64,000 nt of DNA from the NCBI GenBank assembly GCA_030247885.1, contig JAPDRO010000003.1:1962307-2026306 (forward strand), read 5' to 3'. The DNA is from Taxawa tesnikishii (nom. ined.) (taxonomy: Eukaryota; Ascomycota; Dothideomycetes; Dothideales). Made by a program: the position numbers and the translations under genes. A model generated the notes under the pieces. It searched no databases. It was not told where the DNA came from and saw only the letters and a list, made by a program, of their open reading frames with translations. This document shows positions 1 through 64,000 of this stretch, in pieces. Numbering within the stretch: position 1 is the first letter of the stretch; each line of letters opens with the position of its first letter.

Positions 1-219
1 GAGTCTCCGCTGCACCGCCACGCGGTAAACCACTGGAATAAGGAGTTAGTCAAGAAATACCCGCACCTTAGCATCTATCACGAGTTATTCCAGGTTCCGA
101 GGGGCAACTGGGAGAGCATATATGAGAATTGTCCCCCGCTTGGGCTGGCGGCGACCAAGCATGCGGTCAGGGAAAGGGCGAGGGCGAGGGTGAGGGCGAG
201 GCGGAAGTGGAATGGATGA
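1..219 (+). CDS. 3' end of a DUF4188 / Fma-MO-like monooxygenase-family protein (partial)
   Basis: An open frame enters from the left edge and stops at TGA (217-219), giving about 72 C-terminal residues. It contains a His-rich start, a W-N-K segment, then IYHELFQVPRGNWESIYENC followed by PPLGLAATKHA. In fungal DUF4188 proteins (the family of the fumagillin-pathway monooxygenase af470 and phenylacetaldoxime dehydratase-like proteins) the C-terminus carries a comparable W/YHE-x-Y...G-x-(Y/W)-E-x-(V/I)-Y-x-N-x-PP-(F/L)-GL signature, and I base the call on that. The last 20 residues are an Arg/Ala-rich low-complexity tail. The catalytic part lies outside the window, so the reaction cannot be stated. 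The antisense frame over the same bases (85-303) looks like a shadow. Confidence 0.62.
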   Translation, partial: ESPLHRHAVNHWNKELVKKYPHLSIYHELFQVPRGNWESIYENCPPLGLAATKHAVRERARARVRARRKWNG

Positions 220-1228
220 GCCCGGTCGTGGATGCGAGGAGGGGTATTCTGAGCACGAGTAAGGGACGTATGAGCGGGCGCGACTCGGATGAGTGAGCAT
301 CAAGAGAGCATTGGGAAGACCGGGAGGTATTGAATGGCTTTGGAGTTGAGTCTAGATTTTGCTCCGGGTGCTTTGCGGGTGGTGTAACATGTAAAGGCGT
401 CTATTGAAAGTACTACGTTGTCCGCCAGTCATTCGTCGCTGCAATCCCTTGTAACATATCACATGCGGTCTCTTGAGAGCGTGCTGTTTGAAACGTAGAA
501 CGTGTCGCTCTGGCTGTTATCGTATTGCTGCTAACACATTGTATAGAAAGAGCGGTAGGTTCCACTGGCTTCGGGCGTAAATTCTTCCGACTTGGTGTGG
601 TATCAAGCCTACACCGTGATGGTTTCGGTCGGCTATATATTCGGACTAGCGAACGGTTACCGGCCATACAGCTCACCATCAGGGATGATTGTCGAGAAGA
701 AATACAATACAGGTATTTGTCTCAAGGTCCTCTACACTATGGCATTGTCGCGAGTCTTGCCGATATTGATTCGGCTGTTGCAGCGCTAGTTTCATGACTG
801 CAATGACTGAACTCTCCACGATGACTACGACTTTGACTGTTGAGTCACCGAGGTCAAACCCAACTCGAGTATCGTTATCCAACTGGCAAAAGATCCTTCT
901 TCTCTCAATCTAGCCGGACAATTGCTCACGTGGAATCTCTCACAACGACAGAACGACCCTGGTTGGGGTTCGCTCAAGGGTAAAATGGCCTCCACCACAA
1001 GTCTCCCTTCTGGATCCTCTGTGACATCTTCCGCGGCACTACCGCCGAGCGGTGATCGCTTAATAGTCATGGATCTCGCCCAGGCCAACGAGAGAGATAT
1101 ACACTGTGCAACAGAAAAGGCCGTGGTGGTCGAAGGGATGATTTCGAGTGAGGAAGTGCCGTTGCTCAATAGTACCTTGAGAAACAGAAAAACGAGCCCT
1201 GCTAAAGAAGGACGGCCGGGCGAATTCT
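220..1228. other. Intergenic, no supported gene
   Basis: About 1 kb between the converging ends of the DUF4188 fragment and EFM4, so it should hold both 3' UTRs. Several 60-140 codon open frames exist on both strands, but none resembles a known protein or shows a fungal gene layout. Confidence 0.5.
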
Positions 1229-2085
1229 CTATTTGCACTTCTGGAACACAAGCGTGCAGACACTCTGCCCTTGCCTGCCACCGAAGGTAAATTTCGGGTA
1301 ATCCAGCTCATTAAACAGCTTCAACTGTCCGTCATCCGTCTCAAACCAATTAAGCAGCTCTTTTCTCGTCCAGTTGCAGGAAGTGATAATCAGAAAGGCT
1401 CCCTTCTTGATCAACGGCAGCACTCGCTCCCTGTACGTCTCGCAGACCCTGCGGCCCTGTGCGTCCGTCTCTGCGGAAAGTGATATAGCATCAAACGTGC
1501 CCTTGTCCAGGACGAGATCGAATCCTTCGCTTAGCCAGTCTCCGGCCTGCTCGCCCAGAATATCCCAACGCTCGAAGCGGAGAGTCTGCGGGTCCGGCGG
1601 TGCAGAACCATCGTCTTCCTCAGCCTCTGCCTTCCACTTTTCGTGCCGCTGCTCTGATATCCTGCGCGCGAGTTGCACGCTAGCTTCGCTGTAATCGACC
1701 CCGACCATTTCCCTCTCCAACCTTCTTGCCGGAGCTCAAACAGCATGTGACCATTCCCGGTGCCGAGATCGACTATTCTGCTACCGCGACCTTCTTCTCC
1801 TTTGCTAATCTTTGCGTCCGGTCCGTCGTGCAGGTCCTCTAGGTATTGGATCACTTTTTCCTCGGCGCCGGAGTCGTCGAACCAGATGGTGCCTTCGTCT
1901 TCGGCATCTTCGGCGTTGTTGGAGATTTCGCGGGCGTAGGCTTCGTCCCAGCTGTGAAACGTAGTTAATTATTGCGGCGCTGTGGTGAGCGTCTGTGGAT
2001 GTACGCACAATTGTTTCGTGCCTAGCTCGCTGGGGTCGAGGTGTGTACGCGAGGCATTTGGCGCTGCTACGAGTGAAGTCAGCAT
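1229..2085 (-). CDS. EFM4: Protein-lysine N-methyltransferase EFM4 (See1), elongation factor 1-alpha methylation; one frame break
   Basis: A seven-beta-strand class I SAM-dependent methyltransferase. In yeast, EFM4/See1 methylates a lysine of eEF1A in the cytosol. Exon 1 is 2085-2009, starting MLTSLVAAPNAS and reaching an LDPSELGTKQ motif. A 57-bp intron (1952-2008, GTGCGT...CAG) follows. Exon 2 (1951-1229) begins FWDEAYAREI. Then come EGTIWFDDSGAEE, the SAM-binding motif I VDLGTGNGHMLFELRQEGW, the acidic motif VGVDYSEASVQLARR, DLVLDKGTFDAISL and a C-terminal TSCNWTRKELLNWF. The frame changes between motif I and VGVDYS: the run TTT at 1708-1710 (AAA on the coding strand) is one base short. 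With it the gene is 267 codons, normal for EFM4. The family call is secure. Whether the break is real or a sequencing error is open; I favour error. Confidence 0.88.
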
Positions 2086-2588
2086 AAGGGTGACAGATCT
2101 TTCTCAGGAAACGGTCGCGAGGCACCTTACGCTCCATGGTGGTTGAGGACTGCTGGTCAAGGATAGCCCGAATGGGTAGCCAATGTAGTTGTTGAACGTA
2201 TCCTGCTGATAAAATGTTCAGCGAATTCGTTGATAGCAACAGATTTGGCGATTAAAGGAGAATTGCTGAGGTTCTCCAACACCAACCCCCACATTTCGAC
2301 GATCTCCCGCATGGCATGATGGCGCCCCATTCTTGGCCTGGCTCCCGAAGCCACTGCAGGCCAGTATGTGTGTATCCAACTCACGCAAGTTCACGCTGCA
2401 ACGTCGTATCTAAACAACTGCTGTCTACTGCGTTCCATTTCGCTCTCCTAAACAACATATTTCGTTTAATGACACGGCCTGCCTCACGACTATCCATGTT
2501 TTAGTATCTACCAACTACTGGATCCGGCCCCCATCCAGACAACATCAACACCATCCCTCTAGTTAGCTCGAGATACACCACGACCGCA
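2086..2588. promoter_or_regulatory. Divergent promoter region between EFM4 and the Ark/Prk-type kinase
   Basis: About 500 bp separates the two divergently transcribed start codons, so it must contain both promoters and 5' UTRs. I see no sharp TATA box or repeated operator. The 60 bp before the kinase ATG are rich in C and A with ACATCAACACC and ACACCACGACCGCA, a common leader composition in filamentous fungi. Confidence 0.5.
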
Positions 2589-5500
2589 ATGGCTGCTCCG
2601 TATGCCTCTTCCGCTATGGCAGGCCTTCCTCAGCGGGCCGCTAACTTTGGCGCTCCCGTGCCAGTGTCCAATGCCCCTCCTGGTACTTTCGCTCCCGGAA
2701 CCAAGGTTCAAGTCGGCTCTCACCGCGTAATAATCGAGAAATACCTCTCCGAGGGTGGTTTTGCCCATGTTTACGTCGTGCGAGTACCAAAAGAAGGAAA
2801 CAAACATGAGATCGCCGTCCTCAAACGTGTGGCTGTTCCGGACAAGGAGGCATTAGCAAATATGCGGACGGAGGTCGAGACAATGAAGAAACTCAAAGGA
2901 CACCGGCACATCGTCACATATATTGACAGCCATGCCAGTCAAATGAAGGGAGGGGGCTATGAGGTGTTCCTTCTTATGGAGTTTTGTGCAGGCGGCGGCT
3001 TGATCGACTTTATGAACACACGGCTACAGCACCGACTTACGGAGCCAGAGATTCTAAAGATATTTGGTGACGTGAGTGAGGGAGTTGCGACCATGCACTA
3101 TCTGAGACCTCCGCTTCTGCACCGCGATCTCAAGGTCGAGAACGTTCTGATCTCAAAACCGCCCACTTCTTCTTCTGGCGTGGCATACAAGCTCTGCGAT
3201 TTTGGAAGTGCAGCACCTCCGCGACCGGCAGCGACCAATGCAGCAGAGGGGAGGTTGATCGAGGACGATGTGCAGCGACATACGACAATGCAGTACAGGA
3301 GTCCGGAAATGGTGGATGTTTGGCGGAAACAGCCGATCGATGAGAAGAGTGATATCTGGGCGCTAGGAGTTCTGTTATACAAGCTGTGCTATTACACTAC
3401 TCCGTTCGAAGAGGTCGGCCAAATGGCCATTCTGAATGCGAGCTTCAAATATCCGCATTATCCACCGTTCTCGGACAGGCTCAAGAGGCTGATTGGTCAG
3501 TAACAACTACAGGACGAACAAGGCTGAGTTTCTGACAACATCGTAGGTTCAATGCTTAAGGAAGATCCAAAGCAGAGGCCGAACATTTACCAAGTGATCA
3601 AGGAAGTTTGCAGCATGCGAGGAACGCCGGTACCAATCAAAGATGTATGTGGTCCGATACTGCGGACTGCGATATGCGACACTGACAGGCTAGATCTATG
3701 CAAACCGGACGCAATCCGAAGCCAGGAAGAACGAGCACCTGCCTTCCCCAGTACCATCTGTTGCGTCACCGCCCCTGCTGGCATCCATCATGCACCGCCA
3801 GTCAAACAAGTACAAGCGATACCGGACATTGCTCCAATGAGACGCGGAAGGCCCACAGCGCCAGCACAGCAGGCCCCTGTGTCAAAGTCTAGCGCTAACC
3901 CTTCTCCAGCACGAGGTGATCCCTTCGCTGCACTAGACTCAGCCTCTTACCAGGTTCGAGTTGGAGCAGTAGATGAACTTTCAGCCCGCTTTCCCTCGTT
4001 AGACGAGTTTTCCATTGCTGTTGACAAGGGTGGCGACTTCAAGTTCGCGCCGTCTGCGCGGACAGAACAGACGGATTTGAACACCCGGACTACCCATGCC
4101 TTAGCCGATAAAGTATTTGCCCAACCGAAACCAGCTCAACCCACTACCTCAGAGGTACAGCGCAAGGCAGCTTCACAGCTGCGTCCAACAAAAGTACAGA
4201 GTGACGATTCTTCGAGCAGACGGTCAGAATCTTCCAAGGACAACAATCTCCTGCATCAGCCGACCGCAGTCAGGCCAGGATACGCTTCTACGGGAACCAT
4301 GACCTCGCCTTCCCCTCCTGTGACACTCCCGAAGCTCCCGGAGATCAAGCATCGGGCAATCTGGCGGGTGCCTGACCATAACAGATCTTCCAGTCAACCG
4401 CGCGCATCACCGTCCTCGCAATCGGCGGCAAACTCACTCAAACCGAAAAACCCGCAACGGCCATCGTTCCTCGACACAAACAGGTCAAAATCCCAATCGA
4501 GCACCGTCACCCTACGATCTCCTGCCTCGTCTCGTCCCTCGCTAGAAGGGCACAGACCATCTGATATGGATATGAACGATAACCTGACGCGCGCCAAATC
4601 CGCGAACTCGAAAGCACGGCCAGTGAGCGCGGCTTATGTCGAATCCAACCTTGACTTCCTACGGGACCAGGAGAGAGAATCGGCTTCGAAGAAGAGGCCT
4701 TCACTTGATATCCGGCGACCTAGCAGGCAGCCATCTGGAGAGAATGAGGTTGCTATCGATGACACGAACATCGAAAGTGATACAGATTATCTTCGAAGTG
4801 TCGAAGGTGGCCAGAGCGCCGGGTGGAGCAGCAGTAGGAAGAGCTCCGACCATAAGAAACGAACAAGCCTGCCGTCTCTTGGCCTAAGCGGCACGAAAGT
4901 GTTCGGTAGCAAGCTTGGGGATGCGTTCAGGAGATTTGAGTCTGGTGGAAGCGACAAGAAAGACAAAAGACCCGATCAACCTCTGCGGACGCCTAGTCCA
5001 CAGCCACCTGGGCAAACCGAAAAGGCTTTGCTTAGCCCGATTTCGGGATCCGAGGCCACGGCTTCTCCGCCTGGTAATAGAGGCAGTATGACTGCGGATC
5101 TTGCAGAAACGGAAGACCTACCACCAGAAGTGCGGCGAGAACTCGAAAGACGCAGGCTCGAACAAGAAGAAAGACGGGTGGCAGAGGCGGCAGCAGAGCA
5201 TCGCAACCGCACAGCCAACGGTCAGACTGTACCGAATCGCGCGAGCACGATCCAGAAACGGGTCCAGTCACTGCTGGACGAGGGGCGGCAGTCTCCCGCA
5301 CCTAGACGGACGGCAGAAGGCTACGGACACTACACCGACAACCCTCATCCACAACAGCAACTTCCGCTGGCGGTCAGCAACAAAGGTCCGCCGCCCATGG
5401 TAGCCCGCAAACCGGTCGTTGCCGCGCCTGCTGCCAATATGGCGTACAGCAAGCCCAGACAGCAACAGCCTATGAACCCACCCATAGCTTCAATTCCTAT

Positions 5501-5959
5501 ACCGTCCGCGTCCGCGCCGCCTGCCCATCCGAGACCGGCCTCGAGACCTAGTGCGCCACCGAAGCCCATGGCTCTCAGGACAGGCACGCCGGTGCAGGAT
5601 ATCTCGTACCCGCAACCGCCAACAGCAAGCCGAGAGGCAACGTCGGCGGGGATAATGCTCCCGCGAGCGGGCCGCGTAGCAGGGGAGCAGGACCAGGGCT
5701 TGCGGCACTGCTCGCGCGCGACGCGGAAGGCGTTGCCGCGCCGGGTGGTGGTCACACTCAAGACCCCAGCGCTGATATCAGGACGGCGGACAGCGTGCCG
5801 ACGGACGCGGTGGGGGTGCAGGAGGATTGGGAGGCGGACTTCAGTAAGCGCTACCCCAGTTTGAGCGGCATTGAGATGGTGGAGACGGAGATTGTTGCCA
5901 ATGCCGGCGGCGGCGGAGGGCCCGGTGGTAGGAGGATGCTGAGGGTCAAGGACGTGTAG
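2589..5959 (+). CDS. Ark1/Prk1/NAK-family serine/threonine kinase (actin and endocytosis regulation); two frame breaks
   Basis: Exons are 2589-3495, 3547-3644 and 3694-5959, with 51- and 49-bp introns. The N-terminal kinase domain (residues about 40-330) has the glycine loop EGGFAHVY, the VAIK lysine in IAVLKRV, LLHRDLKVENVLI, LCDFGSA and the activation segment TTMQYRSPEMVD, all typical of the NAK/Ark1-Prk1 group that phosphorylates cortical endocytic adaptors. The long tail is disordered and Pro/Ser/Lys-rich, with DPFAALDS and an R-(F/Y)-P-S-L motif near residue 480 and again at the C-terminus (ADFSKRYPSLSGIEMVE). The frame changes twice: at CCCC 3772-3775, between SVASPP and the conserved IPDIAPMRRGRP, and at GGGG 5648-5651. 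Each run is one base short. With both bases the gene gives 1091 codons and ends at TAG 5957-5959. As deposited it stops early at 5864. Confidence 0.88.
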
Positions 5960-7019
5960 TATATGTACGCTTCGGTGTCTGCGTTGAACAATAGAACCGC
6001 GGCCCGGAAACAGGGGTCCGGTGTCGGTTGTGACTCGCTCTTTGACAGTTCTGACTGTCGTTCACTTCGGCTTTGCCGTTCCCTGATGAACATAGCCGCC
6101 GGTTGTTGGCTAGATGAGAAGAGGTTTGCAGAATGACGGGTGGTTGTGACACACAGTGTATTGTTGTGCGAGTAGTTCTAACGAGGGCAGAAATACAAGA
6201 TCGCGCCATGAGTCTCACCGCCGTCACTCGCTTAGGCAAGGAGGTTACATATGCCCGCTTTGTCGACCGGTTAGCCAGCACGTTGACAACTTTGCGTCTG
6301 GCCTTTTGCAGGACTGTCTGACATTCACACATGGAATTGAGTTCCATGTGGGTTATGACCCCCATTCAAGTATCAAGGCGCAGCAATTGTATGCTTAGAT
6401 CAGGAGCTTCATCTTGATGTCTTTTGTCACGCCAATTCTACCGACAAAAAAACTTGCAATAGAGATAGTAAACTATATGTACAGAGCAAACGTCTCCGGT
6501 GCCCTGTCGGAGAACCTGATAGACTAGACGTTTAGACAATGTAGAAATATCCTTACACGCTTGTATCCGTCCACAATTTCTGGGCCCGGAGCTTTTTCTT
6601 CCGGCTGCCTTCTCTATCGGGTTTAGTCAACGGTGCCAAGTGAACTGCTACAAGCCTCTTCCGAATACGAGACCGTGCCGATATGACACAGTCCAACGAA
6701 CAGATATTCCTTCTATGATGTGATCTAAAAATGTCGCAGCTAGCCATTGGGCAATCTGAAACACATGCCCCTCGCAGATTGCAGGCACGCGGAATCCCTC
6801 ACCAATCCTCCTTGAGCGTGCGCGACGAATCACGTCTGAAACTAACGTCTATCAATCTCCTGAGGCTGGAATAGCGTATTTGGGCATTGCGGCCCTAGAC
6901 GTTTTATACACGGTCTGATCAACAGGGGAGTCACAGTCTTTCTCTTTGTCTAGTTTTCATCTCTTCTCCCGACTCTTGTTCGTTCGTTGCGCGTGCGAAA
7001 AAGCCGTTGAACATTTGAC
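5960..7019. other. Intergenic, no supported gene
   Basis: About 1.06 kb between the kinase stop and the wall-protein start. Open frames here are short and overlap on both strands without conserved motifs. The last 100 bp are pyrimidine-rich (TCTTTCTCTTTGTC, CTCTTCTCCC) and probably form the promoter and 5' leader of the downstream gene. Confidence 0.45.
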
Positions 7020-8519
7020 ATGTCTTCTTACGGGGTGCTTTCACGATCCGCTGTTTACGTGCTCTTTGCGTGTTTCGGAGTTTACGCGCAGTTGTCGAGT
7101 GAGTGGGCGCCTGGCAGGAAGCCGCTTGGAAGAATTCAATCTGTTGCTGTGTAGTCAAATACTGACCACGAGCTTGCCACACAGCCGCTGATGTCGCCGA
7201 CAATGTCAAACAGGGCATGGGAGATGAATCGGACTTGTCTCCGAATGTGACCACGTTTGTGTCTACCGCGCCGACCGCGAGCATCTCTTGGGTGACCTAT
7301 TCGACCACGGATACAGATGTTTCCGAAATCGCACACACTGAAGACGTGCAGACCGGTTTTGATACACCAACCCCGAGCTTTTCCTGGATAACACTCCCAA
7401 CGGACGTTACAATCAGTGCTCCTTTCGCCCACACTGAGCTTGGAGAGACTGGGTTCGATACGCCGACCACGCCGACCCCAAGCATATCCTTTACTATCCC
7501 TCCAACCACTAAGCACACGCTTGGGCCCGTGGCCGAATCTGCGCGCATCGAGGTATCAGATAACGGATTCGTGACACCGTCTGCACATATCGAGGCAACT
7601 CAGACCGCCATTGTCGCACCGACTCCGCATACCGAGGTGGCACAGCCTGATTTGAACACGCCATCCACAACAGAAGGCCCAGTAGCCCAGCCAATCGAGG
7701 TCAAACCAACCGCCGAGCCAGCGTCTCCGGGGGAGATCAGGGTCCGAGCCAGGATGCGACAGCATTTCAAACAGGAGGATCGTTCGCAACCTTCTCCAGC
7801 CCTTCCGTCGTGCCCCAGAACACCCCCGCCGAAACTCCATCGCCAGTACCAACTGCCAGCGACGCCGGACCCGAAACCCCAACCCCCACCCTCCCGGTCC
7901 TCCCGCTCCTGAACGCCGCCGTGACGCCGACATCGGGCGTATACGTCGTAGCCGGGCAGACGCTCACGCCCGGCGGCGCCGCCATCACCGTCTCCAACAC
8001 CCCCATCTCCGCAGGCACCGGCGGCGGCGGCGGCGGCGGCGGCGTCGTCTTCGTCATCGGATCCTCGACCATCGCCTTCGCAACACCCCCACAACTCCGA
8101 CCAGCGCCCCGGACACCTCCGCCGAGATCCAGACGGTCTCGCGCAGCGGAACGGCCGCATACCGCATCGGGACGCAGACCTTGGCGCCCGGGAGCGCGGT
8201 CACGGTGGGCGGGACGACGTATTCGCTTCCCGTTTCCGGTTCCGGAGTGCGCGTGAACGGGGCCGCGGCGGGATCGGATGGGGCTCTGGCCTCGGGTGCG
8301 CGCACGCGGGTTGAGGGTGCGGGTGGCAGTACGCTTGCGACTGTGTCCGGGTCGTCCGGCCCCGCTCCTTCCCTCTCCGCGTCTGCCGGTGGAGGATCGT
8401 CCGCGGCTCCGGCGGCAGCTTCGCCGAGTACGGCGGACGCAGCGGTGGAGAGGACGGTGTGCGTGGGTCGTTTGGTGGCGGTTGGGTTTTGCGCCGTGAT
8501 CGGGCTGAGGCTGATTTGA
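7020..8519 (+). CDS. Secreted, GPI-anchored-type cell-wall protein with Gly/Val repeat module; two frame breaks
   Basis: Exon 1 (7020-7098) encodes MSSYGVLSRSAVYVLFACFG followed by VYAQ, a signal peptide. An 86-bp intron (7099-7184, GTGAGT...CAG) follows. The mature part is Thr/Ser/Pro-rich with repeated HTE-x(5)-F-x-T-P units (residues about 60-190). Then come wall-protein modules: GVYVVAGQTLTPGGAAITV, VVFVIGSSTIAF, AAYRIGTQTLAPGSAVTV and GTTYSLPVSGSGVRVNG. After a Ser/Ala stretch it ends in a hydrophobic tail (LVAVGFCAVIGLRLI), as expected for a GPI signal. Two runs are one base short: GGGGG 7729-7733 and CCCCC 8086-8090. With them the gene is 472 codons. An eight-unit GGC repeat codes for glycine. 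It is a smaller relative of the protein at 46.8-50.4 kb. Function is probably structural or adhesive; no enzyme domain is seen. Confidence 0.75.
8020..8043 (+). repeat. (GGC)8 trinucleotide repeat inside the wall-protein gene
   Basis: Eight consecutive GGC units encode a polyglycine run between the two repeat modules. Being in frame, its length can change by whole residues without breaking the protein. Confidence 0.9.
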
Positions 8520-9005
8520 ACGGGGTAATGGGATTTGCATACAGTAATGGCTTAATGCGTGAGACACGAAACGATACCCCTATTAATCTCTTCGGAATTC
8601 GAGTCTTTTATTCATGGCCCTTTGGGATTGTCAAAGGGGTCGACACTGGAACACTTGCCGAGTAGATGGAAAGATGACCGAAGTAGAGAGTACCAAGTAA
8701 TCCCCCAACTCTGCTTCGATGCTGCGGGTTACGGCCTTGTTCGATTAGAGATATTGCTCAACTATAGGGTATACCAAAAACCTCCCACAGATCACTTCTG
8801 GTTCGCCCTCACCAAAAACGCAAAGGGAACCGTGGTGTAAACTCGTCGCGCTGCATCCACAAACAACGGTGAGAACCAAGTATTCAAAACCTTCTTAGGC
8901 ATGAAACCCGCCTGATCGTCATGTCCTGCCTTGTTTTTTTCTTCTTCTTTCTTTTTCTCGTCCTTGTGCTCGTACCACATCCTCCGAATCTCCTGGTTCC
9001 CAGAT
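8520..9005. other. Convergent 3' intergenic region, no gene seen
   Basis: The 486 bp between two converging genes hold a T/C-rich tract (TTTTTTTCTTCTTCTTTCTTTTTC near 8933-8957) and no convincing open frame. Confidence 0.5.
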
Positions 9006-10317
9006 CTACACATCGCCTATCCAATCGAATCCAGCACCGGTCATCAAACTAGCAACGGTGAATAGCCCGGCCCAGCCCGCCGCGCCCCATGGTTCGCTGC
9101 CTTCAATCGTACCCCAAACCCTCACCATCGTGTTCGCGGCAGTGGCCAAAGCAAGGTAGATCGTGCGCTTTGCCAGAACCTCTTCCCTCGTACCCTTTAG
9201 ACCGATGTTGTGCTTGACAGTCTGCCAGAGAGTAGCGGTGCGCGGATCGAAAGGCTCGAACGGGTAGGTCGAGGATGCGGCTATGGAGGCGCTGAAGAGG
9301 AAGGATTCGGCTGCGTATCCGATCGGCAGGAAGGTGGAGATGATCAATGGAAGCGTGGCGTTGTGCATGTATTCGAGGGTCGCGATGCTGTCAAAGTGCG
9401 TGATCAGGTACGTGGGAAGCCAGGTGAAGAAGCTACCGTATACGGCGAGTGAGTAGAGTGTCGCAGCGAAGACGGTCGCGTAGAGTCGAATGGGCGTATC
9501 CGCGGCCAAGGCTTGGGAAAGGGTATGTGGGTGTTTGATACCGGCGTTGGCGCGGTTGAGTGGGCGCAAGAGGAAGAAGGGAATAGTGAGTGAGGCGAGG
9601 TCAATGGCCATGGAGAGGGAGTTGTTGAGAAGGGGCACCTCGTTGAAAATGTACATGAAGAAGTAATAGGGAATGTGGGTGAGGAATGTCAGGTTGAGGA
9701 CGTCCCAGTCTGTAGCAGACGCGTTAGCAATTGCTCTGATGATATGACGCGCGCGTGATCATGCGCCGACTGTCTTGACGCGCTCTAAACGATCCAGAAC
9801 CGGTCCATCACTGTCGTGCATTACGTTCGAATGGTCAAGTCGCGCGCAAACGCGCATAACACCCTCGCCCTCTTTCGCGCGCGCAAGAAAATGCGATATA
9901 CGTACAATCCATCCTCAGTGCCCATGGAAGCGCCAAGCTGACGACCTTGAATCCAAGCAAAGCGCCAATCTGCCATGGCTCGTCGATCCTCCTGCTGGGA
10001 CCCGCGAGATCGTGGCCAGCAATGTCAGGTACGACGCTGTACAGCCCCGCGCTGACACCCAGGCTCAGCAGGACGGCGAGAGGGAAGCGAACGGCGCGCC
10101 GAAATCGCGAGCGCGGCATGATGGCGGAGGAGATGGTGTCGGTGCCGGAAATGGAGGAGCGACGCTGCGAGGTGTGCGATGTCTGGTCGCGTAGTGCGTC
10201 GGCTGGGATAGTGTCGAGGGAGACGTTTGTGGTGAGGGCGTCAATGGCTTCGGTTTTGGTGGTGGTAGTGGTGGTGTCTGTGGGAGCGATTGTCATAAAG
10301 GGAACGTGGGACGACAT
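9006..10317 (-). CDS. Fungal polytopic membrane protein of unknown function
   Basis: Exon 1 is 10317-9906 and exon 2 is 9709-9006. The intron (9710-9905, GTACGT...CAG) restores the frame across RMDYWDVLNLTFLTHIP. The 371-residue product has a Thr-rich hydrophilic N-terminus of about 75 residues. About six to eight hydrophobic segments follow, for example FPLAVLLSLGVSAGLYSVV, IGALLGFKVVSLALPWAL, FLTHIPYYFFMYIF, LYATVFAATLYSLAVYGSFF and LPLIISTFLPIGYAAESFLF. No signal peptide or transporter signature is evident. I do not recognise the family. The clean intron and full-length frame argue that the gene is real and intact. Confidence 0.72.
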
Positions 10318-10572
10318 GGTTGAGGTCGCGCTGAAGAGGTGGAAGGTTGGGTGCAGTGGCTGGGAAAGGAATGACCTTGTCGCAAAAGAGAGGTTGCAAG
10401 AGACGCGGAGCAGAGTGACGTCGGTAGAAAACGCGAATTCTTGGCATCGTATAGCACAACACGAGCTTCAGCCAACTTGACTGTGTACACACACACCCTC
10501 GACACTTGGACTGTCGACGCTCGCACTCGCACTCACACTCATATCCACTTCAAAAGTCCAGATACTGCAGAC

Positions 10573-11160
10573 CAACCTCTTCTCATCGTTGCACTGCTGA
10601 ACCGCCGAGCATATCGTATCCCCGTAGAGCACGATGTTGACCCGCGAGGCATAGTAGAGACCTTCCATGATCACGGAGCAGACCGTGATAAGGCATACAA
10701 AGGGTTCGGGGTGTCCTCCACTAGTTGGGGGCGTTTCCTCCATGGAACCAGGCAAGACAGTTCCGAGTGGCACTCGAATCCTCAGAAAGAGGAACGCGTC
10801 CAGGACTTGGCAGCACTCTTACTGCGATACGGAGCTGACAAGTCACTGTGGGTTAGAGGAAAGGATCTCCGTTGTTGGCTCTCGAACATGTTCGACCCGG
10901 GTCCAGCGGATGAGCTCCTTCGAGATTCTGAGCCAGTGTTAACAAAAATCCAAGCCAACGTCCAGGCTGCGCTCAATTCTCGTTTTCAAATCCAAGCGGG
11001 ATTCCGCAGTGGTGGACATGTCGGGATCGAAGACGGCACGGAACGCGCTAAGGGTATCGCGAGCGATGTATCGCTTTCTTTGAGCCCAAGAATTCTTCAA
11101 GTGATACCACTCCTCAATACATGGCATAACCACCCGATGCGCTTATGCTCTGCCCAGTAA
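10573..11160 (+). pseudogene. Possible C-terminal relic of an ankyrin-repeat-type protein
   Basis: Within a longer open frame, residues encoded from about 10573 look protein-like: FHDHGADRDKAYKGFGVSST, then SWGRFLHG, then AALLLRYGADKSLWV. The two HGAD/YGAD segments spaced by an aromatic S-x-W-x-x-FL segment resemble the end of fungal ankyrin-repeat (often NACHT-ankyrin) proteins. The upstream 40 codons look non-coding and no effector domain precedes it, so this is probably a remnant. It ends at 11160, overlapping the tail of the opposite-strand SDR by 47 bp. A real small gene remains possible. Confidence 0.35.
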
Positions 11161-11983
11161 CCCATCGGCTCCGCTCCTCGGCCAAGAATGCCACGATCTG
11201 TGCCACATCATCCACCGTACCCATCCGGTTCTCCATCGGCGTCGCCTTCTTCTGCGCCGTAACAATACTCTCGGTCACTTCAGTAACCATATCGGTCTCA
11301 GTAGGCCCAGGGTGAACGACGTTGACAGTATGCCCTTTTGGTCCGAGCTCCGTTGCCCAGCTCCTGGTCAGAGCTTCCATGGCGGCTTTGCTCGATCCGT
11401 ACAATGAATATCCTGGAAATCCGCCGCGCGCACCGACGGAGCCGATATTGACGATTCGGCCAGGACGGCGGAGGTATGGAAGGATCTCTTGGGTCATGAA
11501 CACTGTGGCCCGGACGTTGAGGTCGTAGATGTACGCAAAGTCTTCATGGGTGATGTCCCCAAGGTTTCTGGTCAGAAGACATCCAGCGTTGTTGACGAGG
11601 ATGTCAATTGCATCGCCGGGAAAGGCGGCCAGAGTGGCTTCAACGATTTGTTTTGGAGAACTCGTGTCCCGCAGGTCCGCTTTGATTTTGACGGCTTTGG
11701 AGCCGTTCTCCAGCTCTGCAATCCTTGCTACAAGCTGATCCGTCTTCTCTGCGCTGCTCTCTGAGGTGTATGTCACGGCGACCTGAGCCGCTTTTCAGTA
11801 AAATACATGGAAAGGCGGCAGATATAAGCACACCTTTGCACCTCGTTTCGCTAGCTCATACGTAATTCCAGCGCCTGTAGATCATGAGTGTCTTCTCGAA
11901 AAACGCAAATCAACATTGTTCCCACCGATCCCTCTGCTGCCACCAGTGACAATGGCCACTTTTCCGCTCAAAGTATTGGACAT
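11114..11983 (-). CDS. Classical short-chain dehydrogenase/reductase (3-oxoacyl-ACP reductase-like)
   Basis: Three exons, 11983-11926, 11874-11834 and 11782-11114, are separated by two 51-bp introns and give 255 residues. The N-terminus carries the cofactor motif GKVAIVTGGSRGIG, followed by NNAG (ILVNNAGCLL), the catalytic serine in NIGSVGARGG, and Tyr/Lys in YSLYGSSKAAMEAL. HPGPTETDMV and a C-terminal GQSISASGGYAMY follow. This is the FabG-like classical SDR layout. The arginine in GGSRGIG suggests NADPH preference (general SDR knowledge). No targeting sequence is visible, so it is probably cytosolic. The substrate cannot be told from sequence. The reading frame is intact. Confidence 0.9.
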
Positions 11984-13114
11984 AGCGTGACTCGTCAAGT
12001 CGAAGACTTTCGTCGACGTACAACAAGTATTGAAATGGACGAGTGCGAGACAAAGCTGGAAGATGTGTTCAACCAGCAGATAGTATCGGAAGATCTGATC
12101 CATAAACACCGTCTTATACTGCTCGCTGTTACGCCGCGAAGGTTAAGTAAACTGACGTCAGTCAGCAGGAGAGCTTCACCATTCTGTTCGTTGTGGCGAG
12201 GAACAACATGGCGAGTCAGCCGTCTGTGCTGTCAGATATCGTTCTCCTCGTTCGTATATCCATGGTCCTTTTTCAGACACTATGTGATTTAGCAAGAGAT
12301 ACGGAGAACACAGATTTCGAAGGCGAGTTTGGCCAGACGCTGTAACGTTGAGCATGACATCTTCGATTGGAGGGCGGAGATGACGAGCGTTCCCTTACGA
12401 GGTTTCATACATATGCCAGTAGCCACTCAACAGCAGCAGCAGCAGCAGCAGCAGGTCGCTATCGTATATACAATCAATCCACGGAATTTGGTAGTAGATC
12501 AAAAGCTTGCTTGACTCGAATTACTTTTGTAATCTAATCATTCCAATAACGACAATGCGAAGAACGATTGAAGAGCGCCGACGCTTCGCAGTATAAAAAA
12601 GGATTTCCCAAAACCCGGTCCAGTTCCTTCCCTCTCGTTCTCTTGCGCCATTCCCTTATACCAATGCCATATGACAAACAAAAAAGGTAAAAATCGCTAT
12701 TGTTGACCCTTTCGGCCAAGCGTTCCAACACTACATCCATACCCACGACATCCGAGCATGTCTCCTGTCCCTTCGATTGGCGCTGTCCCGGCGACTGATT
12801 TCGCCATTTCCGGAGTGACGCGAATCGTTCGCATAGGATAGCGTTGCGGGCCATCGCTTCTCCATGTTTCATCAGGCTTGACATGCCCAATGCATTCCTT
12901 TCCTTCAAACCCCTGAAGCGGGATTCTGGGAGAGTGTTGAGTGGCAACGTGAGCCCTCGACAAACGGCAGAACTTGGCTAGCCCGAAGAAAGCAAGAAGT
13001 CTCTGGGCTTGCGTTTGAGTCGTTGCAACCTTCGGAAAGTGGACGAGGGCGCACTAGGGCGGTTGTCCCTGAGGGGTCATCTGAACGTGCTTGCGAAACA
13101 TGAACCTGACCATC
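11984..13114. other. Intergenic, no supported gene; contains a CAG repeat
   Basis: About 1.1 kb upstream of the SDR and downstream of the F-box gene. Short overlapping open frames on both strands show no conserved motif. A (CAG)8 microsatellite lies at 12431-12454. Confidence 0.5.
12431..12454 (+). repeat. (CAG)8 microsatellite
   Basis: Eight CAG units, preceded by CAA, lie in a 61-codon open frame without other coding support. Confidence 0.9.
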
Positions 13115-15454
13115 CTAGGACAGACGAGGCACGCCCGAGAGAAGCTCCACACCGTCGATCGGGTTGCCGTTCTGGTTAAGGCCAAAGTCGATGATGAGAA
13201 TGCGGCCGTCTTGGCTCGTGCTGACGATGCGACGGTAATCGCACTTGGCGGCCAGCATCCAGGAAGTAGTCCATTCAGGAAAGACCGCAACACTCTGGCC
13301 AGTCTCGAAGTTGTAGACTCTGAGGTCAAGATCGTAGGATCCCGAGACCACACGGTTGTTCTGCGAATCCAAGAACAGTGAGCGCACAAGCTGGGAGTGG
13401 CCCATGAAAGTGCCGACCTCATTGCCACTGGCAACCTCGAATTTGTATGTGACGTGGTCGTTGCCACCAGCCAATACGTACTTGGCGTCGTCGCTGAACT
13501 CGACGGCTGCGAGGCCACGGTCCTTTGAGGGAAGTCCTTGACGCAGTTGCCAGTGTCCTTGCCGAGGTCCCAAAGCTTGGCAACGCCGTCACCACTGGCA
13601 GAAACAAGAAGGTTGCCACGCAATTGCACGGCGTTGACAGGGCCCCGGTGGCCCTGCAAGACGCGAATGGGCTCCAGGGTCTTACGGTCCCAAACCACGA
13701 TGGTGCAGTCCTTGGAGCACGAGACGATATGCTTGGAGTCGAAGGCGACATCGAGGACACCGCCGTTGTGTCTCCTGAGACGCTTGATGGGCTCGAAGGT
13801 CTTAACGTTCCAGACAATGAGGTCGCAGTCGCTGGAGCCGGTGACCAGGATCTCATCGTCGTACTGCAGGCACAAGATACTCTGGGTGTGGAAGTCGGAA
13901 GGAACGTGATAGATGTCATTGCCCTCACGAGTGCCGTTCATGGAAGGCTGAGCGTGATGGTAGTAAGGATACTCTACAGTGCGAAGGACCTTTGGACCGG
14001 GGACCGGACGGACGGTCGGGCCTCCGATGACTTTGAGGCACTTGAAGGTGTTGATATCCCATACGCGGATAGTACGGTCGCGGCTGCCGGTGATGATCTT
14101 GTGCTCATCGAACTGGACACAGTAAACACTGTCAGTGTGTCCAGCCATGTAGATAGCCTTGCCCTTGCCAGCAGCCCAGTTCTTCTCGATCTGTTGACGG
14201 GCTTGGTACATCTTCTCCCATTGCTGGTTGGGCATGTTTGGCAGCCCTACACCGACACCGCCAATCTGGATGGGCGCAGGGTCGACGTAGGTCTGCTTTC
14301 CGTAGGTGTTGAGGTACACACCCCTCCAGGTGAGGTGGTCCTTGGCGAAGGTGTTCCATAGTCCTCCGAAAGTTTGGCAAACCTTGAGGGTCCTCGCGTC
14401 CAGGTGGGAAAAGACGACATGAACGACCTCGGCAGGCAATACCTAGTAGGAGTTAGAGTCTGAGTTGGTTCCATGGGAAGCGTAATTACAGTGAGCCCGC
14501 AGGGTCGCAAGACGACCTGTTAAAGCAATGCTCGTCGGATGTCACGTACCTTGGTCGGGTCCATGTGCTTCTCAGTAGAGATGTCCTCCTCTTCAGAGTC
14601 TGTGATATCGATCATATCAATGTCTGCGTTCGAGCCAAGATCTGCTCCACTATCCGCTGCGCTAGACAAGCTGCCGATCCGTTGCCGATTCTGGTTGCGT
14701 TGGATCTCGAAGTTGTGAAGAGCAGCGGACCTTCTCGCAGCTTCTCCAGGCAGGTACATTGGTGGGTAAGATTTAGACGAAGTTATGGCAGGTGGGACTG
14801 CAGCGGAAGTTGCACCGTTGTTAACTGGCGCGGGAGTGTCATAGCGCAGTGCCTTCCCCGAAGCTGCGAGCCTTGAAGCGTTCAAACGAGTGAAGAAGCC
14901 ATGGATGGGAGCTGTCTCCTCGACACCCTCCATAGCCTCACCGTGGCTGCTCGAAGGCCTGCTCCTGGAACCAAAGCCATCTCTCATGGCCTTTTGGAGC
15001 TTGTTTCCCCTCTGCGAAAACTTCCGGATCAAACCCCGGATTCCTTCTGAGACTTGCCGCTCCTGGTAGACGAGCTGGAAGAGCTTGGCGGAGATTGTCT
15101 CTTCAACGATGCCTCCTTGGCGGTTTCCTTTCCTCGCCAGTCAATGGCACGGAAGAGGGTTGTGGTTTCCCGGCGTCTGTGAGTCTGTTCTCTCTCGCTC
15201 ACAGCAGCCGCGCTATGGCGAGAGCTGTTGTGGTGGGCGGATGAGTGGCGTCTTTGTGGGATTGGTTTCGGAAGCGAGTGAGTGGACACCTGACTCGAGA
15301 CGGAAGGGCGGGGAGTGGGATCGTTATCATCTTCTTCGTCGTCAACGTTGGGGAGTGGTGCCGAACGAACGGTGGGCGGGCGGTGGTTGATGACGATGTT
15401 GTCGAAAACTTGGTGCTCAGCAGTGGCTGGCATGGTGAAATCTGAACGGGACAT
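13115..15454 (-). CDS. F-box/WD40-repeat protein, predicted SCF ubiquitin-ligase substrate receptor; two frame breaks
   Basis: Exon 1 (15454-14550) encodes a disordered Ser/Pro-rich N-terminus with a basic segment (LIRKFSQRGNK) and an acidic DITDSEEEDIS stretch. A 107-bp intron (14443-14549, GTACGT...TAG) joins HMDPTK to the F-box VLPAEVVHVVFSHLDARTL. A linker with WEKMYQARQQIEKNW follows, then seven WD-type blades, for example GHTDSVYCVQF, TGSRDRTIRVWD, SCSKDCTIVVWD, GHRGPVNAVQL and SGSYDLDLRVYN. The layout matches the Met30/Cdc4/SconB class, which bind Skp1 through the F-box and substrates through the propeller. I cannot fix the ortholog. Two coding runs are one base short: GGGG (15034-15037, CCCC on plus) and CCC (13529-13531, GGG on plus). 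With them the gene is 745 codons. As deposited, the last three blades are out of frame. Confidence 0.85.
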
Positions 15455-16360
15455 GGTGGGTGAGAAAGCCTGTCGATGACCGAGTTTATTGGGGCTTGTT
15501 TTGCTCTTGGCACTGGGCCAGCCAAGGCCGTGTGCAGGAATTGCTCAAACAGTAAGCGATCGATGAGCGGACAGGAGCGCAGTGGACAAGTCGAGCTGCT
15601 GATATGGAAAGGAGGGAGAGAGCAAGGGTGAGGTTGGAAGGAGCCTGAAGGTCGGGAGCTGGTAAAGGAGCGTTTAGCAGCGAATCGGGCGGAGGTCCGT
15701 GTTCGCCTGGCTTGTATCGTGGGGTAAGTAAACGAGAGTCGGATCGGTGGCTGAGAGCGTAATGCGAATGCGAATGCGAATGCGACTGCGAATGCGCTGT
15801 AGTTAAGGAGCGAGGGCGGGTCGACAAGATGCAATGCTCAGGACAGAAGCGAGAGGCGGTGCACAGCGGAGGAGGAGGCGGACTGTTATATGCGGACAAG
15901 GGGGATTTGGGTTGCAGTGTTGAGACAGTGCTAACGCAGCGCAGAGCAGCGGCGGCGGTGTGAAGGCGTCAAGTTCGGTCGTCGGTCGCTGGAACTTCTT
16001 CGGGCTACCCGCATGCCCGATCAGAGATTGCCGTTCCCTGCTGAAGTTGCACTGTTGCAGCGTCATCGCCGGCCGGGGAGCCACAGAACCCTCTCATTCT
16101 GTCTCACTGCAACGAGCAGGCCGGCACTGCCGACGCTCTCCTAACAAACTCTGGCACGTCTTCCGCATCCCAGCACTCGCCCGCTTCCAGAAAACTGCGG
16201 AAGACCTGCGTTATTCTCGGCTTCCTCGGCCTGCCCGCTGAGCGGAGAATAGCTGCTAGCACCGAACGCCGTGTTTGGCTCCGCGCTACTTGGCGACGCC
16301 TCCGTCGCCCGTTACTACTCAGGTCTCACATCTCACTCTTACTCAGGCCGCACTGCGACC
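15455..16360. promoter_or_regulatory. Divergent promoter region with an AATGCG hexamer repeat
   Basis: About 900 bp between the F-box gene (minus) and the DUF7704 gene (plus). It contains six tandem AATGCG-type units at 15761-15796 (one is ACTGCG) and Ser/Pro-like C-rich leader sequence. Neither strand has a convincing gene; the 211-codon minus-strand frame across 15199-15834 runs over the F-box start and is low-complexity. Confidence 0.5.
15761..15796 (+). repeat. Six tandem AATGCG hexamers
   Basis: Five exact AATGCG units and one ACTGCG, about 310 bp upstream of the F-box/WD40 start codon. Confidence 0.9.
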
Positions 16361-16898
16361 ATGGCACGCAATCAGTCCGCAGCAGCATCGCCTTTTCCGT
16401 TGGCTTACCGCCTCTTCTTTCTGTATATCGAGCCAGTAGCAACCGCAGTAGGAGCCTACTACGCACATTTGCTGCAGGATGAATATTTGCAGCTTACCTA
16501 CACCTCCGCCGAAGCCTTGATGGGCGGTCCATCCGTCCGGGAGAGCATCGTACTGTCTCAATTGGCCAACATGTATCTGGTAACTGAACAGCAACTGCGT
16601 CAAAGTTCACGACGGTTCTCATTTTCAACAGGTGTTCGCTCTGAACGAAGCGTTTGTCCTGCGCGCAACCTCTGACCTTAACGTTTGGAGGATTTTCCTC
16701 TTCGGTCTACTCGTGGCCGATTTTGGCCACATCTATAGTGTCAAGAGCGTGGGGTCCGACATTTACTGGCAGTTCTGGGACTGGAACGCTATCTACTGGG
16801 GCAATCTGGGCTTCGTTTACGTTGGAGCTACCCTTAGAATGGCATTCCTGGCTGGCATCGGATTGAGCGGTTCCGGAGCAAGAAAGACTGTCAAGTGA
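16361..16898 (+). CDS. DUF7704-family small fungal membrane protein
   Basis: Exons 16361-16579 and 16632-16898 are joined across a 52-bp intron (GTAACT...CAG), giving 161 residues. The product has the family pattern PLAYRLFFLYIEPVATAVGA near the N-terminus, QLANMYL joined to VFALNEAFVLRATSD, IFLFGLLVADFGHIYS, and WNAIYWGNLGFVYVGATLRM before a short basic tail. There are three to four hydrophobic helices. The function of the family is unknown. The frame is intact and the length usual for the family. Start chosen at ATG 16361 because the preceding bases (CTGCGACC) give a favourable context and the conserved domain starts soon after. Confidence 0.85.
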
Positions 16899-19233
16899 TC
16901 ATGTGCACAGGAATACTGTTCTGGAAGGTGCTCTAGGCTTGTTACCTCTGGTGGTCATCCGATCCACAATACGCGCATTGGTTTGAGTCAAGAACCCAAG
17001 GCTGGGGGTCCAGCGCTGGAGCAGAAGTTTACGGGGTAGCCAGAACATCCTGAACTATGGGTACGTCTGGGCCATGAAACAGAAAGTCACCGCAATAGCG
17101 GACCTAAACGACCGTCTACTTGGATCCGCCTCATTCAACATCATTGATCTGCAATATGGTCACGCGGGATTTCAGATGCCATCCTTTGCAGCGGTGTTGA
17201 GGATTACTAACTGTTCTGGCCTGGCAAGGACGTGGAAACTTGCCCTCAGGGGTACTCTCATATGACTGCGAGATAACACGCGCAATACCACACTTCTTCC
17301 GAACATGATCGATACGTCTATCGGCACGAGCATCCCAATTTCGTGGAGACCGAGAACTATTTACAAAGAGACTTGCTATGAATAACGAACGTAAAACACA
17401 GGACTAGATGCTTCTCTTCCGTGCATGAGCACTCCCTCGAGGAGCAACATCTAATAAAGCCTTGAACAAGCGTGCTTCTCTCGTGTTCTTATTATTTGTT
17501 ATTGTCTGGGCCTACAAAAGACATTGACATGCTTGTATGATCGTACCAAAGTACTGTATCAGTATGCTCATTACATCCTGTCCTCTTCGACAAATCCATT
17601 CTCTGGGTGGGGTGAAGTCGGACGCATAGAGCGAGGTTTGACGAAGCCCTCGTTTCCTTTCCCTATTCGGCTGTACCAAAACTAAACTCGTTCCTTCCGT
17701 ATCTGTTTCGTCCATTTCCGCTCCTTCTCGCACAATTAAAACAAAACACTCTTTGCAAAACTCCCCGGTTCTCTGTCATCCTTTTCCATCTACTTCTCTG
17801 AATTTGGAGCACAGTGCGACGGGCAAGGAGAGTTTTCATGGTGCTCCTTCCCGGCACTATCGAAAATCCACTTGAAGAGTGCAGCACCCCACTGCCCCTC
17901 TATGTTGCAAGGCATGGCCATCGAGAGTAGTACACGTCTTTCTTCCGCAAGCACGGTGCCCAGACAATACTACAATCAAATTTACAGCGCCACGTTGGTC
18001 TTCAGTCCATTGTCCACCATCTGACTGACTACAGTTGCTCCTTCCTTTCCTCCTTCCCTCCTTCCTGCTTCTACCACGTTCCATGCAGTAACGTCTATGG
18101 GGCCCCTTCCCCGGGTTCTAACGTCATGCCACGATAACTGAATCCTCCGATTCCGGTCTCAGACGTGTTTCACACCGCACCAGCCTAACGGTGGCTTCTT
18201 TCCACGAACGTCAACAACCAAGAACGGCAACGTCGAAGCGTGGGTTCGCGACGCTACGACGCTCGCATACAACGGCGCTCTTGTCTCACTCGCACAACCG
18301 TCTGTCTCACTCGCACCAGACTTGAACCACCCACTCCCAGAATTAGCTTCGCTTGTATCCATGTGGCTATTTCGGACATCTTCTCAATCGATGCGTTCTA
18401 CTCAAAGCGGGAATCAGGAGGGAGAGTATGAGGACTTCCTCCGCATTCTGTTCAACTATGAACCTCATCATCTGTGCATCCACCCCGCCCAGACCGATGT
18501 CGCCTTCCTTTCAACGGTGGTCCTTCTTCTCCATCTACCGTCCATAACGTTGCGCCACAAAAACCTCAACGTCTTCCTTATCTCTCTTTTACGTACGCAC
18601 ATCCTTCGTCTTTCCTGCGCCAAGTCACGAGTGGCCAACTTGTGGGGCCTGCTGTACGAGGTGCGCCTTTAATATAGTTTGTTGCTCTTATGCTTTAGTA
18701 CTCGGCCAGAAGCAGGCATCTTGTGCAGACGGCCTCGAAGACCCCGCAGAGCCTTCAACTGAGCATCACTCCCCATACTCATGATATGTAGTGTTTCACT
18801 TCTCTAGCGATGGTAACCCCATCACCGGTTAACTCTCGTTGTAGCCGTTGGGGGTTGAACGGAAACTCACCGGTCGACGAGCGTTACGTTGTGAGACCGC
18901 AACCATGAGCTTCACAACGCTCACAACGTCACGAGGGTCAAACACAACGGTCTTTCGGTCTTGCTCGGTTGCTAAATTTGTATCCGAACGACGAACTGGG
19001 GAGCATTGCGATGAGAGGTAAACGACGAGGTGAGCCTGTTTCCATATGCCTTCCATGCCAATTTTCCTGTGTTCAAAACCACCCTTTATAAGATCTCTTG
19101 CAGAGGGAAAAAATGGGGGCGTCTTGTATACGCATCAAATCCCATACGCTCAACATGATCGGATGCTCATCCCACGCTGCACCTTGTCAACGCAGTTCCA
19201 TGTCCCATTCAGCATCAAAAGTTCTTATTTCGT
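16899..19233. other. 2.3 kb gap without a recognised gene
   Basis: Only short, overlapping open frames occur on both strands, with no domain motifs, conserved spacing or plausible multi-exon structure. There is a pyrimidine-rich stretch near 18041-18072 (TCCTTTCCTCC, TTCCCTCC). The region lies downstream of both flanking genes (convergent). It could hold long 3' UTRs or a non-coding transcript, but the sequence does not show one. Confidence 0.5.
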
Positions 19234-20794
19234 CTATTTCAAGCTCCACTCGCCGTCCTTCTCCACAATCTCCACGCTCCTCTTCTCATCCAAACTCCTC
19301 CTTCCGGCCTCCAAGATGGCGCCGGTAGCAATGGTGTTCTTCAGCGTCGGCAGACCGCGCTTGTCCAGCTCGTCCAGCGTCACCTTGCCATCCTTGAGGT
19401 CTGCGATGGCGTCGACGAACTTCTCGAAGGAAACATAACCGTATCCGCCCTGGCCGGCGAAGTTGCCGGACTCGTCGGGTGCGTACTTCATGTAGAACCT
19501 GCGGAAGGAACGTTAGTGAAGATCTTGAGCGCAGTGGGCGGAGCATCCAGGGTAGGGATTAGAGGTCGAGAGGAGGGGATGTACTCACGGGTTGTACCAC
19601 ATCAGCTGACCCTGGTCATCCTCGGCTACGTCGTATCCTCTCTTGGCTTGGTTGACTCTGACCTCGCCCTTGCTCGCCATGTAGTGGAAGTATTGGTTGG
19701 AATGGACACCGGCCTTCTGCGGGGCGGTCCAGCTCGAGGTGTAGACACCGGTCGCTCTCCTGCCGCTGCCGTCCTTCTTCTCCCAGTCCACGACCAGCGT
19801 GATGGTGTCCTCCGTCTTCGGGTCACATCCCAGATCCGTGGCGATACCCGTCGAGGCGCTGGCGGTGACCTTTGTGGGGCGGTACGAGGGCACCATGGAC
19901 TCGTTGACGTCGATGTGATGCGAGTTGAGGTAGTAGCTGATGTCCGAGTCCTTGCCGGCCCAGGCCTTGAAGGTCTCGAGCTGGCTCTTGGGCTGGCTCA
20001 TGTAGGAGTAGAAGTAGTTGAAGTCGCCGAGGTTCTTGGCCTTGGCGCGGGCGTCCGAGTAGGCAGGATCGAAGCGCTTGTGGTGCTCGATGTAGACGAA
20101 GACGCCGTGCTTGCGGGACTCCTCGAGGAGGGTGAGGTGGTCCTGCAGCAGCTTTGTGGCGGGCTTGGTGATCATGACGTGGATTTTACGCTGGATGGCG
20201 TACAGGGCAATGGGGAAGTGGGTGGGGTCAGGAGTGAAGATGGTGATGGCATCGCCAGGGAGAGGGCGTCGATGGCGGTCTTGTAGGCTTCTGGGTCGCG
20301 CTTGTCGTTTTCTGGGAACGAGTCGAAAGAGGTGTCGAGGTTGTTGTAGACCTGGGTGATGTTCTTGTTCAGGTGTTCGCCTGGAGTGAGGTGTCAGGAG
20401 CCGTGAGAGAGAGACGCGCCCGTCTCGCCGCCCGTGCACTCAAGCTGGGACTAGAACCGAGCAGATGGGGCTGTATGCGACACTGCACCGCGAGTTCATT
20501 CTGCCCTTGGCGACCATGGGCTCGCAGCGTGTTCGTCATCACCGTCTTCGGGGCCACCACTGCGTGCGATCCAGCGATCAAGCTCGTCCAGACAGCGAAA
20601 GAGAAGGATCAGACTCACGGATAGCAGGGAATTTGTTTCCAGACTAGTCTCGCATCAGCATGATTGTCTTCGCCAGGAGTACTACGTTATTGTACTTACA
20701 GTGCCGACCATGGACAGCTTGCCGACCTTCCCCTCCTTCGCAGGTCAAACAGTGTCAGACCGACAACACCGACCTTCTTGTCAGAACCGGACAT
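19234..20794 (-). CDS. Gfo/Idh/MocA-family NAD(P)-dependent sugar oxidoreductase; two frame breaks
   Basis: Four exons: 20794-20700, 20643-20619 (25 bp), 20380-19589 and 19498-19234. The introns are 56, 238 and 90 bp, all GT-AG. The start [20 protein letters not shown] leads the Rossmann strand. [20 protein letters not shown] and [20 protein letters not shown] follow. [14 protein letters not shown] carries the conserved K-P of the family, and [18 protein letters not shown] the following helix. A C-terminal alpha/beta domain with [13 protein letters not shown] completes it. Such enzymes oxidise or reduce sugars, inositols or sugar acids; the substrate is unknown. Two runs are one base short: CCCC 20730-20733 and GGG 20258-20260 (plus strand). 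With them it is 393 codons. It is divergent from the aldolase at 21680, which suggests shared regulation. Confidence 0.82.
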
Positions 20795-21679
20795 TCCGCC
20801 GCCCACGAAACCGGTCGTGTACTCGCCGGTACCTTATGGAGGTCAAACCCAGAGCCATTGGAGCAGCGCTTGCAACCCTTTGCACGAACTCACCAACCAT
20901 GAGCACATTGAGAGGCGCCATTTTCCCTGTCGGCTTTTGCTTCCTTGAACCTGGGGGTTTGGGGGGGGTTTACAAATACGATTGGGAGAACAGGAGAGAA
21001 GCAATTGAGACTGAAGAAAGAGCGAGAGGAGGAAGAGAAGGAGAAGCAGAGCGGCCGGGTGCGCTCGTTACGTACTACCTACGGCGATATATGGCAAAAT
21101 GTTTGCCGCGAGCGACCAAGGCGGATGAATTTTGGAGGGATGGAGGGGGCATCTGCTGTCATTATTTCCCCCGACGAGGGGCACTCCACACTTCTCGGCG
21201 TTTGTTGACACTCATTCGTGGAGGAATCCAGACTTCCACCAATCATCGAATGAACACGCCGGCGCATGTCCCAGCAACACGTTCAGAGGCCGACGACTGG
21301 CAACGACTGGCACGACTGGCTGTGCGCTGCGTGCGTCCTTTTGCTGGCAGAAAGAAACACCCCCGCCTGCATTGGTGGGGCATCCTGGGCCATTCCGTCC
21401 AATCTACCACGTACCAGATACAACCGGTAGGGCAGCAGTAATTGTGAGCGCACCATATCACCCGGCGCGCTTTTTAAGAGCAGGGCCGTTGCCGCCTGCA
21501 GCTTGCTCTCTCTAGAAAACATTTCCTCTTTTCCCTCTCCCTTTCCCTTTCCCTCTCCCTCTGCCTCTCCCATTGATTGATACCCATACCTGTGCCTCTC
21601 GCAATCGACTACCCCTGCCTACTGGCAAGACAGACACCGCTTTTCATACTCTCTTCCACACCCCCCCAACCAACGCGCA
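20795..21679. promoter_or_regulatory. Shared divergent promoter of the oxidoreductase and the aldolase, with pyrimidine tract
   Basis: 885 bp separates the two start codons. The last 170 bp before the aldolase ATG carry a CT-rich tract at about 21524-21572 (TTTCCTCTTTTCCC, then repeated CTTTCC and CTCTCC units), typical of highly expressed fungal promoters. No transcription-factor site can be assigned with confidence. Confidence 0.55.
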
Positions 21680-22645
21680 ATGGCCTCCAACGGCTCCAAG
21701 CAGCGCACGCCGCTCCGCCATGGCATCTACGCCCCCACCATGACCTTCTTCGACCCAAAGACCGAGGACCTCGACATCCCCACCATCAAGAAGCACGCCG
21801 TGCGCCTCGCCGAGGCAGGCCTCGTCGGTCTCGTCACCATGGGTTCCAACGGTGAAGCCGTGCACCTGACCCGCGAAGAGAAGACGGCCGTGACCAAGGC
21901 GACGCGGGAAGCACTCGACGAGGCCGGCTACAAGGACGTGCCGGTCATAGTGGGCGCGTCGGAGCAGAGCATCCGCGGCACCATCGAACTGTGCAAGCAG
22001 GCCCACGAGGCGGGCGGCGAGTACGTCCTCCTGGTGCCGCCGTCCTACTACCGCTACGCCATGAACGAGACCGCCATCGAGGAGTACTACACCAGCGTGG
22101 CCGACGAGTCGCCCTGCCCCATCGTGCTGTACAACTACCCCGGGGCCGTCGCCGGCATCGACATGGACTCGGACTTCATGATCAAGCTGGCCCAGCACAA
22201 GAACATCATCGGCACAAAGTTCACGGACGCGAACACGGGGAAGCTGACCCGAGTCGCCGCCGCCACAAACGCCTGCTCCGTCAAGGGCCACGGCAGCGGC
22301 TGGATGGCCTTCGGCGGCATCGCCGACTTCACCGTCCAGACCGCCGCGTCCGGCGGCAGCGGCATCATCGCCGGCGGCGCCAACGTCCTGCCCAAGCTCT
22401 GCGTCAAGGTCTGGAACCTGTGGGCCGAGGGCAAGTACGACGAGGCCATGGAGCTGCAGAAGGTCCTGAGCAAGGGCGACTGGGTCCTGACAAAGGCCGC
22501 CATCCCCGGCACAAAGGCCGCCATCGAGATGGAGTACGGATACGGCGGGTTCCCGAGGAGGCCGCTGCAGAGGCTCAGTGAGGAGGGAAGGCAGCATGTC
22601 AAGCAAGGCATCGCCGAGGCCATGAAGATCGAGAAGAGTTTGTAG
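21680..22645 (+). CDS. DHDPS/N-acetylneuraminate-lyase superfamily aldolase
   Basis: A single-exon 321-residue class I (Schiff-base) TIM-barrel aldolase. It has the N-terminal GIYAPTMTFFD, the pyruvate-pocket loop GSNGEAVHLTREE, the catalytic tyrosine in VLYNYPG and the Schiff-base lysine in IIGTKFTDAN. GSGIIAGGANVLPK follows near residue 235. Pezizomycotina make lysine by the aminoadipate route, so a biosynthetic DapA role is unlikely. Family members in fungi cleave 2-keto-3-deoxy sugar acids (for example GaaC/Lga1 in D-galacturonate use) or hydroxy-oxoglutarate. There is no signal peptide, so it is probably cytosolic. Codon use is strongly biased to C-ending codons, suggesting high expression. 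The long antisense frame (22660-21644) is a by-product of this bias. The frame is intact. Confidence 0.9.
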   Translation: MASNGSKQRTPLRHGIYAPTMTFFDPKTEDLDIPTIKKHAVRLAEAGLVGLVTMGSNGEAVHLTREEKTAVTKATREALDEAGYKDVPVIVGASEQSIRGTIELCKQAHEAGGEYVLLVPPSYYRYAMNETAIEEYYTSVADESPCPIVLYNYPGAVAGIDMDSDFMIKLAQHKNIIGTKFTDANTGKLTRVAAATNACSVKGHGSGWMAFGGIADFTVQTAASGGSGIIAGGANVLPKLCVKVWNLWAEGKYDEAMELQKVLSKGDWVLTKAAIPGTKAAIEMEYGYGGFPRRPLQRLSEEGRQHVKQGIAEAMKIEKSL

Positions 22646-23340
22646 ATACCTATTTCTCAATGAGAGCGACTGATTGAATGCGGTTTTATGATTAGAGGTT
22701 GTGCGTCGTGGCCTGTACCATGTTTAAAATTCAGTCTTCCCGGCCGAAAGGCCAACGTGGGTTGATACAGTCGATCGATTGGAGGTGTGACGCTTGTTTG
22801 GATCGTGTTGTTTCCATGATTGCCTTCGTCGTCGCTGGCATCAAAAGTCCGTGAAATCGTCACGGGTCGCTAGGATGATGGTGGACTGGACAACCGTAGA
22901 TAGACTAGCTCAAGCGGTAAGACACAACTCAATGCGCACACTCCAGAATGCGAGCGTGCAGTGGCTAATGGATGTCGGGACGCAACGTGTTCTCATACCA
23001 GGAACGGGCAGCATGATAAAGGTCAGTGAATCCATTCGGATCGTACGGATGAGAGCATCAATAAGGAGTGTGGGAAGAGAACAGACAGCCAGGACGGCCG
23101 CAACTGTTCGGCGACCGGGTATCGTAGTCAGCGACGCTAGCCCTACGATTGAACCAATCAAGGAAAACATTAGGTGTGGTACTGGCAACACGACTGTGAT
23201 CATTTCACAGCATCATCATTTCATTTGCATGTGCTCTAAGACACTGTATGAAGCCACTGTTGGATGTCCAGAACGCCAGTACGCTCAAATTTTTCTGATC
23301 CCCGTCAATCCCAAACCACACCAGCTCTACGAAGAGACAT
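22646..23340. other. Convergent intergenic region, no gene seen
   Basis: About 700 bp between the aldolase and RPS7 3' ends. Overlapping open frames on both strands lack motifs. Confidence 0.5.
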
Positions 23341-24179
23341 CTAGTACTCGGCGGCACCGCTCTGGGGGAACTCGAAGTTGACACCCTTGCCGGTCAGACG
23401 CTTGTAGACCTCGGAGTAGGTGTCGAGGCGGTAGTCAACACCACCACGCTCCTTCTCGTCCAGGATGACCTTGAGAGTCTTGCTGCCGTCCTCCTTGGTG
23501 CGGATACGCTTGCCGACGATCTCGACGGGGTAAACGAGGTCGTTGAGGATGGCGTCGTGGACAGCGGTCAGGGTGCGAGAGCGAGGACGCTTCTGCTTCT
23601 GGTTGGTGCGGGAGTTGACAGAGCGCTTAGGGCGGGGCAGGATGCGGCGCTGAGCAACAAAGAGGACGTGGCGGTCGGAGAACTTCTTCTCGAGCTCACG
23701 GGTCAGGCTGGAAGCAGCGTCAGTGGGATTGCTTGGGATACGGAATCTGCACCGAAAGATTCTTACCGCTGCTGAACACGGTGGAAGCCCTGGAGAAGGG
23801 GAACCGGGACGAAGATGACAATGGCCTTGCGACCGTGGCCGACCTCGATCTAAGAATCCTGGTGTCAGCATGATGCTGCCCAGTGCCCACCGCCTCTTCG
23901 GTATGTGTATGTGCGCGTGTATGAATTTTTTCGTCTTCTTCTCCACAGAGGTGCAATTGACGATCCGCAAAGAGTCGACAAGATCCTCAGATGGTCGCTG
24001 GTTGTGGCTCATCTTACCTCGCGGGCGGAAACGAACTGCAGAGGCCTCAGGGCGCTGCGCATGTCCGGGATGTTGGTCTCGAGCTCGTAGATGGCATTGG
24101 CAATGCTGGTCTCGATCTCAGAAGGGTTCTGGCGCGAAGGGCTGTTAGGCGCGATCTTGTTGAGGGCTTGCTGAGACAT
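23341..24179 (-). CDS. RPS7: 40S ribosomal protein eS7 (S7)
   Basis: Exons 24179-24018, 23849-23767 and 23707-23341 are separated by introns of 168 and 59 bp and give 203 residues. The protein starts [20 protein letters not shown] and contains [40 protein letters not shown] and [44 protein letters not shown] and [20 protein letters not shown] follow. These are hallmarks of eukaryotic eS7, a component of the small ribosomal subunit needed for pre-rRNA processing. The early, relatively long first intron is typical for fungal ribosomal-protein genes. No frame break. This is one of the surest calls in the window. Confidence 0.97.
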
Positions 24180-24613
24180 GGCGACGGTGTTTGTCGGTTG
24201 TTATGGCGAGAGAACGAAGGGGGCCGGTTGTTCGTCGTCGAAAGTCGTCGCTGAGAGAGAAAAGTCGATTTCGAAGTTCGCGAGCTTCGAGGTGCGGCCG
24301 GAGGCTAGGGAGAACTATTTCGCCGAAACTGACTAAGCGAGCGCTTCATCGGCTGTGCATGTTGATGTAGCTGTAGCAGGCTTTGTTGCCCGCCGTACAC
24401 TCTTTCGAGTGAGGACTTGGACCAAAGACACAACACAGTCCGACCATGGCTCATCCGCCGAACGCGTGCTGCTATCCATGGCTGCAAATTCCCATCTCCG
24501 TACCTTCGTGCATAAGACGGCACCTCGTATTTGTGAACTGCGACTGTTGATCAACCGAGGCTGTGGATCCGTCTTGTTGCTCACACAATGAGCAGTGCTT
24601 CGAACAGGACAGA
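24180..24613. promoter_or_regulatory. RPS7 promoter / amylase 3' region
   Basis: Both flanking genes are on the minus strand, so this 434-bp spacer holds the amylase 3' UTR and the RPS7 promoter. I see nothing more specific. Confidence 0.4.
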
Positions 24614-26440
24614 TCAGTCACATTTGTCTTCTTTGTACACATCTACATCAAAAGCCACGGGAAATCTCTCCTTGCCACTCGCATCTTCCCGCACGTAGAC
24701 GCTCACACTCTTTGCCTGGCACGCAAAAACCCCAAACCCGCCCTCATCAACCATCACCTTCGCTGCACAATAACCAAGCACGTCCGTCCATAGTTGCCCG
24801 CGGCATTCTACGCCCACAAACATCTTCTTGCGCGCCGGTCCCGCAATGCTCATGATCACAGCACAGCCGTCCTTACGGTCCCATGTCCCCTGCCGCGTCC
24901 AGCCGATGCTGGTCCGGCTGTCGAGGTAGTCGTACTGAGCGCCGTAGGCGTATAGTTTGCGAGTCATGAGTAAAGTGGGTAGCCTGTCCCAGCAGGAAGG
25001 CGGTTCGGAGAAGGGACCCTTGGTTCCGTAAAGGTCGCCAAAGAACACGCACGGAAGGCCTGCCGAGCGGAGAAGGATGAGGGAGTAGGCAAGAGTGCGA
25101 AAGAAGGGCGCGATGGGCGTGGCCACGGTTTGGCCGGCTTGGGTGTCGTGGTTTGCCACCAGCGTCTGCCATCGTTAACAGAAGAATCGAATAAGGGATA
25201 GCGAGGGACTACAAACCACTGCACTTTCTGGCCGAGCCTCAACCAGCGTGTTACGAAATATTTTGCGAAGGTCGGCATCCCACTTGCCCTTCGCCAAAGA
25301 GGTCCTAGACAGGTTGTTCAGCAGTGGCGTGTCGTACACTTTGGCGCCATGACCGATTCTTTCGGCCCACTGGACCAGCTTTTTGACATCGTCCATCCAG
25401 AACTCACCCACAACGAACACAGAACGCCCCTGCTGTGTGCCCACAGCTTGAACTTGCGCGACCCACTCTCGCACGAAGTGCCAGCTATAGTGCTGTACGG
25501 CATCAAGTCTGAACCCATCTAAACCCACGTCCTTGACCATCCACTCGCCCCACTTCAAGACATCGTTCCTCACTTCCTTGTTCCGGTAGTCGATGTTTGA
25601 GAACATGAGATAGTCAGCGTTTCCCTGTTGGTCGTCCACGTCGTCCGCCCAGCCCTGCTTACGAGTCCCGAGGTCCGGTGGTGGTAAGCCAGGTTTGGGA
25701 TAGGATTCAGGAGGGTCTATGATCTTATATATGGCGTTCTTCTGGGCGCGTTGGTCCCAATCTGTGCCGTTGAAGTGCTGCCAATGCCACTGCAGGTTGC
25801 TATAGGTAGAACCTCTACCTGGGAAATTGTAGTGAATCCAGGGTTCGATCTTCTTTGGCCGAGAAGTTTCAACTCTCCGGTCTGTTTGGGCAGCAAATGT
25901 GCTTAGCGACGTCTAGTCTGATAAGAAGTGCTTTGGCAGGGGACTTTCAGACGCTGTGCAAACCTAACGATGGGTATGTCACTCACCGTCAGGATCGACT
26001 TCGACAGCCCAGCATTCTTCGGTGGTGTCTCCCGCTGTCTTGTGGTTGAGTACCGCATCCCAATACACCTGCACTCCCAGTTTCTTCGCTTTCGCAATCA
26101 GCCTATTGAGCTCCTCTTTGGATCCCCACTTGGTTGCTCGTGTCCATTTCTGGTCGAACTCGCCAAGGTCCCAGAGGTCGTAGCAGTCGTATCCGTTGCC
26201 TTGTGGGCTGTTTGCCTTACAGCCAGGCGGCAGCCACAAAGACGTGATACCGATTTCGGCAAGGCCTGGGAGAGCACGCAGTAGTCTGGGATAGTGCTGG
26301 CCTGGAGTGTGCCATTCGAATGTTTGAAAGAGAGTTTCATTCTGCGGAGTGGGTGTTCCGGCTGATATCGCGGAAGCTGATGGGGGATGCTGGCGGGTTG
26401 GAACACTGTCGGAGCTTTGGAGTCGACGAAACCACGACAT
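24614..26440 (-). CDS. Intracellular alpha-amylase, GH13 (subfamily 5-like)
   Basis: Exons 26440-25987, 25881-25217 and 25165-24614, with introns of 105 and 51 bp (the second donor is GTTTGT), give 556 residues. It starts MSWFRRLQ with no signal peptide, so it is predicted to be cytosolic. GH13 landmarks are in order: ETLFQTFEWHTPG, SLWLPPGCKANSPQGNGYDC, the region-I VYWDAVLNHK, the nucleophile region GFRLDAVQH, the acid/base region VFVVGEFW and the third aspartate in VANHDTQ. All three catalytic acids are present. The bacterial-liquefying-amylase-like start and lack of secretion fit the fungal GH13_5 group linked to internal alpha-glucan or glycogen turnover (family knowledge). The C-terminal beta domain is present. 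It is divergent from the phosphate carrier gene. The frame is intact. Confidence 0.92.
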
Positions 26441-27040
26441 GGCGCAGGTTCAATAAGAGTAAGTAGAGATAGCTCCCCTTACGACGTTCTTTTACGGTAG
26501 AAATCACCAATCAAGGAAAAGGGTGTGGTGAGAAGCGTACGAACAAATGGCACAAGACAAAGGAGCCTGCCCTACTATAAGCATGATTCCTTACACCAGC
26601 CTTCGTCAGAGTATGATATGCCTAGGCTCTGGAGCATACAGACAGTGTAGAGCAGTCGGACAGAATACCAATAACGGACAGGCCGATGACAGGAGAAAGA
26701 ACAGAGCCACCGCCGACAAGCGAAACAGTAGATGGGTGGCAGGTGTATAATCGATGTTCATGTGCAACTGAGTAGATGCATCATTTTCGATGTTCAGAGA
26801 AGTCGATTTCGGTACTATCTCCCGCCTTATGCGGAAAGAACGCGGTCTCATTGGCGCGCGCTAACCCGAAAAATTCCGCTAGGATGAAAGCTTTGGCGTT
26901 GGGGCCGTCTGCTCTGTGTTTCCCAGCAGCTTTCTCCTCCATATAACACACCACAACCACACCATACCACACCACACCGCCCGCTCCACCAATCCATCCC
27001 TCTCCACTCAATTCATCCATCTGTATCATCCACCGTCACA
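26441..27040. promoter_or_regulatory. Divergent promoter between the amylase and the phosphate carrier
   Basis: 600 bp between the two starts. The 100 bp before the carrier ATG are a CA/CC-rich leader (CACACCACAACCACACCATA and similar), typical of strongly expressed fungal mitochondrial-carrier or housekeeping genes. Confidence 0.5.
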
Positions 27041-28248
27041 ATGTCTGGCTCCGCTACCGCTCCTCCTACTTCTACCGGCTCGACCAAGCTCGACGCCGCC
27101 AAGGAGTACGTCAAGGCCCAGGAGCCAAAGAAGCTCAGCGGTCTTGCCCTCTACTCCAGATTCGCCTTCGCTGGTGCTGTCTGCTGCTCCGTCACTCACG
27201 GTGGTCTTACTCCAGTCGATGTGTAAGCAATTGACTCCTTTGCGCCTGTTCTCCGACGCCAATGCAGCGCATACACCACGAAAAAGCAAGGAAAGAGGCT
27301 GATGATTCCTTCTGTGCAGCGTCAAGACCAGAATCCAGCTTGACCCTGTCACCTACAACCGTGGTATGATTGGTGGCTTCAGACAGGTCATTGCCAACGA
27401 GGGTGCTGGCGCTCTCCTCACCGGTTTCGGTCCTACTGCTGCCGGTTACTTCCTTCAGGGTGCTTTCAAGTTCGGCGGTTATGAGTTCTTCAAGCAGCAG
27501 TTTATCAACCAGCTCGGTTACGAGACTGCTTCCAACAACAGAACCGCTGTCTACCTCGCTTCCTCCGCTGCCGCCGAATTCTTCGCTGATATCGCCCTGT
27601 GCCCTCTTGAGGCGACTCGTATTCGTCTCGTCTCTGAGCCTACCTTCGCTAGCGGTCTCATGAGCGGCTTCGGCAAGATCCTCAAGAACGAGGGTATCGG
27701 TGCTTTCTACTCTGGTTTCGGTCCTATCCTCTTCAAGCAGTAAGTATCTGCTCAATCTACATACGAGTCGTTGAGTCCCAGATCTGACAGTATCTAAAGG
27801 GTTCCGTACACCATGGCCAAGTTCGTCGTCTACGAGAAGGTGGCGGAGGCCATCTACAAACGCGTCGACAAGTCCACCACCTCTGCCGGCATGCAGACCA
27901 CCATCAACCTTGGCTCTGGTCTCATTGCTGGTTTCGCTGCCGCCATCGTTTCTCAGCCCGCTGACACCATGCTCTCCAAGATCAACAAGACCAAAGGTCT
28001 CCCAGGTGAGGGCACCACCAGCCGTCTGATCAAGATTGCCAAGGAGCTCGGTCTCCGCGGCTCTTACGCCGGTATTGGTGCCCGTCTTTTCATGGTTGGT
28101 TCCATCACTGCCGGTCAGTTCGCCATCTACGGTGACATCAAGAAGGCAATTGGTAAGACTGCACTCTCATCCCCTTGGTTTCGACAATGCTGACAGAATC
28201 GTAGGTGCTGTTGGAGGTGTCGAGATTGCTGCCGTCAAGGCTGCGTAA
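27041..28248 (+). CDS. MIR1: Mitochondrial phosphate carrier
   Basis: Exons 27041-27222, 27320-27739, 27800-28152 and 28205-28248, with introns of 97, 60 and 52 bp, give 332 residues. The three mitochondrial-carrier repeats each show the P-x-[DE]-x-x-[KR]-type signature: [26 protein letters not shown] and [11 protein letters not shown]. The matrix-side G-rich segments ([39 protein letters not shown]) are characteristic of the Pi/H+ symporter of the inner membrane (Mir1/PiC), which supplies phosphate for ATP synthesis. PIC2-type paralogs exist, so the exact ortholog is inferred. Codon use is highly biased, consistent with strong expression. The last exon is only 44 bp. The frame is intact. Confidence 0.94.
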
Positions 28249-29083
28249 ACGAGAGAAGAGAAGGAAACGCGGTGACAGACAGGTGCGGATGATTCAATGA
28301 TGGATAACCATAATTGGAGCTGGGACTGCGGTGGAATCTCAGCTTCGTCTTCTTCTCTTTTGGCATGCTTTGCATCGACTGGAGGCTGCACTTTATGTTC
28401 TAAAAGGCTGGTTAAGAGTCTCTTGGAGTGTGCTTGCAGGGCATGTACGATATAGGGATGCGCTTTTTGTGTTTTAGATTTGGTAGATACAATGAGCATC
28501 TCGGAGTTGGGTTGTTGTTTCACCATGTTAGCATACCAAAAGCGTCCTTTTTAAATTCTTATGGCTTGCTTGGCATTCCAACATGTAGTAGTTTACGTAC
28601 CCCAATATGTTCGGTGAGTGGTAGCACATAAGGATGTTGGTGTAAGATGCTACTATACCCTTTTCTCGAACAACTGCCGACGGTTGTAGAGGACTTCGTT
28701 CCTTGATACTCTGCATTCGTACGTGTTCTTCAATATCTGACGAGGATTTGTACGAGAAGATGTAGTGGGCGGATCTGCGCGTCCTGCTCGGATGGACCCT
28801 TGCACTGACGGGCACAGTATGGCTTGCGGGAAGATGGATGAGAGCGGCCGGGTTGGCGATGCTGGCAGCGCATGCCGCATTTATTGTAATTGAGTTTGCC
28901 ATGCTACCTCGTGTATGGGATGCTGACCTTACACTGGTACTTGACCATCCAACGATGCCGAAAACTTCGAGAACATATGCAAACACTTCGACCCAAACGC
29001 CTTGAAGAACGAGAACCCATGTCCGTCCCTTCGCGATCTGTGCTCTCTGTGCGTCGATGGGTATATATGAACTGGAAGGAAAT
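28249..29083. other. Convergent intergenic region, no gene seen
   Basis: About 835 bp of 3' flanking sequence of the carrier and of the SDR. Open frames are short and lack motifs. Confidence 0.5.
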
Positions 29084-29959
29084 TTACCAAGCCGTGTGTC
29101 CTCCATCAATGACTAGGTTGTTACCGGTCATGAAACTGCTCGCCCTGCTGAGCAGAAACAGACCCGCACTCTTGAACTCTGCCGGGTCCGCCAATCTCCC
29201 CAACATGTTCTCCGCCTCCCATTTTTCCTTCAAGCCTGGCACCTCCTCGAAGTTCTTACGCACCATCGGCGTCAGGATGTGTCCCGGACTCAGACAATTC
29301 ACCCGAATGCCGCCGGTGCCGTCCGCGTTGACATGACTCCACTCCATGGCCAGGTTCTTCGCCAGTTGGATCACAGCCGCCTTGCTGCTGTTGTAGACGG
29401 GCGATAGCAATCCCTTGTTCGCGACCATTCCGGACATGGATGCCACCAGGCAGATGCTGCCACGGCATTTGTACTTTTGCATGGCGCGTGCACAGCTCGT
29501 CGCTGTCATAAACACACCCGTATAGTTGATCTCCAGCATCCGCATCGCGTCTTGCACCGTGTAGCTTGTCGCCGGCGTGATCTGCTGCACGCCTGCGGCT
29601 GCGAGAAGCCCATTCAGCCCTTTGTTCTCATCCGCGATCTCCATGATGACATCGTCAAGGTTCTCGGTGTTGCTGACGTCGACTCGGCGGTAATGCAGCG
29701 CGCCGCCCCATTCGGGGACTACGCGCTTTTGCGCTTCGTGCCATTCGTTGTCTGGTTCGGGCAGTCGATCTAGGCAGTAGACTGCGATACTGTTAGTATT
29801 CCAGACCCTGGTTGTGCCGGGCGTCAGTCGTGACACCCACCATTTCCTCCTGCCTCGACCAGAGCTTCTGCCATAGCCAGACCAAGGCCGCGTGCACCGC
29901 CCGTTACGATGAAGGTCCCCCCGCAAGGTCAAAATCTGCGAATCTTTTCCGGCCGACAT
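29084..29959 (-). CDS. Short-chain dehydrogenase/reductase; one frame break
   Basis: Exons 29959-29841 and 29781-29084, with a 59-bp intron (GTGGGT...CAG), give about 271 residues. The start MSAGKDSQILTLRG runs into the cofactor motif FIVTGGARGLGLAMAEA. The intron joins EAGGN to VYCLDRLPEPDNEW. Further motifs are the D-V loop (YRRVDVSNTE), LLAAAGV in place of the usual NNAG, the serine in LVASMSGMVANKG, YNSSKAAVIQLAKN (Tyr/Lys), and a C-terminal SSFMTGNNLVIDGGHTAW. This is a classical SDR resembling sorbose or mannitol dehydrogenase-type fungal enzymes; the substrate is not assignable. The C6 run at 29917-29922 (plus strand) is one base longer than the frame needs. Removing one gives 272 codons. 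Confidence 0.85.
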   Translation of the reverse strand: MSAGKDSQILTLRGDLHRNGRCTRPWSGYGRSSGRGRRKWWVSRLTPGTTRVWNTNSIAVYCLDRLPEPDNEWHEAQKRVVPEWGGALHYRRVDVSNTENLDDVIMEIADENKGLNGLLAAAGVQQITPATSYTVQDAMRMLEINYTGVFMTATSCARAMQKYKCRGSICLVASMSGMVANKGLLSPVYNSSKAAVIQLAKNLAMEWSHVNADGTGGIRVNCLSPGHILTPMVRKNFEEVPGLKEKWEAENMLGRLADPAEFKSAGLFLLSRASSFMTGNNLVIDGGHTAW

Positions 29960-30438
29960 TTTCGGAAGACATGCAACGCAAGCCTGGCTGGAGAAGGGTT
30001 GTTCCGGATTTTGATGATGATACAGCAGACGGTCTGAGCGCATCTCCGGAGAAGGAGTGTGAGTTCCTGACTCCAGCGTTCACTGCAGCCAAGGGCCGCA
30101 GATGGGAGGGACAGATAAGGAACTGTCTAGCCATGCTCCTGGAGAGCGAGGAGCGCGTTGGGAGTATCATAGTCAGGGACAAAGTAGGGAAGACGATACA
30201 GAATAGAGCAACAGCGAGCGGAGCAATCAGATAGGAGAGTAGTGAGAAAATGCCAACATCAACTGTCTAGTAACAGCTAAGGCATGGTAGGTGGTACGGA
30301 GAAGCAGGGCCTTTGTGGCTCTTGTATGGCTGCATGGCCAGGGCCAAGTGGGACGGGTGTGTTTTGGAAGTGATGCAACGACTTGTCGATGCGGTTGCTG
30401 TGGATCTTCGCATGCGCACCGGAACATGGCCAATTCGG

Positions 30439-30486
30439 AATGCCATTGCCATTGCCAATGCCGATGCCGATGCCAATGCCAATGCG
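30439..30486 (+). repeat. Eight tandem (A/G)ATGCC / ATTGCC hexamers
   Basis: Eight hexamer units with one variable position class (AATGCC, ATTGCC, GATGCC, ending AATGCG). Confidence 0.9.
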
Positions 30487-30704
30487 GACTTGATGGCGCG
30501 AAAAGTAACGGGCGGAATATGGAGGGAATACACGAACGATCGCTACCATGGCTGGCATCCATAGGCTGGTTGGGAGCGAGCAGGTGGATCTCTTCTTTTG
30601 GCACCACCAAGGAACCGCACGAAGGCGTTCCTGATAACACGTCATGTTTGCGTGAAGGGCGCACAGTGCTGGCGATAACGTGCCACAACGCTCCGGGCAC
30701 CGTG

Positions 30705-30753
30705 GAGACGTGAGACGGGAGACAGGAGACGGGAGACGGGAGACGGGAGACGG
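30705..30753 (+). repeat. Seven tandem GAGACGG heptamers
   Basis: Seven 7-bp units, five exact GAGACGG, one GAGACGT and one GAGACAG. Confidence 0.9.
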
Positions 30754-30950
30754 GGAGGGTGTGAAGAGAGTTTCTAGGGATGGTCTGCATGCCGGGTGCC
30801 TGCGCAGCGCAGGGCAGCCATCGAGGACCTGGAAAGAAGTCGATTTAAGCATACATGAGCCTGTCAAAGACTTAAGACACTGCAGGGTCCCTTATCAGAA
30901 AGGCGATTAGGCCAGGACTCCAAACTTGGGACCAGGGAGACGAGAACATC

Positions 30951-30978
30951 CATGTGGCATGTGGCATGTGGCATGTGG
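30951..30978 (+). repeat. Four tandem CATGTGG heptamers
   Basis: Four exact CATGTGG units, followed directly by GGACA repeats (ACAGGACAGGACAGGAC). Confidence 0.9.
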
Positions 30979-31541
30979 ACAGGACAGGACAGGACGGGGC
31001 GCCGGTCAGCACAAGCGTTCAGCCTTTCGGCCTTTCAGCACCCGAGCTTCTTCCATCCTCTTCGAACCTTCTGAAACAACTCGCCTACACAGCGAGATGA
31101 AGCGCATCCTTAGACACGTCTTCCCCTAAATTGATCGCATCGACAGTTGCACACTAACAGAGAGCTTGACAACAAGCGTCGTATCCAGAGCAGCAGCCTG
31201 TAGCATGCCGCAGCCAGATCGACACAAGCGAGGTGAGATTCAGTCACACTTTCTGCGTCTGTTTCGCATAGACTGCGGTGGCGCGACACTCCGAGATGAA
31301 TGTTGTTGCTATCCATCAGACCAGCCCACATGCGCCGCCAGATATCACCTCGACATCTGCTGCCAAGGTAGGTTTCCTTCTCTCCTCGTCCAACGTCACA
31401 CGCAGCATCTCGCACTCGCTCTTTCACTGTAGCTAGACTACCTTAAGTCGTTCCACTCGTTCCAGCATTATCATTCTTTGAGGTCTGTGACCCTTTTCGC
31501 GCTTCAAACTCAGTCCAATCTTCGCCTCTGCAACAGTCGCA

Positions 31542-32750
31542 ATGGCCTCCCTCAGATCCATCGCCCTCCTGGCTCTCAGCACTGGCATTGTCAGCATGGC
31601 CAACGCCCAAGCCTCCGGCTCCGGCACCACCACCCGCTACTGGGACTGCTGCAAGGGCTCTTGCGCCTGGTCCGGCAAAGCCGATGTTTCCAACCCGGTG
31701 ACGACCTGCGATATCAACGACCAGCCGCTCACCGACTACAACGCTGCCTCCGGATGCAGCGGCGGTTCTGCCTACATGTGCTCTAGTCAGAGCCCATGGG
31801 CCGTCAACGATACTCTCGCCTACGGTTTCGCGGCCGTCAACATCGCCGGCGGCAGCGAGGCTCCTGGTGCTGCGCTTGCTACAAGCTTACCTTCACCTCC
31901 ACCTCGATCGCCGGAAAGGTAAGAAGACAACAGCCTCGAACGAGATGTCGATGAGTAAAGATCTGACATCTAGTCCGCAGACCATGATCGTGCAGGCCAC
32001 AAACACTGGCGGTGACCTCGGCTCTAACCAGTTCGATCTTGCTATGCCCGGTGGTGGTGTCGGTATCTACAACGGCTGCACCGACGAGTGGGGTGCTCCA
32101 GCTTCCGGCTGGGGTGCGCAGTACGGTGGTATCTCTTCAAACACCTGCTCTTCCTTTCCCAGCGCCCTCCAGCCCGGTTGCGACTTCCGCTTTGACTGGT
32201 TCGAGGGTGCCGATAACCCCACTGTCGACTTCGGTGAGTACCCTCAGATCTTGATCTAGTACGGTTGACCTTGGTCGGTATGCTTACACTCTACTGTAGA
32301 GCAAGTCACCTGCCCCAAGGCCATCACCGACAAGACCGGCTGTGTCAGGGCTGGCGAGACCCCGACCACTGACGCCAGCACCGGCTCTGCGGCTGCCGCT
32401 TCCAGCTCTGTCGTCGCCTCCTCCTCCTCCTCCGCTGCTGCCCTAGTGGCATCCATATCCCCATCTGAGGCTGCCCCAGTAGCCTCCTCTGCCGCCCCGT
32501 CGCCTCTTCATCTTCCGAGGCTGCCCCAGTCGAGTCCAGCTCCTCTGCGCCAGTAGTCTACACCCCCTCGGCCGGCACCGCCTCCACCACCACCCTCGAC
32601 GGCAGTGCTGTCATGTCTGGCGCCTACTCCTTCACTAGCACTATCCCAAGCTCTAGCTCCCAGATCGCGCCTGTGCTGGCCAGCAGCAGCTCTGCCGCTG
32701 AGGAGGCACCATCTTGCCATGTGCAGTACGTCTACGAGTACGATCTTTGA
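31542..32750 (+). CDS. Secreted GH45 endoglucanase (endo-beta-1,4-glucanase V type); two frame breaks
   Basis: Exons 31542-31918, 31981-32233 and 32300-32750, with introns of 62 and 66 bp. The signal peptide is [20 protein letters not shown] followed by NAQA. The mature start [18 protein letters not shown] is the GH45 signature with the catalytic Asp. Further family features are GGSEA followed by [30 protein letters not shown] (the second catalytic Asp region), [10 protein letters not shown], and [20 protein letters not shown] with VTCP. A Ser/Ala/Val-rich linker follows and the C-terminus (ends [11 protein letters not shown]) has no cellulose-binding module. The enzyme cleaves beta-1,4-glucan outside the cell. 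Two runs are one base short, near 31862-31864 and CCCC 32495-32498. With them the gene is 361 codons. As deposited, the first break destroys the enzyme. Confidence 0.88.
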
Positions 32751-33370
32751 AGGAGATGTTCATGACGCGTTGAGAAATCCTCGATTCTGTTGCCCGTCTG
32801 TAGCTGTTTGGACTGTTTTGTTTGGTTGAGCGACTTTTTCTCTTCCTGTAATTAACGTCTGTTTCAAGAGGAGACCCTTCGATAGGCACTTGACAGTATG
32901 TATATGGCATATGTGCGCTCTCAGGATATCTTGGCCAGTGTTCTGATATAAGAACGCGGTGACGTGCACGATACCTGTCAGATGTTTCGCGTTCCTGCAT
33001 TGACGATCACCAGTCCAGTTCTAGGATTCGTATTCGCATAAGCTCGTACTGTATTCGACACAACGATTGCAGTTTGCGTGTGTAGGCCGTCATCATCACA
33101 CATCGCCTCGCCCTGTTCTGCCTTGACACTCGGCAATGATGATAGATGGAGACGATACGAATTATGCGTGTCAATGTCGTTATGTATCGGCGGCAAGGTT
33201 TGGACGCTCGGACAGACCATTATCGGATTGCGTCATGCTCCGACTCGGAGCTTGCCAACTGCTCTCTTCACTCTTCTGCCCGAAGCTTAACCTGTTACTC
33301 GTCCATCTATCACCCATTGGAACTCCTCCTTCCCATCTCCTCTCTCTCCCCCAATACAGCATCCTTCACA
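32751..33370. promoter_or_regulatory. GH45 3' region and MCR1 promoter
   Basis: 620 bp between two plus-strand genes. The final 70 bp before the MCR1 ATG are CT-rich (CTCCTCC, CATCTCCTCTCTC), a usual fungal leader. No other feature seen. Confidence 0.45.
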
Positions 33371-34647
33371 ATGTTCGCAAGGCAAATATTGAAGCCCGCG
33401 CGGGCTTTCCAAAGCGTAAGTACAGTCATCGCTCATGCACAGAACATATTGCCGCTCTCCCCACTGCAACTCCGTTGCAATGCTGACGTCTCTTCAGCAG
33501 GTCCGTCGCTACACCTCTGAGGCCACCAAAGGCTCCAATGCTCGTTTCGTTTACGCCGGCATCGCAGCCGGCGCTGCTGCCGGTGGCTACTACTCCCTCA
33601 ACCGTCCTGTGCACGCGCGATCGCCGACCGATCAGCACGGCAGCGGTAACGAGTCTGGCGGATACGGGCAGCCTGCATCGAAGACGGAGGAGCAAAATAT
33701 TCCATCGCAGACGGGTGGTGATATAAAGCCCGTTAAGTGCTTCACCGGCGGCGACCAGGGTTTTATCAGCTTGAAGCTCGAGAGTGTTGAGGAGATCAAC
33801 CACAACACTAAGAAGTTCCGCTTCCACCTGCCCGAGGAGGGAAGCGTGAGTGGATTGAACGTGGCCTGTAAGTCTCTTTGAGCGAGGAGAGTGGATGTAT
33901 CGAGGGTGTAGTCGAAAGCTGACAGCAGCGCACAGCGGCTATTATCACCAAGTACAAGGGTCCGGAGATGGAGAAGCCCGTTATCCGGCCATACACGCCC
34001 GTCAGCGACGAAGGTGAGTCTTTACGTCAGTCTGCGTAGCATTGGGCGACCCTGCTGACGCATTCCCACCCACAGACGAAGTAGGCTACCTTGATTTCAT
34101 CGTTAAGAAATACCCCGACGGTCCCATGTCCGAGCACCTTCACAGCATGAATCCCGGTCAACGTCTCGATATGAAGGGCCCGATTCCCAAGTACCCATGG
34201 GAAGCCAACAAGCACGACCACATCGCACTAATCGCCGGCGGCACTGGCATCACGCCCATGTACCAGCTTGCCCGGGCCATCTTCAAGAACCCCGACGACA
34301 AGACGCGCGTAACCCTTGTCTTTGGCAACGTATCCGAAGAGGACATCCTCCTCAAACGGGAGTGGGAGAACCTGGAGCAGGATTACCCCAACAGGTTCCG
34401 CGCCTTTTACACCCTGGACAACCCACCAGAGGGCTGGCCTAAGGAGGCGAGCGGTTTCATTACTAAGGAGCTGCTGAAGACCGTGCTGCCGAGCCCCAAG
34501 GATCAGAACATCAAGGTCTTCGTGTGCGGTCCTCCCGGCATGTACAAGGCCATCTCTGGTCCAAAGAAGTCGCCTTCGGACCAAGGTGACCTTTCTGGAT
34601 ACCTGTCTGATCTTGGATATTCCAAGGACCAGGTTTACAAGTTCTAG
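33371..34647 (+). CDS. MCR1: NADH-cytochrome b5 reductase, mitochondrial (Mcr1)
   Basis: Four exons, 33371-33415, 33501-33867, 33936-34013 and 34076-34647, with introns of 85, 68 and 62 bp, give 353 residues. The N-terminus [15 protein letters not shown] is a basic amphipathic presequence. [18 protein letters not shown] is a membrane anchor. Then come the FAD-binding motif RPYTPVS, the G-rich segment [17 protein letters not shown] of the NADH domain, [18 protein letters not shown] and [13 protein letters not shown]. This layout is Mcr1, which sits in the outer membrane and intermembrane space and reduces cytochrome b5 or ascorbate-type acceptors, also supporting sterol synthesis. The second exon follows a CAGCAG tandem acceptor, so one extra glutamine is possible. 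The frame is intact. Confidence 0.95.
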
Positions 34648-34960
34648 ACGATGAGTACTTATTCCCACCCGAGCCATGTTCGATTAGCTGTATTGTAGCA
34701 TAATACATAGAGCGATGGAGTTGACGAAATAAGTGGATCATCTAAAACAATACCTCTTCGCTCTTTGTTTTGTCACTTTGAATGGTGAAGTGATGTCGAG
34801 TGAATGGGTGCTGCTGTAAAGTTGGGACAAGGTGAGCGTGTAAGCCGGGATTCTGCCGCCTTTCTCAATTGAGAAGGCACGTCTGCCTCTGTTCTCTTCC
34901 TTCCTCTCCTCTTCTTCCATACTCCATCACTCAATACCAATCCCCACCGTACGACACAAC
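34648..34960. other. Short intergenic region
   Basis: 313 bp: the MCR1 3' flank and the upstream region of the low-complexity reading frame. No feature recognised. Confidence 0.45.
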
Positions 34961-35568
34961 ATGCACAACACAAGACAGCCGCCTAAACGCCCGCCAGATC
35001 TGGATAGAAGTCTTCCATCTCAAACACAGATGAGCGAACGAGGACATGAGGTGAGATCGATATGGAAGAAGCAAAAGACATACCACAACTACAATAGCAA
35101 TAACAACAGCGACAACAACAACGGCAGACTCAGGCCGAATGCTTTCTACCCGAATCAGATGCCGGCAATGCACGTACCGCCTCCTCCGCCTTTCTATGGT
35201 TACAGTTACAGCATGGTGGAATGTTCGCTGTATCCTCCAGGTAAACCTACCAGAAGCAGAAGCAGTGTCACATGTTCACCTTCGCGGCAGCTCCGTACCC
35301 GCCCTCGTATCTAGCGGCATATGGGTATGCGTTGCCGTCATACGGTTACAACCAGGTGGGCCCAATGGGACCGATTGGGCAAATGGGATTCATGACACCG
35401 ATGGGACCGGGATACTTTTTTCCACCACTCTACCCACACTTACAGTTCTACCCACACTCACAACTCTACTCATATCCACAACTTCACCCGCATCCACCAC
35501 TCTACCCGCATTCACAACTCCACCTGCAACCTCAACTCTACCCGCAAGCTCTGGGGAACCAGCACTAG
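34961..35568 (+). CDS. Possible low-complexity Pro/Tyr/Gln-rich small protein
   Basis: Two open frames suggest a two-part gene. 34961-35235 encodes a hydrophilic Asn-rich region (NYNSNNNSDNNN) ending in VPPPPPFYGYSYSM. 35272-35568 encodes AAAPYPPSYLAAYGYALPSY, a GPMGPIGQMGF run and repeated (Y/H)PH-(S/P)-(Q/P)-LY units. A GTAAAC donor after 35242 and AG acceptors around 35255-35266 could join them, but the phases do not match without a one-base change. Base use (CAC, CCA) is unlike the neighbours. No domain is recognised. It could be a real prion-like/RNA-binding-tail type protein, or just a repeat-derived frame. Confidence 0.35.
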
Positions 35569-37262
35569 CTTAACCAGGCGGTGGCCCGTTGCGAGGAGCA
35601 GATAGAGTCAGATGGGGAAGGAACGGAAGGGAAAGTCGTTGATGAAAGCATTCAGCGCAATGAGGAGGAAACAAGACGTCTAAAAACCGAACAAGGCTCC
35701 CCGAGCAGTGCAGCATGACTGATGTGCAACACCATGCAGTAGACACAGTGGGCCACGACCACAAAGACAAACTCCAGATCCAGTCGTCCCGATGCCGTCC
35801 GTCGGTACGACAGCGACCCAGGCGGCAGCGGCAATGGAAGTAGGTACAGCCGCCGCCAACGAAGACAAGGATGTTCTTAGAAGAATACTCAATGGCATCT
35901 GGGCTGGATGGCGTTCGTCAAGCTGCGAAAGACTATCATGTCAAGATCAATTGGTGGGAGGAAGACGAGGAGATGACTGAGGGGACATCAACACTCTTGG
36001 CTTTGTCCTGGTGAGTAGAGCGGCAGTCGCATTGGAATCGCAGCTAACACACGGCATAGAGAGAGACATTTTCGCCGGTTTCAGGCAGGGCTCGTCCAAA
36101 GTCTCCTGCACCTGCATAAGTGGAGCTATGTCCTAAGGGAGGATGCAGGAGGATTAGTAGTCTCTAGGCATAGTGTATCAGTCTTCATAGAGGCCGATGT
36201 TAAATGTACCCCAATAGGAAGGGATATGTCTATGAACAAGCTCACTTGGCTATAACGCGAGAGTCGCCTGAAAACGTCTGATAAGCCTTTCGAGTACTCC
36301 CCATCTCTCTAACTCTTTTGGACTCCGGTAGATCTATACTCATCTGCTCCTTCCAGCCTGAATATGGTCGTTCGCTGACTCTCGACACTTATCTCAGTAG
36401 CGAGTTCCTACGCAGGCCGAGAGATCTTCTCCTATACAACGTCCAGTCCTCCAGCTTCGGAAATTTGGCGTCCCCAGTACACTCGCAAGTCTATACGGAC
36501 ATGTTCGTTGGAGAAGTAGGTAGGTTGATGTCGAGAACGAATTTCTGCATAGCGTATGGTAGAAAAGATGACTAGACGTCACTCCATCTTTGAAAGGCGG
36601 TGTCCAGCAGAACACTAGCATGCTCTCCTTATTGGTAGTCTCGTCGCTGTAGCCATCGCGCAACCAGCTGTCAGGGTGTTCGCGGCAGGCGGTAAGCATG
36701 CTACCTAGACCAAGAGGCTCGAGGAGCCGCAGTTGAATCTCTATGTTTGGCGTGCGCACAGTTTTACATGCAACCTAAATAGCAAGAGACTTTTAGCTCC
36801 ATAGCCTAGATAATCTCAATCTTGCCCTGTCGGAGTACGAGAGATCAATGTTCCCTCGCGCGATAGATCTTATCAGGAGAAGTACGGAGAGTGGGGATGA
36901 TTTTTGCGCCCAATGCACCTCGAGGATGGCCCAAGGTATTCTGCGGCATCGACAGTGCTTGATAAAGTCTTGGTTCAGGTGAGATATCAACTGGGTATTA
37001 ATTAGCGTACGTAACATAGCAACATAGATTGACCCACCTACGCCCAGTACTGCGTTACTCAATCGCTCGATCTGCTCCAGTGTACAGCGAAGATGCCAGC
37101 AGTGCTCCTGAATACTGAAGATGTGAGTGACTCCTTACGCTCGTAGAAGAGGCATCCGCCTTCTTACTGTACGGGTTAGCGAAGGTTCGGAGGATGCGGC
37201 AGCTGCCTAAGTAGCCGTTGCGACCCACATAGGAGTGGGCCTGCAACAACACTTACGATGTG
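35569..37262. other. 1.7 kb sparse region, no supported gene
   Basis: A transition from the gene arm to the RIP-affected transposon. One short stretch (about 35885-36000) reads as an acidic EEYSMASGLDGVRQ / NWWEEDEEMTE segment, but stops flank it on both sides. The rest holds only short open frames. GC falls towards 37.2 kb. Confidence 0.45.
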
Positions 37263-39076
37263 ATCTGCTAAGTTATTAAAGATTCTAAGTTCCTAAACTA
37301 GTAATAAGAATAGTAGCTTTTACTACATATTAAATAGCTATATAATCGATGCCTTTTACTTATATTAGTCATTATAGCTAAGATAGTTACTTAACTTAAT
37401 AAAAGAGCTTCTAAGTATAACTAGTATTAGAGATTTATTAAGAAGTATAAAGATAAGCTAAACTCTTAATATCTTAATAATTTAAACTTAGAAAGGTATT
37501 AAGCTAACTTTGTAGCTTTCTTCGAGTAATATTTCTCTATTATTAGTAAAAAATAGATAAGTACTAAATACTACTAAAGAATACTTATAATATAAATAAG
37601 AAGGACTTTCTTCTTAAAAGAATTATTAAGGCTAAACGAATTTTTCTAAGAGACTTATAAGTATCTTAAAAGCTTCTTAAAGCTAGTTAAGATAAATTAA
37701 GAAAGTAGATTATAGTTATAACGATAATATATATAAATAAAATAGCTTTATCTTCTCTCTTAATTTATAATAGTACTTTTAACTTTATTTAAGACTTATA
37801 AGTTTAAGACTTTAACTCTAATAAATACTAAGCTTAATTTACCTCTTTATTAAGTAGCTAGACTTCTAATAAGATTAGTTTTAAGTAGTTAAAAGACTTG
37901 TTTAATAAGAAAACTTAAGATAAAGTAAGGAGAAATTAGAGGCTATTATTTATTAATAGTTATAAATCTTATATAACTTTAAAGATCCTTAAATAGGCTT
38001 AATAATATAAGATCCTTATTACTATATATCTTCTTTACTTTATATATAAACTATAGCCTTTAAATATTAGTTACTTCGCTCCTTTAGCTACTTATTATAG
38101 CTAGCTACTTAAATAGTAGACTAGGCTCTTAAAAGTTAAATAAAGATAACTAAGAGAGATTTTTTAAGTACTTTTATTTAGCTTAATATAAGGCCTTTAT
38201 AAATAAGAATATTACTTCTAATTAAAGTAAGACTAGCTTATTTCCCTTTAACTTTACTTTAGTACTTAATAAGCTTAAGTTAAAGAATTAAAGAAAACTA
38301 ATATTAAAAGAATTAAGTAAAGGAGTATTAAGTAGTCTTTTTACTTACTAAAACTCTCTTTTAATATAAGAAAGCTAAGAGTAATTATTAATAAGATAGT
38401 AGATAAAAAGACTAAAAAAGTTATTAAGAGGCTTAGTAATAATCTCTAAAAGAATAGAGTAAAAGCTACGCTTAAAAGGCTTAGTAAGTAGTAAGTAATA
38501 AAAGCTCTAAAGTATAAGAAAAAAGAGGAAGTATAATAAGAAGTTAATTAAGTAATTTAAAGCTAATAAGGACTTTAAAGTAATTCTTTTAGCCCTAGTA
38601 AGGTAAGAGCTACTCTTAAGTTTTAAGATTAAAGGAAGTAAGAAAAGAAGTAAAAAGAGAAAATAAAAAATAAAAAGCTTAAGAGAAAACTATTAAGAAA
38701 GTTAGGAAGGAGTAGAAAGCTTAAAAGAAGCGTAACGATAAAGCTATAGCTTAAGTTACTTATAAGGCCTTTAAGGCTTTAAAGAAGACTTAAAAGAAAG
38801 TAAAAAAGTAATTAAAAAGGCTTAGAAATAAGCTAAGTTAAAAGTAAAGGCTTAAAATAAAAAGCTAAGAAGAAGACTAAAGAAGTAATAAGTACCTATA
38901 AAGCCTATAGTTATAAAGGAACCTCTAAGTACTTTAAAAGTACTAAAATAGCTTAAGTTAAGGTTAGGGAAAACTATTTATATATTAGTATACTTATTAA
39001 AATAAAACTTGTTAGGATAATTAAAGATTAATTTGGAAATACGTAGCTTAAATCTTATTCCGTACTGATTTGTGTA
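37263..39076 (+). mobile_element. RIP-destroyed Fot1/pogo (Tc1-mariner superfamily) DNA transposon
   Basis: About 1.8 kb of extreme A/T with virtually no CpA or TpG (for example none in 38041-38160). In one plus-strand frame, positions 37940-38090 read RLLFINSYKSY and then PLNISYFALL, with TAA/TAG stops in place of Gln/Trp-type codons. This matches the pogo/Fot1 DDE-domain block around the second catalytic aspartate and the following H-x-L-Q-P-L-D-x-x-x-F-x-P segment. A Lys/Arg-rich purine tract after 38400 fits the usual basic C-terminus. The 1.8 kb length is usual for Fot1-type elements. No functional transposase remains. I did not find clear terminal inverted repeats, so the ends are set by base composition. 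Confidence 0.7.
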
Positions 39077-39470
39077 GCTAGTAGAATTAGTTAATAAACC
39101 GAAGAATTAGCAAGCTTTGTTTGTTGCACGCGGTAGGTCTGTGCACACGGTAGGGAAGACTTCTATGCAGACCCCTCACTTCCGCGGAAAGTAAGACGTA
39201 CACAATACCGCGGCAAAAGTCTCGGATTCTTCTATATATCCTAGAAGGCGGCCGATCACTGTACTGTAATGTTCTAGATCTAATACGTTAAGCCCTCTTG
39301 CTTGCAGTCGTTAATATAGCATCTTCTCTAGTGTGGAAAGTGGTCCGAGGTGGGATCCGAGGTGCGCAGATTCTTGTAGCTATGTACGAAACGCGGGAAA
39401 GACTCGCTGCGTATTTTTGCATAATAAACAACTCGCTCGATGTTTCCGCGAGTCTTTCCCTGCCCTCACT
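39077..39470. other. HET gene downstream region
   Basis: GC returns to normal abruptly after about 39077. The 390 bp contain GGTAGG-type repeats (GCGGTAGGTCTGTGCACAC followed by GGTAGGG) and a strong inverted repeat listed separately. No gene. Confidence 0.45.
39395..39460. repeat. Perfect 13-bp inverted repeat (hairpin) downstream of the HET gene
   Basis: GGGAAAGACTCGC at 39395-39407 is repeated as GCGAGTCTTTCCC at 39448-39460 with a 40-nt loop. It lies 10 bp beyond the HET-gene stop, in its 3' UTR, so an RNA hairpin or transcript-end element is possible. It may also be a small MITE-like remnant. Confidence 0.7.
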
Positions 39471-41807
39471 TTAGACTATAGTAATCACTTCGGTCGTGAA
39501 GGTTTGGACAAATCGCAACCAACGGGCTTCTGTTGAACTTTCAGAATTATCAGGGTCGCTTTGAAACTGAATGCGGCCGCATCTCGTGTATTCTCCAGTA
39601 CCGGTAGGCTTTAGTACAAGCCCTACCGGCGCGGCCCAGGTCCAAGCAATATCCTCATCAAATTCTCTAGGAGAGCAAAGCAACAGTATTACAACGTCCT
39701 CAGAGTCTTTGGGCAAGCAGTGAACACTGTCGACGTTCATCTGATGTGAATCTTCAGACTCCATTTGCAGTCTCCCACCGAAGGTCACCCTGCTTGTGTC
39801 ATACTCATCGTACGGCGTGGGATTTATTTTCCATACGGCGTTTGTCGTCTTTCCCCGAAGCGTTAAGCGTCCACTCTTGACAGGTCCCGTGGGTAAGATA
39901 GGCTGCACTATGTCTGTGTGGCAATGCAGCACTTCTACCTCGCTCATGATGTCCTTATGGAAGTCCTCTGCGCTTGGAGTGAATTGAACGCCGGTTGCAG
40001 AGGCCCAAGACCAAGAAGGTACTCTTCTATCCTTCGGACTGTCTGTCTTCGAGATATGTACCTTCCAACAAAAGCCTGATACGACGAAGTTGCCCCAGAG
40101 TCCTGCATGGTATAGCCCAAGAACGTTGCCGTACCTGGAAGAAAATTCGGTAGCAAGCGCAGCGATCGCAATGAGTGTATCGTCCCGGGTTGTCAACTTT
40201 CTGCTAGAATAGTCTTCTACGCAATTTTCCCATGCGTCCATAACGTCCAACACACTGACGGATCCCGGTCCTTCGGATTCGGTTTGTCTTAGCGGTTTTC
40301 GTGGAAGTCGAAGAACTTCGAATCTGATGTGGCGCAATGGCAAATTGCCATCGACCTGTACATCTTTCCCTTGCGTATCACACTGGAACATCATTCCTCC
40401 AGCAGAAGGAAATTCCAATAGGCGTCGACACAGCAGTTGTTCTTGAAGAACCCAGGCCCTTCCGTGTGCGGGTTCATTTTCTCCAGCATAGCAAGACCAG
40501 CCATTGCCGCACCAGTCTTCGGTCCAGATCATTGTCAGACCATTACGTCGACGTTGGCCCGTTTCATCATAGTATGGTACGTTGGCTGGTTGGGAGGAGC
40601 TCAGACAGGTAGGTATGCGAGAGTGTCCCAAGAATCTATCGTTGGCAGATCGGATTCCCGAGGGCAATATGACAAGATCGGCGTTGGAGTAGTATTGGTG
40701 CATCTTAGCCAATTCACATACTAGGTCGTCTCGGTCGTCTTGATCGATGCATACCGCATCGATCCATAGATAGTCAATCCCAAGGGCATTAACAACGGTC
40801 AGCGCGTCTTGGAAGGCTAGGGGCAGTTCGTTATAAGGAATGCCCTGTTCACGAAGTGCAAGATGTGCTAGAGACGACTTTGACTGAGTTCCTGATCCCC
40901 ATGCATAAGACAAACAGGCGTATGTTGCTTTTTTGTTCTTTGGAGAAGGATGGAGATAAACAGGCCTTGCACTTGATCCGTTTCGGGCCGTGGTCAACAG
41001 TCGAGTCGGCAACATTCTATTCGGGTCCGGCGAACAAGCATCATGCGTGTCTTGACAAACGCCGATCCAGGACTTAGCCAGGTCCAGATCGACACCATTG
41101 GGTGTCAGGACCAGCTTACCCACATTACTGTCTAGTGCAGAACAGTGAAACTGCATGGGACTGAAGAAGTATTTAGCAGCAGCGCTACCTGATTCGGGAA
41201 CATGTAGTTAGCCAAAACACCTTGTGCAGGTGGCAATATCGTATGGGCACGTACCATATTCGGCGCGAAGACCGTATACACTTGCTGGGCGATACCAGTC
41301 CATCAAGAACACTCTCATTCTGTGCAACGTGGTTTTCGTTATGTTGCTTTTGAATCCTTGGAAATCTAGCACGACGCGACACTTGCCATCAACGGATGCC
41401 CTTTGATCTTCACTAATTTCACTGTCGGACAGACCTATCTCTTTGAGAGATAATTGCAGACAATTGCACCAATAACACGTCGTAGGGGTTGTGGTTCGTA
41501 GTCGTTGTAACTCCACTTCGTACTCGACGTACCGTTCGGTATCCCATTGATCGTTTGGTGCTTCTTTGCCGGATGTATGAAATTGTCGCCACCCTTCTCT
41601 GCCCCAAGGCACATTTGAACAAGCATCACAAAGTGTGGAGTTGCCGAGCATGACAGGTGTGCCCATATCACTAGCTCGTCGGTCCAGCAGAGGGTTTCCC
41701 TCGGTATTATCAGAGGCTACTTGTCGCTCTGAAGCTGAGTTGTTGGTTGTAGCGGTCGTTTGAGCGAGCTCGTCCAGCTCACTAGGTGACATGGAGGGTG
41801 CGTCCAT
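39471..41807 (-). CDS. HET-domain (heterokaryon incompatibility) protein
   Basis: Exon 1 (41807-41255) and exon 2 (41188-39471), joined across a 66-bp intron (GTACGT...CAG), give 756 residues starting MDAPSMSPSELDELAQ. A Cys-rich LCDACSNVPWG and TCYWCNCLQ segment lies in the first 130 residues. The HET domain follows: ATYACLSYAWGSGTQSKSS, LPLAFQDALTVVNALGIDYL, WIDAVCIDQDD and NADLVILPSG. Downstream are GRAWVLQEQLLCRRLLEF and RRVPSWSWASATG, usual in this family. HET proteins trigger cell death or growth arrest after fusion of unlike strains, and many family members have no known role. It lies between RIP blocks yet has an intact frame, so it is probably under selection. An upstream TTG-led extension exists but the ATG at 41807 is preferred. 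Confidence 0.9.
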
Positions 41808-42540
41808 GTCGTCAGTGAAGCGACTGGCGTACCAAAGCGGTATAACAGAGTAACGTACAAAAGACAGGTGTTGAGAAGGGGAGAGAAAATGAGACAATGT
41901 GGAAGGAATGCCTGGGGGTCTCCAGCTGGGCGTTCTGGTCCCGCTCGAGTTCTAGCGCAGATGGGCGCCTCAATTTCTTCCCATCGGAACAACGGAGACT
42001 CCTGCGGGGGCTGGGGTTACGAGCATCAGCTGGCGAACAGTGCTATGGGCCCGTGCTCCGAGCGTTAGTCGGAGATGATCTCGATAGCGCCCCATGACTT
42101 CGATGACCTCCTCCGAGGTGCAGTCAACTTCAGCTTGTACCTGATGAGCGGGCGGATTATTAGAGGAAGTGCGGCGCGCTCTAAACACACACTCCAGCAT
42201 TAGCCGGTAGGTTCTTCTGGAACATGCCGCATTTCAGAGAAGAATACTACGTAGGCGACAGCCATTTTGTCGACAACGCCGAAGCATCGCAGGCCTTTTT
42301 CGCGGATGTGACTGGCAGGACTCTCTGCAGAGGAGGTCCATCAGCGTTTACAGAAAGTATTTCGAGCACGTTACGAATGAGTCAGTCTAGAATAAGCATC
42401 CAGTCGGCAGCAGGCGCGGCCTGCTACAGACTGTGGCAGACGATTGAAACGCTATGAGGCAGTGTATTTGAAGCGACGGGTATACCATGCTCGGTTACAT
42501 ATACATTGACTGTCACGCACCATGCACACATACGGTTTCT
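41808..42540. promoter_or_regulatory. HET promoter and rhamnosidase 3' region
   Basis: 733 bp between two minus-strand genes. It contains no supported gene. Confidence 0.4.
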
Positions 42541-45062
42541 TTAGACATCAATGGTGACACACTGTCTCCGACCTCCAGCGACCACAAACTTCTGCTCTTT
42601 GAGGATAATCTCTCCTTTCGTTCTGTTTGGAGCACGGACACAGACGGTAGCTTTGCTGTCCTCCACCTTCCAGCTCGCTTCGATCTGTCCTGAAGACGTT
42701 GGTACTATACCGGATGCCTGTGTCAAGCCAAGACCGACGATGAGTGGCTGCATAGACCAAGTTGTGTATCCAGGTGTGAGCGGGCCGATGCCGAGTATGT
42801 ATTCGGGTAAAACATACGTTGGCGCGGCACCCCAGGGGTGAGACAGAGAAGTGAAAAGATCGATTCCGGGCGAGCCGTCTGGATATGCATACTCCCAGCT
42901 TGCACCCGAATAATATTCGTTCTGAGTCACCATTGCGGGCCAGAAAGTGTCGAGGAGAACTTGCGCAGAATCCAGTGGCGTGCCAAATTCCCTGTTAGCT
43001 ATGAAGAGAGCCTCCAATAGGAACCCTTGCACATTTGGTGAAAGTTGTGTTGTGGAAGTACTGTTGACGACAGAAGAGTCTTTGAAACCTATGCCGAGGC
43101 GCAATTGTGGAATGTTCTCGATCATTGCCGCGGCTTGTGTGGCGTTCGCTATTCCAGCTCGAATGGTAAAAGCAATACCCGCAAGAGAGAAGTCGTTGGG
43201 CGAGGTGAGGGACAGAGAGTAGAATCCCTTGGCGGCATTCCATAGCCGCGAGTTGATGGCTGCACTGATATTCCGCGCGGTGGTCATCCAATGGTCAGCA
43301 GCAGCGGAATCACCGATCGAACTCGCCACTGATGCAAGGTTCTTAAGCGCTAGGACGTTGAGCGCGGACGGCGCAGTTCCATTATCGGGACCGAGGAAGT
43401 AGAAGGCGTCCTGTGCTGACAATAGAGTCACCGGGTCATTGTAAGTTAGTCTCTTCGTCATGATCGTACTGATCTGTGTCCAGTAAGCCCTGATGAAATC
43501 CAGGTCGCCAGTCGATTGATAGTAGTCACTAATCGCGAGGAGGAGGAGGTCTTGATAGTCGGTAATACCGTACAGAGCCGAGGCGTATGCGTCCTTGTAC
43601 TGCAGGCTGGCGCCCAATGGACTGTCCATTGCAGCAAAGCCCGCAAAGGACCTTCACCCGCACTCCATTGCAGCGCTTGGACAATCGTACCACGGATATA
43701 GTCTCGCCGATTAGTACTGTGGAGTACGACTCTGCACGTGTGAGCAAAGTCACCGATCCACACCAAGCGATCACGCTTCGCACCATCCATGCAAACAGGG
43801 TTTTGGTTTGGAAGCACGCTGTACTCGGCCAACACGTCCTTCGAGGTCATCGGGTTGCTATATAGCACTGTTCCATTTCTAGCAAGCACTTGCACATCCT
43901 TGAAGTAAGCGTCCTGATCCTGAAATGGGCCAAATCCCCATGTGCCAGTATATGGGATGGGGGTCCAGATCTAGTGTCAACGGTCGAATACGCTTCCTGG
44001 AACGAGATGAACGCGAGAGTGTGGCTATCCAGAGAGACATTGTATCCTGCCGGGCCAATGGTGACCGAGATATTGTACCATTTGTCTGGTACGATCACTG
44101 TTGTAACGGGAAAGATCTGTACGGCAGGGACAGTCACAGTGGACTGATTGACTATCGAGAAGCCGTAATTGTAGATTAGTGAGTTTAGCGGTAACACCGT
44201 CCGGTTGGTGTCCACAAACGGTGGAGATTGGGTAGTAAGCACAAAGTACGAGCCGGAGGAAGATGCCTGAAGCGATGCGAAAACCTGTTCCCCCTCGAAC
44301 GATCTTTGTCATGAAGGAGATGGTGTAGTTGGAGAAGTCGACGCCAAGTGCGCTCTGCGATGTTTGCTGACCCCGAACTCTGACACCGTCGGACGTAATC
44401 TCCCACACCGCCGGGGCTGCACCGGCATCGATGCAAGCGGCTTGCACTGCTCGACCTCCTAAGTCGAAGATTTGACCATACAAGGCATTCGATGCACTGA
44501 AGCGGCCACTGAGTTGCTCCGGAGACAGATGGTCGGAGGTCAAGCGAAAGCCAGCGTTTAATGAGATAGAGCCTTCGGTGAGCAATCTTATAGATTGCCA
44601 CCTCTGCCCGCCTTGAACAAAAAATGATTCTGTCCGGCCCGTTGTGGTGATGTTGAACCTCTCAGTCCTGAAAGTGTTCGAGAGCCCATTCACAAATGTC
44701 CAAGGCCCGTCGCCATTGGGGTTTTGGAGTGCAGCAAACTCTTCGCCATACCTTAGTTCAACCTGAACTGGATGGGACAGCTCTTTAACGTCCAGGAAGG
44801 GAAATCCAGCGGTTTCGTTGCCGTAATCGAGTGTTGCCAGTGGTGAAGACCAGTCCAGGCTAATGGTAGTATTGGCCGTCCATACTGCAGTGGTGTTAAT
44901 GGTGGGTTCAGACCCGATAGCGTAATACATCGGAGCCAGGTCATCACCCTTGTGCTTGCTCACGTCGAAGGACCTGTAGCCTCCACTAGGTCGTAGGATT
45001 GACGCCCATACCTGTGGATGTACGGCTAAATTCAACGTCACAAGAGTAGTGAGCAGATGCAT
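42541..45062 (-). CDS. Secreted alpha-L-rhamnosidase-like six-hairpin glycosidase (GH78 type); three frame breaks
   Basis: Single exon. MHLLTTLVTLNLAVHPQVWA is a signal peptide. The N-terminal beta domains carry APMYYAIGSEPTINTT, FVQGGQRWQSIRLLTEG and several N-glycosylation sites. The catalytic region shows FGPFQDQDAYFKDVQVL, then MDGAKRDRLVWIGDFAHTC (an acidic DG-x-KRDR-x-x-W-x-GD motif of fungal GH78-like enzymes), YWTQISTIM, SLTSPNDFSLAG and SGASWEYAYPDGSPG. The C-terminal beta-sandwich ends RRQCVTIDV. The expected role is release of rhamnose from pectin or flavonoid glycosides outside the cell. Three one-base changes break the frame: an extra base at 44266-44267, a missing one in GGGGG 43959-43963 and a missing one near 43645-43652. 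Correcting them gives exactly 841 codons, so an intact gene hidden by errors is likely; degeneration near RIP DNA is the alternative. Confidence 0.82.
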
Positions 45063-45489
45063 TGTGATTTGCTTGAAGGATGCTGCCTTTGTCGCTTATG
45101 ATGAGTTAGCGATGTAGGCCAGCGCTTGGGAAACCTCCAGATTTATAACGAATAGACTTGCCCCGTTCCAAGCTGTGTACCCTGCTACTTGGGTCAAAGA
45201 GCCCCGAGATCACACATAGTAGACTCACTGCAGGCTGGGTTAGCCGCTTGCATAGTATAAAGCTACTTCTACAAGATCAAGCTAGAGCTAGGCCTAGCCT
45301 ACTCTATATCCCTGCTACCCGGTTCATTTGCCTCCGAAGTATAGATGAGCCCCGCATTCATAGTTCGCGGGGAAGTTTTCGGACACTACTACGCGCGTTT
45401 TCGTATTGCAATGTACTAAAGCGGCTAGATTCCCCATCTATCCTCTCGATGATCGGGTTTCTACGGGATATCCTCGGCGGATTAACTTA
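45063..45489. promoter_or_regulatory. Rhamnosidase promoter region bordering an A/T block
   Basis: 427 bp of normal composition upstream of the GH78-type gene. It ends sharply at the A/T-rich block. No gene seen. Confidence 0.4.
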
Positions 45490-46115
45490 GTATATACCCC
45501 GTACCTTATTAATATAAACTTAATAATAATTACAAGCTTACTTTACTTATTAGTATAACTATAATTTATTAAGTAATTATTAGTTTATTAAGTTTTAGTT
45601 TAAATAGTAATCTTTATAAAATAATAAAACTTTATATACTTAAATTTATTATATATAATCTTTTTATAGTAATTATTTCTATATTTTTTATATTAAGTAC
45701 TTTAGTAAATATTATAATTACTTCTTTATTATTAATATTAAAATGTTTAATTATATATAATACTTAAAGTTAAAAAAGAATTTAAATAAAGTAAATTGAA
45801 TTTTTATATATTTACTAATTTAATTTTTAAAAGAATTAATGGAGTAATATATAATTAAACTTAATTTCTTTTTATAATAATATTCAATTATTATATATTT
45901 ATAAGTTTATAATATATATATATAAGAAATAACTTTTTAAATTATATTTCTTTTACTTTAATAATACTTTAATAATATACTTTACTTAACCCTTTACTTT
46001 TAAATAGTTATAATTTATAAATCTAGATATACTAGCGTAGCCTTGATCCGATAGTTATTATTTATTATAGAATAGAGTAATAGTACTAGAGTTAGGTAGG
46101 GAAAATCGTATATTA
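45490..46115. repeat. RIP-type A/T-only block
   Basis: About 625 bp composed almost entirely of A and T, with hardly any CpA, TpG or GC-rich words. Stop codons appear in all frames. It is the signature of a heavily mutated repeat, but I could not identify the original element. It separates the rhamnosidase and wall-protein genes. Confidence 0.75.
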
Positions 46116-46754
46116 AGTGGGAGCGTGCGTCAAACGAGGGGCTTCGTTACAAATTTCCCTACTCGCGACTCGGATCTACCGAGTTGGAGAACAACGTCGA
46201 CAGGGCCGATACGAGCCAGTCAGGGATGAGAGCCGCCTCATTGTTGGTAAATTTGCCCTAATTATGGGCCGTCTCCAGTCTCATTGATTGACGCTCCCAC
46301 ACACATAAGTAGCCGAATATCAAGGCCGGACTAGTCAGTTGCCACCCCGGGTTTGGCGTGGCTCGGATTCCCGACTGGCTCGTGTGACCCTGTGGATGTT
46401 ACTTGCTCCTTGTCCTGACCGACCCTACAGGAGGATCTCCCGCGACCCACCGAATGCAGGCCCAGGTCATCTTCGGGCCCGGTCCAGGCACCCGTGGAAC
46501 AACCAATCATGGCTGGCATAACTACGCAGAATCGGTATGTCGACTTCCCCGTCCTTATGCTGGGGAACATCAGGCCCCCCAACTCCGCAGATCGGGCTTC
46601 CCATAGCTTCAGCCGCGTGGTCGATGTACACCATGCGTCTCGGTATGTTGAAATTCCCAATTCCCTACGCACAACAGTGTTGTTGTATTCCTCTCCAGTA
46701 GTCTCCTCTTCCAATGAACACCTGAAGATGAGGTTGTACAGCCAAGCTCCTGAG
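46116..46754. promoter_or_regulatory. Upstream region of the large wall-protein gene
   Basis: 640 bp of normal GC. A small perfect hairpin word ACTCGG-ATCTA-CCGAGT lies near 46167-46183. Three overlapping short open frames across 46331-46813 look non-coding. An in-frame ATG at 46728 could extend the wall protein by nine residues. Confidence 0.4.
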
Positions 46755-49700
46755 ATGACACTTCGCACACGCGTGCTGGCGCTGCTTGGCTGTGTCTCGG
46801 CTGGTGTGCGCACAGAATCGTAAGTTTAACGGCTTCGTCGGGTTTCTTCTACCTCAACGGTTGACATTCGTAACAGATTACGCTAACACAACGAGCATAT
46901 CAATACATACGCCTTTAATTTCAGTCACTTCATCATCTTCGGCACCATCCTCGAGTCTTTCCGAGTATTTCACTCCCTCCACGTTGAGCTTAAGCTCAAG
47001 CCGGACATCTTCGCCGATCATCTCCTCGTCATCGTCAAGGTCCGCTTCCACGTCTTCAAGCGGGACGCTTCCCGTTGCACAGTACATCCTGCAAGGTCTT
47101 GGGTCTACCTCGACATAAGAGACAGCCTTGACGAACCAATCTTCTACGTCCTGGGCACCTCCTACAAACTCATCTCTGTACGGGCAAAACAACGGCACTG
47201 ATACAGACCATGTCTCGGCAACAAGGACGGCCTCCACTGCAGTGCCTGCGCCCGATCTGTCCTGTACCAGCACGGCGAGTTTGTCGGCTACGGCTTCGAA
47301 TAGCACCGTTCAAACAAGCTCGAGCAGTCCTGGGAGCCCTACCAACAGTAGGACTTGGACTGCCGCAAGCTCTTCGTTGCGTACTAACGGCAACAACACG
47401 TCGACGATCAGCAACACGTCCTTGAATGCCACTAATAACAGCACTTCGGCTAACGGAACTGGTGCTTCCTCGTGCAATGCCGCTTTGCTTGCATGGTATA
47501 GTGTCTATGCTACCGTATATACTACAGTTGAAGTTGTTGTATCAGCTAAGTTCAATGGTGAATATTACAGTGCGCCATATGTATCAGCGTACACTACGCT
47601 GTGAGTCTAGGGTACTATGGGTGCAGGAAGACGTACTGACAAATCCTCTTAGCTGCGACGGAATGCCCAGGGCTCACGGAACAGCTATTTATTAATATCT
47701 TACCGAGAATGTCACCCACACTACCACGTCAACTATAACCAGCTTCACATCAAATGCTGCTATGCCGAGATGCACCATCCAGAGTTCCGATTGCCGCAAT
47801 CTATGGGATGACTACTACCTATTCAATAATCTATTCCATTCGGTACAGTCAAACTGGACCACAGTCCCAGGCCCGATGCAGTCAAGTCCTACACCGCCAG
47901 TCTGTAATCTTTCCACGTACTCGACTTCGTGCGATCCTTCGAGTTCTAACGCGGGGTGGTGGTACCCATGCTACCTCAAGAGAAGGCCTGTTCAGCTCGC
48001 TTATTTTCCGGTCACGGCGGTGGGTTTCCCGTGCGGTAACAGGACTATCATCCCGAACAACGGCACCGGTATTAGCACGGCACAGGCTTTCGGAACGGTG
48101 GTTACTTCCCCTTCAGTCATTGTCTCATTCTCCACATTATACGCGCTGGACAATTGTGGAAACACAGTCGGCACCCCTCTTTCCAATTTCCTACTACCAC
48201 AGCGAGCCGATCAGATCGCTACAGATTGTGGCAGATATCCGCGGGTCTCGGGCCAGCCGGTTCTCTGGATCTTGCTGATTGGGTTTCCCCCATACCGTGG
48301 TCTGTGTACAAATGTATGCCGCAATGCGGACAAGGCGGAGGTGGCTGGCCAGATTATTGCTCTACTATGTATGATGATATTTTACCTCAACTAGCGTTCC
48401 CCACGGATGCATTCAACGTGGATCCGGCTTGGTCGACCTGTGGCTACGAACTCTACGGAAACCTTCTCTTCGACCCGCCTACAGCACTGCAACCTGAAGC
48501 GGCTCTCGCAACACCAACGGTGTCCCAGCATGCACCTATCACACCAGCGTCGCCGTCCGCTACTACTAATGCGGCTCCACAGACGTCGTCGAAATCGCTA
48601 TCCCCTTCGCCATCAGCGCTTCCGGAAAGCCTCGACCCATCGAACACACGGAACGCACTTTCATCCCTATCAGCAACCCTCCCCAGCGAAGGGGCACCTA
48701 ACCAAACTCCGGATGAAACGTCTCCCGCAACGATACCTGGTCCTTCGAACTCTTCTCCTACCGCACAACTGGTGTCGTCCGCTTCCCTCCCCCAATAATC
48801 CAAGTAATCCAGATACCCCGACACCTTCGGAAACCAGCCCCTCAGACACCGAAACAGCGATTCAGCCAGCCAATGGGGCGCGGCCAGCATCTTCTCCAGC
48901 AACTTCGTCGGATGGGCCAAATGTCGGAGGGATAATCGCGTCAGTCATCGGTGATGGCATCAGTGACAGCGCAGCGCCAGCTGTCTCAAAATCTAGCGAC
49001 AACCCAGCTAGAATTTTGGTGTCCATCTTTGAGGAGAGTGCAGCGAAGTTGTATCCGCCAGTGCAGACACAGCCAGCCGCCGTTTCTGCCACGGTCCCCG
49101 TTGCCCAGCCTGACCCAGCTTCATCAGTACGCGGGACGACCGCAGGCCAGGGCCAAGAAACAGTCGCAGGCTCTGGTCACTTGCCCCTTATCGGGTCTGA
49201 CACTCTCTCCGTTGGTGGCTCGGCGGGTCGTGTCGCGGACCATACTGTCAGTCTGGCGAGCGAAGGAATCTTGGTGGATGGGAGCACCCAGGCTTTCGCT
49301 GCGCAAACGCAGGCTGGCGCTCTACCGGCAGCAATAGTATCTGGACAGACCATCAGCCTTGCAAGCAACGGAGTCGTTGTAGATGGCCGCATCCAAGGCT
49401 CCCCGGTAATTCCAACCCAAGCGCCATCCATCGCCGTTATCACACTAGGTTCCCAAGTTGTCGAAGCCACCCAAGGCAGCAACATTGTCGTAGGTTCCCG
49501 GACCCTGAGCGTAGGCGGCCGGGCTGTCACTACGGCCGGCGAAACGGTCAGCCTTGCTAGCCAAGGCGTAGTCATTAATGGCATTACTAAGTCATTCTCC
49601 GCTGCGTCTAGTACGTTAGCGTCCACTCCCGGCGCAGTCTTCCAAATCGGCTCGCAAACGTATACAGCTTTAGGTTCTTCAGGCATTATAACCTTTGGAT

Positions 49701-50364
49701 CTGTAACACTAACGCCGGGTCAAGTAGCCACGGTATCCGGGACGGTTGTTAGCGACGCTTCAACAGGAGTAGTCGTCGGCAGCTCGACATACGCTTTGTC
49801 TCTTATTACGCCCGCGCCTATTGTAACCGGCGCGATTCTTACAGACGGCTTGGCGACCCTAACTGCTGTCTCCGAACCTAACGGCGTTGTCGTCATTGAC
49901 GGCACGACACTCTCGGCGGGCCCGCCTTCGAGATTAATAGCCAGCTTATAAGCGATGCCTCGAGCGTACTCGTAGTAAGCGGAACCGAGACAATCTCCTT
50001 CTCGATCATTACCAATGCGGCGCAACAACAGCAGCAAAGCGTCGACACCGTTTTCACCATCGGAGGCTTGACATATACTGCTTCCTCGGTTGCGGGCAAG
50101 AACGGCGTAGTCGTCATAGACGGCTCGACGTTGTCAATCGGCGGTCCGGCCGCTACCATTAGTGGACAGTTCGTTAGCGAAGGTTCCTCCGGCATCGTCG
50201 TAGGCGGAAGGATGACAGCGGCGTTCTCGACGATCGCCGGGCCTTCCCGTACTTCTCACACTACCATCAGCGGAGCAGGGGCAGTACGCGCAATAGCGCC
50301 TTGGGGTTTATTTGTAAGGTGTGCGCCTGTGGTAGTATACCTCTTCTGGAATTCTGTTGCATAG
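46755..50364 (+). pseudogene. Large GPI-anchored-type, repeat-rich wall protein with RIP-like stops and frame breaks
   Basis: The signal peptide MTLRTRVLALLGCVSA is followed by an intron of uncertain donor (GTGTGC at 46804 keeps frame; GTAAGT at 46820 would need a one-base change) ending at 46876. Ser/Thr-rich sequence and CNAALLAWYSVYATVYTTVE lead to a 52-bp intron (47601-47652). A Cys-containing globular part follows (SPSVIVSFSTLYALDNCGNT, LGPAGSLDLADWVSPIPWSV, DPAWSTCGYELYGNLLFDPP). A Pro/Ser stalk and about six Gly/Val repeats (IGSQTYTALGSSGIITFGS; GGLTYTASS with NGVVVIDGSTLSIGGPA) precede the C-terminal hydrophobic tail. In-frame TAA codons at 47116-47118 and 47693-47695 fit CAA-to-TAA RIP. 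Single-base breaks lie near 48243-48252, 48789-48793 and 49918-49923. The corrected length is a whole 1162 codons. It is related to the protein at 7020. Probably recently inactivated, or partly an assembly artefact. Confidence 0.72.
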
Positions 50365-50909
50365 CGTGGCGAGTTTGCGTATTATGCGAGTATTGTGTAG
50401 CTTCAACGTAGTCCCCGTCGCGATAATAACAAATAATTTATCTTATATCATAGTTTAAAAAAGATCTAGAATCTAGCTATACGGACTAGCTATACCGTTA
50501 CTATATTACATACTATAGTAGTAAGTATATAAATAGCTAATTAACGTATATAGCTACGTACTTACTTAAATATACTTACTTAACTACTAATAGTTATTTA
50601 TATAAAAATAAAGGCCTTTTTAAAGGATAAATAAACCTCTTAAGTAGTTACTTTATATATAAGAGTCTCTTTTATTATTATAGGAAGTTATAAAATGCCT
50701 AGGACTTACTTATAAAGTAAACTTATTTTACTTTACTTAAAGCTTAAAAGTTCCTTAGAAAAAATAATAATTAGTCTTTATTATAATTTACTCTTATAAT
50801 TCTAATTATTTTACTTTAATAGTAGCTTATAAAACTTAATATATAGTATAGTAATATAATAGAAAGAACCTTATATTAAGTTAAATTAGAATTATTACTA
50901 GTCCCCGAC

Positions 50910-51011
50910 TATATTATAGTATAATATAAGTACGCTAGTTCTTATATAGCTAGCTAATAGTCTTATCGAGTATAGCCCGAGCTACGCCTTAGTATATTAT
51001 ACTATAATATA
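50910..51011. repeat. 19-bp perfect inverted repeat
   Basis: TATATTATAGTATAATATA at 50910-50928 occurs as its reverse complement at 50993-51011 with a 64-nt spacer. Low complexity, so chance or a remnant of terminal repeats are both possible. Confidence 0.6.
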
Positions 51012-51230
51012 TTTTAAAGTAAGTTAATAGCGATATAATTAACGCTAGTAAGGTCCTAGATTTATAAACTTTTATATTATAAAATCCTATTTTTAAATTT
51101 ATAGATTCGTAAGTTAAGGTAATATAAGATAAATTAAACTTCGACTTAACCTTAATAGAAAGTAGCTACCCTTCTCTATTACGCTTAACTATATATTTAC
51201 TATAAGATTTATATTAAGTCTTTATATTCT

Positions 51231-51338
51231 AGGATATTTAGTAGGATATTTAGTAAGATATTTTATAGGATATTTCGTAAGATATTTAGTAGGATATCTA
51301 GTAGGATATCTAGTAAGATATCTAATAGGATATCTTAT
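51231..51338 (+). repeat. 12-bp minisatellite, nine units
   Basis: Nine consecutive units of the form A-R-G-A-T-A-T-Y-T-A-R-T (AGGATATTTAGT, AAGATATTTAGT, AGGATATCTAGT and similar). Differences are mostly transitions, G/A and C/T, as expected from RIP acting on identical copies. Confidence 0.85.
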
Positions 51339-52810
51339 ATTTATCTTAATTACTTATAGCGCTTTTATTATTACGTATATTTTCCTTTATTTTTAGTACT
51401 TCTTTTCCTACTTACTATATTATAATATTTTAACTCTTTAAATCTCTTAAACTCTATTTTAGATATATTTAGCCTTTATACCTTTATCTCCCTTTTTCTT
51501 CTCTTTCTTATTACTTATATTACTACTATTTCCCTACTACGTAAACTTCTTATCCTTTTAATCTTTAACTTAGTTATAGTATAAATTATTCTTTCTTTTT
51601 AATCCTTACTATAAGTAAAGTTATACGTCGTTTAGTTAGTAGTATTATTAATATATATATTCCTATTAGCTCGCTTAATATACTCGTCTATAAGTACTAT
51701 ATAAATAGTATAGTAAACTTAAGTTAAAAGATATATTCTTCTTCCTTATAGCGTACTTCGACTTAGGTATATTATTAAAGGCTTAATTATAGTTATCTTA
51801 TAATCGTTATTTACCTTACTATTTACTTTCTTTACTATATAAATATTTACCTATATATTACTATAGTATAGAGTCTTACTATTTTCTATATTATTATTAT
51901 TAATATAAGCTTCCTCGTAGCCTCGATGCGTAAATTTAATATCCTTTATAGTAATAATTAGTCGGAGGTAAACTAGAAGGTATCTCTAAAACGTAAGTAT
52001 AATTATATTATAGTTATTTAATACTAAGTCTATATATTTTTATACTTATACTTAGTTATATTTAAGTTAGCTATTAATATATATAACCTTACCTAAGGTA
52101 TATAAGAGTAGATGCTTACGTAACGTTACTTTTATTATAAGTTAAAACTAACTAAACTTTTACTAGTTACAAATATATTACGTATAGTTTCGCTTTATTA
52201 TATCCTTATTACTAGCGTTATTACTAGTTTCCTTTCGATATTTAATAAAGTAATAAAGCTAAATAGGATAGTTATTTACTTATATATTATCGAACTTTAT
52301 CTTATTTAAGTTATTAGTTACTTCTTAAGATACTAGACTTATAGGCGTAATTAGTATTTCTTTTAGTTTATTCTTACGTACGAAAATAACTATTACTTAA
52401 TAAAAGTATTACCCCTCCTTAGTACCTAGGTACTTTACTACTTTACTTACTAGTTACTATAAATACTTCTTAGCTTAATAATACGGTTTAAGAAGGTTAA
52501 ATATAACTATAATAGGCTAGGCCTTAGAAGGTAATATAGGCTCTTTTATTTACTCTTTAGTTTCTATTATAAACTTCTATTTATAACTATTAAGAAGGTC
52601 TTATAATACGAGTATATTTAGGCTATAATAATAATAGTTTATTAGTTAATCTTTCTACTCGTCTTTTCTATTTATTTATTAAAAGTCTTTTATCTTAAGT
52701 AGACGAGAGTTAGGATTAAGTCGAACGTCGAAGAAACTTAATTAAATTTCAAAATCTTTAACTTAGAGTACTTTCATCTATAATTCTACGAATATTAGTC
52801 CTATAGAAAA

Positions 52811-53300
52811 ACTTTCTATATCGCAATTATTTTTCTTTACTAAATCTAGAACTTTACTATATATTATTTTCTATAATTCCTACGTCTTACGGAGTTATTT
52901 ACAATTATTCGTCGAAAGAGAAAGGAATAAAGATTTTAAAGTTCTTTACTAAGACTAAATACTTTAAAGCATTATAATTAGCCGCTTAGATTTAAGGTCT
53001 ATACTAAGGCTAGATAGTTTCGAGTCTTCTTATTAGCTAGAGTAGTCTTAACTCGATATCTTTATAAATATTACTTTTATAAAATAAGTCTATATATCGT
53101 AATTATTCTTCTTAGCTAAATCTAAAACTCTACTATATATTGTTTTTTATAATCCTTACGTCTTACGTAGTTATCTATAATTGTTTATCGAAAGAAAAAG
53201 ATAAAAAGATTTTAAAGTTCTTTACTAAGACTAGATACTTTAAAGTATTATAATTAGCCTATTTACTTTAGAGTTTAGACCTTAATATTAAGGCTAAATA
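52811..53300 (+). repeat. Diverged tandem duplication, two copies of about 210 bp
   Basis: Copy 1 (about 52811-53016) and copy 2 (about 53087-53300) align at an offset of 276-284 bp. Shared blocks include TAAATCTA-AAC-T-TACTATATAT, CCTACGTCTTACG, and GATTTTAAAGTTCTTTACTA with AGACTA following. Differences are largely C/T and A/G. Confidence 0.75.
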
Positions 53301-55812
53301 CTAGTAAGTAATATAATTAGCTTATTTCTTTATATACTTTCTTAAGCTTTTAATACTATATAAAAGGCTTTTTATACCTTCTAATTTATCCTCTCTCTTA
53401 TTTCTACTTTATATTTATATATAATCTTTTTATTTACTATAGCGTAGAGAGTTATATCCTTAGAGTATAAGAGAACTACGTCGACTAAAATAAGTATAAT
53501 ACTACGTAAAAAGAAGGAAAAGAAGGCTATAAGAGTAAAGGATAAAGTAGTAAATAAGGTTATAATATAATATACTATATAGTAGTAGTAACTAGACTTT
53601 AAGTAATTTTAGCGCGAGTTAATTTTCTTACTTTTAAAATATCGAGAAATTCGTCCTAAACTATCGACTTATTATATTATAGAAAAATAAACCCTTAAAG
53701 TTTAATAGCTACTATACTTAACTTATAATATAAGATACTCTAGTCGACTACTAAAAGAGTAAGATAATAGGTAGGATATAGCTAATAGTACGCGCGATAT
53801 AATCGTAATTAAAAGTAGCTATAAACTAAAGTAAATATTATATAAGAGTATATAAGAGTTTATAGCTATTAAGCTACGCTTTATAAGGACTTAAGTCTAT
53901 CTTAATAGCGTATAAGATTATAGTATACTTACCTATATATTAACTAGTAATACTATAGGGCTTAAAGTAGTTATAAACTTAACTTAAGAGTACTACTACT
54001 ATTTAAGTATTAAACTTCTATTTAATAGTTATATTCTCCTTATACTTAAACGGAAATAATTTCCCTACTTTAAGATAAGTTAGTATTATATAAGTCTTAT
54101 AAATATAGTATTAGCTTACCTTATTCTTCGTATCTTAATAGACTTTATTAAGTATTTACTTTCTTAATTATACCTTAATAGGCTTTATCGTCTATTTACT
54201 CTCTTAACTATACTTTATTTAATACTACTATTTATTACTATATTTATTATACTTAGGCTAGTTATATACTTTATAGTTACTAATATATATAAAGCTTATA
54301 AAGTATAAAAACGTACGTTATAGTATTGTACGCGTAGTAGGAGTTAGTAGGTCGTATTATACGATAATAATAATTTCCTTTATTAGGAACTATATTATAA
54401 TAGCGCTCGAGACTAAGGTTAAGACTAAGGTCTACGTCGAGGTCGAGGTCGCGGCTATAAAATAAGTCGTAAAGAAGGCTATAGTACGTTATATACTAAC
54501 GTTAATAATATATTTAAACTAGGAGAATTATTTACTATTATAAGTAATTTCTCTCTACTTACTCGATCTATTATATAAGTTAATTATAAGCCTACGTTTA
54601 GCGTTATAATTACATTACTACTTATAGTTATACTCTCGACTTAATAGACTTATAAAGTATAGCGAAGTCCTCGTAACTATAAGGTATTTTAATATTTTAT
54701 ACTTATAAGTATACGTAAAGTATTTACTATAGAACTATTATAACTTATACTATATATTATTATAATAATACTAGAAGAAGAGGTCGTAATTACCGATTTA
54801 ATTAAGAAGGGACTTTTAACTTTAAATATTAAGGAAAAAGATTAAGAGAAGTAAAATGTAAATACTATAGTATTTATAAGCGTTAAAAGACGGCTTTTAA
54901 TAATACGCCTTAAATAAGTATATCGAGTCCAATTAATAGTAGTAAAGTCTAATTTATTTATTATTATATAGATAATATATCGTACTTAAAGTAAGCCGTA
55001 TTTATAAGTATTATTACTTCGTTTAGTATTATAGAGGGCTAAGCTTAAAAAGGACGGAGCCTATTAATAAGTATATATTAAGCTAAGGTACCTTAAACTA
55101 GGGCTATATTAATAGACGTTAATAGCCCTTAAAATAAGCTATCTTTTAAACGAGTTAATAGTAGCGACGAAAACTTTACTAATAACGTATTAAATATTAA
55201 ATAAAGAGCTTATATAAACGTTAATAAACCTCTATCTTAGGCCTACGTTAAGGAAGCTACGTTTAGTATAGAAGCTAAGTTTAATAGCCTCTTAAATATT
55301 AAATAAAGTAATACTAAGGCTATTAATATAGCTCGCTATTAGTTACTTAAACTACGAATAGACGAGAAGTTAAACTATAGTTTTAATACTCTTACGTTAA
55401 GGACTACTTTCCCCTCTATTAAAACCGACATTAAATATCTCGATTTTAAAAGGAATATATCTCTAGTAGTAAGCCTAGCTATCTAGTAAGAGGCGCTTAC
55501 TTTTTAGTCTTTATTTAGTAACGTCTTATCCTAGCTTAATAATAGTCGCGCTAATAAGAATAAAGAATAATTCGACCTTTATATAGTAGTATTTCGTACG
55601 TTTAACTTAGCGCTAAATAATAACTTAATAATACGTACGTATATTTCTAAGGAGCTCTCTCTTACTAAACTATTTCTTTATAAAGTACTATATCCTATTT
55701 ACTATTATTATAAGTATACTTCTATACTCTACGACCTTAATTATTATTAGCTAATATTCTATCTTTAATAGAACTATTATATACTATAGAAACTAACTAA
55801 GAAGACGATAAA

Positions 55813-57130
55813 CTTCTACGTTATTTACTAAAGGAAATATCTACGTTTATTAAAGAAGGCCTTAAATACTCCCTTATAACTTACTATTTTAAGCGAGAAA
55901 TATTTATAAATAATATATTACTAAGGTAATAGGATTACGTACTATCGAAGTATTTAAAGAGTAAAAACGCCCGACTAGCGCTCTTATATACGTTATTAAA
56001 AGAACTATTCCTCGCTAACTTACTTAATAGTAAGTTTAATATTTATTATAACTTTAATATTAATAGCTTTATAGGAATAGCCCTTTTTACTAATACCTTT
56101 TAAAATAGTATTCGACTTTACTATACGCCTAGTTATTATAAGAAGATATTATCGAATTTATACGTTAAGATATACGACTAGGTACTATATAAGATAAAGT
56201 AAATCGAACTATATAATAGTATTACTACTTAAGGTTATAGTTTCTATATATTCGTTTTATTTCTAAACTATCTTATAAGCGTCTAAGGCGAACTTTACTT
56301 AAACGACTATAATATCGAGTACTAGATAAATAACTTCGTTCTCCCTACTATTTAGTAAGCGTATCTTACCTCTATACTTTAGTATTACTTTTAATTATAT
56401 AAGGAGGCTAAATACTATAGTAAGTATTTTAACGAAATAGCGTAGAAATATAATTATTATCGTCTTAATTTACGCTATATTATCTCTAAGTACTACCTCT
56501 TTACCTAGTAGTTTAAAGTCCTTCGCCTTTATAATAAAATAGGAGGTAAGTAGAAAACCCCTTTTATTATTATTATTAAATACGACTTTAAATGCATTAC
56601 GAAGCGTATAGATACGTAGTTAATATAAGAGCATTTTAATAAGATATTATATAAAGTATTTTAGTTTAACTAATAGTACTTCTTATTTAAAGATTACTAT
56701 TTAAACTTCAGTATAAAGATACTCTTACTAAGGCTAATATCTAGCGTAATAAGTATATAATTACTCTCCTTTAAAAGCTATATTACCTCGAAACGTAAGA
56801 AGAACTCTTTTATTATACTTAATCTAACTACCTTAAAACTAAGTCTAAAATATATTTTACTAGCCTTATACGTAATATTAAGATATACTTAACTACTACT
56901 AGGTACGATAACTTACGTAGGATAAGAGAAGGATATATATATAGTAAAGGATATAATCTCGTTAAAGACTCCTTTTATATACTTATTCGAAATTTTAAAG
57001 CCTTTATTAATTTATATCTTAAGGATATAACTTTCGATAATAGTACTTTATAAGAGTAATATACTTTAAATTCTACTAAGAGTTTTAAATTACCTAAGGA
57101 TATAAGAGCTAACTTAGATACGTAGTTTTA
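55813..57130 (+). pseudogene. Unidentified RIP-decayed reading frame
   Basis: One plus-strand frame stays coherent for about 1.3 kb. Nearly all in-frame stops are TAA/TAG, as RIP makes from CAA, CAG and TGG. It contains protein-like segments such as LKYSLITYYFKREIFINNIL, FYIFVLFLNYLISV and KYDFKCITKRIDT. It looks like the body of a transposon-encoded protein, but it matches no reverse transcriptase, integrase or DDE motif that I can recognise. Family unknown. Confidence 0.5.
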
Positions 57131-59849
57131 TACTAGTATTAAGTAGCTAAATAGCGCTCTTTATACTACTATATAAACTAACTTTAGCGCCTAATAGGAG
57201 TACTATATTAAGTATAATTATTTCGCTTAAGTTAACTTTATAATAATCTTAACTATTTACTTAGAACGTATTCTTACTAGAGTATATTATATAGCTTAGT
57301 TATATACTACGTATAACGCCTTAGCTTCCCTTTATATAAACGAAAAACTCCCTTCTTATTACTTATACTAAATTGTTATTACTACGAATTATATAAGTTT
57401 TCTCTATATAGAGTAAACTTACTAAGTTTAGTATATTAGTAAAGTAACTACTTAGATATAAAAAGTTTATAGGCTTTTATCTTTATAACTAAATAACTAA
57501 CTATATAATAGCGTCTTACTTATTATAACTATATACGTCTTATAAATCTCTATTAAAAGTAGTAACTTAAAGCGCTATATATTACTTTAAAAGTATAATA
57601 TATACGAATAGAAAGAAATACGTCGCTACTTAGCGACGAAGATAGCTACTATAAATCTCTTTAATAATAAATTCGATAAGTTTACTAGTATAGTAAATAC
57701 GTAAATTACTTCTTCCTTATAGGAAGACTATATTAGTAAGTAAGTTCTAAGCTTAGAAATCAAATAGTTACTATAAGATTATAAGATAGTTTAGCTTCTA
57801 TATAACTTTATTAACTTTAAATACTTTACCTTTACTCTCGAGATAATCTTAAGCCTTACGCTTACTTTAAACTAACTTTAATAAGTATTTAATAAGAAGG
57901 TAAGTATATAGCTACTATTAGTAAAGGCTAGTCTAATTAAGTACTAGTTTAAGTAACGCGCTAAAGCTATTATAGTAATAGTAAAAGAAGCTTTATTTAA
58001 TATATATAGCTTCCCTTTAAAGTAAGTATAAACTCTCTTAAATACTAGTATATAACTTATCGTTTAATAGTATATTTGCAATATATAGTAGCTTATTACT
58101 AAATAAACTACTTTCTAATAAAGTACTACTAAGGTTAAGGCTACTTATAAAGAAATTACTAAAGTCCTTATAAGCTCCGAGTATTTAGGTCTTACTAGCC
58201 TTATACTTAATATAGTTATTAAAGTTATTAGTCGGGATAATATTTACTTTACTTTTACTCGAAAGTCGCGTAATACTTATAATAAAGTAAGTTATTTCCT
58301 ATAGTATAATACTAGCGCTTAGCGCGATAAGGTTATAAAATTATTTACAATTAATAACTATAATTATAATAAGTACTTTCTCTCTATATAGTTATAAGAT
58401 AATCGATAGTTTTGAAGGCTTTACTATACCCTTAATACTATAATCTTAAAGGAGCTAAAGTAGTAGGTAGTTCTAGTCTTTATAAACTTATTATATTACT
58501 AAATAAGTATTTCTATTTAAATAGTTAACTAATACGATATTAAGTACTTTTTAGTATAATTAGAAGCTAACTTATACTATAGCTAAGTAACGTAAGATAC
58601 GATCTAGTAAACGTTTACTATAGCGCGTACTTAATAGCTTATACTTACGCTTCCTTAAGATAATAATAACTTACTAAATAGTAAAGTTAGTAAACTTATT
58701 AGTAATATCTATTATAATAGTAGTAATACTTAGGAATATCCCTACTATATATATAAGCTTATTTATTTTAGTAGCGTACTCGTATAAAGTAAGGAGGAAA
58801 GAGCTATAAAGTAGAGCTATTTATAGTTAAAAAATAGCCTAGTATAAAGCGTAGCGTAAGGCTTTATTTAGCTTATACTTTCCTAAGTAACTTAAGTAAG
58901 TTACTAGTAAATTTAAAAGATTTAAATAACGAATAAATACGCGTCTTTCTATACGCGGTAAATACTCCTATTTAAGTAAGCGACTTAAGCTTTATATATA
59001 AGCGTTACTAGTAAATTAAGTTATAAAGTCGTCTTTATAACTATAGGCTAAGTCCTATTTATTTATCTTCTTTATTTTTAAGCTACGTCTATAAGCGTAT
59101 TTATAGTAAAGTATTTATAAACGTATTTAGACGAGTATTTATATATAGGTAGTAGAATTTACTATTAGCGTAGTTTTTCCTTTATATATATAGTCCCTCT
59201 TACTTTAATAACTTAATAAACCTTTTCCCCTACTATAATTTACTTACTTTTAGACTCTCCCTATCTTACGGCTATAAATAGACTTTACTTTTACTTACTA
59301 TTTACCCTCTTACTATTATAGTAGCTACTCTTATACTTATAACTCTTAAGGATTTACTTAGTTTTCTTAAAAGACTTACTATTAAACTTTATCTCTATAT
59401 ATTTAGATACTTAATTCCTATTAGCTAGCGTATTATAGTTAGTAATATTCCTAGTAATATAACTACGACGAGTCTCTATAGTCGTTATTAAGGCGTACTT
59501 ACTATAACTCGTACTTATTATTAATACTACGTAGAGACTCTATATACGTTTCTTAAAAATAACTCCTTTAAAGTAGTTTTAGTTAAACTAAGTACTTAAT
59601 TATAACTAAATATATAGTAGAACTAACTATAACTTATTAATTACTTAAGTTATCTATAATAGTAGCTAAGAGATAAAGAGATTCTTTACTTAACTTAATA
59701 AGTTATATAACTATCTATTTAGACTAGGTAGCTATTATCTTATAATACTTTTCCTTAGCTAAATTAGTCCTCTTTAGATAGTCTAAGTTAACTAATAAAC
59801 CTCTAGAAATGTTAACCTTAAAGAGGCTTTATAAAGCTATTAGTAATTA

Positions 59850-62800
59850 TCTCTTATATACTAATAAAGTTAATATTAATCCTCTTCCTCTTATATAAAT
59901 CTCTAATATAATAATAGGCTATATCGATGTACTTTAATTTATTATAAGTATACGCATCTTAAATAAGAAAGAAAGTAGCTTAGTTATTTCCTTTAAGTAT
60001 AATAAGTAATCTAATAGTAAACTTTAGCTCCTTTTAAACTATTAGCTTAAAAGGGTTACTACTAATAAGGTACTAATAGCTTATATTTCTTAAGAGTAGT
60101 ATAAGCTATTATAATTACTTTAAGTAAGTATATATTACTATATATTTAGTATTTATAGTAGAAGTTATTACTAACTTTTACTTCTTACTTATTTAACTAA
60201 TCGGCCCTCCTTTAAGTATAAATATATTACTAAGGATAAAGATCTTATCTTATTTATTTATTATATAGTTAGAGTTAGAAAAGCTAGTTAAATATTAGTC
60301 TTAGTATATTCCTAAAATAATTACTAAGTTAGTATTTAATCTTAAGTACCTTAAGATTCCCTTAGTTATCTTAGTATAAAACTCTACTAGATTTATAAGG
60401 TACTAGCTTAGTCTACTTAAGATAAAGGTAATATTAGACCTTATTAAAATACTAAGGTAAACTATCTTTCTAATTAGATACTAGTACTCTCTTTAGTTTA
60501 CTCTTATATCTTAAAGTCTAGCTAGTCTTAATATATTATAACTATTTAATAGTACCTTTACTAAGTAAGCTTTATCTTTTTCTATATTATATTCGGTAAG
60601 AATGTCTTTAATATAATAAGACTAGTTTATTTTAATTGTTTTAGCCTTCCTATTTCTTATAATTTTTACTTTAAAAATAAAGTTAATTTCTCCTAGGTCC
60701 TTAATCTTAAAGATAAAAGTAAAAGCCTCTTTAAACTATAGAATGTTATTAATATCCTTATACGCTACTTAGATATTATCTACGTAAATAAGAAGAAGTA
60801 TCTTCCTTTTTAAGTAAATTAAAAGATACGAGTTTACCTTACTTTAAACGAAGCTTAACTTCTAAAGCTATAGTATATAGTTTTAGTTCTAGTCTCTTAC
60901 TACTTACTTAAGACTATATAGACTCTTAAGAACCTTAAGTACTTAGCTAGGGGCGAGATTAATACTAGGTAGAAGTACTATATAAATCTTTTCCTTTAAG
61001 AATAACTTAGTAAAGGTATTATTAACGTTTACTTAATAGTACTCTAGATTTTTAATTGTAATAATAGCTAAGAAGACTCTTAAGGTATTATACCTTAAGG
61101 TAAGAGTAAAAGTATATTTAAAATTAATACTATACTTCTAGGAGAATCCTCTTACTACTAGCCTAGCCTTTAGCTTATTTAGAAATCTATTTAAGTTAAA
61201 CTTAGTATCGAAAACCTATTTACTTAATACGATATTATACCCCTTTAGTAGGGTAGCTATTTTAAATGTTATATTTACTTATAAAGTATTTAGTTCCTTC
61301 TTAATAGCTTCCTTTTAGAGTTCTCCTTAAATAGAGTTATAAATAACTTCTAAATAAGTTTATAAAATTAGGATATTTATCTTACCTTTTACTATAAAAG
61401 TAAACTCTTCCTCTACTTAATTAACCTTAAAAAGAGCGATAACTTAATTTTATCTTTCTTTTATAAATAGAGCTATAAGAGCCTTAAGGATCTTAGTTAG
61501 CTTATAGTTAATTTTTAACTCGTCTTTATTAAGATTCCTTCTTATTTTCTTAAGTATTAAGATTTCGACGTAAGAAAAGACTTTCTTTAGTAAAACTAGG
61601 GTAGGAATCTTAACGTAGGAAAATATAGTTTTTAGCTAAGTTAAAATAATTATTTCTTACTTTTCTTATTATAGTTCTTTTAATAGAGACTCTTCCTACT
61701 AGGTTATATAAGACTTCTCTTAATTTATAGTCTTAGGAAGTTCCTCCTACTATAGTATATCCTTATAAATACTTAGTATAAACTCTATTAGCTACCTCCT
61801 TAGTCTACTAATTAGCCTCCTTTAAGGTACTATATTTAGAGTAAATTTAACGAGTATATTAAACTTAATATTCCCTCCCTTTTTATCCTTAAAGAACTTA
61901 ACTACTCTACTTATAATTATCTTTCTTATATCTAGTACCTAGAGCTTCTATTACTTAGTAGTACCTTTAATATAGCTTATAAAGACTCTAACTCTACTTC
62001 TATTTATTAGCTTATCTTATCTTAAGAATAAAGGTAAGGATTTTAAGTTTATATAAGTAATAACTTTATAACCTTAGACTTTAATATAGTCGATTAATAA
62101 GGTAATTCTAATAAAAGCTTCCTTAAGACTAAGTTATCTACTATTAATAACCGGTCTATTAAATATAAGGTTTTTAAGGTAAATATTAGTTTATATTACC
62201 TTAAATTAGAACTCGTTTAATAGCTCTACGTCCTTAAGTATTACCCTTATATTAAACTCTATAGTCTAGTTACTTCTTTTAATAACTCTATTTTATAAAG
62301 ATATCTAAGTAATAGTAAACTATAGTTAAACTCTCTCTTATTTCTTTTATTCTTAAAAGACTTCCTTTAGCTTAGGAGTATTATTACTTCTAATAGCCTT
62401 AAGCTTAACTTTACTTTAGAGTTTCGCTTTCTTCTTTTATTACTAAAGGTAAGTAGGAGCTTTATCCCTAGTCCTTAGTCTATAAATTTAAGCTTTCCTT
62501 AAGTAGTTATTTATAATAAGAAGGAATATAATATACCCTTACTATAATAGTTCGAATAGTTTATAAACATTTATATAGACTAAGTTAAGTACTTCTAACT
62601 TTCTTATTAAGAGAAGTCCCTTCTTATTTCTAATCTTAGTAAGCGTATAGATTTTATATTAATAGCTTTTATTAATTTAAATTAGTTTAGTAAGTATTAT
62701 AACTTTATATAAGTTACTAATCTTTTTAGCTCTAAGATAAGTAAGCCTTTTATACTATAGTTAGTATCTCTACTTTTAGGCTATATCTTTTACTAGTACC

Positions 62801-64000
62801 TTTTCGAGACTATCTATTAGATCTTTATATAACTCTAGGAACTATATAATATTTACCTCGGCTTTTATTAGTAAATCCTTAGGTATATTAACTAGCTAAT
62901 TACTCGGCTCTTAAAACTATATAAATTCCACTTATTAGTAGGTAATCTTATCTCGTAAATTTAATAGAATAGAACCCTAATAAGTACCTAATATAACTCG
63001 AAACGTATATTAATTATTCGGCAAGGTAATTTTATTTATAATATAAATACTACCTTTATACCTTACCTTTATTATAATATTTCCTTATTTATCTTTTAAG
63101 TATATATCGTCTTTATCGAAGGTCCTATAAAGTCTACTCTTATATATCTTCCTTTTAGATAATAAGTTAACTTTAAGATTAGAAATATAGAGTATCTTTA
63201 ATAAAAGGATCGAGTTCTTATCCTTATTTATTATCTCTACTATACCTTAGTAGTTTAAGAATAGAACTTTTCCTTTTACTATAATCTTTTGTCTTAAAAT
63301 ATCTCAGAGTAGTCCCTTAAATAACTAGGGCTAATTAGTTATATATAAACTTATACTAGTATTAGAGGCTTAGCTTTAATAAGGAACCTTACTTCTTACT
63401 TCCTTAGAGAGATAAGTAACCTCCTTAATAAGGTCTATAGACTCTTAATCTTAGCTTAATAAGTTTAACTCTATAGTTTAGGATTTACTTAAGGTTAAAG
63501 TTTCCTTAACTTTAAAGGCTTTATACTTCTTCTTTTCTTACTTTAAGTTTATTCTTTTTTACTTTAAGTTTATAACTTCCTTATAGAGTTTATTAATTAA
63601 GTCTATTATATTATTATTACTCCTCTTTAGCTTAGCTTAAAACTTCTTTTATTTCCTTTTATCCTTTACTATAGTCTTTATATCTTTAAGAAAAGGGTAG
63701 TTTTTAGTTAGTAGTAACTATTATAAAGATAATACTTAGCTTAATTTAGTAACTAGAATCTCCTTTTATTAGACGTCTTTTATCGTTAATACCTTTTAAT
63801 AAGAAGAGTAGATTAACTAGCCTTAGCCTTAAGAGAAGCTTCTTTTTCTTAAAGCTTAAGGATCGACTCCTTAATTAGTAGATTTATTTAAGTATTAATA
63901 GTATCCCTTACGATAGTATATTTATTTAATAAAGCTTAAAGTAGTTACTAGAGTCTCTTACTTAGCTTCTTAATAGTTACTATATTTAATTAAGTAGTAG
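59850..64000 (-). mobile_element. RIP-degraded Ty1/Copia LTR retrotransposon, truncated by the window edge
   Basis: On the minus strand, 60760-60960 reads LKVLKSLYSLK, then a polymerase active-site block ILLLIYVDN, the Copia form of the reverse-transcriptase motif with the second Asp lost. Upstream in the element, 62560-62780 reads as a Gag-pre-integrase region (YKRLTYLRAKKISNLYKV, then KIRNKKGLLLIRKLEVLNL). The order pre-integrase, integrase, reverse transcriptase, RNase H is the Copia order. Many TAA/TAG stops replace Gln/Trp codons. The left boundary is approximate and the 5' part (Gag) lies beyond 64000. No functional product remains. LTRs were not located. Confidence 0.7.

Follow-up and report, generated by a model that had tools for sequence, protein, structure and literature searches.

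One-base frame breaks in the last 64 kb of a Taxawa tesnikishii contig are best read as assembly errors

A series of one-base frame breaks lies in the terminal 64 kb of Taxawa tesnikishii contig C23. Very probably they are errors in the assembled consensus and have no counterpart in the living fungus. The stretch analysed (the window, bases 1962307-2026306) is the final 64 kb of its contig, since C23 comprises 2026306 bases; the genome as a whole amounts to 29367862 bases in 34 contigs. A preliminary description of the window had proposed consensus error as the simplest explanation, and this is indeed the best reading because the same kind of break strikes genes that the fungus cannot live without. 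The strongest support for it comes from outside the window, from other contigs, where CCT5, PRP8, an Hsp70-family gene, a proteasome-domain gene and several kinase genes are broken. The finding belongs to a known kind of artefact and is not a real feature. Mechanistically, the consensus would have lost single bases, often within short runs of identical bases, on what was presumably a long-read platform; such losses are known for long-read assemblies that have not been polished enough with accurate reads.

Frame breaks within the window

The preliminary description listed 18 breaks, namely 12 single ones, three between 42541 and 45062 and three between 46755 and 50364 (Table 1). Three-frame translations were inspected around the 12 single sites and the flanking pieces were searched separately. 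We also used a blind frame-break caller, in which a codon model trained on this genome feeds a two-strand decoder that weighs one-base breaks against introns and gene ends. A call was kept when at least 100 coding bases lay on each side, a rule by which the window calls at 10389 and 11218 were dropped; an intact dehydrogenase lies at 11218. As features of the deposited sequence, nine of the listed breaks are well supported, seven fit more weakly (20730, the three in the rhamnosidase-like gene and the three in 46755-50364) and two are weak (3772 and 15034). Protein-family or structure matches support five of the nine (1708, 13529, 20258, 29917 and 31862) and codon-frame statistics the other four (5648, 7729, 8086 and 32495).

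Table 1. Frame breaks in the window (window positions; strand as + or -)
Feature	Position	Strand	Evidence
EFM4-like methyltransferase gene, break (name from the preliminary description)	1708..1710	-	Methyltransf_31; called blind
Protein kinase gene, possible break downstream of the domain, weak	3772..3775	+	By eye; upstream codon signal unclear
Same kinase gene, break near its end	5648..5702	+	Codon statistics show a frame change; blind call at 5702
Low-complexity gene 7217-8519, first break	7729..7771	+	Codon statistics; called blind at 7771
Low-complexity gene 7217-8519, second break	8081..8090	+	Codon statistics; called blind at 8081
F-box/WD40 gene, break (F-box from the preliminary description)	13529..13531	-	WD40 matches on both sides in different frames; called blind
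Possible break upstream of the F-box/WD40 gene, weak	15034..15037	-	Little codon signal
GFO/IDH/MocA oxidoreductase gene, break	20255..20260	-	GFO_IDH_MocA Pfam match; called blind
GFO/IDH/MocA oxidoreductase gene, probable second break	20730..20733	-	By eye
Short-chain dehydrogenase gene, break near its start	29917..29922	-	adh_short positions 3-25, E 4e-4
GH45 endoglucanase (cellulase) gene, break	31862..31864	+	Residue-exact against 5glx_A
GH45 gene, break in the downstream Ser/Ala-rich stretch	32495..32498	+	Codon frame 0 to 2
Rhamnosidase-like gene, three frame changes	42541..45095	-	Pfam match on the last piece; frame order 2-0-2-1
Low-complexity gene, about three frame changes, introns possible	46755..50364	+	Codon statistics

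The clearest single case is the GH45 endoglucanase gene, in which the upstream piece matches 5glx_A up to residue 87 and the downstream piece from residue 88. As the codons for these two residues share base 31862, the DNA is one base short and leaves no room for an intron. This bears directly on the idea that introns which escaped recognition account for many of the listed breaks, an idea that we regard as very improbable. Short introns are abundant in the genome, and they are possible in part of 46755-50364 and near 3772. At 31862, however, the two residues of the homologue follow one another directly with no DNA left over, and the caller, although offered introns, still picked breaks at six sites in the window.

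The remaining matches vary in strength. In the EFM4-like gene, Methyltransf_31 is matched from position 3 to 24 in one frame, a weak match (E 0.007), and from 29/31 to 119 in the next; searches of the PDB with its pieces gave one chance-like match in one case and none in another. The GFO_IDH_MocA match begins at profile position 64, one residue past the break at 20258, and the two upstream pieces searched matched nothing in Pfam; for the probable break at 20730, the piece of 34 residues had no match there. At 29917 the frame that holds the start of adh_short has no start codon and meets a stop three codons upstream. The blind calls lie 54 bases from the listed position at 5648 and 42 from that at 7729, while the break at 32495 is reported solely at the laxest setting of the caller. 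The low-complexity gene at 7217-8519 also contains a pure CGG repeat of 8.7 units (8019-8044). A search of the genome for a second copy of the rhamnosidase-like stretch found none at the sensitivity used, and two pieces from 46755-50364 had no match in Pfam. By the frame order of the codon statistics, two of the six frame changes in these two accessory genes run in the opposite direction; one of them, at about 48.9 kb, is given the reverse direction by the caller when this is run at its laxest setting.

Breaks in indispensable genes

The strongest evidence comes from CCT5 and PRP8, which are indispensable in yeast. In CCT5 (contig C1) the two pieces match residues 414-443 and 444-561 of yeast 4v81_E, with codons that share one base. 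In PRP8 (contig C8) one piece ends at residue 838 of 9r8v_A and the next begins at residue 840, with two bases between them. Each gene is one base short in the deposited sequence. A search for Cpn60_TCP1 returned 24 matches, which fall at ten gene places, a count that fits one copy per CCT gene plus relatives; CCT5 is the one identified among them.

Inspection by eye showed further direct breaks: C3 carries one in an Hsp70-family gene, C34 one in a proteasome-domain gene, and C14, C7 and C4 each one in a kinase gene. We take these three kinases to be of the PDK1, Pho85 and CaMKK type, respectively. The kinases stem from 143 matches, from which four candidate breaks were picked by coordinates; three of the four proved direct, the kinase on C29 (L054) not being among them. 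On contig C2, several kinase-domain matches form near-equal pairs, as if duplicated (for example 413883-414635, 810272-811024 and 878577-879329, or 446460-447296 and 965342-966178). At loci L015 and L029 a simple intron that would join the pieces was sought and none was found. Among the sugar transporters, nine matches were scored out of 323 candidates.

No living haploid fungus would be expected to combine the breaks in CCT5, PRP8, the kinases and the Hsp70-family and proteasome-domain genes. The breaks are spread over several contigs, over genome-spread and conserved-gene stretches alike, and do not favour a single gene class; they occur in indispensable genes as well as in ordinary genes of the window and are not confined to dispensable ones.

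Two ways of taking the breaks as real must be weighed against these genes. The lineage might have lost mismatch repair and accumulated true one-base losses in short runs, the outcome expected from such a loss. Yet candidate MutS-type genes are predicted at six places in the genome and MutL-type genes at three, which makes a simple loss of the pathway unlikely, and a haploid would not tolerate the breaks in CCT5 and PRP8, so that we give this idea next to no credence. Alternatively, the deposited run lengths could be right, with CCT5 and PRP8 truly out of frame and rescued by a general mechanism that makes up for the one-base difference at short runs, such as polymerase or ribosome slippage; this strikes us as scarcely credible. 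Consensus error stays the preferred reading.

Frequency and direction of the breaks

Of the coding sequence scanned by the caller, 18819 bases lay in the window and gave six kept breaks, 96031 bases came from 20 stretches distributed across the genome and gave nine, and 45786 bases came from 30 stretches chosen for conserved genes and gave three. Across five settings, the kept calls ranged from 6 to 7, from 5 to 10 and from 3 to 4, respectively. Inspection by eye of the 12 calls kept outside the window (141.8 kb of coding sequence) judged eight to be genuine (two each at L035 and L039, one each at L037, L049, L016 and L030), one unclear (L033) and three false (two at L041, one at L006). The caller also misses breaks: it kept six of the 12 single breaks in the window and first chose an intron in CCT5. 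As measured by it, and with such misses, the sampled loci contain about one break per 10-20 kb of coding sequence.

The claim that most of the window breaks lack one base held up, all six kept calls there being one base short. Overall, 14 of the 18 kept calls have this direction, i.e., the six in the window and the eight judged genuine outside. The one-sidedness outside the window is not blind, because the four calls of opposite direction are the very four that were judged false or unclear by eye.

The window is richer in breaks than the rest of the assembly by a factor of about four to six, a figure to be read with the fact that the window was chosen for its visible breaks. The rate ratio is 3.8 when its six breaks are compared with the 12 kept elsewhere (p 0.014) and 5.7 when they are compared with the eight kept at a stricter setting (p 0.003); neither value corrects for the way in which the window was chosen.

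E. coli K-12, run as a control at the setting used, yielded 11 kept calls in 120247 coding bases, which is close to the rate in the genome-spread stretches of the fungus. Compared by hand with the annotation, all 11 fall no more than about 45 bases from a junction between neighbouring or overlapping genes and none inside a gene; E. coli K-12 was therefore rejected as a measure of the false-call rate in the fungus. Since its calls all sit at gene junctions, raw rates of the caller need the check by eye alongside.

Relation to homopolymer runs

The preliminary description placed nearly all breaks in short homopolymers. Outside the window the link is clear: for 12 breaks, the mean mass of the position posterior on runs of at least four is 0.29, against a baseline of 0.036. 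Inside the window it is weak, as for 10 breaks the mean is 0.06 on runs of at least four (baseline 0.036) and 0.23 on runs of at least three (0.156), where the posteriors model every break as one base short and the placement of window breaks carries an uncertainty of about 8-23 bases. Programmed frameshifting would call for a shared, conserved shift site; the contexts in the posterior listing differ in base and run length. At 31862, where the break is placed to the residue, there is no run of three.

Long runs tell a similar story. Relative to a second-order Markov model, homopolymers of at least six bases are depleted in the genome-spread loci (24 against 64.7 expected, 0.37), in the conserved-gene loci (10 against 28.2, 0.36) and in the AT-rich block at the end of the window (3 against 22.8, 0.13). 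In E. coli K-12, a bacterial and not a fungal control, they are as frequent as expected (172 against 162.5, 1.06). Between 1 and 50 kb of the window there is no depletion (21 against 22.0). With the posterior low and long runs undepleted there, the homopolymer claim is insecure for the window, whose breaks rather resemble one-base losses of a general kind.

Known assemblies offer two points of comparison. In nanopore-only assemblies of Drechmeria coniospora, homopolymer errors break conserved fungal genes and were corrected with accurate short reads (PMC7500977). Both cases involve insertions or deletions, mostly in homopolymers in that fungus, that disrupt the frames of conserved genes; after polishing, however, over-long runs were the commoner error there, whereas nearly all breaks placed here are one base short (PMC7500977). 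In long-read drafts profiled by Kastor, errors that fragment genes are mostly false deletions, tied to runs of two to eight bases and most of them to runs of four to five (PMC12007338). The dominance of false deletions is shared with the present case, as is, outside the window, their tie to runs; unlike our analysis, which takes the deposited sequence alone, the bacterial assemblies described there were checked against relatives and reads (PMC12007338).

The window at the contig end

The GC content falls from about 55% in the first 36 kb of the window (bases 1-36 kb) to about 25% from 52 kb onward. Three kinds of telomere tandem repeat were tried over the whole 64 kb and none was found. The AT-rich terminal block of the contig (51001-64000) holds 20 CA dinucleotides against 618 expected and 18 TG against 583, with a TA/AT value of about 1.8-1.9, i.e., RIP-like mutation near saturation. 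An intact frame of 578 codons with a HET (heterokaryon incompatibility) domain lies at 39474-41207, bordering a stretch of 37% GC; together with the short introns, this domain would fit a filamentous ascomycete.

This setting raises the question of whether some window breaks are real, with genes decaying near the AT-rich contig end and the accessory genes being true pseudogenes on top of assembly errors. The density of breaks in the window, the several breaks of mixed direction in the accessory genes and the RIP-like block that adjoins them all lean that way. Ordinary genes of the GC-rich part (methyltransferase, WD40, oxidoreductase and dehydrogenase) are nevertheless broken too, and long open frames persist between breaks, so that we consider such partial decay unlikely, albeit the most serious of the rivals.

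The preferred reading, consensus error, has to account for the excess in its own terms. The preliminary description spoke of an unpolished assembly: the error itself is supported genome-wide, but the window is untypical, and lack of polishing alone does not explain why this contig end is so much worse than the remainder. Thin read depth at the contig end may be responsible, a suggestion that draws on a single sampled contig end; general one-base losses would fit thin depth there.

Implications

Gene models built on this assembly will come out split or truncated at a rate of about one per 10-20 kb of coding sequence in the loci sampled, and the rate is several times higher in the window. This amounts to a quality warning: accurate reads are needed before gene loss, pseudogenes or unusual proteins are claimed for this genome.
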